A stretch of DNA of 64,000 nt from Apostichopus japonicus (Eukaryota > Echinodermata > Holothuroidea > Aspidochirotida > Stichopodidae): NCBI RefSeq assembly GCF_037975245.1, contig NC_092571.1:3365001-3429000 (forward strand). The letters run 5' to 3'. The translations under genes were made by a program, and so were the position numbers. Under the pieces are notes generated by a model. It was not told the DNA's origin. It ran no database searches and saw nothing but the letters and a program-made list of their open reading frames with translations. Shown here in pieces: positions 1 to 64,000 of this stretch (position 1 is its first letter; every line of letters starts with the position of its first letter).

Positions 1-2929
1 TACAATAACCTGTAAGACGTTAGTAATATTTCGAATCCAAATGCTTGAGGCTTTTTCCTGAATGCGCAGTGTGTCACTGACGTAAGCGCAATGAATAACT
101 CATCTGATTGACGCTGAAATTCAACGAGCGTCGGAGCCCTGGTATTTAGTAAGATAACATGTTTGCAGTACATACATCAACCACATAATTGAAGGGAATG
201 ATAATAAACATCATTCTACGATGTTTGTATACCAACGCATATACTCTGCATAGCCTTTGCAAATGATTTTCTTGACTTGGACGATAACGGTTGAGCGGCA
301 GAGAGAAAGATTGCTTGGTGGTACCAAAGTGGCCGAAAGAGCTGCACTGTTCACCTTGTGTCAATATAAAAACATTGGAAACATAGGGTTCTCTCATAGC
401 CATGAATGACTTTGAAATTTTTAAAGTGTGGGTTACATTTTATTGCATTAAGGTCATCTTGGTAAATCTAGCAATTGGGGTCATTACATAGCTCCTTCTA
501 AATAATTTAACCCCTGACCACTTTCCTTTAAACGTTTGTTAATCCAAACTGATATAACTAGTAGATTATAACTTGAATGTTTCCGATAGCTAGTAAACAA
601 ACATATCAGTGTGGTCGGCTGTAAAATATTCTAACACTTGTAGCTTTAGTTTCAGAAACGACGAGAGGGAATCAGGGGCCAGGGGTCAAATTTGATGGCC
701 TCAGAAATTATGTAGGCATAAGGAAATACTCTATATTTAAAGAGTGTAAAAGACGGATCCGGTGTCATAAGGATATTGTAAAGCTTTTCAATGACTACTT
801 CCCTTTTGCCAAAAAGTCCTCCAAACGTTGAGCAAAAGTTGATATCATGATACACCATTAACACAAAATGATCTACTATGGCGAAGTCGGCTTTTGACGT
901 GTGCCTCACACACTTCTTTAACACAAAAAGTCTCGTGGAACTGCTTTGTCGTATTTCAAAGGATTCGGGTTAACATTTGTGTGTGCGTGTTTGTGCGCGC
1001 GTTCACAAGTACTGTGTACGTCTATGAGAGAAAACGCATGTTACAAGATGTGACGTACAAGTTCATGTAAAAACAATTCTGTTTCAATAAGTAGTAGCTT
1101 ATGTAGGTATATGAATAACTTAACCATCACATCGAAGTATTCGTATAATAGTTCAGAAGTGAACATCTTCCGTAACTTTTATTCAATGCTCGTCTGACGG
1201 CAATAATTTAACCACCGAACTATACTTTCATTCAAAAGTCATGTACAAAGCGTCAAGTACGCTTAAGCAGATCTCTTGCCAGAACAATATTCACTGGAAA
1301 CACCACCTCTAACAAGTGACGGCCAAGTATATATCGTCATAACATCTTTAAAATATGAAGTTTAGGCAGTGCCACATACAAATAAGCAGGAACATACACA
1401 ACTCTTTGACTTCTAGTTACTATACAGTTTATATGTCTACCTCCAAAATTCTGCTGATTTACGAGGGTTTTCGCCCTTTCAACCCCACCAGGAGGGCTCT
1501 GGACTCCATGCCGTTATAGATGCCCGCTCCAAGCTTACGAATATGGCACCAGCTTGCATAAGCCTCACTTTAACTCCTCCAAATGGTGCTTCTCATTCAT
1601 TTCTCTGTATACCCGCTCACCAGAGAGACCACACGTGCGCTCACGCACCACTTGAGAAAGTCTGGCGAAACTACCTAAGGTAAACGCATCTGTCCATCGA
1701 ACAAATTTAATATCAAAATGTCCATAAATGGTGCTACCATCTTAAACTTTGCAAAACTTTCTCTCAACGGATTTTCTTTCTCCAATTAGAACTAAGTCAC
1801 ATACACTAATAGTCTACGTTTACACTTCCTTCCTTGTGTGTTCCATTGGAGTTTTCGGAAATAGATGGCGCTATACTAAAGTAAATCTCAACTTGATAGA
1901 ACCACATACATTGTTGTACAAAGACTATGAGAGAATCCTAAGTTCGTGCGTTATGCAAATAACAAATAAATCTGTATTGACTTGGAAGTCTCTCAAATGT
2001 CTGACCAGATATTCTGACAGGAAAGATGTATAAAGGAATTCCTGAAAGCAAAACTAGATGTGACAAGTTCGCCGTCATTCATGCGACAGCCATCTACCTT
2101 CCATATGGAATAGTTTCATGGAAAATCTGACTCATATTTACCTACTTCGGAGTAATACGAGAAGTAATGAAGATGAACGGGTTGAAAGTACCATAGGATG
2201 CAACGATTGAGTAAACGAAACTCCTTGAGCCCACTCAACGTACTTAACACAAGTGACCTTTTGAACGAAAGAGATTGGTATTGTTAAAAAAATCCTAGTT
2301 AAGATAAATGAGTTGGTGTTAAATTATAAAACTCATTACGTAAACAAGTAGGGGTACCAGCTCTATTGACAACTAACAAGATGGCTACCTACTATTGAAA
2401 TATAATGTGCTATTACACCAATCGGCGCTGCTATCGTCAAAGGGACGTCATTCACTAAATTGGACGAACAGTGCAAGAGCGCAAGTTATTTTGTCTTCTC
2501 TCTTTCCTCCCTTGGCTTTAGGATCGCTTGAATATATGTGGGATCTTTATTTGACCTTTTCAAGGACTAATGAGGAGGATTGGGTATCGATCCTCCGTAA
2601 CTTCGGTCGAATAAATTAACAGTTTGGAATGATTGAGTTGATGCTTCGATGCATAGTTTATCCAGTTAAAGGTATAACTTCTTTTGACGGTTATACAAAC
2701 CTCTGATTTTCTACAAAGGACCAGTACTCTATTCAACAACTTATTACAATGCAACTCGACTTCGACAATTTGAGCCTGTTTTCAGTATTCATCGAGCCTG
2801 TTTTCAGTATTATTTGGAACTGTTTTGTATATTAGTGAGAGATGCTGGATTTTGGATTATTTCAAGCTCGGAGATATTGATATTTTAAATAACCAAATGC
2901 AGTGTATAGATGGTTAATGTTTAATAAAG
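1..2929. other. 5' flank of receptor gene, no gene recognised
   Basis: AT-rich non-coding sequence. The open frames here are short, have no recognisable motif and look like chance frames. Just before the receptor start there is an 18-base direct repeat (2772-2789 and 2794-2811). No convincing TATA box or initiator could be singled out, and the transcription start is unknown. Confidence 0.5.
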
Positions 2930-3104
2930 ATGGAGAGCGCTAACGATACCATAGAAACTCTGAATACTGTGGAGTTTGAAGTTCCATACCTTACGTTTGT
3001 CTGTATTCTAGGGATTATTGGAAACGCCATTGTTTTACTGGTTTACACCAGGCAACCATTTCGTAAATCGAATGCGACTCTCTACATTCTCAATCTGGCT
3101 GTTG
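2930..3104 (+). CDS. Class A GPCR, exon 1 (N-terminus, TM1, start of TM2)
   Basis: First coding exon of a seven-transmembrane receptor at the plasma membrane. It encodes residues 1-58 plus the first base of codon 59. The ATG at 2930 is the first in frame and precedes an N-glycosylation sequon (Asn5-Asp-Thr). TM1 spans about residues 19-40 and carries the Gly-Asn pair (Asn32, the TM1 landmark). A short basic loop follows, then the start of TM2 ending LNLAVG. The exon ends at a clear donor (GTTG|GTATGT). The split codon G|GT joins exactly to exon 2 to give LAVGD, the classic TM2 motif whose Asp60 belongs to the sodium pocket. This perfect join is why I place the donor here and not at the in-frame stop 30 bases further on. 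The ligand is unknown; the overall look suggests a peptide receptor. Confidence 0.92.
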
Positions 3105-3206
3105 GTATGTATGGTTCAGTGTTTCTCGCTTAGGTCAATTATATTTCACTCATTATAATTGAACTACAAGTAAAACAAGTCTTATAGTGATCGGGGATGT
3201 TTATGT

Positions 3207-3236
3207 GTGGGGAGGCGGGGGGGGGGAGGGGGGAGG
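3207..3236 (+). repeat. G-rich tract just inside intron 1
   Basis: A dense purine run with G4, G10 and G6 blocks separated by single A or C bases, on the sense strand of the receptor gene and about 100 nt after the exon 1 donor. It could fold as a G-quadruplex. The effect on splicing or transcription is unknown. Confidence 0.6.
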
Positions 3237-4410
3237 TTAAATCTCTTTCCTAACTTTTGTTTCCTAACTGTCAGCCTACTCAAGGAGTACTGGCCACAAC
3301 TTCCTTCAATTAACGGGCCACGGACAGTGATGTTATATGTTAATGTGATTTGCAGCCAGCATAAGCAGGCCCCTCGCAAATTTAATTGTGTATCGAATCC
3401 TCGGTCAAACCCTATACTTGACCATTTTATGGCATATTTTGTATACATTTATGTAGGTAACAATATATTACTTGAAAGCAATTCGAAATTAGTTACGATC
3501 ACTGTTTAGAACTACCCATAAATACCGTGAACAAGAAGACCAGTAAACAGATTGGTTGGAAATGGGATAACCGAAAACATTTTTTTCTAAATTCCAGCTG
3601 TCCATCCATATTAATACATGTAATTACTTCCAGAGATTAAATCATAATATATATTAGTTTTCACCAGCAGATTGAGTTTTTCACTTACGATACTGGTACT
3701 GAAGAGACATTCATAACAACAACAAAATTCCCTCATTCTTTCCCTCTTTGTTAAGCTCTATTTTCGTTTGTTCTGTTTCCTAATAAAAACACCGAATTAT
3801 TGACAAAAGAGGAACAGAAATGGTCAAGTCATTTAAGCTGTACATCGTAACCGGACTGTTTTAATTAAAAACGTATAGGAATTCAGGATTGGAAGTATAT
3901 TAATAACGAGACAGAAAGCTAACAATAACACGAACTGCAGTAAGCATAATAAGGGCACATCTACACCAATATAAAATTGCAATAAAAAATATAAAGAACT
4001 ATAAACATACCAATAACACAAGGGAAATAACGTTGGTGCAAGGTTACGAAGTGAACTAGAAAACGTGACCACACTGTACATGGGTTGCTTCTCCAGGAAT
4101 TGTGCAATTAATTTCACATATTGAGACAGCAGACAAGATATTTAACATTTCTTCATAACAAAAGTATTACTGAATTGTTTAAAACGAACTGAAATGGCTG
4201 TAGTTAGAACTTTCTAATCTTGTAACTTTGGGGTACGTAATGACTGATATTGAAAATACAAATAATTTGAAAGGTGATTAGTATATGAAATCATAGAATG
4301 GTTTGTTATAGAAAACCATTGGCGCTTGACTTCACCATAAACTAACATGTCAGATTAGGATTAGTTAATCGGACAAAGCGACACGTTGCTGCACGTTGTT
4401 ACTGGTACAA

Positions 4411-4434
4411 TGGAGCTATTAATTAATAGCTCCA
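4411..4434. repeat. Perfect 24-bp palindrome with 9-bp flanking repeats
   Basis: TGGAGCTATTAA followed by its exact reverse complement, with no spacer. The 9-mer TACTGGTAC lies immediately outside on both sides as a direct repeat (4400-4408 and 4435-4443). This geometry resembles a small fold-back insertion with a target duplication. It is too short to carry coding information. Confidence 0.7.
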
Positions 4435-7344
4435 TACTGGTACTGAACATGGCGTGGGTATGACTAGTTTAGATGCATACCGTATGCATGCGCGCACCGT
4501 ACCCTGTATCTGCTGGTAAACAATGAAGCCTGAAACAGCATATACTACATTATATTTATAATACGGAAGCTTTCTTTCCATGTTATGTTATTTCAATTTT
4601 TTCGAATAAAAGGACTATCAATATTTGCATACTGTTTTTCTCGAAATATAGAGGAAACTAAAAAAGGAAATACGTTGCAAAAAATACAAGTACCAATGGC
4701 ACGCAAAATTACAATTTGTATGTAAATCAGCCTCATGACTCATCCTAGCACGTGGAAAAACCACAAGGATCATACCCGAACCGCGCCAAATAACACATGA
4801 CGAATCAGATTTGAGAAATTAAAATGTAGATCTGCTGTAGCATCGACTTCAACGTTAATAGAATTGACTTAACAAAATAATTCCATCACTTCATTTCTGT
4901 GAAAAAGTGAACAGACACTTTTTTGTTGTTGGGGCTATTGAATTTATTTCCGTGAAAAGCGAACAATGAATTCTGATTAATTTCATCTTACTTTCTATTG
5001 ATAATCATACATATTAATAAGGGATTCTTTCCTTTCGATGTAATAAAGTCAATATGTTGTCTATGAAGCCAAAGCCATTGTTGCCTCACCATAAATCATA
5101 GCCATAAGCCAAGTCCATCTTCGTGTACTGTCGGGGCATTGTGTGTACGTGTGACAATGGTGCCTGTTACACGGTCGACTGACGTGTTGGCGGGGTAGTT
5201 ATACCAATTCAAACCTCATTTGAAAACATCGTTTGCAATACTGACAGTGCGTTTACAGCCAAATTCCAGCCAAAACTGACGACCAAGTTTCTTTCTGGTG
5301 CCCATGATTAACTGACACAATAAGCTCAACTACACAATGCAATCCCAATACTACACATGTTTCTCATGGTCAGTATATATCGACTTTAAGTAGTGAGTGA
5401 ATCTCAAATAAAATAATATAATATGTAGAAAAAAAGTAGAACAGAGTAAGACATTCTTTGAAATATCCTTGCATATCTGTTTATCGTGTTGCGTTGATGA
5501 GATGTGTTAAAGCGTGTTTCTTTTCTTCTTCTTGTATATTTATTTGAAATATTACAAGTAAACTGGTTACATGACGATCCACATGGTCTTTTATTTGACC
5601 TGATCTGATCAGATTTCATTATTCTTAGTTTTATTTCTTCCCCCGCCTTATGCAATTCGGGTTCGTAAGCAATCTATGATCTGACTTGATGAAACATGAC
5701 CATGACATAATAATATGCATTTCTAAAATAAACTGTGTAGTTATCGAATACATTTTTGTGGTTATGTACACACTCCCAATACTTCTGTCAAAACTTGTGT
5801 CAGACATTTACATCACTGCTAATTAACAATCATATAAATTAGTGTAGAATTAATAAATACTCGAAAGTTTACTTCTTCACAAATAAAGTGACTCTGCAAA
5901 CTAGAGGTACGATAAAATAGAGAATAAATTAACATAGGTTAATTGTGTATGATGTATACACCACTGTGTTGTATCGTTTACATTGGTAATGTCTCACTCT
6001 TACAAGTCGAATAGCCTTTTTACAGCTATACACAAGCTTATGCCATTGATCACAATATGGAAAGATATACGTTTCAATCCTTCGAAGTGGATCTGTTCTT
6101 CCACTTAGTCACACCGTGTTGCTTATGATTAATTAATTTTTGATATAGCTTAATTAAATACCCCACAATAAGGTAGGACATTAGCTTGCCTAGTCGTTGT
6201 ATTGCATATTTTGAAGCAAATTCTGAAATTTTAAATTTTAAAAATGTATAAGTGGGTAGTGGCAGGAAAGTTCAAAGTAAATTCACTAATTATTAATAAG
6301 CTCAATTGGCAACATTCCATGAGATATCTAAGTTGGCTCAATTGAAATCCTATTTTGAGTACTACACTATACATTTGATTACAAAAAAATGCTTGTCGAA
6401 GGCGCAAAACTGCTTAAACCAATAAGAGTTAATATTCCAAGAGAGGTTGGAAACATTTCATTTAACATCGAGAATTGTGGTAGCCATCTCTCATTCGTCA
6501 TTTGATTTTCTTCTAGGTCAATACAAATCTATTTGGTACTTCCAGTTGGTTGGACATGTATTAAGTAGAGCATGCCAATGTAAGATTATTCTACAATCTT
6601 AATTTACATAATTCATTCCCAACACGTGCATGGACTAGTTTGCGAAGGCAGACAGTGCACCTGGTAGCATTGCCCATACATTCAAATACTACCGTAATTT
6701 CCACAATTGACATTGGTAAGAAGAACGTCATTACTTACACCGACGGCTGTTTATAATGTACAGACGCCGGTCTGACCATCTGACCATGAAGGCATGTCAA
6801 ACAGGTTGTCAAAATAGCTCAGACCCTATAATTGAAGCTCAAAGGAAACATTAAATCAGTCAAAAACAAGTCGGATTTGTAATTAAATTTAGGGTCGAAG
6901 TATAGTCAATTGCATGTTCCGTGGCGTGGTTAAGAAACCAATTGGCCGTTAGAGAATACGTAGACAACATTTTGATATATACTTAGAAGAGAACCAACTT
7001 TGCTAAAATCTAAAAGATGAGGAAATATTTTTTAGCATTTGCAAATATGATGAAGATAATGAAAGATTAGATAACAACAATTACAAAATAAAAACTTTTC
7101 TTTTGGCGGAATAAATGGGGAGGTAGCCATTCGAGATAGAGCTAGGTCGTTTGATCATCTTATTTAATTAATTGTTGACGATAGGATAAGAATAAAAGTA
7201 GTCATCTTGATCGTTTTCCAAGCGTCCAAACTAAACAGATCACAAACCGAGAGCTGCCGTTAAAATCAATGGTTGGTTTTCAAAGTTTAATGATGGTAAT
7301 TGTTGGTACTTTCTGACCTAGACATGTAACATTTGCACTTAATT

Positions 7345-8200
7345 GGATAGATAGATAGATATTTATTTCGTCCATAAGATATGGAAATTTGTCGCCCTGC
7401 AGCAAAACACATAAAAATTAAAGTTATAAAGTTACATTCAGAATACAGTAAAATATTAGTATAAACAAAACACAGAGAAGTTGAATGAAAAGGTAAGAAT
7501 ATCAACAACAACAATATCCATACATGTGAGAAAAATATACACATATATACATATATAAACAAGATTATAAAACAAAAGAAACCTATCTAACAGCCCTCAG
7601 GTTGAAAAAAGAAACAGAATTGGGTACAAAAGAAAACCTGAATCTGTTATGCTTAGACCGTGGCATGCGAAGTCTGCTGCCTGAACGGCAGAATACATAG
7701 TTTTCGAAAAGAGGATGTGTATGGTCTTTTCGATATTCCATGGGTTTTCTGGTGCACCATATCAATGTAGAGTTCATAAATAGTTTTTAAACCAATATCC
7801 CTCCCAATAGTACGGCTGGCAGCTCTTACAACCTTCTCTAATTTAATCGAAGAATCCTTTGTAAGCAGCCCGTAAAAACATATAATACTAAAAGTCAGCA
7901 CGCTTTGTATCACTGACTGGTAAAAAAAGTAAAAGAATAGTGTTGTCGACATTAAAATATTTCAGTTTACGTAAAAAGTACAATCGTTGGCAAGCTTTTG
8001 ATCTAATTGCATCAACCTGGTCTTTGAAGTTAAGTTTACAGTCAATGATAGTACCTAGATATTTATAGTGGTGCACCTTTTCGACAATCTCATCATTAAC
8101 CCTGATTTGAGCATGATCATGTGGCTGTTTTCTGAAGTCAAATACTATCTCCTTAGTTTTTTTGCCATTCAATTTTAGGTAGTTTAGGTTACTAATCAAT
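7345..8200 (-). mobile_element. 5'-truncated non-LTR retrotransposon (LINE) reverse-transcriptase tail, pseudogene
   Basis: Three overlapping minus-strand frames together spell the C-terminal end of a LINE reverse transcriptase: 7888-8199, then 7653-7952, then 7583-7777. Visible landmarks are an LKLNGKKTKEIVFDFRK stretch, the YKYLGTIID motif, a YFLRKLKYF segment, and a terminal PRSKHNRFRFSFVP block just before the stop at 7583. Two frame changes show the copy is dead. The 3' end carries AATAAATA followed by a short TATC repeat (GATA on the + strand, 7345-7363), a common type of LINE tail. The 5' part of the element is missing. The clade is not assigned. Confidence 0.8.
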
Positions 8201-8460
8201 ATAACATATCTACCTATTGATACAATAGCTTAATTGGGGACACATTGACCGTTAAATCCGTCACGTTGTGTCCCAGAAATTAGAGTTATTTCTACAACGC
8301 TAGAGCGACCACGTATGTGGTAGAAGGCTTATGGGTTACAACTTTCACGTCGGGTGGCTTCCAATTCAACATATTAACTCATATTGTGGAATCTTTTCAA
8401 TTAAGAAAGTCATGTCAGATGGGAAAACCGTAGATTTCTCTTGGATGGTAACCAACTTAC

Positions 8461-8550
8461 TATGACCCGCCGGAGATCGACCCCCCCCCCTCCCATCCTC
8501 CGATTGCTGATTGCTTCAAATGCCACCGCCTTTATCCGTTCGGCCACAGC
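8461..8550 (-). mobile_element. tRNA-derived SINE head (type II tRNA-like)
   Basis: On the minus strand this begins GCTGTGGCCGAACGG, which matches a Pol III A box (TGGCCGAACGG) in the style of Ser/Leu tRNAs. It ends with a degraded B box, GGTCGATCTCC, just after a G10 run (C10 at 8481-8490 on +). The acceptor ends do not pair (GCTGTGG against GGGTCAT), so this is not a working tRNA. The element's 3' body and tail were not delimited. Confidence 0.55.
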
Positions 8551-11500
8551 ACCGGTGCACTTATACACCTATTTTTATTTTTGTATGATATACCTTTATA
8601 TTAATATCCATCAAATATGCATATAATAACCGTTGTTGAAAGTAATTTCAATATGGACCTTCAAACGTATTTAAGTTATTACTTCTACAGGGTTGCGAAC
8701 AATAATTTTGACCTTGCCGACGCCGTGCCTCGGGGTTTAGCGTGCCTAAGCCATTAAGAAAGGTGTAAACTCATGCTGGGTTAGTCATATTGTACCAGAT
8801 GCAATTATGTCTAACCATTCGAAACATTCAGCGCGTGTGATTATTAATATTAAAGCTATAGCAGCACTACCCTCCGTAAGAGTTATCATGTAACAATTGG
8901 TTATGAACTGAAGCTCAAATGACAATGCAGATATTTAAGTAACATCTGAAACTCCTTATTGGCAATTTATATTGACTATAGTGTATATGTACTAAATTTA
9001 ACGGCTAGTGGAAAACAATTCATATTCGAATCAATTGTAAATGGTACTTTAGTTGGAAAATACCTTAACAACAACATCATCAATATAAATTATAGTCTTG
9101 GACTTGGAATTGAATTAGACTGTTTATAGTATCATATACACTGTTATGGTTTGTATGATAATGCGTGGTCACCTGTTGCCCTTATGAGGGGAACGATTTA
9201 CAATAAAATCACGGCGACCGCCCATATCAGCATGTTCATTATACAAAAATAATAAACCTACATATACACGTTTCGTCCATTTGTTTTAGCCCAATTTCAC
9301 TGAGAACACGTCTGAAAACACATGTTTATACCTTGCAATGGAATTAAATGACACAATTTCGTAAGATACATCGGTAACAGTGAAAAAAAATCTTAAAAAA
9401 ATATGAACCTAACACAGGCTAACACATAGGCCTAACGATTGTAAACAAAACTAAAGATTTGATTGGCGCATGATCTGTTGGGCGGGGCTTGCAAATTTGG
9501 ATTGAAGTTTATTAAATCTACGGATTCGTTAAAAAATCTGGCGAATCTTATTCAGCTCAAAATGTTCAACGACAGATAACTCACTAAAAATAATGAATAT
9601 TAATATGAAAATTGCATAAAACGGTGTTATTTTCACTGAGCATTTAGGGCAGTAAGCTGGAAAGGTCGAAGTTAAAATTTGGCAAACACACATTGAGACT
9701 TTAAACTAACAAAAATATTAAATACATCGGATGCGTAACCGGTAACCTTGTCTGTTTTCGTCATAGCCAGTTAGATTACCCGGTCAACGACATTTTGTTA
9801 TCTCTCAAATCAGGATTACCTTTCACAAACATCGCAGAGCGAACGCTAAAAATAACCGAGCCGTGATTTCCATAAATTTGTATAACCCTTACTTATTCTT
9901 TAAATTTCGATGCATATAGAAATTTTAACTACCTCGCAGAGCAATCGTAATCACTTGGTGATCAATATCGTTACCATCGTAGCGATCTACATTTGGAAAA
10001 AGCAACTTCAATGGCTACATGATGTTTAGTTTGTATTCTGATATACAAGTAAACAAAATGTCGCAATCAGATAAGCGTTCTTTGCATAAGTTGTATGCTA
10101 TGTAAAAGAAGAAAAAGACATAAGTACTCTTCTTAAAACTGCTATACTTAAAGAAAGATTTAACTATCAACTTATCAATAAGCCGTAATTGAGGCTGACG
10201 CCCCCCCCCCCCCTTGCAATCAATCCAACCATTAAAGCTATTAACAATATATAGACGAAACAATTTCTTTCAATTATTGTCACAGAGTTCTTCAAATTTC
10301 GTCAAGCTTGATTGTACGTATCAATATTCACCTATTTACACGTGATTCTCGCATCACTGCATCATATAGACAACACCCTCTGTTGATATTATCTTCTGAA
10401 TCAACAATACATCAAACTTGATAGGGTGGATGCTAGAATCATCCACCAACACATCTAATTCAAACTTGTCTGAAGATTAATGTCCTTCCTCTGTTGTGAT
10501 GTAAAGTTCTTTATTGAAGTAGGTATCGAAAACAACAACATTAGCCAAGGCTTAAATACTTCGTTTCAAAGCAATATAACCATCTAATGAAGATGAATTT
10601 CGATCCTTAGAACTCACTGATCATGAGGTTTCTTATTACTATTCAAGTTTTCCTTGGAAACGTTGATTGTTCTAAGTGTTGTATTTTATTGGATGCTGTA
10701 AGTGCTGACCTCGCGGATTGCAGTTATATCGTAATTACTCGGTGTATTGACTCTTCTTGAGAAGATCGAAGCCTACATGTAACTTTCTGAATTAAAGGTT
10801 TTCTTCCTAGTCCAACAGTTTGCTGGATGAGTAACAGAGGCTTCCATCTCTTTCTCCATAAACATAGAAATGAAAATATGGAAAGCTAAAATGATGAAGG
10901 GGTTATAAAATTTGAGTTGATCAATATTGTACAAGGTTGAAAGCTGACTTGTGAAATTGTGAAATAAGTTTTGGAGGTAACTAAAATCAATTTCAACCTT
11001 CACTGAAGCAAAAGGCTATTGCAGCAATGAAAATAACAAGTTTAAACAACGACAGTTATAAATCTGGGGGTGGGGCTTAAATATCGAGGTAGTATGAATT
11101 TGATTTGAAATGACGAAGAATCAATGAACCCAACAGTTCCCGAGTTTGATAACACACTACAAATGTCTGTATGTGTACTTTTTCATCAATAGCGTTATTC
11201 AATAGGACCAAAACAAATCAGCAGAAGAACACATCTTAAATGTCAAAACGACAGAAATTACAAGTTCAAAAAGCTTAGATGGTACATTTCGTTAACGACA
11301 AGAGATACTATCAGGTCTTTCATCAAATGGGAAGAGGCATGTCCGTATCATAACCTGCCTCCCACACCTACCTCCATTGAACATTGCGAATAAGTGAGAA
11401 AGTATCAATGAAGTTGTTTATGTTATTCAATTATTGTTTTCATATAACATATCTTTGAATGCAGCTAGAAATTAGTGCTGCCCCTTCGTCGTAAGAAATA

Positions 11501-11815
11501 AAACAATACTGATGTGGGTTACGTCCGATTAATGTTGGTACTCATGGAGATGGTGAATCCAATTTCGCAAATACATGGTCTTCTTTATAAACCGTGTGTG
11601 CGAATCTGACGGCTTTAAAAGTAACACTGTATGTGCGATCTCGTTTTAGGCCTGCAGGGGAGGTGCTCAGAAGGCGGAATTCAATTCAGAACAACCAAAT
11701 ACAACAAAAGAAACTATGGTATACCGAATAGTACGTAACGAGGAAAGTTTCATATCCATACTAGCATACGTTTAGGCGCTCATAACAATTTGTCCTCTCC
11801 TTATCTTCCATGCAG

Positions 11816-12108
11816 GTGATTTCATGACAATTACTGTTGTGCTGTTCCACATTACAGAGTTTTTTCCAGTAACGTGGCCGATCCTATGGGCACATGATTG
11901 GCAATGTGCCGTACATCGATATTTCAGATTCGTCGTTTTCATTAACACGGTAGTGACGATGATGGCCATAGGCGTTGATCGATACTATGCTGTACGTAAA
12001 CCGATGGTCTTCAAACTCAAATTCAGTCTCAAGAGAACAAAGCTTCTCATTGTTACCCTTTGGTGTCTTGCACTCGTGGCTGCCTTACCGACCGCCCTTA
12101 TGTTTCAG
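11816..12108 (+). CDS. Class A GPCR, exon 2 (TM2-TM4, DRY motif)
   Basis: Middle exon, residues 59-156. The acceptor is TTCCATGCAG|GTGATTTC and the donor is TTTCAG|GTAAAA (phase 0). It carries the rest of TM2 and extracellular loop 1 with a Trp. Cys89 at the head of TM3 is the usual disulphide partner. TM3 ends in Asp113-Arg114-Tyr115, the G-protein-coupling DRY motif, followed by Tyr-Ala-Val. A basic intracellular loop 2 follows, then TM4 with the conserved Trp141 and a Pro150 near its end. All these landmarks fall in the expected order and spacing. The exon boundaries are set by frame continuity on both sides. Confidence 0.93.
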
Positions 12109-14696
12109 GTAAAAATGGGTTTCTACCTTTGTAACTATTTGTTATGTCTTTAACACGGTCACTTACGGATCTAATCCATTCGAGAGTTACCGTAAATCTT
12201 GCACTTTGTGGTATAATTGAGACACTGTATCGAGATAGCAGAAGTTTTGGGAAGCTACAGTTCACAAGCGAACATATTGGCTGCATGGGTTTGGATGAAA
12301 TAATGTTGATGTAGCATAAAATAACATATTGTGCCCTATGACGGTTTGAGTAGGGATGTGTGAATGAGAAGGATATCCAATGAAAGAGGTTCTCTTTGAA
12401 ACGAAGATGTTGCCGCATACGTCGTCTGAGAAAGTTATAGCACGTATGTATACATGCTCCCAAAAAAGTAGGCACAATTTGGCACAAAAATACTGTTACC
12501 ATGCAGTAGTTAATTATTAACTTTACATTTTCCGGTGGCAGAGCGGTTGTTCTCTGCTGATTTCAAACGCCATAGCTGGACTAACGCTTGTATGAAATAA
12601 ATGGGAAACGTGAAGAATTTGTTAAAGTTTTGATTTCAAGAAACGTGTCAGACTCAAACTGAACCTACTGTCTTCTTTTTCTTCTTTCAATAACGGTGCC
12701 TGTGGAACTGAAATATATTATGTAATCTGAAAATTGTCTTATCTATACTACGAATGAAAAAAAAAGTTGTAAAACCTGCAGAAAGTATTTTGAAATTAAA
12801 CTTGTAAATATGACATAAGCCTACATATCTCCTTATCAGACTTGTCACATGTCAGAGTCGACCCTTTTATTTTTACTGTCCAAATAAATGATAAAGGCGA
12901 TTATGAAAATCTGAGAAAGGCATAACAGAGAGATTAAAAGTCTGATTTTGAAAATAGAAGTGTGGAGGAAAACCCGGAACCTTCTAAAGCAGACAATTAG
13001 TGAATCAGTAGACGATTGTGTACCTAAGGCAAGTTTGAGAAATGGGAGAAACAATAAAAAACAATATGGATGACGGCAGCTGCAGTTTTAAAGGTTAAAG
13101 ATAAGCAGAAGGCATGGCAAAGCTATTTACAAACACAGAATGTGGACAACTACAACATTTACGCTAGGCTTAGAAACCAAGCAAGACGGGAGACTAGAAG
13201 AGCCTTGAATTTATAATTACATAGCCTCACAATGTAGCAAATGTATCAAATGTAGCCTAACAAAAGCCAAAGAAACTCTCTCTTTTAACTCTCTTTTAAT
13301 TTTTCACTAACTTCGACAGTGTTGGTTTTATGTTGAACTTTTGAGCGATGAAATGGCCGAAGGCCAGCAACATCGAAGTTGATGCTTATGCTGAAGATAA
13401 TGATTACTTGAGACGAAATGCTATATTGCACATCAGCAGCTGCAGCGCTTCAATTTAGGAGGATTTCCTATCCATCACTAATTCGTTTGGAATAGTTGAC
13501 AACTGGATAAACCCTTTCCGGAAAAGTATTGATTCATCCTAATGCCTGCAAGATCGTGTCGTTAGATCTTTCGAGTGTTACAATGTAAGCAAGGACTCGG
13601 TTCAAGCAACGGCCATTCATAAACAAACATTCTCTCGTAAATTAATGAATTGCATCGGATTCAATATCGTAAACAATCACATTGACGATTTTTGCAATAC
13701 TCTAAGTTTATATTATATGCAAGCAACGTTATACTATAACGAAGTATCACAGGATGTAATGGGAAATAAGGACTGAAGTTGCTTTCACATTGAAGATAAT
13801 ATAATAAAAACTTGTAAATATGAATCAAAGGAAGGCCAAATACTGTCAAAGTGAACATTTGGCGCAGGTGAGCTTCTGGTAGGTCGGTATTGAAGGAATA
13901 CGTGAAGCGGCATAATGTAACACTTTTAATACTTTTTGATAAACTAGAACTACGGTACTGTTATAGACAACGAAGTGCTAAGTGGCTTTGGAGACTACGT
14001 CATACCGTGCAATTCCCTATTGATGGGTAAATCAAATGAGGTTAAGTTTTCGCGTACTTGTACCTTGTATTAAGTCTGAGTAGATAATGACACACCAGTT
14101 CTTTCTTTGAAGATGCTGTTTGGATCGAAAGATCAGCCCCTCTAAGTTCTATACTAGAGTTTGCACAATTCGTGAATCATGAAATGGTATGTACACTTTA
14201 GAAAGTGCAGAGTTTGTAAGGTAATGTAATGTAAATATATTCTTTAAAGGCGCATTACATGTAAAAACATCTCAACGCGTCGTACAACATATACATTGGA
14301 AGCAATGAAATAAAATATTCAAAAGTTTAAATGTTGCCGTACATTTCCAGGAAAAAAACTCTCTTGCTTCTTAAAAAGGAGAAAGCGAATAGGTAAGCTA
14401 AACTTAAAGTAAATAAATAAGAGTAACTTATAACACTGCGAGAGTTTGAGAAGTGCTGTCCAGTTCGCACTTAAGTGCGATGGGGTCCGAATGATATTAA
14501 ATTATATGTCACGCACGAAGCTTGTGGATGATACAAAACCAAGATGTACACGGTAGCGTACTTACTACGACAATGTTTACAGTTATAAAACAATATCTCA
14601 GAACAGCATCATCATCATAGTTGGTGAGCCTGTTGACGCTTGATATGATTTCATTTCAGTAATTACAGATTTCTGCTTCTTTTTTCTTTCTCACAG
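12109..14696 (+). other. Receptor gene intron 2 (2.6 kb)
   Basis: Phase 0 intron between CAG|GTAAAA and TTTCTCACAG|. No mobile element, RNA gene or extra exon was recognised. The open frames inside are short and compositionally random. Confidence 0.75.
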
Positions 14697-15326
14697 AGCT
14701 TCTACGCAAATGAAGAAGAAAAAAGCAACTACGTAGGAAAGTCGCCGTTTGCCTGCACGTTATCATTACCATTTGGGCCATGGTTCAAAGATTTTAAAGC
14801 GATTTACTTGAATGTTGTTTTATTTTTTATTCCTGTAACAATAACAGGGTATCTGTTTACAAGTATTGTCGGATATGTCTGGCAAAACAATAGAGAAATA
14901 AACGTGCGGTTCAGCGATACATCGAGAAGTGTTAGAAATTCTCACTGGACGACTGCTAAGAGTCTATTGGCAGTATTTGTTGTCTTTTTGGTATGCTACT
15001 GCCCATTTTCGATTTATAACTTAGTTCAAAGATACATTCCAAACCTGTTACCAGCAATTGTCAAGAACGTGGCATTACTTCTGCCTTACGCAAACTCGTG
15101 TATGAATCCTGTGGTTTACAGTTTTACAAGTGTGCGCTTCCGGAGGTACTGCGCGCGTTTACTGTTGCCATTCATCGCGAAAACTACGTCCAATCTGCAA
15201 CATGCATTCGCGAGCGGCCATAGTGGAAGTCAGAAGTCGGATGAGAGACATGATCACAACGTTGCATATGTTTTTGAGCCAAAGAAGTATAACATGGACA
15301 CTAAAGCAGACGTGCAGCAACTTTAG
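14697..15326 (+). CDS. Class A GPCR, exon 3 (ECL2, TM5-TM7, tail)
   Basis: Last coding exon, residues 157-365, after a polypyrimidine acceptor (TTTCTCACAG|AGC). Extracellular loop 2 contains Cys176, the expected partner of Cys89. TM5 has Pro202. The third intracellular loop is short and basic. TM6 carries Phe-x-x-Cys-Tyr-Cys-Pro (Cys256 to Pro259) where most relatives have Cys-Trp-x-Pro. TM7 ends Asn293-Pro294-Val-Val-Tyr297. Helix 8 follows with Cys308 as a possible palmitoylation site, then a hydrophilic tail of about 50 residues and a TAG stop. Together the three exons give 1098 nt, a full-length receptor of 365 residues with all seven helices. Orthology is not assigned: the short loop 3 and overall character fit neuropeptide-type receptors, which is an inference. 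Confidence 0.93.
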   Translation, partial: SFYANEEEKSNYVGKSPFACTLSLPFGPWFKDFKAIYLNVVLFFIPVTITGYLFTSIVGYVWQNNREINVRFSDTSRSVRNSHWTTAKSLLAVFVVFLVCYCPFSIYNLVQRYIPNLLPAIVKNVALLLPYANSCMNPVVYSFTSVRFRRYCARLLLPFIAKTTSNLQHAFASGHSGSQKSDERHDHNVAYVFEPKKYNMDTKADVQQL

Positions 15327-15565
15327 TGGTGGAAAATGAATTGATTGACTTGCAATTTGACAGTTGCAGTTTTCATGTTACCGAATGATGTTTCCAAACT
15401 ACATACAATAGCTTGAAGGATATCAACGACGCAACCATCAAATGACGGTGTATTATGTTGGCTTTTTGTAAATCAATAACGTGTATTGGTGTCGCACATA
15501 TGAGACCACGGAAGATACAGTGCACAGAACGAAAATGTAACAAACTGAAACCACAAACGCGAACT

Positions 15566-15571
15566 AATAAA
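15566..15571 (+). terminator. Probable poly(A) signal of receptor gene
   Basis: AATAAA lies 240 nt after the receptor stop and is followed by an A-rich stretch. It is the first canonical hexamer in the presumed 3' UTR, so it is the likely cleavage signal. The cleavage site itself cannot be read from sequence. Confidence 0.55.
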
Positions 15572-15993
15572 AAAAGGACAATTCTATCGAAACATCCACA
15601 AGAACTTAAAGCTGGAAAAGTAAGCTCGATGAAAAGCCAAGAAATTGGTATTTGTTATCTTGGCAAACAAAATATCACATGAACTTCAGGCATAACCGAA
15701 GAAACTAAGAAAAATTCAAAATTTGCATTGCATTCAGCAACAAGTTTGTCCTCATAGCACCTACGGTCAAGTCCAGACGACCTGCTTAAAGATGCTTTTC
15801 TGATGGGAAAACCAGATAACCGTGAATTTGTTATTCCCTGAAGTATAATGGGAAATCTGAACATATGCTGGAAGATATTTTAAATACCAACAAGAATCGT
15901 TGATTTACGCTCTTTACGCCCTGCATTAAACGGGATAATAACCTACAAAATTGAGAAATATAGCACCATTTTGCATCTAGACATTCCTTAACT

Positions 15994-16064
<71 letters not shown>

Positions 16065-16077
16065 GTATATATATATG

Positions 16078-16142
<65 letters not shown>
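15994..16142. repeat. TA/TATG microsatellite
   Basis: About 149 bases of almost pure alternating TA with scattered TATG interruptions in the middle. It probably varies in length between individuals and may be assembled inaccurately. Confidence 0.97.
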
Positions 16143-16145
<3 letters not shown>

Positions 16146-16565
16146 TCTACGCGCCAACTTCAAACGCATGCCATACATGATAGAGATAGCATACTCTTTC
16201 TACCACAAACAAAAAGACGCAATGGCTTTATTTAATTCCATGGAGCCCAGCAAACACCTTTTAGGACAGTAAGTGTCAAACGGGATGAATTGCAGTACAA
16301 AAATTGCTGTCCTAAAACAGTGTTATTAAATTTACAGACTGTTGGACTTATTTCGATGCTTGTCCACTTCGTTAGATATAGGATGGAAAAGTTAAGAAAG
16401 GTGGAAGCTAAAAGACTACTCCACAGGATGGGGTTTTGAGGACATTATCAGATGTTTTGGGATCAATCTCATTAATCACAGCTGTTATTCGCCACTGCAG
16501 GATCTGAATATGAGTATATGTTAAAGTCACGTTGATGGAGTCACATATCCAAACTGCCATTGGAG

Positions 16566-16593
16566 TTATATATATATATATATATATATATAT
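16566..16593. repeat. Short TA microsatellite
   Basis: About 28 bases of alternating TA, similar in type to the long tract 0.4 kb upstream. Confidence 0.95.
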
Positions 16594-17891
16594 TTGATAC
16601 GCACTCAGGACGTAATCCCCACACAGTATGATTTGGCTAAACTCTAGTTCATCATCCAAAGGGGTTGTTTTATTTTTATGTCACCATTTGGGGTGTTTGC
16701 AGCGAATCAAACTTACATATGAGGCAAAAAAAATAGTCTAGTAATATTCGGTATATAACTAATGTTCTAAATTATGCTCATTGCCGTTTCATAATATATA
16801 TATCCATTTGCCTTTGTCGGTTAACTTTGCATTTAACAGGGCCTCTTGCTCTCAAGAATATCTCTTCCGAGACTTTCAGAAACACTAAATTATGTCGGGT
16901 TGGTTATCCTAATGACTAACAAGGCAAACACGTCACAAAACACAAAACAGGAGGCGTTTGGATGTTCAAGTCGTTTTTCTGCCGTGTACCAAGAAAATGA
17001 ATGAACCGCTGAATGAAGCATTTAGTGTCTAAAATGAATATATATTGCACTTCTGTATGGGGTTAATTACCTATATGTTCCGTTTACAAAATAGAAACAC
17101 CAGTCACCAAAGCATATAGGAAATAAATTTATTGTGAATTCGAAAAAGCGATTCAATTGTTAAGGTGACAAAGCAGTTCAGAAAACGAAAAGAAAATAAC
17201 AAATGATAGATAACAATATTTGGAAAACATGTATTTCAATTATATCGAACATGAGACGTCTTTAATGAGACGAACTAGATGTCCTTACAAAAATTACAAG
17301 TAAGAATAATCAAACTTGTGTCGATCTAACAGCGATGCGAGGTTGATGCAATGCTTCGTTCTTATTTATCCGACTAATAAAAAATATGTGTACATACACA
17401 TAGCAAACATGATCGTTTTGATAAACAAGTTAAAAAAAAACACTAAAGCAGGGTATGTGGTCAAGACAATGGCAGAAGATGAGCAAGCCACGTATCAATA
17501 CGTGCTTGCATTAGATATAGCTTGACCTGACCCGGCAGTAGTACGAATCGAACATGCGGAGACCGAATCGCTTAACGATTATTTTTCTATACTGGTTGAT
17601 GGTCTTGACTTTGATGGCGTATCATACAAAACACAACGGAAAGCAGCTTCAGCACTGACTTTTGATATCAATCACAACGCCGTGTTAATATGGGCATATC
17701 TAAAGTGTTGTGTCTTAACTTTGAGGTAATACAATTGTCTTAGATTTTGAATCCAAGATCACATTACATAACCAAATACTCATCTGTATGAGTAAGCATT
17801 CAATAATGCAGCGTCTCGGCGCGAAATCGGAAGCGTTTTGTTCTCTAACAATACTTGAATGGTAACAATATATTACAGACTCTGTCAACGT

Positions 17892-18397
17892 TCATTTTTG
17901 TTGATGTGTTCTTTCATGTTTTCGTAGATTGCTAACGTCTGAAAACCCTTTGCCACAAATTCCACATGCGTACGGCTTCTCACCTGTATGGCAACGTTGA
18001 TGCTTCTGACAATTACCACTCGTTTCAAATCTTTTGTGACAATACCGGCACTCGAAAGGTTTCTCGCCCGTGTGGTACCTCTCGTGGATTTTAAGTTCGC
18101 TACGATTGGCGAACGGTTTCATGCAGAACTCACAATGGAAACAAGTCTTGCCGGTATGGCGCGTCTCGTGGACCAAGTACATGGAACGATCGCTGAATTC
18201 CTTTCGACAATGACGGCAACGATATTGCTTATGCTGTTGTTTAGGGTCATGTATAACACGGCGACTCACATCCGAAGGTTTTACCCGGCTGTGTTCGACA
18301 TTGACTGCTTGAAATACTACAGGCTTCTGGTCCTCCGACGTGGTAAGTTGAATTCTTCGATCACCATCTTCACCACTGTCATGGAAGAATCGATGCC
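17892..18397 (-). CDS. C2H2 zinc-finger terminal exon Z1 (4 fingers)
   Basis: The most distal exon of the array, encoding about 168 residues. The acceptor is TTTGGTATAG|GGCATCG, after a long T-rich tract; the first two bases complete a split codon. An acidic and polar leader of about 50 residues precedes four fingers starting YRCRHC, FHCEFC, FECRYC and YACGIC. Linkers 2-3 and 3-4 are canonical TGEKP; the first is TGKTC. Fingers 2 and 4 keep the normal helix Leu, finger 3 has Cys there and finger 1 has Tyr. The exon ends Gln-Gln-Lys then TGA. The predicted role is sequence-specific DNA binding in the nucleus. It is a singleton, clearly diverged from groups A and B. Confidence 0.9.
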
Positions 18398-21300
18398 CTA
18401 TACCAAACAGAAAAAAACACAGTACGATTTGTCAGTAAGGTAATTGCCCAACCAGACTGGCCTTGAACAGATTACACACAGACACACGGACGGATCAGAA
18501 TGACACGGCTCCATTTGTTCTCTGAATCCCATATTCGTTCTCCGATACGGGAAATGAATTGATCCATTCTTCAAGCTTCTGAGAACATTATCGTCAATGT
18601 TTACTGATTATACTATACTTAGATATACATGACATCTAATAATTTGTTACAGGTCTATTTTCAGATGACAACAACGTTTGAATACATGTTAGAAGCGTCT
18701 TCAACCTACAAATCTGTCGGTTAACATTAGCTTCAAACTGCTTTTGAGTTGTTTTTGTGTAATGCTTTGATACCAATCGATCCCATCACAACGTAAAATC
18801 TAAGTCGATAATTTCTTTATAGGCAGTTACTTTTATTTCAAGTACAGTAAATAAAGAAGTGTCTGGACGATGAAATGTCGAATAAATTCATCGATTTATT
18901 TCGTACTCATAACCTTCCCTTTGGAGAAAAAGTAAAGCAAGATCATTAATAGTTTGACTAATTACAACAGTATTTTGTGGAATACTTTGTTTGTTCTAAG
19001 TGGGCAACCGAAAAGCAGATTTAAATTTTAAAATGGTTGAGATAAGAGAGTGGTAAGTGTTTTTTGCACTATACGAGGAATTGAAGCACGACGAAGATAC
19101 TGCATTCACTTGAAATAACCGCTCATTATAGTTAACGACTAATAAAATATGTAGTGGACAACCCAATTAAGAAAACTTATGAGTTGTCGTATCTCGCGAC
19201 ATCATTCGGCTTTACTTTTGTTCAGAGTATATATTTCCATAGAAACGCTTGAATAATCTTAAAGTACACGGAGTAAACATAGTGTATTATTGTACGAAGA
19301 CGCTCCTAAATAGTGCAACTTAGAAGTTCGAACTTCAGTATGTAATGTAGGCCAGACCTATTCGGCGTCTATACATCTGTATATTCCAAACCAATGAACT
19401 TCAAAGTTGCGAGAGAGAGAGAGCAATATACAAGTTCTGTGAAATGTGAGATGGTTTTACTGGCAATCTTAACTCAATGCATGATTGATGATGTCAAATT
19501 ACTGAGAAAAAGTGTCCTGTAGCCAAAGCATTCTTTGCCTGGAAATCGTCTGCATTTCTGACGAATAAAGCTAAGACGAGTTCAATATTTGGTTTCAAAA
19601 AGGAAAAGTTTCGACTTTACCTAAGCGGAACTACAATTGACATCATAGCTGTTGATACTCCTTGAATCTTTATCCTTAGATCATCAAGCGCACATCTGCC
19701 TTCAATAATACTGTCAAATGTCAAGAGGCAACCAAGACAGTAACTTAAGCTTAAGGTCAATTTTGCAATCTTAAAAAGAACCCTGAAGTACCTTGTCGAA
19801 GCTTGTAAGTAAATTGAGCAAGGATAAGATGGTAATAATGCATGCTGGCACCTGCAGCAATTCTCAAGACAAACTTCTTCCTTTTTTTAGAATTATTTAC
19901 GTGCATCTGAAGTCACAGATTATATAATTCTCAATTTCAGTGAAATCATCGTCTGAAATTGTTCGCTAGTGTACCATATTTACCACAGTAACCTTTGATG
20001 TCCCCCAACCCCAGCTTAGACATGGCACCGAAACTAATAACAACTATCAGAAGTGTTCTTGTAAAGATGACGTTATAGAAAAGAATTCAAATACCATTAT
20101 GCACTAGTTTCTTGCTTACAAGTATACTTAATTGATGCTCTTAAGGTGACAGCGTATCTAATTGTTATTTTTCTCTGAAGTTTTCAACGTACAATCTGGT
20201 TGGACTAACAACTTAGATATCTTTAGTGAACGCATTATTAACACGACCAACACTATTCATAGGATATGAAGCCTTTGCACACGAACCAAATTACTATTGA
20301 TTCAGTAAGTATGGCATGTTGATCTCTTGACCTTTGCAGAGCACAACTCCTTCAGCATGGGGTATAACAGAAACGGTCGCATACCATTTAACAGCAATAT
20401 GAAGTGATGGAATGGACCGGCTACAGCAATTATATAAAGCAGAGACAGGATTTTCCAAATTTGCTAATGGAAGCATCTGGCGTACAAGAGAAAGCAATAT
20501 ATATTTACAAATAAGCAAGAGGTAGGGGTGGGGTGGGGTTAGGGGAAACACGGGGGCTGCCGCAGGCTTGGGATGAACACCCTTACAATTACCCGTAGAT
20601 TAAAGGTGCATCGATATACAATTATAGGACTATTTTGAGCGTGTTTGTACAAAGTCTTACATTTCTCTTTCCAGTTTTCAATTCCTGCCATTGCCTTAAC
20701 TTTATCTTATCAAATCTTTGATTTAGTAATTTACGTTGAAATTAAAGATCTTTGCGCAAACCTTCCTTTAGTATAAAATACAGGACTTCATATGTAATCT
20801 TTCTACTTTCTTTTGAGAAACTATAAAAAGTGTTTTACATCAATCAGTCCATTCGTTTTGATTGGTGATAACTACTCATATAACAAAACAATTCGATTTT
20901 AATTTGTCAGAACAAAGAGTTAACTAGATAACTGATTGCAAACAGATGGGATGCTTTTTTAGATTGATCAATTCCGCACTCATTTAGATCAACGTCAAGT
21001 AAACATTGATGTAAACTAGCGCAAGCATACAACCCAATGATGTTGCACCCAATAAACCATTCCAAAGAGCTTTGAAAAGTTCTCATGGAAAAGTTTAAAG
21101 TTTAAAACTGCTTTCTATTGATCTCGAGATCCGTATCGAATATACCGAATATAAATTGTTGAATTGAGATATTTTAATTTGTAAATGGAGTTGGATGGCC
21201 AGGGAGAAGAACGAGGTATAAGTTTAAACTTAAGCATCACAGTTGCAGTCACATAGGCAAAGCTTTCCCACAAAATCTTCCCTCTTCGATCCACTTTGTA

Positions 21301-24300
21301 ATAAACAGCTACTGCTATTCGAACCATTTTCTTCTTATATTCGATTTTAAAATGGTACTGAGGCGTTGAATAGACTGTATTAAGCAAATGGGATTCACGT
21401 ATTTTTTTTTCAGTTAAATTTAAAAATGATAGCAAAATGTGGCGTTCAAGATTTTCCCCATCGTAACATTGCTTCATTTTTTAGTGCTACGAGTTTCTTA
21501 TAGAACACTGCTCACCAAATTCACCTCATCACTTAAATAAACGGTCTGAAACAAGACCAGTAGAAACCAGTTCTGACCTGGTAATTTACTATAGTAACGG
21601 TACCAGGACAACAAACCTGATTCTTACTTGAAACTCATATAGGTTAGGCGTAGTTACACTTGTTATTTGATATGAAATATAGTCAGCCAAATGCTCATGT
21701 CCTATAGACAGAAGCACACACTTGGCTTGAGAGTTATAACGACCAGTAGTCAACGCAAGATACTAACAATATGGTTTAAACTATTGCGACTTAATTTGTT
21801 TAAAATACAGTTTTGCAATTTATTTTTATCCGCAGTTAACACCATATAAACAGGATTATTAATGATAATAACGTTAAGAGAAATACGAGGCTGCAGGCTC
21901 ACATATCTGTTTTGCACTAATTACACATAACATAGGGAATGTGCCCTACATAGTTGGATCTGCCGACATAACGGTCCGGTATTTCCTCGTTAGTAGATGT
22001 TCATGGCCTTGCCCTACATGATGCAGCTCTTGCATGTGACTTTGCAAATTCATGGAGTAACAGAAGGATTTCAAGTAAATGTCTTAATGCCGGGATATTT
22101 AGATGACTTATAATATTTGCTCATGTACGGTTGATTTGCTACTTAACGGGAGCACTAATGTTAACGTTCTGTTGCGTGCGTAGTCACAAATTCCTCATTA
22201 ACCTGCTAAATCAGTCAGAAGTTGACAGTTACAAGAAACGTATACGTATAGGAAGATCAAATCAAATGTCTTAGGTATATATAGATCCAAGGACGAACTA
22301 TTTTGATAGAAAATGCTGTGTTCGCCACGATTTTGATTACGTAGTGATTTTGATGTTACTGACCAATTGCCGAACGAATCGTGTGGCTTGGGGGAGAGCT
22401 GGAGGACTGTTCTGGAACTTCGGATAATACCGTTGTAACTACAATACAAGGAGTGGCTTAATTGCTCTCAAGATCTGTAATCGAACGCAAATGTGATGGA
22501 GTTTTGAAAGGAACGTTGTCATTAACAATATACGAGTAAATATTTTCACAAATAAGGGAAGTCGACTGGAAAAGATATGTACAAACACTCGTCATTTTAC
22601 TAATAATTTACCAAGAAAGTTAGGGTCCGTTGATTTATTTATTCTTTTCGGCAATAACATTCTTAATTACAAGCACGTCATTTAAAGTCAACAATTTCCA
22701 CTAGCAAATTATTAAAAAAATTAACATATTCAAATCAACACTTTAGCAAACTTGCTGAAGGGCCGAACTTAACTTACTCTCTTGATTTAAATAATATATA
22801 TTCACCAGTATTTGATTGAAAAAGGAGGTTTCCTCTCGTAGAGTCGTATCCCAATTGCTGTATATTAAAGTCACAGATGCGGAATTGCATGGTTATTATT
22901 AAGGTACGAGAAAGGTGGTAAACTTCCAAATTTGTTAGCACTCTACTGACAGAAATGGACACACTTTGAGCTACAGCGCCATTGACAGTAAATATGTTGA
23001 TTAAAAATGATCCGAATAAAAGATAAGTTTCAATCAAAACGAAAACACTGACCGGGAAAATATAAATTAACTTGATAGAAAGACAAGTAGATTTTTTTTT
23101 TTTAATAATCAATACAGCAGCTTGCCTTGGGGCATCAAATGTCTAGAACTAACGTAAAAGTTACATCTTTCCGCCCAACTAGTCAACATTCATTACCGAA
23201 AAGTCGATTATATTATAACATTATCAACAATCCATCACCCATGGGTGACATTAGCAGTAGTATTCACATGCAAAGGCATCACTCAAAAGTGTTCACTTCT
23301 CTCCAATATGGCAAAGAAAACTCTGTGTGCTTCAGTATTGAATGATTTTGGAGAACTAATGAGAAACACAAAATGCTGATATAGCTCACAGCATTCCAAG
23401 AAAGTGTCGAGACAAGAGACACATTTCCATAACTGTGGAATTGAATCTGCAAAAGTCTATAGACCTATCTATAATCATGTACTTGGGCTCGCCAAATTTT
23501 ACCACAAAGGGTATGGTGTATCTTTATCCCGCTTACCCCCCCCCCCCCCCAGTCAACCATAACTTTCCCGTTCATCACAACTTCTTGAATAACTGTAGCT
23601 TCTCAGGATCACAGCCAGTCCCAAATTACGAATAGATCATTATTGAAACAGTATTATTTTTATTGCAGGTCATTCGTCGTTGGCATTTTCAGGATTTCAA
23701 ACTTCTGTTACTCAGAAATTACTGTAAAATTTATCACCTATATAGGGGTTTCGCATAAAACAATCTGTTTACATACAGACAATCTTTTTCTTAGGACTTC
23801 CTGTTGGGTTTTGTTAAGAGTGATTCAGGGAGCCTGCATTATTTACTTTAACACGAACTAACAAGGTGAACGGAATTAATTAAATTATAGCTACATTCCG
23901 AGTATTCATGACGCACTATAGGTCATCGAAGTTCAACTGCGTACTGGGCGATTGACATATTGCGATTGATATATTTGACTTTAAATGTCCATCATCTGTG
24001 AACCATGAAACTGTCAGGCTTATGATCCCATGATTCAATCAGACTTCACACGAAACCGAACAACTTCACAGGTAAATGATGCATACTGCAGCTTGAAACA
24101 TCAGAAAAGAACAACATGGTCGCCGCTGAGCTAACGTGCCTGATCACAATACAGAACAAATGCTCGAACACCGCAAAACCAAAAAAAGGTCTCCGAAGAA
24201 ATGTTCGTACAAGCGAGAACGGGACCTTAAAAATATTGCCACCAAATATAACATCAGATCGAAGAAACTTTCGTAACATTCCAAACATCCTTGATCAGTT

Positions 24301-25012
24301 TAATTAGTCAGAACTTTCAGAAAGGTACAACAGAAAACTTACTTAATCAGTTTTAGCACTGTACAATATGGAATCAATGCCGATGATTTTAAGCAAATTC
24401 GTATATTTCCTGCACATTCTATATTTTATTTTATGAATACTCAAGGAATCCAAACAACAACAGCACTTGGCTTTCCATCTATAACTGTCCCTAGTACTTG
24501 TTGACTTTCATCAACCCGAGATGTCTCAAGATGGTTGGGTATTATATATGTATAATATTATGTACAAAGTAACCAAGTTCAAGTCAGCAGTATTTTAATG
24601 ATGACACAGGCTTCCTGCAATCCTGCTACTCCATATCTTTGCTACGCCACAGTTTCAGCAAATGTTATATCAGTTACACTACATTAATAATTGAACATGA
24701 TAAGTACAGGTGTGCTTGCACTCTGTACCGTCGTGGAGGAATTTTCCGGTGGCTGAAGTTGATTGCTTAAAAAAAAAGTGTTGAAAAGCTTCTCCATCTT
24801 TAAGTCCATACCACATCCTTATAATACCTAATTTGGTAAAGATACAATTTTGGGGTTTAATTTGGAACGGCACTGTTGTCAACTGACAGTGTGAAATATT
24901 TTTCATTTTTGAGTGAGTTTTACATTTTCTGTCATCGGAGAATCCCTTTAAAGCGCGCGAAAAGAGCTCATGCCCTGTATATGACTATAAATTTAAGTGA
25001 TTGGCGATGCGA
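18398..25012. other. 6.6 kb spacer, no exon recognised
   Basis: The largest gap in the array, probably intron. Frames such as 21115-21477 (120 codons, -) have no recognisable domain and no supporting splice signals, so I do not call them. It contains one short GA run near 19420. A C15 run lies at 23536-23550. Confidence 0.5.
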
Positions 25013-25596
25013 TTACACAGTAGGTTCTGGTGGCATCGTTTCTCTTGACCGACTCTGAGCCACCAGCATTGCATTGGTATGTTTTATAACATGACCCTTT
25101 AGAGAACGTTGTGTCGTGAACGCACGTCCACAGATGTGACAGACGAAGGGTTTTTCTCCCGTATGGCGTCTTTCGTGCTTCCTACAGTTACTGCTCGTGA
25201 TAAAGCACATATCACAAAACCGGCACTTGAATGGCTTCTCTCCCGTATGACAACGTTCATGGATTTTGCAATTGCTGCTACTTGCGAATTGCTTTCGACA
25301 ATAACGACAGCTGTAAGGTTTCTCCCCAGTATGTTTACGCTCATGGGTAGTCAAATTTGAACGCAATCTGAAACACTTCCCACAATGAGTGCAACGGTGG
25401 AGTTTCTTGCCCATGTGCACGCTCTCGTGAATCAGTAGCTGTTCCCGATCTCGGAAGTCCATGCCACAGAGTCTGCAGTTTAAATTTTTGGTTATCTGAT
25501 TGATTGGTTGAGGTTCAAGAGTGGACGGAAACACTTCCTGTCCAGATCCTGCAAGAGCTGGAATCCTTCCTACCCGACTCTTTCCGCTCCAACTAC
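25013..25596 (-). CDS. C2H2 zinc-finger terminal exon Z2 (5 fingers)
   Basis: The longest exon of the array, about 194 residues. The acceptor is TTACTTCCGTAG|GTAGTTGG. The frame is open from there, giving a Ser/Gly/Arg-rich leader, although no ATG is present. Five fingers begin LNCRLC, HRCTHC, YSCRYC, FKCRFC and FVCHIC. The linker after finger 1 is MGKKL; the others are TGEKP. Fingers 3 and 4 have Cys at the helix position normally held by Leu; fingers 1, 2 and 5 keep Leu. A 20-residue tail after finger 5 ends Glu-Pro-Thr-Val, then TAA. This is the only five-finger exon in the array. Confidence 0.9.
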
Positions 25597-28500
25597 CTAC
25601 GGAAGTAAAGGATAAAAGTTGGTCTTCAAAGGATTACTCAGTTCTTGCACTAATTGCAACTTGTCCGTAAGTCATATTGAAGCTAGTCAAAGGGTGAGAA
25701 CTTTGGTCCTTCCATTGGCGCACTCGTGACCATTCTGCTTTGCAATGATCATGCACGGTAGAAGACGGTTTGTTGAATAACTAAAGCAAAAATTCAACGA
25801 CAGAGTGCAAACAGAAATGGCCTTGCATGCAGGACCGTTTCTCATTTTACATGTCCATTGACATCGTCCTCTGACACGACGTGAAATTAATTAATAGAGC
25901 GAGAGACATCGTTCTCCTAACTAAGAATTAAGAGCTGTCTTTTTTAGTTTACAAGATTTGAGGCTGGTCATGCAACATATTTACTTAAACTTATATTATG
26001 GGTGTCATACTGGTCAAGAACGTTTAATTATCATAACAGTGATAGACACAAATAACATATCGTATTTCCTCTAGTTTTCTCTCTCATAATTCTTCGTTTA
26101 CCACCATTGAAGATATCTAGTGTTTAAGCATCAACCAGGTAATTTATTAAGGCAATTTCTTGATATTTTAAGAGAGTTCCATCCTTAAAGTAAAGCATCA
26201 ATGCCACTGATATGTTTGTACCATGGTGCTGAATGTATCAGTTAAGACAGGTATTACAAGGTATTTGTAGATGGAAGTTATATATTGCATGATTGTTAAC
26301 AGTAGTTTTAATGCACAGAGTATCAGGTGCTACAACGATTTAAGGACAAAACAAAAATGGCAAAATAAAGCTTTAATTACCTTAAAATCAATCCCAACAA
26401 ACAGAACTTTGTTTAGATAGCACTTCCTGCCCACTGGCAGGAGGGTTTTGAACCTTGCTGTGACTTTACAAATGCATAGTGTGTGGGATGTCACCTTAAT
26501 TCAAGTAAAACCTTCCTTTGCAAGGGTTCAATCTTAGCTGTGTAGACCTTTGTAACTCCAGCCTCCATGGTTAGATCAAGACTTCACTTCTAGGTAAGGA
26601 ATATGTCACTTGGAGGCTACCGGTTTCACTGCCACATTAACACATTCTGTTTCATAATTATTTAGTCAAGTGTATCAGTAGTTCCACATGCAGTTCTAAA
26701 CTTGGTAATTGATACTATACAATAATTTACTACATCATTTGTTTACCTGTTCACTAGTAATACTAGAGAGCAATTTAGTATGGTAAGCACCATGTAAAGT
26801 GGTTCCCGAAAGACTGTGATTGACATTTACATGTAACCTTAGAAGAGAGATGTACCAAAATGAGGCAAAAATCCCTCTCTGAAATGATTTTAGGCTACAA
26901 CAGTACAGGTAACTTTTGTCAACATTTCCACGTAGTACTCAGTGAAAAAAATTCGAAGAATTGTCCAAGGGACAGTGGCGTACGACGCACAGGGTGTGGG
27001 GAAGTAAGCCATGCGCCATCATCACTCGACCCAGTGCACCCCCTTTCCTTTTAAAGTCCTTCATTAACATCTGGCTCTACAAAAGTTAATCCCCTATCTC
27101 AATCAGAGGGGGGAGTGTCGAATTTGCCCTTAAAACGTATAAATCCTGTGCACACCAATACCAAGAGATATGGTAGCAGAAGCGAAGTAAAAAACATTTT
27201 GCCGTAAAGTATCACAATTTCTCAATACTTAGTTGAACGTATTGAGCTTAAAAAACAATCAGCACAGTTGATTTCTTAATTGTCAGTACTTTACCTTGCT
27301 CTTGATGGCAGCAATGGCGTACATATACTCATTTGGTTCACGCTAACAATATTTGTTGATTTTGGCTCACAGTAAATCTGACCTGCCCTGCAATGGTACC
27401 TCCTGATTCTCAAACGGATTGAGCAAAATAACCTACCCTTACCTTCCAAACAAGATCTGGTAAAAGATTTACCGGTTTAAGATATAACGCAAGTATCCAA
27501 GATTGGACTGCTCGCGGGTTCAAACCCCGCAAGGTATTGCCTTAATCAGATAAATGAAAGGATACCTTTTACATTAATTATGCATGAAGACTATTGACTT
27601 TCTTTATTAAAAAAAAACATTAAAAAAGAAAAAAAACAGAAAAGTTGAATCAGATCAAGTCCTCTTGCAAATGTGGCAAATTTGAACCCAGTCCACTTTC
27701 GACTTCCAGAAACAATCCAGCTTTTAAGATGCGATAAACAGTAAATATCAGAAAGCAAAATAAACCACATTCCATTGCATTTATTGGCTAAAGTCGCATG
27801 ACCTCTGGTTGAGAAAACCTTTGTTGAACAGTTTTGTGTTAATACCCAACCACTCAAGTTTTGTCGCGATTGACTTGAAATAATCCCAAAACGGCTAGAG
27901 CAATTTTATGAAATGGAAAACAGAAACACTAAAATACTACCTAACATTACTTCCATATTTGAATACGATCAAATAAAAGTACGGTGTTTGGATTGCGGCT
28001 TGTGGAAGAGGTTCACTCAAGTGCTTCTTAATGAACTGGTGAGTAATGTGTTTAATATTGAATTTCCCGAAGGAAGGAAATACAATTCTATTGATATATA
28101 CCAAACGTTACGTTACTTAAATGTATTGGAATATCATGATTGAAGTTCGCGCGTGGAATCTGATTTGCACGTGAAATTGTTGACCTCGGTACAGTCTAGT
28201 TGACAGTTGCAACAGTGTGACCACTATTTTGGACAATCCCCACCCACCTACAATTCCCTCGGGAATACTCTGTTAATTACATTAATGTCCAACCAACTTG
28301 AAGAAAACGCTCATTAGCGTAAATTCATCTTGAAAGCTTTTTTTAATTGTATCTTGACAGAGTTAAAAATGTGAAAAGGGGAAAAAAGTAGCGTAACTGT
28401 ACGCAAGTGGGTAGCTTTCATCACAAAACGTATTGTGAGTTGTGACGTCCACCAGAGGTGACGTCACTGGACAGCTATTGCACGCTCAAAATGTTCACTT

Positions 28501-30582
28501 AGCATATTTCTGGAAAGTAAGTTTAAACAATTGGTTTGGGAAGATACTGTATATATTCATCTCAAGGACTGTACAATCAAATTAGATGAACAGAAAAGTG
28601 CCTGAAAACTCATTTCTTTGTCAAGGTAGCTTGCAAACGTGTCAAGTAAATCTAACTCGCTTCAACTCAGAAAGCAACATGGATATGACCTCAATAGACA
28701 TTCGACCATTTTCGTAGACATATCAAAACAAGGTATATTCAAACAGAAACCTACGTGAATGTTACACTTTTCACAATGCCAAGCACTATTGGCGAGGACG
28801 AGATTTGAACTCTCCTTATTTCAAAAGTTCATGCGAGACAGTTAAAGTAACTCCACCTCTACCAAGTTTTTCACGATATAGATCTACAATGCCTCATGCT
28901 ATAGATGATCAAATTTTAGTATAAACTCAGTCGTCAATAACGCACTCTCATATTACACTAGGTAATTGTGATGGATTTTTTGTTCACATTTTCCTCCTCC
29001 TCTCCATAAATTAAGACAAACACACCAACGGTTTTATCTCAAAATTTCCAACTTTTATTCTGTCGTTTCCTTTTTATTATCGAGTGATCATTGAAGATAG
29101 AACAATTGTGTACTTGATGATGAGTTATGACCGCATCAGTTGATTGGTTATCAACTCGAGCGACTCTGCATCGACAAACGTTCTGTACGTTTACACTATC
29201 TTAAACTGGTGACGGTCAACTGGACATCAACTTAAATGCCATCAATTGTTTGGTTTGACTCGAATCTCTGAATGCAGACTTTATTTGTCTAAAAGAATGA
29301 CGGCTCAACTTTATTACGCTTTGCGCGAACTTACATTGTTACATTGATCTGACAAAAGATACGAAGAGTAGTGAAGCGGTTAGAAATAGTTGAGAACAAA
29401 TTTGATAAATGCAAACTCATCTGTAATAAATTAAAAATATTATCACCGTAAAGAAAAGGTAATGTGCTCGCAAAGATGATCGATAGAGGTCTCCAAAACA
29501 TCTCTATATCTACCTTTTGCGAAACAGTTGTGTAATTGTAAAATTAAATTATATTCAAGGGGTACTTAAACCTAATATTATTGTGTCCGGGAATGAAGTT
29601 CAACCTTTAAGCAGCGATGGGTTTTGCAATAACACTGATAGAAGCGGAGGAACTAGTACCTTTCAATTGGAAGGGAGGTGGGTAGTGCTAGCTTCCCGGG
29701 AAGTAGATTTGAATGCTTTCTAACAACGCAAGAACACGTCAAATGCAATACATTTCATATTTTTCAACCACAGGGCATTCCACCTACACCCTCCCCAGCT
29801 CTCCTGTTCACTTAAATGTACTGTGGCAATTATAGCAGAAGTTGTGGGAACCTGGTAGTTCTTTCTTATACTTATAACATGTATTTTCTCCTCTTTCCAT
29901 TTCAGACAACCTGCCTTATTGCAAGGCAATGTCGTACTGAGAAAATATGGTAATGAACTGATTTTCCTCAATGACGTTATTGTTGATAGAGTGGGGCTGT
30001 ACTTGTTTCCGTCATTACTCATGGGCATGTCAGACAGAGTACACCTTTTAAACTATGTTTTCCTTCATGAACAGTACCTTAACGTATATTTAACGTATAT
30101 TTCATTTTTAAAAACTCACTAGTACTCATCCTCATTCATGTAAAGATGGTACTATTATGCATGCATGCTGTGAAAGTGATGGGGATATAGCCTAACACGT
30201 AAACTGAAGCGAATGTGTTGAAGGAATAATTTAAGATAAAAAACAGCAATCAGTCCATGGTATTTGTTGCTAATTGAGCTATCAGATACTGCTAATCGAT
30301 TTTCTCGGAATTGACATATGCGTTGAGAAAGTAAAGCCCTATACGAACAACATAGTTTTTGAACGTTAGGATTGTAAACACGAAGACACAGTACAATTGG
30401 ACCCCTCTTAGTTGAAATCAACGTATTTCAACTCTGACCTACTGGTAAATTGTGCGAGAACTATCCATCTCCTCTTTCAAGCTCTTGGATTAGTACAACG
30501 ACACTAATCTATTATGAATGGAGGGTTAATTTGAGTTCTCCAGACAAACTAAATAACGCGAACAATCCCGGGACTATTTGCA
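25597..30582. other. 5 kb spacer, no exon recognised
   Basis: Presumed intron between Z2 and Z3. It contains one degraded tRNA-like element on the minus strand (about 28785-28865) and an isolated tRNA T-arm-like hairpin near 27513-27529. The 76-codon plus-strand frame at 27913-28143 has no recognisable domain. Nothing else was identified. Confidence 0.5.
28785..28865 (-). mobile_element. Possible degraded tRNA-derived SINE
   Basis: On the minus strand a GGTAGAG segment resembling an A box or D-arm is followed about 40 nt later by AGTTCAAATCTC, which resembles a B box. The acceptor arms do not pair, so it is not a functional tRNA. It is weaker than the SINE head in receptor intron 1. Confidence 0.3.
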
Positions 30583-31103
30583 TCACTGGCTTTGATGAGA
30601 CTTCCTATGTGTTGCGAAGTTGCTGGATGCCGCAAAACGCTTTCCACAAATACTACACTGATATGGCTTATGACCAGTATGACATCTCTCGTGTATGTTA
30701 CACTCCGCCACAGAAGCGAAGGCCTTGGGGCAGTACTGGCACTTGAATGGTTTTTCCCCAGTGTGTCTTCTTTCATGTATTGCCAATGTAGACTTTGTCG
30801 TAAGCACCCTGCCACAGTATTTACATATGAATGATTTCAGTTGCCGCCGGAGGAAGACGGGGTGTGAGGCTGCTTGGTGAGCACTTCTGGATCTAAATGT
30901 CATGAACATCTCACCGCATTGCTCACATTGAAAGGATTTCGAGGTTGGTTGAGTCACATCTCTTCGTTGGTCAGCGGCTATTGGCAACGAACGTCTTCTA
31001 CCAATGTTCTTTGGCATGCTTCCTATCCTTGTGTTTCGGACTCTTGTCCTTGTAACTGTCATTAGAGCTTCCTCGCCAGTTCCTTGCTTCTGTAATCCGC
31101 CAT
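30583..31103 (-). CDS. C2H2 zinc-finger terminal exon Z3 (4 fingers, atypical)
   Basis: About 173 residues after the acceptor GGTTTTTGTAG|ATGGCGG. The ATG right after the AG is out of the finger frame, so it does not start this protein; the split codon is N|AT (Asp if the upstream exon ends in G). The leader is basic, with an RRR motif. Finger 1 (FQCEQC) has a four-residue gap between its His residues and is joined to finger 2 by a long non-TGEKP linker. Finger 2 (FICKYC) has Leu in place of the usual core Phe. Fingers 3 and 4 (FKCQYC, YQCSIC) are ordinary, though the linker between them is TGHKP. The end is His-Gln-Ser-Gln, then TGA. Confidence 0.88.
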
Positions 31104-32341
31104 CTACAAAAACCAAGTGCGATACATTTCCTGTATTAGAAAAGGGACGAAGTTCTTCAACGTGGACAAATCTTAATGCCTGCCTATCGGATATTTTGGA
31201 GAAAGAAAAATATAAGCGTCGCTTTGATTATCAAGTGGCTTTGTATACACGTACAAGGCACTTCAAGTACATGGTAAAGTCTTTCTTGCAATCGAGACTC
31301 GTGCAGGAATTTAATGTAGACAATTTGTCATTTTATAATATTGGGTTCTCGTTATGCCCTACACGAGGATTACTCCGCCAGATATTATAAAGTCAAGAAA
31401 GGTTTTTTGAAACTCGGCATCTGGGAAGCGTGAAATACAAGTAGAGTAGATGTCATTTAGGTATGATAATGGTATACAAAACGATCTACACCACCAAGAA
31501 ACGACCCTTCCAGTTGTCGGAAACAACACATAACACGTACAGTAAGTTCCATGCATAGATGAAAGTGAGATGCATCAGTACATAGTATTTGTTCTCATGT
31601 TGTAGGCTTATTTATTCTTTCCAACGTTAAAGTTCACAAAGAAATATGAATGACCGTCAGAGTTGAAAGAAATAATATACCTGGAAGACAGCTTCATTAC
31701 CAGGAACAGATAAGCAAAAAAAGAACGAAAACCAGCAATAGCTCAAATTGCTATCGAGTGATTGGCTTTAGAAGTCAAGTATATGCTGGAAACCGAAAAG
31801 CAAGTCAGCCAAAATTAGAAAACATGTTTACTGTTTCACGCCAACATATGCGGTTCAGTCCCAAAACTTGGAGAGGATTGTTTCCACACCCGTGTCTCGC
31901 GGTGAAGCTACTGAATATACAATTCTCAAATGACCAACTCGTTCAGTTTGGAGATGGATGCGATACGATAGATGAGCTTAACTATTTACTTCGTTTCTCA
32001 TTTTTGTTTATTTATTTCTAGCACAAGCGATGCAATGGGAGGTGATATAAATACAGTTAAATTACAGTTAATTCAAGTTTCAGATAGCCTGATAACTCGA
32101 TCTCTTGTCCTAATCAAAAACTTGAGTTGGACAGTTCGGTACCATGACAAAATACAATCATGATCTTTGTAGGTTACACACTAATTGAGAGGCACATTGA
32201 ATAGTCGCATTGACTGTATAATGGTGTTCAAATATCGTTTTCTCAATTTATGAACAATACTATGGTTCAACAACTATCAACATGAAAGTTTCAGTACTAG
32301 TATCGTAGCAAATCCGATTCATATCAGTTTATAGAGTCATC
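31104..32341. other. 1.2 kb spacer
   Basis: Presumed intron between Z3 and Z4. The plus-strand open frames (31004-31390 and 31650-32021) have no recognisable domain, and the first overlaps exon Z3 on the other strand. No feature was identified. Confidence 0.5.
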
Positions 32342-32796
32342 TTATTCCGGCAATCCTTGAACCTTGGACGGACATTTCTTTTCGTGTTTGCGCCAATTAC
32401 TGCCGTCCGAAAAGCGCCGGCCACAAAATTTACAGGAATATGGTTTCACCCCAGTGTGCTTTCTCTCATGAAGCTTCGCCTCATTAGATGTCGAAAATCC
32501 CTTTGAACAATAATGACATTTGTAAGGCTTCTCGCCTCTATGGCGTCTCTCATGTATTTTACATGCAGAACTGTAAGTAAAGGGTCTTCCACAACATTTG
32601 CAAACAAATACTGCTTGTTTGGTCCCTCTATCACAGGTGGAAGACTTGCTTGTTTGCTTGTACGGTAGTTCTTTTATATGTTCATCTGCACCTTTGCTGC
32701 TCTTTGCCCAGGTTATTGCAATTTTGGGAAAACCAGAAAGGCTACCTCCACTGTCTGTCACAGAGGCGATTGCACGTGCTTCCCCAAAAATCAGAC
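32342..32796 (-). CDS. C2H2 zinc-finger terminal exon Z4 (3 fingers, last is C2HC)
   Basis: About 151 residues after the acceptor TTTTCTTCTTAG|GTCTGAT. A 70-residue leader rich in Ser, Gly and Lys precedes three fingers (FVCKCC, YKCHYC, YSCKFC). The helix position that is normally Leu is Cys, Ala and Trp in fingers 1, 2 and 3. The last finger ends His-Glu-Lys-Lys-Cys, so its fourth zinc ligand is Cys, not His. Linkers are RGEKP and TGVKP. A short tail follows, then TAA. It is closest in finger style to group B ([11 protein letters not shown] in finger 1). Confidence 0.9.
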
Positions 32797-35264
32797 CTAA
32801 GAAGAAAAAGCACAAATTGTTCCTTCAAGTGGATCTGCGCGAAGAATGTTACTAATCAATACATTAAAAGAATGATCATCTGTGTCATGCTGAAAAAAAT
32901 GATGGTGGTTAACTCACCGACTGGTGAACCTTACAGTAAATACCATCAAGTATGAAGTACATCCAAGGTAAACTTTTGGAGTTATTGCTTACAAAGTTTC
33001 AGACTTTGACCTCTGATGACTTCACATGACGTTTGACCTCCATAAGATAAAACAGGATACTTGCATGCACTACGGTGGATGTAGATATCAAATAGATAGG
33101 TCATCTAGCATATATAATAATTTTTGGATTCATTGTCTTTACCAAAACACATAACACACTTTCCCTCTAGTGATCTAACATGACCTTTGACCTCTACAAA
33201 CACCGACAGCGTTCTTGTACTCGATAAAATCCATGCCTATGATAGCAAGTATGAAGATCAACCACCGTGACATTTTGTCTATGTTTCAAACATAGACATA
33301 CACACGCCCCCACCATAGCAAATAATCCTTTTGCCTTAGGTGAGGAATCAAATATCTGCTCTGCAAATGTCATGTTGGTTATTGCAAGAATGGCTGGAAT
33401 AAAGGTTTTCTTTTATTTTTGCACATTTAATCAAAAGCTCAATCAAGAGACAGGCTTCATTTCTATAAAACCTTGGGTAGAGCTAGCATAACATTTCACG
33501 ATGCATAGGGCACCCATGAATGTATTTATGAAAGCTGAACATCACTTTTATCTGATGAAAAGGCCATGTGAATTGATGTATGGTACATACATGTCCTAGG
33601 GAAGGATACGGCTACCACTTTACAAATCTTACAGATCAAAAGCATGGTATCAAAAACAAGGATAAAAAAGCAGAGGGTCCTCAGACCTGAAAGAAGGGAA
33701 CGAAATAATTCAATGGATGGTGTTGCAGCATAAAAAAGGTGGTACCATATCCATACAGAAGGAAATATGCCAGCATTAAAAGACATTTTCCTGCCTTCAT
33801 ACTAGACAAGAATTACCTATTGTGTGGTTAAGTGTAGAAGTATTGTTGTTACGTTATTCCCAAAACAGATACGCAATACCCAATGATGCATTGTGCCACA
33901 CACAAAACTGCCTAATCTAAAAGCATGGATTTGTGCATTTCTCACGCAAACTTCAAGTACATACCTCTATGTTTTTTGTGTTTCATGTACTCACAGAGAA
34001 AAGCTGGCAGTGTCTGAATAATTAATCGGATAGAGCAAAGAAATTACTACCTAGAAGGATTATAGAGAAAGACCTCAGGAATATAATTCCTAGAAACATC
34101 ATATAAGCTAAAATGCATCACATATCAACTTGTGGTCCCTAGGAAATCTGGGTCAAAAGTTAGTCAAGCTAGATGGCATCAATACCACACTCATCTCCCA
34201 CTTTAGCACCTGACTGTCACAGCTGTCTATGTGACTTTTCTCCCCTGCTGACCACCATGTCAAATTTCTGGCTACATCTGTTTGGATGTATTGTGTGGAA
34301 TCAATAAAGTGCAACTACTGAAACTGGCCTCTAAGTACTGTACATTGATGCTTTGAAGTGGAATGTTCACACTGGCCAAATCGAATGTGAAATCGTGAGG
34401 ATAAAGGGCGGGTCAAGTTAGATACAGTAGGCCAGGCGGGCGGAACAATGTTCAGAAGGTGTATCTAATATGTCTGGATCCGACTGCTTAGGCATATATG
34501 GTCGGTTTGGATGTATGGTAGCTTAGGGCTGGGTAAAAAGCTATGACGTTGGTTGTTACTAAACCATTTCACCATTAGGCTGCCAGGGGAAGTCACAGTA
34601 CCTTGCATATAACACACACCAAGAGATCACACATTATTTAACACAATCCAGAAAGGCCCAGCGAAGATTAGGGGATCAACAAGCACTTAAGCTATCCAGA
34701 AATTTGATTCTACATAAATGAAACACATTAGCAGGTGATTTCAATTGGTTCCAACTTTGTTTGACTTTGCATGAACAAATATAAGTTCTTACAGAAATGA
34801 AAACAGAATAAAAACTCTATAAACAAACTCTTTTTTGTTTCTGCAGTAGATGTGACACTTTCTTAATATCAACAGCCATGTTTAAGTGATTCTGGTATTT
34901 TGATATTATCTGATGCTCAAAATCATTATAATGCAGTTTTTAGCTTGAGTTCTCAACATTCATTTGAAATTATGAAGATCGAAAAAAGCAAAACAATAAA
35001 TAATTAGCTCTGACTTACATATGATTAGCTGCTTACATATGATTAGCAAAGACTTTTGAAAAAGTGTCAGCAACATTGAGGATGTAATATGAAGAACAAT
35101 CCACAAGAGGTTCTGAGTCTGATCTATCATATAGCCTACTGTGAATAACTCAGGCAAGAAAAAGCAGGTTTGTAAAGTGCTGATCATTGGCTGTTAGCGA
35201 AATAACAGGTGTTTTACCTGTTAAACTGCATCACAGAAGATAATCTCAATAAGGTTTTGAACAA
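32797..35264. other. 2.5 kb spacer with dispersed repeat
   Basis: Presumed intron between Z4 and B1. It holds a copy of the dispersed TGACCTTTGACCT repeat (about 32990-33260). No exon was recognised in the remainder. Confidence 0.5.
32990..33260. repeat. Dispersed repeat with TGACCTTTGACCT core
   Basis: Contains two related cores, TGACGTTTGACCTCC near 33027 and a perfect TGACCTTTGACCT at 33181-33193, embedded in similar flanks. Related sequence recurs at about 37060-37570 and 46540-46990. I take it as a dispersed genomic repeat family common in marine invertebrates (recollection, not verified). The perfect core is also the reverse complement of a DR1 nuclear-receptor half-site pair. Confidence 0.55.
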
Positions 35265-35674
35265 TCAGCAGCATTTTCGCTTGTGCTTTAGCAAGTTACT
35301 TTGGGCTGAAAAACGTTTGTCGCATACTCTGCATTGGAACGGCTTTTCTCCTGTGTGCAATCTCTCATGAACTTTACATTCTCCACAACTTGCAAAAGCT
35401 TTTGGACAAAAGCGGCACTTGTAAGGTCTTTCACCTGTGTGACGCCTCTCATGAATTTTACAGGATGAACTCTGAGTGAAACCTCTACCACAATACTGAC
35501 AAGCAAATTTTAACTGCCTATCTGTTTTATATGGTTTTCTTCCAACCAATCGTGGATTCTTTAGAGTTTGGAGGAATTTCGGCAAGACAGTCATAGCTTT
35601 ATTGGTAACCAAAGCTGAAACAATCCTGTGTCTTTTGGCTTCTTTATTGGTTCCAGTCTCTTCCCACTTTTCAC
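35265..35674 (-). CDS. C2H2 zinc-finger terminal exon B1 (3 fingers)
   Basis: First of three near-copies (group B), 136 residues. The acceptor is TTTTCTCATTGTTAG|GTGAAAAG, preceded by an intron block shared with B2 and B3. The leader includes [11 protein letters not shown]. Fingers lie at about residues 59-79, 87-107 and 115-135 (FACQYC, YKCRFC, FQCRVC), with linkers TGERP and TGEKP. Helix Leu is Cys in fingers 1 and 2 and normal in finger 3. Finger 3 ends His-Lys-Arg-Lys-Cys, a C2HC ligand set, then a further Cys and TGA. DNA binding is predicted; the target is unknown. Confidence 0.92.
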
Positions 35675-38600
35675 CTAACAATGAGAAAAAAATTTGAAGA
35701 TCTCTTCGAGCTGTTGTTTGTAGGATCACCGAACCACAAATTGTGACCCTCTCAGGGGACACAAGTCAACTTTATTACATCCGGCATTCTACTGTCATAG
35801 CAATTCTAATAATTAAACAGCAAGTAAACAACACATTTGTATACTACTTTAGCAAGGGAGCCCTGAAATGTACCATATATAGTGGTTCACAATACCCCTT
35901 TATTTTGATGACACCATGGTTGAGATATGTGGCGAACAGGTCTGGTTGAAAAACCATCAGTGAGAAAGCATTGGATATGGAATCAAGGAAGCGTTGAAAA
36001 CACAAGTTGGTATAAAATGTCCACCTCACTGGAAAGTCCTAGCATGTTTATTGATCATGTGTGGGTTTTTTTTCTTGTGAAACCCCTATGTTTAGAACTT
36101 TACAGTACAATATAAAACTGAAAAGCATACAACACTTTTAATTGTAAACTAAGGGATTAAGAACAGCTTTCAACAGTCAGCTGATTGTCTGTGAAAAGAC
36201 ACATCTTGTTTGAGGTAAACCATAAGCAAACTTCCAATCTGCCAATTATGTTAACAATAAACAAACATATACATGTTTTGAAAATGAGTACATGAAGTGT
36301 AAACTTTGTCTTAACTTATATCCACGTATACATTTAATAACTATTAATGTTTGATTTGAGAAACATGCGAATGCTTTCTAACAACATGCATCTATACAAT
36401 GTCAAAGCTTATCGCATTGAAAGTCATACACTGCCATGCATACCAAGAGGCAAACAAACTACAAAGCATTTCAAACCAGTAAACGTTTAGTGCTTCCGAA
36501 GCTCAAACATATTCATAGTGTGGTAAGGCATACATGTTACCATTCATGAACTTGTGCACACCAAAATAAAGAGGGATTATCTATTGACTCATGTGGCAAC
36601 ATATAAAGGACGGTACCAGGAATCAGTTTATCATGTTGACAAACTCTGCATAGTGTCACTGTCATAGTATAGAGACATATACACATAGGAATATCAATGA
36701 GGTCGAATTTTATGATCTCATAAGCATGTATCTATCTATAAACTTGTCAAAATACATGTGTAAAGCTACTTATATGTACTATTTCAGATATATCTTATTA
36801 AGAATTTTATGTTCACTGATAAATATTAATTAGATACACACATTGTGTGTATATAATGAATATTTTGTCAAAACAAAACATGGTTGATTGTATGAATGTA
36901 GTGTGACAAATTGTTAGGCCAATAGTGAAATCCATGGCGCAATTGGTTCTTGTCCTTTGTTTAAAAGCCATTTTTTGCAATTTGATGAATATTAATGACA
37001 TAAAGTTGGAGACTTCATGAAAATGTGCTTATTATGTACCAACATCACCATACCAGTATGAACCAATTTAACTTTAAGCGCCGCCTATTTATTAATATTC
37101 ATGCATGGGAACCGAAACAATCTACTTATCACAGTACATCTACCTACTAAGTATGACATCGATTCATCTTGTGCTTGCTATGGTAGTTACATCACAATAC
37201 CAAGTATGAACTAACTGGGACATACGGTTGAAGAGGAGTTTTTGTTAAGTCCTGCCCAATTAACATTCATGAAATGGGAACCGAAACAATAGGGCACATC
37301 TTCACATGATGGGGAATCTACCCACCAAGTTTAACATTGATTAAACTTGTGTTAGTCAATTTCCCATTAAGCCCCACCCACTGATTAAAACTAATGAGGT
37401 AAAATTTGTTGTTGCAAAGAACATGTACTTCCTATGTAGTTATATCACCATACCAAGAATGACCTTTTTTTTTTGAAGGTACCTTGTTTAGGGTTTTCAT
37501 ATTTTGACCTCTTATGACCTTTGGCCTCCACACAAACTACAGAGTTTTGCACTGCGTGGGTGGACATATGGTTATTGTACTCATTCAGATGCATAATCAT
37601 ACTGTTCCTAGTACAGTTTCACTGAGTTATAGCGGCACAAGGTTTCAGGATTTTACATTCCGGCAAGCAGTTTTCTGGTCCTGTGACCAATGATCATGGA
37701 AAACCCATTGGAACCCACTTTCTTCTACAAGGAAAGATGGGAATCTGTTTTTTGGATAGCATGTTTTCTTAAACCTGCATGCCACCTGAGCTGCGCTCCT
37801 CTGTGCCAAAAGTACCTTAATGTTATTCCATTGGTTTTTAAAATTCCAATAACTCCTTCATGACACAATTTTGGAGCATCATATATAACTGAGCATCCCT
37901 GGTTGACATTCTGCACCATCTGTCCTTGTCCAATTTCCATTGCACTGTAAACATGTTATTTGAGGCTGTAAAAGTATTATTTTGACCTTTGAGTTTTGTG
38001 TTGCATCTGAGGAACCAACCTATATCTCTGTGTTAGACTTTATAGTTCAGGCACTTTCACTGATGAGCATATATAGAGCTTTAAATGGAGCATTTCTCAA
38101 ATGCTAAAAGGGTATATACTGTAAATAAAATTACCACCTGGGCTGCTACAACATATTAAATTAAATTTTTAAAGTCATCCTTGAATTAAAGGACAATTTA
38201 TGACAATGTACAGGGATTGGGGCTGACAATGGGGTCATTTTGACAAATGCAGCGTACTTTGTGGTTAACATGTTCAAGTTCTTAGATGGATAAACTTCTT
38301 TAAAACTATTCATGTCAATGAATAATGTACATCACCAACTGCATTACTTCAATAACAGATATTTTGTGCTGTGGAATGCACTTTAATTATTTTACAAAGG
38401 AGTAACTCATGTGTATATGAATATGCACTGGAAAAGGCTGAAAACACCCAAAACTTTGGTCGCTGCATCAACTTTGATTGCCAAAGTAGCTCCCCTGGGC
38501 GAAGTCCTGCATTTTACTACGAGACAATATCACCCAATTATCATGATCATTTAAATCGAAGAGAAATTAGTCCCATGGACCAGATAGGCAATCAGTATGA

Positions 38601-39111
38601 CAATATCGTCATTACGAAGTTTACGTATTGAGCTAGATAGCCAGAAACAGATGGAGATTAACTGTCAAGAACAGCTTGTACTAAATTGCTTCATTGAAAC
38701 TATGGTTGCTTATGAGCATTTTGAATTTGATGTTGGTGTGGTATTAAATTGATGATGCTTAAGCCCTTTACACTACAGTTCATCAGCTTGACAAACCAAT
38801 TCACATTTGAAATAATGAAGACAAACTGAGACAGGCTTAAAGCAAAGGTCAAAGCTTTCAGATGTTAACTGTTTGCATGTGACTACTAGAGGTGCCGCCT
38901 GAAAATCAAGGATTTCTTCAACAGTCAATTGACATCTTTCTGTTAGTAATACTACTAGCTCAAATTTGTAAACGTACTTATAAACACCCAATGCACAAAT
39001 CTCATTTTCAATTAATAGTTTATCAGCGTCACAGAATTTTGACGACAGTATTCAGCAAATAAACTTTCCCATATCATATGCAATATAAAATCTTCATCAG
39101 TTCTTCAACAT
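35675..39111. other. 3.4 kb spacer with dispersed repeat
   Basis: Presumed intron between B1 and B2. The middle (about 37060-37570) is a dispersed repeat with two internal copies of a GGGAACCGAAACAAT motif. The short frames on both strands have no recognisable domain. Confidence 0.5.
37060..37570. repeat. Dispersed repeat, internally duplicated
   Basis: The segment GGGAACCGAAACAAT occurs near 37107 and again near 37278 with similar flanks (ACCTACTAAGTATGAC against ACCCACCAAGTTTAAC). This indicates at least two diverged monomers. The right end carries TGACCTTTGGCCTCC, linking it to the repeats at 33 kb and 46.6 kb. Confidence 0.55.
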
Positions 39112-39530
39112 TCAGGAGCATTTTCGCTGGTGCTTCAACAAGTTACTCTGATCCGAAAAACGTCTGTTACAGATGCTGCACTGGAAGGGCTTTTCCCCTG
39201 TGTGTATTCTCTCATGAACTTTACATTCCCCAGAACTTGGAAACGTTTTTGGACAAAAGTGACAATTGTAGGGCCTTTCACCCGTGTGACGCCTCTCATG
39301 AATTTTGCAGGATGAACTCTGAGTGAAACCTCTACCACAATACTGACAAGCAAATTTAAACTGCCTATTCATTCTTTCCTTGTGTGGATATGTTTTTCGT
39401 CTAGCCGGTCCTGGGTTCCTTAGAGTTTCAGAGGAAGGGAAGACAGCCATAGCTTTATTGGTAACCAAAGCTGAAACAATCCTGTGTCTCTTGACTTCTC
39501 TATTGGTTCCAAGCTCTGCACTTTTTTGAC
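39112..39530 (-). CDS. C2H2 zinc-finger terminal exon B2 (3 fingers)
   Basis: Second group B copy, 139 residues. The acceptor is TTTTCTCATTGTTAG|GTCAAAAA. The leader matches B1 apart from a small insertion with PHKER, which B3 also has. Fingers are FACQYC, YNCHFC and FQCSIC; finger 1 is identical to B1. Finger 3 ends His-Gln-Arg-Lys-Cys then Ser and TGA, so it is again C2HC. Helix Leu is Cys in fingers 1 and 2. Differences from B1 lie mainly in fingers 2 and 3 and the leader, as expected for duplicates that have diverged in binding preference. Confidence 0.92.
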
Positions 39531-42021
39531 CTAACAATGAGAAAAAAATTTGAAGGTCTCTTCGAGCTAACCGTACGTTCAATAAGGGCAAACTAGTTTA
39601 TGACTGAATCATGGAACAAGATCAGTTTTTGTGCTTTATTTTATGCTAACATGCAAATGTCTACACTTTTCTATTACGATGGAGCTACTGATATTAAGAC
39701 GCAATTCATTTACTAATTTAGTACATGTACTGTAAGTGAATCTGGAACTGTAGTGGAAGAAAGAGGTGGCAAAGGGACATGACCATGGTTGACGAAACCC
39801 ATTCCCTCAGTAGCATTTTCGCTGATGAACTTGGACTTCAATTAAAACACCAGTATTTTAGGACTCCCTTCTCAAACATCATCAACGATTGTGCATCAAA
39901 ATCAGCATTGTCACAAACGCAGGATTCTGCGTCCGGGAAAAAAAGTTTTGGGGCAGGAAAGCAAATCTTCAAATGTTACGTCCGGCGGATGCAAGATATT
40001 CTTTTTGAGAAACTAACCCTAAGTACACACTCACAACTCGGTCAATGGAAAACATAACGAAAAATATTTTTGAATGAACATCTTTCATTCTTTCTTTTCA
40101 AAAAACCAAAACTTCTTCTGACAAAACCAAAAGTTCTCCCACTCCCACAGGTCATTAAATTTGTTTGAAAATAAATATGTCATAGCAATCGACCGCATGG
40201 TACAGGATTAACAACTCTCTATAACGTAGACTCTCATGCTAAAAATTGACAATGATGCTTTTCCAAAATTCCTGTGATATGATTGGCTGATAGTCCCTAT
40301 CCATTGTCTGGAAACATTCTTGCATCTGTAGTGCTCAATGCACACGAAGCATGTTGTTTAGCAACAATTAGTTGCAACGTTACTTTCCCTTTGTTGTGAT
40401 AACAAAGTTTTGTGATATAGACTATCATATGTGTGCACTCAAATATCATAACGTTAGGCCTTGTTGTCACATACAGAACATACTTTTTGACAACCATCAC
40501 TTTTTGACAACCATCACTCGTACAAAGATGCACTTGAATTGATTGTAAGGCTATCACGTAATATTTTAATCATTATTTTGATCAGAAAATTTTATGAATT
40601 AAGACAATCTATGAACTTTGTGGGAAGCTGCTGTAACATCTCTGATCCTGGAAAGGATATTTCATCTCACAGTATGTTTCTTCTCTCTTCAATAAGGGTT
40701 GCTAATGTAAAATGTGCATTCATACCACAGTAGTTTCTGTTGCAAAAATTTTTGCGGTTCAGTTGACCACGTGCTTCAGTAAATGTTATTTTGGTGCAAC
40801 GTTCGTGTGTAGACTACTGTACTTCGTGCATCGTCAAAAGTTTAGAACATTGAAGGTTATTTTTTTTCAATCGACATTGTGTAAAAAGCTATTCACATAG
40901 GCCTATTGTAATTTTCGTATAAATGATTGTTTGCAAAGAGCCCAGGATAAATGTTGGGTCAGGTTTGAGGATTTGCGCATGTGTAGTTGAGAATGTGAAG
41001 TTCGAACAGGCCTATGTACATGCAGCAGTACAGTGAACTATGTGGAATTAAGCGAGATATACCCCCTGTAGGTACAGGGATATTTGAAGAGTTGGTTGTT
41101 GGAATCGCTGCAAGGTCAAAGCATGGAGCTACTGCAGAGTTGGCAAGTAGAGAAGAATAAGGGCGGGTGAAGGGGGAGGGGGGCTGGGGTAAACATTGGT
41201 TGAAACGGCAGGGTGGGAGAAAGGAGGGGCGAGCCGTGCCGCCCCTGTCAAACAATGAAGCTAAGGCACTGAGCCATCTGCCCTATATATTGTGTTTAAC
41301 ATACACAAAGTATAGGCAGTGATACTACACTAGTAATAGTAGGTCACACAATAAACACAATTGGTGTTCGATCGGGACTCAAGCTTTTTTTTTACGAGAC
41401 GCACTTTTTGGGTGGCTTGTGTCCCTGGGACGCAAACTTCTTTCTCTACTGAAAAGTATTTTTTTCCCTAGCAGGGACTACATTTGTACAAGTATGACTA
41501 ATCTAATCTACCGTAGTTCATTATTCACCTATTAGACGGTATACATGTTCACTTATCAGTGTAGCAGAGTAGAGTCCTGTACTGCATTGGTTGTTGTAAA
41601 ATTACAAGACCATGGACCAAAACCAATTAATATATATGAAACCATGATTGATACTGCACACATGTGGCCTATATACAGTAGTAGGTTTACTGTCAAGCAC
41701 CTCAAAATAAATTTCAAGCTGTAGCCAAGGTCTTTTCAAGTTTATTAGTCATGATATTTTTGCAAAAAAAACAATTGTGTTTTAACAGTATAAAAACTTG
41801 AATGCACTTAAAACTTTCAACGGGACTCAAATAATGGAGAAAGCAGGACTAGAATCGCTATTGCAGTTGATCCATGCATCCATGTCAAAAAAATAATTAA
41901 CTTATACACAAGCCAGTTTGTCAAATTGCTGGAAATAAGCCAGTTGTGTTATATAACTTTGTCAACTACCATTGGCAAATCGTTCTGATTTTGCTAATGT
42001 TTTATCATCTCAAACAGTTTT
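39531..42021. other. 2.5 kb spacer
   Basis: Presumed intron between B2 and B3. It contains a small tandem duplication near 40490-40517. No exon or mobile element was identified; a weak A-box-like match near 41255 is not called. Confidence 0.5.
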
Positions 42022-42446
42022 TCAGGCTTTACAGTGCTTTCTCTCATGCTTACGCAAGTTACTGTGATCCGCAAATCGTTTCCCACAGACACTGCATTGA
42101 AATGGTTTTTCCCCAGTATGTGATCTCTCATGAAGTTTACATTCACCACAACTTGGAAAAGCTTTTGGACAAAAGTGACACTTGTAGGGCCTTTCACCTG
42201 TGTGACGCCTTTCATGAATTTTACATGCTGAACTCTGAGTGAAACCTCTACCACAATACTGACAAGCAAATTTTAACTGCCTATCGCTTCTTTCCTTGTG
42301 TGGATATGTTTTTCGTCCAACCAGTCCTGGATACTTTAGAGTTTCAGAAGACGGTAAGACAGTCATTGCTCTTTTGGTAATCAAAGCTGAAACAATCCTG
42401 TGTCTCTTGACTTCTTTATTGGTTCCAGTAACTTCCAATTTTTGAC
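42022..42446 (-). CDS. C2H2 zinc-finger terminal exon B3 (3 fingers)
   Basis: Third group B copy, 141 residues. The acceptor is TTTTCTCATTGTTAG|GTCAAAAATT. The leader and finger 1 closely match B2. Fingers are FACQYC, YKCHFC and FQCSVC. Finger 3 ends His-Glu-Arg-Lys-His-Cys, so it keeps a normal second His, with the extra Cys next to it. It is therefore the group member with a standard C2H2 ligand set. It stops at TGA after Lys-Ala. It is the promoter-proximal member of group B if the array is one gene. Confidence 0.92.
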
Positions 42447-43852
42447 CTAACAATGAGAAAAAAATTTCAAGGTCTCTTCGAGCTCAACTTGCAGGAGAAG
42501 GCACCCTTAAATGATCAACCTCTCATGGAAAGCATATGAACTCATTCTTTTTCGCACCAGAGATTTGGGTTTCCTAGCAATACCAATTGGTCAAGATTTA
42601 ACTTATCAAGCTATTTAATAACCAATCAGACTACATCTTTTATTTACTAATTTATCATTAACGAACGTCATGTACTGTCGCAGCTGTAGGATGGGCCAGA
42701 CTGACACAATAGCGGTTGCGTAAATAATCATAATTTTCTCCACCATGTTATGATTGATGTGTACCTATTGCTAATAAGAAAGAAAATTGAAGAAAAACAA
42801 GTCTGGTACGACTTTGTGGTTACAAAACCAGACCCAGATGGTCAGTAGACCCAGAAATAAATAGCTACACATTTTGTTTGGTCTCATAATATTTGGGGAA
42901 AAAAAGAAGGAACGTTGTCCAAACAGAGTGATATGCAGGAATGGCACACGAGATCAGTGCACATTTAAAGACGGAACAGAAAAACCATGCTTAACGGTTC
43001 TGATGCTGTAACAAGATACCAATTGACACTGAAATTGAGCAATTTAGATTGAGAACCATGATCAGAAAGTCGAGCACCAAAGGTACAGGTACACATATCA
43101 TAGACTTCTCATGAAACGTGCCACACAGAATCACTTCAAATGCAGACATTTAAAAGTCATCTGTAACGCCTCTTATTCGAGTGTACTATCAAATCAGAGG
43201 TCTAGTCCTCCAAAACAATTTCCCCGATATGAAGAATCAAATATCAAGTTAAGATATTACTCCCTTAAACAGGTGTCCTAAAATTGTGGACTTACATGGT
43301 TTAAAAGGGACAAGAGACAGGAAAGCATAGAAGCAGGAGAATGCAGGTCCACTCATTATAGGTCTGAAGTTAAAGTTGTCATAATTGGCATATACAGTAC
43401 CAGCTACAAACACAGAGTTATAAATCAGTCCTAGCAAATGACATAGTGACTTATTACCACAAACTCATGGACGATACCATAGTCTGCAAGTTTTATGGTG
43501 CATTAATTAATGTCAAACATCAAAGGTCGCTATTGGTGTTAATCGGTTTAAACTTGGCCAAATTTGCATACATACCAAACTGACTTTTAAGTTTTAAAAG
43601 GATACTCCGATGTGGAGGGGGGGGGGGTATTTTTGGCCAACAAAATTGTTGAAAGTGTCATGATACCCAGGTAGTAAGGCCTGTTTGAATGAAATGAGCA
43701 AATTAACACCAATTGTCAAAGGTCATGAGGTCAGTAAACTTCAATGTGATGAATATCATAGTGGTAATATACAGTACCCAAAAGGTGGTATGGGCTCTGC
43801 CACTACGTGGACTACCTACCCTTTCTTCACTTTAAACAAAACATCCCGTAAG
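42447..43852. other. 1.4 kb spacer
   Basis: Presumed intron between B3 and Z5. A G11 run lies at 43617-43627. No coding or RNA feature was recognised. Confidence 0.5.
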
Positions 43853-44298
43853 CTATCTGAAGTGTACTTTTAAGTGTCTTTTGTAGTTAGTGGACGAAGA
43901 AAAGGCCCTGGGACAAAGTTTGCATTCGTATGGTCTTTCTCCTGTGTGTCTCCTCTCATGAACCTTTCTATTGCTTCCGCATGAAAATTCCTTTGCGCAG
44001 AATTTACATTTATATGGCCTTTGACTATTATGAATCTCTTCGTGGATATGACGAGCAACATCATCTTTGAAACCTTTTCCACAGAACTTGCAACTAAACA
44101 GGGCGACGTCATAGGTTGGCTTCTTGTTACACCTTTTATGGGAACTTTTTCTAAGTCCTTGCTCTGAAGCCAGGTAAAGATGAGGCACCTCTTGTGCCAT
44201 TTGTTCTCCAAAGATAAATGATGTCGAGGGCGGTATCTCTTTACAGTATACCAAGTTGTCAATTCTTGCTTCTCGTATCTCTTGCATTAATGAAGGAT
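43853..44298 (-). CDS. C2H2 zinc-finger terminal exon Z5 (3 fingers)
   Basis: Singleton between groups B and A, 148 residues. The acceptor is CTCTTTTATCCCTTCAG|ATCCTTC, with the split codon N|AT as in Z3. The long leader (about 68 residues) is mostly polar and acidic and differs from the other groups. Fingers are FSCKFC, YKCKFC and YECKLC, with linkers NSQRP and TGERP. The helix Leu position is Arg, Arg and Tyr, so no finger keeps it. The end is Val-His-Phe-Arg, then TAG, with no tail beyond the last finger. Confidence 0.9.
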
Positions 44299-46539
44299 CT
44301 GAAGGGATAAAAGAGAGCAGCAAGCTCTGATCTTCAAGTGCAGTAGTAAAGGAATCATGCCAAAGCACTTAAACTAAAACCTTCTTATATTACACCCCAA
44401 AACAAGAAATGTGCTTAGTAGTTTATCTCCCTGTATTGTCTCATAGTCCTGGTGCTCTGTAACTGTTTCAATGTATAGATGGTAATTGTTGATGATCATG
44501 ACAAAAGTCAGAATTGTGATTTGTCATTTTATCAAAGAGAGTAACTACTTGAAAGTTACTTACAGTTCGGTTCTGACAGAATTGTAGGACTTTACTGATG
44601 AGTTTCAAAAAGGGAAGGACGTAGAGGTGTAATTTGACACCACTACTGTTTCGGTCAACTGATAGCACCATCAATACCTTTGTAGTATCGCTAGTTCGGA
44701 CTTACACCACTTGGACTTCGACTGCTCAACACGACGAGCTAACAACTTCAACGTTAACCGCCTTATTTATTTCAATAGGATAATTCCCATCGAGTTGGGA
44801 AACGTTCCTATCCGACCGCTATCGACTTTCTTTATTCAAAGACTTTGCATTGGAACTACATTCCTCCATCTAAACTTTTCGTATTTTGTGAGAGATCTCA
44901 TTTTCCAAAATTCTTTTAATCATATTATGGATGGATCATATATTTTCATCAAGTTCATTCGACCGGGGAATTATCATTGCTCAACGACCTGGGAGTAATA
45001 ATTTCGTTTTTAATATAGTTACCGCTAAAACATCATCATGATAGTGGACACAAACCTCACCATCATCTTTGGCTCAATCAGTATGACAGAGATCTTTGTG
45101 ATGAACAATTCCCCCAAACAACTTAGAAAATTTTGTTCACAATTTGAAGGCAATCATGTCCGGAAAATGCCATTTTGTTAATCTGTGATGTATTCATGTC
45201 ACCATGATCAGAAACCTTTTACTTTCTCCTAGTTTCCTTTTATTAACAGTGTTGACAATGAATCCAGTGCCAACAGTTAGGACATGTTACTAGGTGGAAT
45301 ATTTAAGATTCAGTACGACAAAACTATGGCCTCAATTACAACTAATATTAAACAATGTGTTTAAATAAAGAAAACATAAACAATTGCAGCAGCAGCATAT
45401 GGAGGTCTTTGAAGCCATGTTAAGACTTAATCAAGTCTTCAGCCTTGTAAGTGGTACAGTATCTCACAATTGGAATACCAGTTTGCTTCTCTCTTTGGGA
45501 AATTTCATCACAGATACAGTATCTCTACCACAAAGACCAACAACGATGGTAAGATTTCTCTCTTTTAAGGAGTGCACGAATGGAAGTTGTCCATCACGGT
45601 TATCTCTATCACATAGAACAATTTAGGGTGTCTCTCTCTTTTAAGGAGTGCAACGATGCTTTAGAAACTATTAAAGAAGTTAGCATAGAGGGATCTGAAC
45701 ACACGGAGATAAAAGATGAGCACTGAGAATGCAATAAAATTCTTAAATATTTCATTTGGTAGATAAGATCTAGGATGTCTTTAGTTTGTGCAATTGCGAC
45801 CTATTTTTTTGAGGGGTGGGGGCGTTACTCTGTACCGTAGGCTGATAATAAAATGTTTCTTTTAAAACAAAATGCGAAAGGGGGCACTTTAACAAAGACC
45901 AATCTAACATTTGGTTAAAATGAGTGCATATTTGTGCTCCTATCCTACACAGTTAAGTTGCCTGTAATCATACCCACACTCATGGTTTTGTAATCTAACG
46001 ATGCAAGATTAATAACTATACTTGTGCTTCAAGCTTCAAGTCTGGTACAGTTCTTGTACTCATACAAAGGAAAATAGTACAGTACTTGCTATCATGATGT
46101 ATAATGTATTTAACAGTCAGGAGGAAGTCACCTTTTAAGAGTACTTTACAGATAATCTTTGACCTCTTGGTAAGCTGAAATTAGCAATGACATCTTACAG
46201 CTGAAATGTAAAGTGATATGGTTTGGTGAGAGGGTAATACAACTGTAAAGTAAAGTAAGGTGTGAAATACTACTGAAAGTACAATTAAGTCTAGATTTCA
46301 TATCCATGTTATTTACTATACACTGTGTCCTTTCACATACTGGAGTCCCGAAACCAAGACTAATCATTGTCTTATCATTATCTGAGGATATCCTTCAGGG
46401 TGACCTATGCATTTTCCCCCCACCACCAAGTTGCCAACACTGATCAACATTGGGTGCAGCACACATGATGAAGATGAATTTCCCAAAGGTTTCAATAATA
46501 TATTGGCACTGTGAACCCTTATAACGTTGGAGTAAAATA

Positions 46540-46990
46540 AGACTCACTATTTCCTTTTTTATCATGTTTACAAAGTTTTCATCTCTGTTGACTTCATATG
46601 ACTTTTGACCTGCATAACAAATATGTAGACATGTCCCATTTTCAGATTATGGCAACTGCTGACCTTAAATAACGTTTGACCTCCACCAAATACATTAGCC
46701 ATATGTCAAATGGACTTCAAGTTTTGACCCTCATAACTTTTAATTAACTCTGACCTACACCCAAAATGTGTAGAAACTTTTACCTACATAAGGCTATCTA
46801 TCCTGCTATCCCACAATACATACATGAGCTCATTTGACGTCCTGGAGATACGTTTTGATATTTTCACATTTTGCCCTCTGCTGACCCCAAAAGACCTTTG
46901 ACCTCCACCCAAAACAAGTTCATTCTTGTACTAATTATGGGGGAGGTACATGCCAAATATGAGAACTACAGAGGTTACATATCGTGAGAT
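46540..46990. repeat. Dispersed repeat with GACCTTTGACCTCC cores
   Basis: At least three diverged cores occur (ATGACTTTTGACCTGC, AACGTTTGACCTCCACC and AGACCTTTGACCTCCACCC), spaced roughly 100-200 bases apart. This is the third copy of the family seen at 33 kb and 37 kb. Confidence 0.55.
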
Positions 46991-48534
46991 ATCTTATTTA
47001 CAAGCTAGGGGCCAAAGGAATGTTTGGTTGACAGTCCAGTTTTTCCACTAGCGAACAGGTGCTTTAAAACTCAATCTAACGTCGATGAGCTAAAAAAAAG
47101 CTAGTGCTTTAAAAGTAGCTAATTTAAGGCTACAATTAATTTACGTATTTGATTCAATACATGCACACAATCTAATAACACTGTAGTGAGTGAAAAAAAG
47201 GTTCTTGACACAACTCTTATCTTTTCTTCAAACGGTTTCCAACATTTATTACAAATGTGATCTTAGCAACTTTAAAATGATGGAGATGTCAGTATCCATA
47301 CAGTAAACACACAAATAAACAGTTTCAATACCAGAACCATAACAGAATAAGCATACATGTGTAACACATGTTTCCAAATGTTTCCAAATGTAAAAACTGT
47401 AGACCTACAGTACTAAACCAAAGGCTAAATAAATATCATACAATTAATTAAAGCAATAAGGAAACTAAAAAAGGAGATCAGGGCAAACTTTTCTCTGGTT
47501 GTCCCTCAACAACCAGGTCTTACGTTCACTAAAGGAGAGAAGTGTACGTTTGGTGAAAAGAATAGGGTTTGGGCCGGTAAAACTCCCCTACGGGTGGATC
47601 ATAGGCCTACCACTAGTAGTTTTGTTTTATTTCAGTATCTCCACAGTGTCAAAGGGTGATACCAATTTATCATTTTGGGAATTTTATTAAGTGCAATGCT
47701 GATTGATCTGAATCAGATGTTAACAAGACCTCCATAGCTGACTTTGGTTCATTAAAAATTTGCCATGGGGTTAGTTACACAACTAAATGCAATCAATTTA
47801 AGAACTTAAATATCCGCCACAGATATTATTCATGAACTTTCCGAAATTGAAAAATTATGCAAGATAAACAAAAGTCCCACATTTCTGGTGTGAAACAATT
47901 TCCCGTCTTTACGGTACATCCATTAAAAGGAAGAAGAAACTGTTATTTCCCTTACAAATCCTTGAAAGAGTGATATTCTGTAATATACCTGATGCAAATT
48001 TTGAAAAACTTTTGAATAGTACGCATTACCACCCCTTCGTCCCCACAACCCCGCAATCCACAAAGATCATGCCAGATAACAAGAAGGGTAGCAAATTGTA
48101 ACACAATTCATTAATTACAGTACTTATATGTAAATATGTATATAAATATGGTTTTCTCCACACATAATCCATATGATCCAGTTACTACTAATCAGTTTGA
48201 TGTAAATTATGACTATTGTATTAAATATATAACTTTCTTCACATCATAACATAGCAAAGACAAATGGTGAGTTAATCCTCCAATAATTTCAAGCCTCTTG
48301 CTATGGTCAGTTTATAGTTCTAACACTCGTAATAAACAATGAAACCATCCTACCAGTGTCACTCTCTATATATACAGTATGCATCTTCATATAGTTTATA
48401 GTGGAAGCCTTTAAATGAAACAAGTACTGTCACAGGCATCTGCAGTTCTACATATAACTTTCACTATATGTCTAGTATTAGTGAAAGTTATACTGTGAAT
48501 TGAATGGAGGACTTCACTGAAGTGCAGACCAATA

Positions 48535-49098
48535 AACAACCTTGACCGTCCTAACATGATCTGAATATCGGTCAATGTAAAGAGAAATGTATCTACTATT
48601 CAAATAAACAGAACTTGACCGTCCTAACATGATCTGAATATCGGTGAATGTAAAGAGAAATGTGTCTGCTATTCAAATAAACAAAACTTGACCGTCCTAA
48701 CATGATCTGAATATCGGTGAAAGTAAAGAGAAAAACCGTCCTAACATGATCTGAATATAGGTGAATGTAAAGAGATATGTATCTACTATTCAAATAAACA
48801 GAACTTGACCATCCTAACATGATCTGAATATTGGTGAATGTAAAGAGAAATGTATCTACTATTCAAATAAACAGAACTTGACTGTCCTAACATGATCTGA
48901 ATATCGGTCAATGTAAAGAGAAATGTATCTACTATTCAAATAAACAGAACTTGACCGTCCTAACATGATCTAAATATCGGTGAATGTAAAGAGAAATGTA
49001 TCTACTATTCAAATAAACAAACTTGACCGTCCTAACATGATCTGAATATATAGGTGAATGTAAAGAGAAATGTATCTACTATTCAAATAAACAAAACT
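48535..49098. repeat. 73-bp minisatellite, about 8 copies
   Basis: The core CTTGACCGTCCTAACATGAT recurs with a period of 73 bases, starting at 48541, 48614 and 48687. One copy is shortened to 44 bases, then the spacing returns to 73 (71 once). Each unit ends ATTCAAATAAACA. The open frame across it is a by-product. Confidence 0.95.
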
Positions 49099-49506
49099 TA
49101 TCTGTTAAATATTCCTAATTCGTTGTCTCTTTTTTTATATAGTTCATTTTCATTCCTACCATATAATTTTACACTGTATTGCCAGATACCTCATATCAGT
49201 GGATTATTCCCTTCTTTAAATAAAGGAAATGAGATGCAAATAGAGTGATGCTGTTAAATTGGTTTGTAAAAGTTTAACTTTTGCTAGGATCATCAGAGCA
49301 AGGAGCAAAACATGACATTTGGTCTTCGTTTTTTCAACATTTTCACAAAAATGCAATTTTCAAGGATATCAAACACTGCACAAATGGCAGCTCAGAGGAA
49401 GTACAGTATTGTGTATCATGCAAAAAATTCAAGTTTGCTTCTGAGCGATAAGAGGAAGCGGTGAAGGAATGAGGGGTGAGTTCATTCATTACAAGACTTA
49501 GTGTCT

Positions 49507-49755
49507 ATACCACTGAGAGACCATGGTTCACTGAGCCTGTGCAGAATATACTGTACCACTGAGAGAACATGGTTCACTGAGCCTGTGCAGATCATACCAC
49601 TCTAAGACCATGATTCACTGAGCCTTTGCAGACTATACCACTGAGACCATGGTTCATTGAGCATGTGCAAAATATACCACTGAGAGACCATGGTTCACTG
49701 AGCCTGTGCTGACTATACCACTGAGAGACCATGGTTCACTGAGCCTGTGCAGACT
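49507..49755. repeat. 41-46-bp minisatellite, about 6 copies
   Basis: The unit runs TACCACTGAGAGACCATGG then TTCACTGAGCCTGTGCAG. Copies start near 49508, 49554, 49595, 49636, 49675 and 49716. It ends about 150 bases before the stop-codon side of exon A1. Confidence 0.92.
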
Positions 49756-49907
49756 TCCTCTTGTTACTTTACAATCATATGAAAGGATAAACATTAGATC
49801 CTATAGTACTTGCTGCTGTCCTCAGATATCATTCTAATGAAAATATTCAAAATTCCAATCAAGATATAATGCTTTTGTTTTCTATTCTATTTTAGTCAAT
49901 TGAAGCT

Positions 49908-50383
49908 TTAGCCAGATCCACTTTTATGCTTCACTTCATGATGACCTCTGTTTCCTGCACTGGCAAAACATTTGTCACAATATCTACACTTGTAAGGTCT
50001 TGCACCAGTGTGAATATTTTCATGGGTTTTTCTTTCAATTCCACTCACAAACAGCTTTGGACAAAAGCGACATTTAAACGGTCTCTCTCCGGTGTGCCTG
50101 CGCTCATGGGTTTTACAGTTATCTCTTCGCTTAAAGGGACGTTCACAATATTGGCAAACAAAGTGAGCCACTTGCTTTGCAGATTGAATTCCGGAAACTG
50201 AGGGAGATGTATTAGGAGGGTTAACTAACTGCTTGATTTGCTTCAGCTTTCCTGCACCTGATCTACTCTTAACTGATTTGACAAAGGCTCTTGATCTTGG
50301 AAGAGAAATGTTTCGCCAAGTTCCCTCAGAGCCAGCTGTAAGTTCTGCTGATTGCAACAGTCCCTGACTCGGGTAGGATAAAC
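49908..50383 (-). CDS. C2H2 zinc-finger terminal exon A1 (3 fingers)
   Basis: Distal member of group A, 158 residues. The acceptor is GCTTGCTTCATAG|GTTTATCC; upstream codons that look open are intron. The leader begins Leu-Ser-Tyr-Pro-Ser-Gln and is rich in Ser, Arg and Lys, with possible nuclear-localisation clusters. Fingers lie at residues 77-97, 105-125 and 133-153 (FVCQYC, FKCRFC, YKCRYC). The helix Leu position is Cys, Arg and Arg. Finger 3 (ASAGNRGHHEVKH) differs from all other group A members, as does the short Lys-Ser-Gly-Ser-Gly tail. Finger 2 (SGIERKTHENIH) matches A2. Confidence 0.93.
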
Positions 50384-51224
50384 CTATGAAGCAAGCATAA
50401 AAGCAGTAGGTGGTATCCAGCTTTACAAGCACACCAAAAACCGAAATATGAACTAATGTTAATAGCCCTGCTCCAAGTCAGGTGGAGTTGGGAGAGGAAG
50501 GTTATGCAGGAGGGCAACAAGTATATATTTTAACAGCTTCCATTACAGATCCTTGGATAATAACTAAATTTGCCTGGTAAGCATACTTTTCAAATGTATA
50601 CATATACAGTATGCACTGTACATGTTGCCCTAAGGATTCTTAAACCAATCCGATTGGTTGAGAATACCTGATATTGCTGGTATGGAAACATAACTCTGCA
50701 GCTTCTAACAAGAAGAATATCACAACAGTCTGTTTGTGTTCACTTCATGTCTTGTTCTTTTTTCCGTTCTTTTCAGCATAGTTTGTTTTCAAGATATAGA
50801 ACACTGCCACATTTGGACTGATTTTGAGGAACTTTGCTGGTTGCTTCTGGAAAACCTTGGACATAAAGGACATCCCAACAGCAAGCACAACAAATGTTGT
50901 AACTATCAAGGAGCGCAACCTCTACACTATGTTTCGTTGCCAGGTAAAATATATATAGTACTGTACCATCTCAGACCACAGATCAATCCTTAAAGTCGAC
51001 CCTTCATACTGTACAGATGTTTTTCAATGCACAATGTATAAGCTGGTGTCATGCACCAAATGTTCATGGTTAAAATGAAAGCTTTAAGATAATATGAGCA
51101 TCTATACAGGTTAATTTTGTACTGCAGATAAGCAAACAATGATTACTGATGTATGTTCATGACAAAAATATATATATTTGAAAGACTGACACTGATGGAA
51201 TTGGGTTTCCAGTTTGATGGAATT

Positions 51225-51703
51225 CTAAACTGGCTGATCGCGTGCATGTCTAGTTTCATGCTGGCCTCTGCTTCCTGTATTAGCGAACCATTTTTCACAA
51301 TATCTACACTTGTAAGGCTTTGCACCAGTGTGAATATTCTCATGGGTTTTTCTTTCAATTCCACTAACAAACAGTTTTGGACAAAACTGACATTTAAACG
51401 GTCTCTCCCCGGTGTGCCTGCGCTCATGGGTTTTACAGTTATCTCTTCGCTTAAAGGGACGGTCGCAGAACTGGCAGGAAAAGTAAGTCATAGTCTTTTT
51501 AGTACAACTTCCGGACATTGAGGGAGATGTATTAGGAGGGTTAATTAACTGCTTGATTCGCTTCGACTTTCCTTCACCTGATCTACTCTTAACAGATTTG
51601 ACAGAGGCCCTTGATCTTGACTGAGAAATGTTTCGCCATGTTCCCTCAGCGCCAGCGGTTAGTTCTGCTGATTGCAACAGTCCCTGACTCGGGTAGTATA
51701 AAC
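51225..51703 (-). CDS. C2H2 zinc-finger terminal exon A2 (3 fingers)
   Basis: 159 residues. The acceptor is GCTTGCTTCATAG|GTTTATAC, giving Tyr-Tyr where other copies have Ser-Tyr. The leader is nearly the same as in A3 and A4, with KRIKQLINPPN shared specifically with A4. Fingers are FSCQFC, FKCQFC and YKCRYC, at the same residue positions as in A1. Finger 1 (KRRDNCKTHERRH) is identical in A1-A5; finger 2 is as in A1; finger 3 reads EKWFANTGSRGQHE, close to A4. It ends TAG. With A3 it forms the two-exon block that reappears as A4 and A5. Confidence 0.93.
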
Positions 51704-52526
51704 CTATGAAGCAAGCATAAAAGCAGTAGGTGGTATCCAGCTTTATAATCAAACCAAAAGTTAGTAAATATTACTTGCCCTGCTACCAGTCAAGTGTAGA
51801 TTGGAAATGTAGGTGATGGGGGCTTGCCCAGTATTGTTTAAGTAGCTTCCTTTTATTAACTACACACAATGTTATAGTGATAAATGCTATGCATGGTTTT
51901 CACGTTTGCACATACTGGAATCCTCTTTATTCTTAAACTTCCTTTTGAAAGAGTTAATTATTGTACTCAATGATACTTACATTGTAATTTAATTTTACAG
52001 CTTTCAACAAGCCATATATCAGTCTGTTTATTGTATCTTCATATTTTGGTACTTTCAAAATGTGTTCATCAAGACAAATTGCAGAGCAAGACTGTCCTAA
52101 AGAACAAAGTTGCTGGTTGTGCATGGGACAACTTGGACATACCTCAAAAGTGTCTTGTGCTTTATTATGAATGTACAACAGATGGACTGTTGTTATTGTA
52201 AAGATACAAGACCTCAGCTGTAGTTTTGATTGTCGGTCAAACAATATACGTACAGTACTTTAGTACCATCTCAGGCCACAGCTTAATCCTTTTTTAAAAA
52301 TAAGTACTATATATATAAAAATATGCACACTACTTGCTCTGGTTCTGACAGCATTCCTATGATAAAACATTAAAATTATCTTCAACATCATGAGAGGACT
52401 ATACAGGTTTAATTTTTTCCACTATAGTTGAACACAGTGAGCATTTATGTACAAGTGCAAAAAACAAACCCATCCATTTGGCAAGTTTGCCATTGTTGGA
52501 CATATCAGTATTTGTACCACTGGATC

Positions 52527-53005
52527 CTAAGCTAATTGATCGGATGAATGTCTAGTTTCATGGTGGAGTCGGCTTCCTGTACTAGCAAACCAGCTGTCAC
52601 AAAATCTACACTTGTAAGGTTTTGCACCAGTGTGAATATTTTCATGGGTCTTCCTTTCACCTTTACTAGAAAACAACTTAGGACAAAACTGACATTTAAA
52701 CGGTCTCTCTCCGGTGTGCCTGCGCTCATGGGTTTTACAGTTATCTCTTCGCTTAAAGGGACGGTCGCAGAATTGGCAGAAAAAGTAAGTCATAGTCTTT
52801 TTAACACAACTTCCGGACATTGAGGGAGATGTATTAGGAGTGTTAATTAACTGCTTGCTTCGCTTCGACTTTCCTTCACCTGATCTATTCTTAACAGATT
52901 TGACAGAGGCCCTTGATCTTGACTGAGAAATGTTTCGCCATGTTCCCTCAGCGCCAGCTGTTAGTTCTGCTGATTGCAACAGTCCCTGACTCGTGTAGGA
53001 TAAAC
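52527..53005 (-). CDS. C2H2 zinc-finger terminal exon A3 (3 fingers)
   Basis: 159 residues. The acceptor is GCTTGCTTCATAG|GTTTATCC. The leader shares KRSKQL with A5, against KRIKQL in A2 and A4. Finger 1 is the group standard; finger 2 is SSKGERKTHENIH and finger 3 is DSWFASTGSRLHHE. Both are near-identical to A5 but different from the neighbours A2 and A4. Even the sequence beyond the stop (ATATCAGTATTTGTACC on +) is shared with A5. The tail is Ser-Ser-Asp-Gln-Leu-Ala, then TAG. Confidence 0.93.
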
Positions 53006-53863
53006 CTATGAAGCAAGCATAAAAGCAGTAGGTGGTATCCAGCTTTACAATCAAGCCACAATGTTAGTAAATATTACTTGCTCTACTACAAGTCAAGTGT
53101 AGATCTTTGGGAGATTTGAGGGAGTTGTGGGCATCAAGATGCTTAATATTGGTTCTGGTAACTTACATTATTAAAGATCCATATATGACCACACACACTG
53201 TAAAAGGATAATCTTTCCATGGTTGCACATACACCTGCAGATATGAATCACCTTGATTCTAAAACTAATCCTTTTTGAAAGTGTTTACCAAGAAATGACA
53301 CTTGTAAGGGAATGGGTATTGCTGCTTTCAACGAAAAAATATCACAGTAAGTCTGTCTTCATATCTTTATAAATTGGTACTTTCAACAAGAGGTTATCAA
53401 GACAAAGTGCAGAGCTAGACTGTCCTAAAATACAAAGTTGCTGGTTGTGAATGGGACAACTTGGACATACTACAAAGTTGTCTTGTGCAGTATTATGAAT
53501 GTACAACAGATGGACTGTTGTTATTGTAAAGATAAAAACCTCAGCTGATGTTTTGACTGTCAGGCAAACAATATACCGTCATCCTCAGACCACAGGGTTA
53601 ATCCTCAAAAGTCAGCATATATTGTACATGCTTATTTGCAATTCACTTGCTATGGTCCTGAGAGCACAATTTTTTTTGGATAAATACACATTTGGAAAAG
53701 CTCCAAAAACAAATGGAAAACTGCACAGAGATCTCCACACTTTATGTAATCTACTGAAGATGAGCACAGTGACCACTGAATCCCCATCGAAGTATGCTAA
53801 TATAAAACTGCCTTCTTACAAGATTGAGATTGATGTACATGTATAAATTTGTACCACTGGATT

Positions 53864-54342
53864 CTAGGCTGACTGGTTATGTGAATGTCTAGTTTCATGC
53901 TGGCCTCGGCTTCCTGTGCTCGCAAACCATTTTTCACAATATCTACACTTGTAAGGTTTGGCACCAGTGTGAATATTCTCATGGGATTGTCTTTCACCTC
54001 CGCTGGTAAACAGCTTTGGACAAAACTGACATTTAAACGGTCTCTCTCCGGTGTGCCTGCGCTCATGGGTTTTACAGTTATCTCTTCGCTTAAAGGAACG
54101 GTCGCAGAATTGGCAAGAAAAGTAAGTCATAGTCTTTTTAACACAACTTCCGGACAATGAGGGAGATGTATTAGGAGGGTTAATTAACTGCTTGATTCGC
54201 TTCGACTTTCCTTCACCTGATCTATTATTAACAGATTTGACAGAGGCCCTTGATCTTGACTGAGAAATGTTTCGCCAAGTTCCCTCGGAGCCAGCTGTAA
54301 GTTGTGCTGATTGCAACAGTCCCTGACTCGGGTAGGATAAAC
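53864..54342 (-). CDS. C2H2 zinc-finger terminal exon A4 (3 fingers)
   Basis: 159 residues. The acceptor is TTTATCCTTGCTTCATAG|GTTTATCC. The leader and finger 3 (EKWFASTGSRGQHE) pair it with A2; finger 2 is TSGGERQSHENIH, unlike A2 and closer to A6 at that site. Finger 1 is the group standard, with one Ser for Pro before it. The first reading frame upstream of the acceptor is intronic. It ends Asn-Gln-Ser-Ala, then TAG. Confidence 0.93.
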
Positions 54343-55150
54343 CTATGAAGCAAGGATAAAAGCAGTAGGTGGTATCCAGCTTTTTAAGGATTCTAAAAGT
54401 TAGTAATTGCCCTACTACCAGTCAAGTGAAGATGAGAGAGGACTGCATAGGCAGTAGGAGGTTCAGTACAAAGTCATTAACACCTTAGATCCTTGCCTAT
54501 ACTTCACATCAGTAATAGGGATGGCTAGACATGGCTTCTCACATTGGACCTCGACTCTTCGATTAATCCTTATTTAAAGTGTTCATGTGACACTGCTGGC
54601 ATGGGAATTATTTATACACCTCTGACCAAGAAGATTATCACAATAGTTTGTCTTCACTTAATAGTACTTTCTGCAATTGTCTTTCAAGACAGCAGCTACA
54701 GAAGGACTGACTTCAAGAAAATTTGCTGGTTGTGCTTCTGCCAACTGGGACATAGCTCAAGGTTGTCTGAACAAGTATGGTACTGTAGGTTGTACAACAA
54801 ATGGACTGCAACAGTAATTATAAAGGTTTACATGGCCTCAGGCATAATATTGGTTGTCAGTCAAACGATATTGTAACAGCATCTCACATCAGAGGCAAAT
54901 CCTCAAAATGAGCCCATGATATGGGTATTACCTTGCAATACAAATGATCTGGCCCTGTGCACACCATCTAATCAGTAACACATTTGGAATACTGTATCTT
55001 AAACAACAAATGGACAACTATATACATGTCTCATTTCTACCACTGCAAATGAACACAGCAACCACTGATGTATGTTCAATACTTCATGGCCACAATGCCA
55101 TATGGAAGTTTGTCATTGTTGGACATATCAGTATTTGTACCACTGGATCC

Positions 55151-55629
55151 CTAAGCTAATTGATTGGATGAATGTCTAGTTTCATGGTGGAGTCGGCTTC
55201 CGGTGCTAGCAAACCAGCTGTCACAGAATCTACACTTGTAAGGTTTGGCACCAGTGTGAACATGTTCGTGGGATTTTCTTTCACCTTTACTAGAAAACAG
55301 TTTAGGACAAAACTGACATTTAAATGGTCTCTCTCCGGTGTGCCTGCGCTCATGGGTTTTACAGTTATCTCGTCGCTTAAAGGGACGGTCGCAGAATTGG
55401 CAGAAAAAGTAAGTCATAGTCTTTTTAGTACAACTTCTGGACATTGAGGTAGATGAATTAGAAGGATTATTTAACTGCTTGCTTCGCTTCAACTTTCCTT
55501 CACCTGATCTATTCTTAACTGATTTGACAGAGGCCCTTGATCTTGAAAGAGAATTGTTTCGCCAAGGTCCCTCAGCGCCAGCTGTTAGTTCTGCTGATTG
55601 CAAGAGTCCCTGACTCGGGTAGGATAAAC
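55151..55629 (-). CDS. C2H2 zinc-finger terminal exon A5 (3 fingers)
   Basis: 159 residues. The acceptor is GCTTGCTTCATAG|GTTTATCC. It pairs with A3 through SSKGER in finger 2, GSRLHHETRH in finger 3 and the Ser-Ser-Asn-Gln-Leu-Ala tail. Finger 2 ends HEHVH, unlike A3. The leader has a few private changes (WRNNS, KQLNNPSNSS). It ends TAG. Confidence 0.93.
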
Positions 55630-56386
55630 CTATGAAGCAAGCATAAAAGCAGTAGGTGGTATCCAGCTCTACAATCAAGCCAAAAGTTAGTTAATATAAT
55701 TACTTGCCCTGTTGCCAGTCAAGTGAAGGTGTTAAAAGTTGAGGGGAAGGGGAGGGGAGGGGGAGGAAGAGCGGTCTCGTCGTTAATAGGGATTGCTATG
55801 CATTCAATGAACTTCACATACATCTGCATATGGGATTCCTCTTGTTACCAAAGCTAATTCTTTTGAAAGAGTTCACACGTGACAATGCCAGCGTAGGAAT
55901 TACTTCCTCAGTTTTCAACATGTCAAAGTAGTTTGTCTTCAGGTATATGGTTTCTTCCAAGAGTCATTTTTCAAGACTGTGCAGGACAAGACAGATTGTC
56001 AAATCAATTTACTGGTTCTGCCTAAGACAACCCAAAAAAAGTCTCAAAAGTTGTCTGACAGCAGCTACTTTGGTTGTAGAACAAAAGCACTGCTGTTCTC
56101 ATAAAGAAACAAAACCTCAGCCATGGGTTAGGTTGTCAGGCAAAAAGAGGAAAATAACAAGCTAATCCTTTAAAAAGTAAGTTCACAAGGTCTTGTCTCA
56201 TGTACACAATTCTCATGGTAAACACCTACAGTATTTATTGGAAACACTTCAATAACAGAAACAGAAAACTGAACACATCTCATTCCTTCTACAGGATATG
56301 AACAGAGGCATCATTTATATCTGTTCATGCAAAAACACAGCCCTTACATTGACGGACATTCCATGTAACATTTGTACCACTTGATT

Positions 56387-56865
56387 CTAGGTTGACTGAT
56401 CTCGTGAATGTCTAGTTTCGTGCTGGCCTCGGCTTCCTGTGCTAGCATACCATTTATCGCAAAATCTACACTTGTAAGGCTTGGCCCCAGTATGAATATT
56501 CTCATGGGCTTTTCTTTCACCTCCGCTGGTGAACAGCTTTGGGCAGTACTGACATTTAAAGGGTCTCTCTCCAGTGTGTCTGCGTTCGTGGACTTTAAGA
56601 TTACCCCGGAAGCTGAACGGGCGCTCGCAATATTTACAGAGAAAAAAGGTCTTAGTTCTTCCAGCGGGGTCATCAGACACAGGAGAAACTGTATCAGATT
56701 TGCTAACTGGCAACTTCTTGCGACGATTCAACCTGTCTTCACTCAATTTTTTCCTAGGTTTGACAGAGGCCCTTGATGGCTGACTAGATAAATTCCTGTA
56801 ACTTCTCTCAGGGCCACCTGCAAGAACTGCTGATTGCAGTGTTCCTTGACTGACGTAGGATATAC
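56387..56865 (-). CDS. C2H2 zinc-finger terminal exon A6 (3 fingers)
   Basis: 159 residues. The acceptor is TTATCCTTGCTTCATAG|GTATATCC, and the frame is open from there although it has no ATG. The leader is of a second type (GGPERSYRNLSS, later LNRRKK), shared with A7 and A8 and not with A1-A5. Finger 1 is SFRGNLKVHERRH, the only group A finger 1 that keeps the canonical helix Leu. Finger 2 is TSGGERKAHENIH; finger 3 begins YKCRFC and has Tyr instead of the core Phe (KWYASTGSRGQHE). It ends TAG. Confidence 0.92.
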
Positions 56866-58263
56866 CTATGAAGCAAGGATAAAAGGACTAGGTTGGGTTG
56901 TATCCAGCTTAACAAGCAATCAAGAAATTTGTGCGTAACAGTAACCATGACTTTTGCGGGTTGAAGGAGGGGAGGGTGGCATGCTTTCACATGAGTTTGG
57001 CAGCAAGACTGATGTCTGTGACTCTGTGAGTGACGTTTTCATGGGTTCACAAAATTTCTCACTACGAGTATAAAAATTCTAACAGATTATAATTACATGC
57101 TGAACTATTCTTGATCTCAATTGTGTTGCATAGCTGCAGAAGAAATGTGTGGAAAGTTTGGTGCTGCAAACTGAGCACTGATTAGTGATTACAGTACAGA
57201 TAAATTTAATAATCACTCTCAACCTGAATACTGTTCTTGCAGTTCATCAAGGGCAAATATTTATTGGCTTTCTCGTCGTCCAAAACAAACAAAATTTCAA
57301 CTCCGAATAAAAAATCAGCTTTAAGGTTGTTTATGTCAAATTCAGATTGCATTACTATTAAATACCCCCAGTAGACTGTTTAAATTGGTAACACCATCCA
57401 AAATAAACAAAAATAGTTGTAGGCCTAACAAAGCCAAGGAATAATAACACATGACCATTCAACAAATCTGTTAATGTAAGATCGGAGAGGTTTTTCGGAC
57501 AGCAACAATCCTATGATTGGCAAGGATGATTTCTACTGTTTAATCCAAACCAAGAAATACTGGAGAAACTGTTTAGCCTTGGGGTCGTCACCATTTTACA
57601 AGAGATTTAGATAAGTTAATATTTCTTCTGTATGCGGTATGATTTCCAGATGCAATTCCAAGACTGTGAACCTAAGATGGGCAACCGCTCCTCACTCTGC
57701 AGCAATATATTTGCCTTTCTAATGAATCTTTGTATCATTCTCATGTGTACAATGAAATATCAGTCATTACAACTGGGACCACTTTTATGTTCCTGTCGGG
57801 AAAACAGGAGGCAATACTACTGTATATATATCACAAAGCTACTCACACAGGGTAATTCATTTCAAGTCATTCTGCCTGGAATGAAAATGACTGTAAGAGT
57901 GCTACAGAGAGTAGAGTAGAGTTTTGTAACTCAAATAAAAATGGACTTTGTGCATTGTTTCATAGCTTTTACGAATTGGTTTCTGTACCTCTTCATGACG
58001 TAGATCATATACATACTGTACAAACATAAATGTTGAATGAGTTCAGGGTATAATTTATCTGGTTTTGCATTGCAGAATGCTAAGCCAAATGGGAAAAATT
58101 ACTACAGTATACAAGTGCAAAGCGGTTTTTGGACACAGGTACCATAACATTTTGTAAAGGAATGCTCAAAGCCTTCAAAACTGCCGCACAAAGTTTGTTG
58201 GTTACATTTATACAGAAAAATTTCTTTTGTAAGAGCGGTGGAAAATAATCCAATTTTAAACAC

Positions 58264-58269
58264 TTTATT
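58264..58269 (-). terminator. AATAAA overlapping the stop codon of exon A7
   Basis: TTTATT on the + strand reads AATAAA on the minus strand. The stop TAA (58265-58267) lies inside it. It is the only canonical hexamer I saw at such close range after any of the sixteen exons. Whether it is used is unknown; the implied 3' UTR would be very short. Confidence 0.45.
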
Positions 58270-58764
58270 TGAAAGTTAGATCAGATCCTGCTGAAAGTTC
58301 ACGTTTATGCTTAGTTTCATGCTGGCCCCTGTTTCCTATGCTGGCGAATGCTTTCTCGCAATATCTACATTTGAAAGGCTTAGCCCCGGTGTGGATGTTT
58401 TCGTGGGCTTTTCTTTCACTTCCACTGACAAACAGCTTTGGACAAAACTGACATTTAAAGGGTCTCTCTCCAGTGTGTCTGCGCTCATGCACCGTACAAT
58501 TACTCCTGAGTCTGAAGGGACGATCACAAAAACGGCACAAAATGTAAGTCATAGTTCTTCCGGCAGGGTTAATGGGAACTGAAGGAATCGCTTGAGCTGT
58601 ATGATTTTGAACTTTCTTGCGGCGATTCAACCTGTCTCGGCACAATTTATTCCTAGATTTAACAGAGGACCGTGACGGCGAACTAGACAAATTCCTGTAA
58701 CTTCCCTCGGGACCTCCTGAAAGAACCGCTGTTTGCAATATTCCATGACTGGGATAGGATAAAC
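58265..58764 (-). CDS. C2H2 zinc-finger terminal exon A7 (3 fingers)
   Basis: The longest group A exon, 166 residues. The acceptor is TTATCCTTGCTTCATAG|GTTTATCC. The leader is of the A6-A8 type with DRLNRRKK. Fingers are ILCRFC, FKCQFC and FKCRYC; the helix Leu position is Cys, Arg and Arg. Finger 3 is EKAFASIGNRGQHE. The extra length is a C-terminal extension ending Asp-Leu-Thr-Phe-Lys before TAA. That stop overlaps an AATAAA, so the coding and polyadenylation signals share bases. Confidence 0.92.
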
Positions 58765-59059
58765 CTATGAAGCAAGGATAAGAAGCAGTAGGTGGTATCC
58801 AGACAAACAAGAAATTATTCAGTTCATATTCATTGCCCATCGCATCTAGATTAATGCATTCTCGTAGAGGGAGTTTCCCCGAAATATCCGAAACAAGCTG
58901 ATTCTATAACACACTATACGGTAGCTACTAATGTACAGTACTTTCACAAATGACAAACACTAATGGAGGGTAAGTTCAAGCTTACAGCAGCTACGGTGAA
59001 GTGACCATGTATTATCACCAAACTTTTTTATTAAACAGTTCAATGTTCACCAATCTGCA

Positions 59060-59500
59060 TCACCAAAGCAACATATGGTACAGTACATGGTTATTCTATA
59101 GATCTATGTCTTTGTGTTACCAAACAGAGCCACTGTTACACCAAAGCAACATATGGTATGTGGTTATTCTACAGATGTCTTCGTGTAACCAAACAGAGCC
59201 AGTGTAACACCAAAGCAACATACTGTATGGTACATGGTTATTCTAGTGATGTATTTGTGTTACCAAACAGCCACTGTAACACCAAAGCAACATATGGTAC
59301 ATGTTTATTCTACAGATGTCTTGGTGTTACTAAACAGAGCCACTGTAACACCAAAGCAACATATGGTACATGTTTATTCTATAGATGTTTTTGTGTTACC
59401 AAACAGAGCCACTGTAACAGCAAAGCAACATATGGTACATGGTTATTCTATAGATGTTTTTGTGTTACCAAACAGAGCCACTGTAACCAACCGAGTAACT
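59060..59500. repeat. 69-bp minisatellite, 6-7 copies
   Basis: The core ACCAAAGCAACATATGGTA recurs near 59062, 59140, 59209, 59281, 59350 and 59419, mostly 69 bases apart. Because 69 is a multiple of three, it creates a repetitive 140-codon open frame (59158-59580) with 23-residue repeats. I regard that frame as non-coding. Confidence 0.93.
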
Positions 59501-60560
59501 GTAACCAAACTGTGGTACACTTTATTCAAACACTCATCTGCTTGGTAAACTTTACCAGTTACTTTTTAAAACTTCTGTAGCCTAACCAGCTCTGGTAACT
59601 AAAGAAAACTGCTCTTCTTTGCATCATACTGAAAGTCAATGAATCTACCTACAAATCATGTTAAAGCAACCCAGAGGAAGAGGTACTGTAGTTTCAATAG
59701 ACAAGATTTGATTTGTACGCTTGTACCTGTTCACAAGAAGGACACATACAGTATAACATATTATACTATCTACAGTAGTACAGTACATTATTACATTTTT
59801 TGGTCTTAATCCATGTTTAGGATTGCGGCGCTTGTCGCCTTCTAAAGCTGCTTTTTTTATTTAAATTTTCAATTATGCTATTTAACAAAATGCAAAACAA
59901 TGCAACTTTGATTAGCTTCATTACAATACAGAAACCAAAAGCTGTCAGGGATACAAAATGTACAAAATGTTCAGGACATAGTTATTTCCTCATCTATGGT
60001 TACATCTGATGCTGATAGAGTATTCACAATATTGGTACAATTAATAAATCCTAACTGTTTCTATAGCATGACTATAAAACACTGAAAATAGTGCAACCGA
60101 CATGTAGGCTGGGACTTTCTTCTGCCCATGAATTCAACATGCTTTAAACCCACTTTGCCCTTATATTTCATAGAGATGGTTGAAAAGAAAATTCTATAAC
60201 ACTAGAAAGAAGGATAAATGAACTTTAAGCTTAAACAGCTTTAATATCTACTGTAGAAATAATGATTACAGTCTTACAGCTATAAAGCTATTTCTGTGGG
60301 GAAGAGGAGGGCTAGGGAAGGGGTGGGAACTTGAGGATCCTGCCTCCAATTCCAAATTCTGGGTATTGAGAGACATAATTAAATCAACACTAGACTTGAA
60401 TGACACTGTATATTGAGGTGCATGACAAGTGTATTTTTATGTTGTTTACAACCCCCTCTTCAGATGGACACAGTTTATGATTAGACTTTACAGACTTTTC
60501 AATTTCATATCTAAGGTATTGTTCTAGTCTTTTATATATTTATATATACAGTACAGATAC

Positions 60561-61042
60561 CTAGACTGGATTATCCTGTTTATGTCTTCCTTCATGTTGG
60601 CCACGGCTTCCTGTGCTGGCAAAACTTTTGTCACAAAATCTACACTTGTAAGGCTTGGCGCCTGTATGGAGATTCTCATGGGTTTTTCTTTCACTTCCAC
60701 TTACAAACAGCTTTGGACAAAACTGACATTTAAAGGGTCTCTCTCCAGTGTGCCGGCGCTCGTGGACTTTACAGTTACTCTTGAGACTGAACGGCCGATC
60801 GCAAAATTGGCACAAAAAGAAAGTCTTAGTTCTTCCGGCAGCATTATTAGACACTGAGGGATTTGTACCGGATGCAGGGATTTGTGTTTTCCTGCGATGG
60901 CGATTCACCCTGGCTTCACCAGATTTACCCTTAGAACTGACAGAGGCCTGTGATGGCAGATTAGACAAATTCCTGTAACTTCCCTCAGGGCCATCTGCAC
61001 GTTCTTTCGTTTGCATTAATCCTTGTCTGGGGTAGGATAAAC
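60561..61042 (-). CDS. C2H2 zinc-finger terminal exon A8 (3 fingers)
   Basis: The most promoter-proximal exon seen, 160 residues. The acceptor is TTATCCTTGCTTCATAG|GTTTATCC; further upstream the intron no longer matches the group block. The leader is of the A6-A8 type, with RVNRHRRK as a probable nuclear signal. Fingers are FLCQFC, FKCQFC and YKCRFC; helix Leu is Cys, Arg and Arg. Finger 3 is DKSFASTGSRGQHE. It ends Asp-Asn-Pro-Val, then TAG. No further zinc-finger exon is visible between here and the window end. Confidence 0.92.
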
Positions 61043-64000
61043 CTATGAAGCAAGGATAAAGCAATACATTTTGGCCGGCTTTACGAGCAGTTAGAAAAGT
61101 AGTGTGTTATAGTGTACCCAGTCAAATGGGGGAGGGGTTGGGAAGAGCAAGGTCTGGTTAGAGCAGCTCCTCTTTTCATAACATGTACAGTAGTTCTTCA
61201 GTCATTCGTGAAGTTTACAGTTACTACAGTTGGGAGGAGTTATCGGTTAGTATTTGTTTTGCTTTCGTTTTACAGGCTGAAAAGGTATTTCCAAGAGGTT
61301 TTGGGCAATGGTAGTTTTCATTCAAGAACAACTACATGCTGAAACATTGCATGTTTTCCATAGCACAAACACAAGCAGAGTATGAGGGTTGAGTAATTCT
61401 AATGAATGTGGTTAAGTTGCTTGATATCAATGGTATGACATTAAGGGAAATCATCCCCCGTACCCCCCCCCCCCCCCAATTAAGTTATGGCATCTTCCAC
61501 AATATTTTATAAAATTTTAATAAGATGCTATCCATAATACAGCTTTCATAATTTATTCCATTTTTAATACATTTTCCCCTTGATTGGGAGGGGTTGGACT
61601 TTGATCTCCAGTATGCCTGTGTGGTGGAGAGGGAATGGTTGATACTAGTTGGTGGAGAAGGAATGGTTAAAGCAACTGCCCATATAGTTTGTTACAGTAG
61701 TTCAAGAGAAAGACCCACAACACTAAAAGTACAGCATTTGTAGGCACCTGCTTATGCTATATGATTCTTGTTTCCCTCCAACACAGTCATGCGTTTACCC
61801 ATTCTGTTGCAGCTCTTGTAAATTGTATTTAATGAGTGTTTGAATGATACAGTAGTTGATACTCACATCATCCCATAAGGAACCAAGTCAAAAGGGAGGA
61901 TGCTGAAGAGGCTGTAGCATGCCGCAGCCAGGCTGCATTTATAGGACAACATATTCTGTGCACTGTGCAGTTTCACACAATAGACACTATAGTTTCAAGA
62001 CAATTGATCACTGTTGGTATGCCAAGATCGGATCTCTATTTGTTTTTTTTGATTCAGGAGGGGATTTTGTAGAGCTGCTTATTTCAGCTTTTTTGGACAC
62101 TATGACTATCACTGTACAGTATTAAAGTCATTTGTTTCACTACCTGTAGTCAATTTTCTTATCTGTTCAAGAGACACTGGTAAATGTTTTAATTTTCCAA
62201 TTTGCTTTATATATGATCTATGATAATCACAAAAGGTCTCTGTACTGCAAACTGTTGACAATCCTACTGTTCATTCACCAACTACAGTACTGATTTCGCT
62301 TAACTCCCGTTGAAAAAAAATCAACGATCGATAACAAAAGTTAAAAATCGATAAAAAAAGTTGAAAATCGGTTAATTTCGTTGACAAGATTTAGACTACT
62401 GCGGGCACGGTTGTCAACGAAGTTTCAACGAAATTTCCACGAAAGTTATCGCGATCAAAAACCGCAAAGGCAATTCTAGACATATCAAGGTTGTGACTTG
62501 CGTAGAATCCTTAGTCTAACTACAGCCGTTTTCAGACTCTACCAGAAGTTGCCGAGGAATATTACAAACGTTGCAAAAGTGTGATTGTATATAAGACGGA
62601 GTAAGTTCTGTACTAGGTGTTTGAAAAATGATTTGGCTAGGATAATAAAAACTAGTCTTGGTCGATCGTAACAAGCACATTCTATGACTCTTAAGTTATA
62701 GGCTAGTATTAAACTAGGATAAGTTTAAGTTAACTCACCAAGGAACGCAGTGTCAGAAAAAACAAGAAAAAAATATCAACAATGAAACAGCCGTAGCTGG
62801 ATATCAAAGAGATCTTTATTCCCAATAAATTCCTGTTACTTGACGTACTACAGTACCGTTTACTACAGAACCGCACTCACTTTCAAACTTTTCTGAGAGC
62901 GCATTCCGTCCAAAAAATCTCCCCGACTTCAATGCACGCAAAAAAAAAAAAAAAAAAACTGTTATTTTCCCCCTAACCCGTTACTGTAAGTTGCGCGCGA
63001 AAGCAGATGGACTGCCCTGGTAAGGTCGCAGCCTGGGTCTGGGCCACCTGTAGTATGCTGCTTACATGTGCATTCCCTACCCTGGATATCCCCACCACCA
63101 AACTTTTTTGAAAGGCTTAGTCCAATCATAAACTTGGCTTTGTCAAATTCACGCCTACCTTATGTTAATTAGCATAGTATTTATATTCGTGGGGGGTTTA
63201 GCACTGCAGAACCTTCATGGCTGGCTGCCTCTAGAAGCAAACATTATTTTACCCCTACTGTTCGTAATGGAATGGATGTTATCTGTTACTTAGTTAATTG
63301 AAAACCAAATATCATTCATATATATATAAGTAGAACAATCCAGCAGGGATAGAAAGTTTATCTTGAATGAACCAATCAAAAGTCGTGCTATTAATAAAAC
63401 TTGAAAACACCTGGCCAGCAAGAGAGTTGCAAACAATTGTTTCCATGACTACTAAGAAAATAAAGCAGTGACTTGGGGGCCCACGTTGGGTAGATTTCTG
63501 TGGAAAATGAATATATTTTCATTGCTTATTTGAGTATTGTATATTGGGAAGAGCTGATCAAACATTACTGGGGAGGGCTTTCAACTGGCCTGACGGCTTT
63601 CAACTGGCCTGACGGCATGTATAAGTTTATTTTAATGAGTAGGGGGAGTTTTTATGAGTCTCCCGGTATGCGTCACATGAGAAGTAAATGTTTTGTTTTT
63701 CGGTTTTATCATCGTTTTTCAAGTGGAACAACTCATAAAATCATGTCAAATGAAAATAACATATATCTGAATATCCTTCCTTAGTTTTACTAATCAGGAA
63801 TGCTTGATAAGGCATGCAATGCATCGTTCGAAAATGTAATTTTAAAGTAGAATTGAAAATGAACGACATAAAACAATATCTGTGAAGCGTGTGGAGCACA
63901 ACTTTGAATATTCGTTGTGAAAGAAAACATAATGAACGATGTTTACTGCGTAAATAAATTTCGCGGAACTGGTACAGTGAAATTACGTACTGCAGCTTAC
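61043..64000. other. Region upstream of the array, no coding exon recognised
   Basis: If the array is one minus-strand gene, this is intron or 5' region. It contains a C15 run (61463-61477), an inverted repeat (62377-62421), a possible donor site read on the minus strand at 62741-62746, an A21 run near 62940 and a small direct duplication near 63590. No BTB, zinc-finger or other domain was found on either strand. The plus-strand frame 63500-63784 has no recognisable domain. Confidence 0.5.
62377..62421. repeat. Inverted repeat, 11-bp arms
   Basis: TTCGTTGACAA at 62377-62387 and its exact complement TTGTCAACGAA at 62411-62421, with a 23-base loop. The surroundings repeat related words (GTTGAAAAT, CAACGAAA), suggesting local duplications. 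The function is unknown. Confidence 0.6.

Follow-up and report, generated by a model that had tools for sequence, protein, structure and literature searches.

In Drosophila, longitudinals lacking (lola) joins one constant 5′ part to many alternative 3′ ends, and the parts of PMC11426971 at hand count C2H2 zinc fingers in 17 of 20 isoforms and describe the constant domain as a TTK-type BTB that is arthropod-specific and forms hexamers. A second fly locus, mod(mdg4), combines constant exons with alternative 3′ exons in over 30 isoforms, according to sections of PMC12692577 and PMC4667647. In plants, the HD-tuins (HD2/HDT) consist of an N-terminal NPL (nucleoplasmin-like) domain, an acidic stretch, and a C-terminal C2H2 finger, as described in a portion of PMC4414354.

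The locus analyzed here is very probably a minus-strand transcription-factor gene of the sea cucumber Apostichopus japonicus, in which seven constant exons are spliced to one of 24 terminal exons. It resembles lola in having one constant 5′ part and many alternative 3′ ends with C2H2 fingers, but its front is an NPL domain where lola has a TTK-type BTB, which makes it a functional parallel and not a lola homologue. As in mod(mdg4), constant exons would be joined to alternative 3′ exons; in contrast to that locus, which has a BTB front and mostly FLYWCH ends, some of them encoded on the opposite strand and trans-spliced, the ends here are C2H2 and lie on one strand. With HD-tuins the predicted proteins share the NPL front, the acidic stretch, and the C-terminal C2H2 motif, but those described in that paper are plant proteins with one finger, while this animal locus has three to five fingers per end and thus falls outside the HD-tuins, in which we know of no array of alternative ends. 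An earlier note on this DNA had guessed, correctly, that the host was a deuterostome, and its author knew of no described equivalent; in keeping with this, no title listed in searches of open-access papers (top 10-15 of longer result lists) points to one.

The window, that is, the whole 64,000-nt stretch of DNA that was analyzed, contains 16 minus-strand C2H2 terminal exons, each with 3-5 C2H2 finger motifs and its own stop (Table 1), position 17892 being the stop end of E1 and 61042 the acceptor of E16. While the same strand, shared phase, and individual stops reported by the earlier note were confirmed for 16/16 exons, two of its statements need correction. The array is not bounded at 61042, since eight further terminal exons (E17-E24) continue upstream of the window and reach C11:3448605, giving 24 C2H2 terminal exons in 66 kb (C11:3448605-3382892). 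Moreover, to say that the exons have no start codon is too strong, since in-frame ATGs precede the fingers in some of them (E3, E5-E8). E9-E13 are close copies of one another and may be redundant.

Table 1. Terminal exons in the window (window coordinates) and the constant exons upstream of it (C11 coordinates).
Feature	Position	Strand
E1, terminal exon, 4 C2H2 fingers, 167 aa	17892..18397	-
E2, terminal exon, 5 fingers, 193 aa, orthologue of P0124's end	25013..25596	-
E3, terminal exon, 4 finger motifs, 181 aa	30583..31130	-
E4, terminal exon, 3 fingers, 150 aa	32342..32796	-
E5, terminal exon, 3 fingers, 135 aa	35265..35674	-
E6, terminal exon, 3 fingers, 138 aa	39112..39530	-
E7, terminal exon, 3 fingers, 140 aa	42022..42446	-
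E8, terminal exon, 3 fingers, 147 aa	43853..44298	-
E9, terminal exon, 3 fingers, 157 aa	49908..50383	-
E10, terminal exon, 3 fingers, 158 aa	51225..51703	-
E11, terminal exon, 3 fingers, 158 aa	52527..53005	-
E12, terminal exon, 3 fingers, 158 aa	53864..54342	-
E13, terminal exon, 3 fingers, 158 aa	55151..55629	-
E14, terminal exon, 3 fingers, 158 aa	56387..56865	-
E15, terminal exon, 3 fingers, 165 aa	58265..58764	-
E16, terminal exon, 3 fingers, 159 aa	60561..61042	-
Constant exons 1 + a-f (seven)	C11:3463304-3454029	-

When acceptors were scored with a generic matrix, the best-scoring AG left a length of 2 modulo 3 in 16/16 window exons and in 24/24 overall, against a background of 23-50% of candidate AGs per window exon sharing that phase; these 24 (or 16) exons are not independent trials, however, since the ends can be sorted by sequence into about nine classes (E1, E2, E3, E4, E5-7, E8, E9-22, E23, and E24). 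Tandem duplication alone preserves phase, and the common phase is therefore by itself no evidence for a common donor.

The front that such a donor belongs to lies upstream, outside the window, as had been proposed. Each of the seven constant exons (1 and a-f) has a phase-1 end, which is what 24/24 terminal exons require, and together the seven encode 305 aa, counting the codon shared with the end. The search past the window that the earlier note had suggested thus yielded a phase-1 N-terminal part, although with an NPL domain and not the BTB that was anticipated. A BTB as the constant domain was ruled out by a genome-wide search, which gave 59 BTB matches, none of them within about 9.7 Mb of the locus on the contig. 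The constant part comprises the NPL domain (about 97 aa), an acidic linker, and then a Q-rich/low-complexity linker. Exon 1 was assigned from the MMIWG of P0122, a protein of a relative. The last codons of exon d are found in five minisatellite copies adjoining that exon.

The joined constant protein matches PF17800 (NPL) with E=1.9e-18 and 67.4 bits, compared with a curated cut-off of 23.4, and a profile built from six NPL domains retrieved HDT2, FKBP39, FKBP43, and HDT1 from the PDB at E values of 2e-4 to 4e-4. In the AlphaFold model of P0122, whose whole-model pLDDT is only 54.9 and whose linker is disordered, eight N-terminal strands match the NPL of HDT2/FKBP43, and three C2H2 fingers are found at the end. 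Fold comparison of this model gave HDT2, FKBP43, HDT1, and FKBP53 at E values of 7e-7 to 1e-5 (TM by target 0.70-0.77), HDT2 being the top PDB match both by profile and by fold. An NPL β-sandwich is thus a predicted fold, from this one model of a relative's protein.

Three proteins from relatives bear on how front and ends are joined. P0123 (456 aa, from a 1,631-nt contig) and P0124 (498 aa, from a 1,890-nt contig) are identical over their first 293 aa and then split exactly at the predicted PATT|G junction. The end of P0124 pairs with E2 (support 100/100) and that of P0122 with E20 (95/85), while the end of P0123 groups with E24 at a support of 91/81, which is below the tool's star, and has E23 as its best BLAST match. 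The shortness of the P0122-P0124 contigs suggests that they are spliced and cDNA-derived. In A. japonicus, reading is open to one stop in 24/24 joined isoforms, consisting of the constant part and each end. One common 5′ part with many alternative ends, the layout of lola and mod(mdg4), is therefore what the relative's proteins and the 24 open isoforms display, and the claim that these are alternative terminal exons of one locus looks borne out by those isoforms and by the single constant module. The relatives' proteins support, at the level of sequence, a lola-like joining of one front to differing ends; the same joining, with use of all 24 ends, would be expected in A. japonicus itself. Of the earlier proposal of a lola-like combinatorial locus outside insects, the single front and the alternative finger ends stand and the BTB front does not. 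When three finger exons were joined and used as a protein query, the matches were swamped by polyfinger proteins and gave no information.

In the mechanism that we propose, the phase-1 donor of exon f would be spliced to any one of 24 acceptors, each belonging to a terminal exon that is an alternative to the others. The chosen terminal exon would add a linker and 3-5 C2H2 fingers and would also supply the stop. The result would be a set of proteins with a common oligomerization/chaperone-type front and up to 24 DNA-binding ends. Ordinary cis alternative splicing is probably the route, since all 24 ends share the strand of the constant exons and cis-splicing suffices. The same constant-plus-variable set could instead arise by trans-splicing of separate transcripts, which we consider unlikely for that very reason, although fly loci of the same layout, mod(mdg4) and lola, use it (parts of PMC11426971, PMC12692577, and PMC4667647) and many ends are without poly(A) hexamers downstream. 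Canonical hexamers are not enriched after the stops, being found within 300, 600, and 750 nt of 8/24, 11/24, and 15/24 exons, compared with 41, 63, and 72% of control positions. Docking-site pairing, for which Dscam is the precedent, gave no excess over shuffled sequence with the intron after exon f in the 7/24 exons tried (ungapped, 8 shuffles each), and tRNA and Rfam searches gave no matches.

A less probable alternative is that the array consists mostly of decaying duplicates, with few ends used. The close similarity of E9-E13 is in its favor, and use of the ends in A. japonicus is read from sequence; against it, 24/24 ends are open with intact finger motifs, relatives carry E2-type, E20-type, and E23/E24-type ends, dN/dS is below 1 in 31/31 pairs (28 of E9-E16 and 3 of E5-E7, covering 11 of the 24 exons), and 14/14 of the copies E9-E22 have the same final 10 bases of intron. 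The acceptor-side intron is more conserved than synonymous exon sites: the last 40 intron nt differ on average by 0.11 in the 28 pairs of E9-E16, versus an exon pS of 0.43, and by 0.075 in the 3 pairs of E5-E7, versus 0.32, while the next 80 nt differ by 0.29 and 0.32, respectively, all intron stretches being aligned with gaps, which flatters identity. As for the fingers, the sets of contact residues of 24/24 ends differ from one another, and pairwise differences among E9-E22 amount to 0.43 at contact positions, 0.34 at other helix positions, and 0.20 in the remaining finger. The ends probably bind different DNA.

Least probable is a tandem cluster of separate zinc-finger genes with their own short 5′ exons, for which vertebrate KRAB-ZNF clusters are the model and in which the common phase would reflect descent only: the ends are plainly related by duplication, some exons have in-frame ATGs, and the longer gaps between finger exons (up to 6,615 nt) could hold unrelated, non-NPL 5′ exons, but exons a-f occur only once in 264 kb (exon 1 being too short for this search), with no copy between the finger exons, as the earlier note had held for 5′ exons, the five gaps upstream of E9-E13, each only 757-858 nt, scarcely fit a 3′ UTR, promoter, 5′ exon, and intron, and a relative has two different ends on one identical front.

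The genome contains 25 other NPL matches. An NPL front with a terminal exon of tandem C2H2 fingers is also found at C22:10259187 and at P0126 (C11:9.54 Mb), but unlike the 24-end locus, the former shows one finger exon in the 30 kb read and the latter one among the matches listed. This single-exon arrangement is possibly the ancestral layout. Of the 25 matches, the analysis covered the one at C22, the pair at P0126, and eight loci of about 3 kb (L030, L031, and L033-L038), in which a pattern scan revealed no convincing finger exon.

The constant-plus-variable gene with an NPL front that we favor belongs to an echinoderm and its front is unrelated to that of lola, so the layout shared with lola would be convergent. 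Elsewhere, NPL proteins are reported to form oligomers: pentamers and, in the case of HD2, two pentamers joined as a dimer (per part of PMC4414354), and a tetramer in the case of FKBP39 (per part of PMC5225439). The NPL of this locus may likewise oligomerize, and mixed oligomers would then carry different ends. Our tentative suggestion is that the locus is a BTB-free, convergent counterpart of lola, in which a ring-forming NPL would allow mixed rings with different ends to read several DNA sites at once, and that, as part of the same tentative reading, it is one member of a group of sea-cucumber NPL-C2H2 transcription factors, a family for which no name turned up in the literature searched. 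If so, the layout of a multimerizing front with alternative DNA-binding ends arose at least twice, on unrelated fronts (a hexameric BTB in flies and NPL here), which suggests that the combination of multimerization and swappable fingers is what selection favors. An animal NPL-C2H2 arrangement would also join the three named in 2015, NPL-FKBP, plant HD-tuin, and nucleoplasmin (part of PMC4414354), and one gene could yield a whole set of DNA-binding proteins.

Our analysis confirms that the window holds, as the earlier note claimed, sixteen zinc-finger exons in one codon phase (E1-E16). All lie on the minus strand, each with its own stop and three to five C2H2 finger motifs, and the best AG under a generic acceptor matrix gives a length of 2 modulo 3 in 16/16, a phase found for 23-50% of all candidate AGs per exon; since the exons form about nine sequence classes, these are not sixteen independent trials. 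Because tandem duplication preserves phase anyway, shared phase by itself does not prove a shared donor. Conservation of the adjoining intron sequence gives signs that the acceptors are in use. Across E9-E16 (28 pairs), the last 40 intron bases differ by 0.11 against a pS of 0.43 at synonymous exon sites, and across E5-E7 (three pairs) by 0.075 against 0.32; the 80 bases beyond differ by 0.29 and 0.32, respectively (gapped alignment, same procedure). In ungapped alignment, the final 10 intron bases are identical in all 14 copies E9-E22, the preceding 10 are 84% identical, and farther bins drop to 46% and less. dN/dS is below 1 in 31/31 paralogue pairs (range 0.18-0.84).

A finger-pattern scan of the window (C11:3365001-3429000), extended by 150 kb on its upstream side and by 50 kb on the other (264,000 bases, 5,000 of them N), revealed eight more exons of the same kind upstream (E17-E24) and none in the 50 kb downstream, giving an array of 24 finger exons on one strand (C11:3382892-3448605). 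When the pre-finger segments of five exons were used in a protein search, the sole match among 3,026 candidates was P0121, the public A. japonicus gene model BSL78_14769, whose final 140 residues are 98.6% identical to E17. This model reads the acceptor region in a different frame, probably because the far-off constant exons were overlooked. The identity to E17 and the full match of A. japonicus P0126 to the genome mark the animal as A. japonicus or a species very close to it. Three minisatellites lie between array exons (window 48468-49069, 49508-49755 and 59106-59506). Just past the 3' end of the array are rhodopsin-type GPCR exons on the plus strand (window 11776-12153 and 14649-15326), the second with a somatostatin receptor as its best solved match. 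On the minus strand, a frame at window 7888-8229 resembles a non-LTR retrotransposon reverse transcriptase fragment, and a single-exon TRIM-like RING/B-box gene is located upstream of the locus (C11:3470241-3472454).

The earlier note proposed to look past 64 kb on the minus strand for a BTB or other N-terminal exon with a phase-1 donor. Constant exons with such donors are indeed present upstream, but they encode a nucleoplasmin-like (NPL) domain, the open frame at C11:3458.2-3458.5 kb matching PF17800. A BTB front proved wrong, with no BTB match near the locus among 59 in the assembly (671.6 Mb, 35 contigs), the three on C11 lying at 13.1, 24.3 and 24.8 Mb. The strand carries the constant exons one after another, with clear acceptor and donor sites that are all of phase 1; exon 1 was located from the (M)MIWG start, and exon f from the linker, of proteins matching the constant part. 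The full constant protein has 305 aa (PF17800, E=1.9e-18), exons a-f occur once in the 264 kb, and joining the constant part to each end gives an open isoform in 24/24 cases. Exon d contains a VKNE motif, presumably SUMO-consensus-like. A minisatellite at C11:3455898-3456380 repeats the final codons of exon d five times, several of the copies including its GT donor, and could be a source of alternative donors.

Constant exons and finger exons outside the window, contig C11
Feature	Position	Strand	Remark
Exon 1, coding part	3463304-3463292	-	ATGATGCTCTGG/G
Exon a	3458665-3458567	-	
Exon b	3458398-3458246	-	
Exon c	3457349-3457212	-	
Exon d	3456581-3456423	-	or to 3456495 with shorter donor
Exon e	3455369-3455154	-	acidic, then Q-rich
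Exon f	3454163-3454029	-	end ...SPATT/G
E17	3431843-3432324	-	finger exon
E18	3434661-3435139	-	finger exon
E19	3435916-3436403	-	finger exon
E20	3438632-3439110	-	finger exon
E21	3440168-3440652	-	finger exon
E22	3443258-3443745	-	finger exon
E23	3445360-3445856	-	finger exon
E24	3448106-3448605	-	finger exon

The joining itself is observed in proteins of relatives. Of 264 candidates in a protein search with the constant part, seven matched: P0122-P0124 from relatives, P0125 and P0127 from Holothuria leucospilota, P0126 from A. japonicus and one tick FKBP. Pfam finds NPL in all six of P0122-P0127 and C2H2 fingers in five, P0127 having NPL alone above threshold. P0123 and P0124 are identical over 293 residues up to ...PATT/G, and diverge exactly where exon f ends. 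Their contigs (1,631 and 1,890 nt) are far shorter than the >9 kb spanned by the constant exons in the window's genome, from which we infer that they represent spliced RNA. That they are instead two recent duplicate genes is unlikely, because their fronts are identical yet their ends deeply diverged. In a tree of finger regions, the P0124 end pairs with E2 (support 100/100) and the P0122 end with E20 (95/85); the P0123 end groups with E24 at 91/81, under the tool's firm-branch threshold, and by BLAST is closest to E23 (118 bits over 82 residues), then E24 (112 bits over 166). In transcription order, these types rank 23rd (P0124), 5th (P0122) and 1st or 2nd (P0123) among the 24 ends. One front with different ends in relatives, together with the open isoforms, thus supports well the lola-like mechanism proposed earlier, albeit with another front domain.

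Two results count against this mechanism. A poly(A) hexamer (AATAAA or ATTAAA) follows the stop within 300 nt in 8, within 600 nt in 11 and within 750 nt in 15 of the 24 exons, against 41, 63 and 72% of control positions; non-canonical signals, read-through or trans-splicing could account for this. In the 7/24 exons tried, nothing resembling docking-site pairing with the intron that follows exon f was found.

The AlphaFold model of P0122, first of the six sequences in alignment A1, has a mean pLDDT of 54.9. It places strands in residues 2-98, where the pLDDT of individual blocks is 50-86; a long linker, disordered but for one helix at 155-171, leads to three well-ordered fingers. By Foldseek, the modeled front matches NPL domains of HDT2, FKBP43, HDT1 and FKBP53, and the modeled end matches three-finger proteins, designed or natural. 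A profile of six NPL domains hits HDT2, FKBP39, FKBP43 and HDT1 in the PDB (E 2e-4 to 4e-4). In Zif268, DNA contacts involve helix positions -1, 2, 3 and 6, and the residue set at these positions is distinct in 24/24 exons. Across E9-E22, pairwise difference is 0.43 there, 0.34 at other helix positions and 0.20 in the remaining finger, which is consistent with diversified DNA binding.

NPL-containing genes appear expanded in this genome, with at least 26 PF17800 matches on nine contigs, array locus included. Four of the 26 neighborhoods are covered here, that of the array included; at each of the three others a C2H2 finger exon lies downstream, and the genome may hold further arrays. In the 30 kb downstream of the match at C22:10259187 there is a single three-finger exon. 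P0126 matches the genome at 100% over 267 residues, its terminal exon (C11:9547334) having a 99% copy at C11:6264380. The two near-identical NPL-C2H2 genes (C11:6259660-6265180 and 9541247-9548134; terminal exons 99-100% to P0126) lie 3.3 Mb apart, and reflect either a recent duplication or an assembly matter. In a search with E7 that scored 150 of 1,122 candidates, the top six of the matches listed are array exons; more array exons come next, interspersed with matches at C17:1.38-1.77 Mb and C1:19.7-20.8 Mb, where long polyfinger C2H2 frames form large clusters. The array would have arisen from an NPL-C2H2 gene with a single end, whose last exon was then duplicated many times; the single-end genes elsewhere and the preference of E7 for array exons make this the likely path.

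According to PMC11426971, PMC12692577 and PMC4667647, lola has 20 isoforms, 17 with different C2H2 ends, and mod(mdg4) no fewer than 30; both loci combine a BTB front with trans-splicing, the LOLA BTB forms hexamers, and TTK-type BTB is arthropod-specific. The sea-cucumber locus resembles them in mechanism but does not belong with them, since a BTB front was sought near it without a match. Of the three NPL arrangements named in PMC4414354, the nearest is that of plant HD-tuins, with one C2H2 finger. A 'Nucleoplasmin-like protein ANO39' appears in a table of PMC12784826, and no title among the literature matches listed points to an echinoderm equivalent or an animal NPL-zinc-finger protein. That the true front is NPL makes the locus more interesting than the proposed BTB would have.
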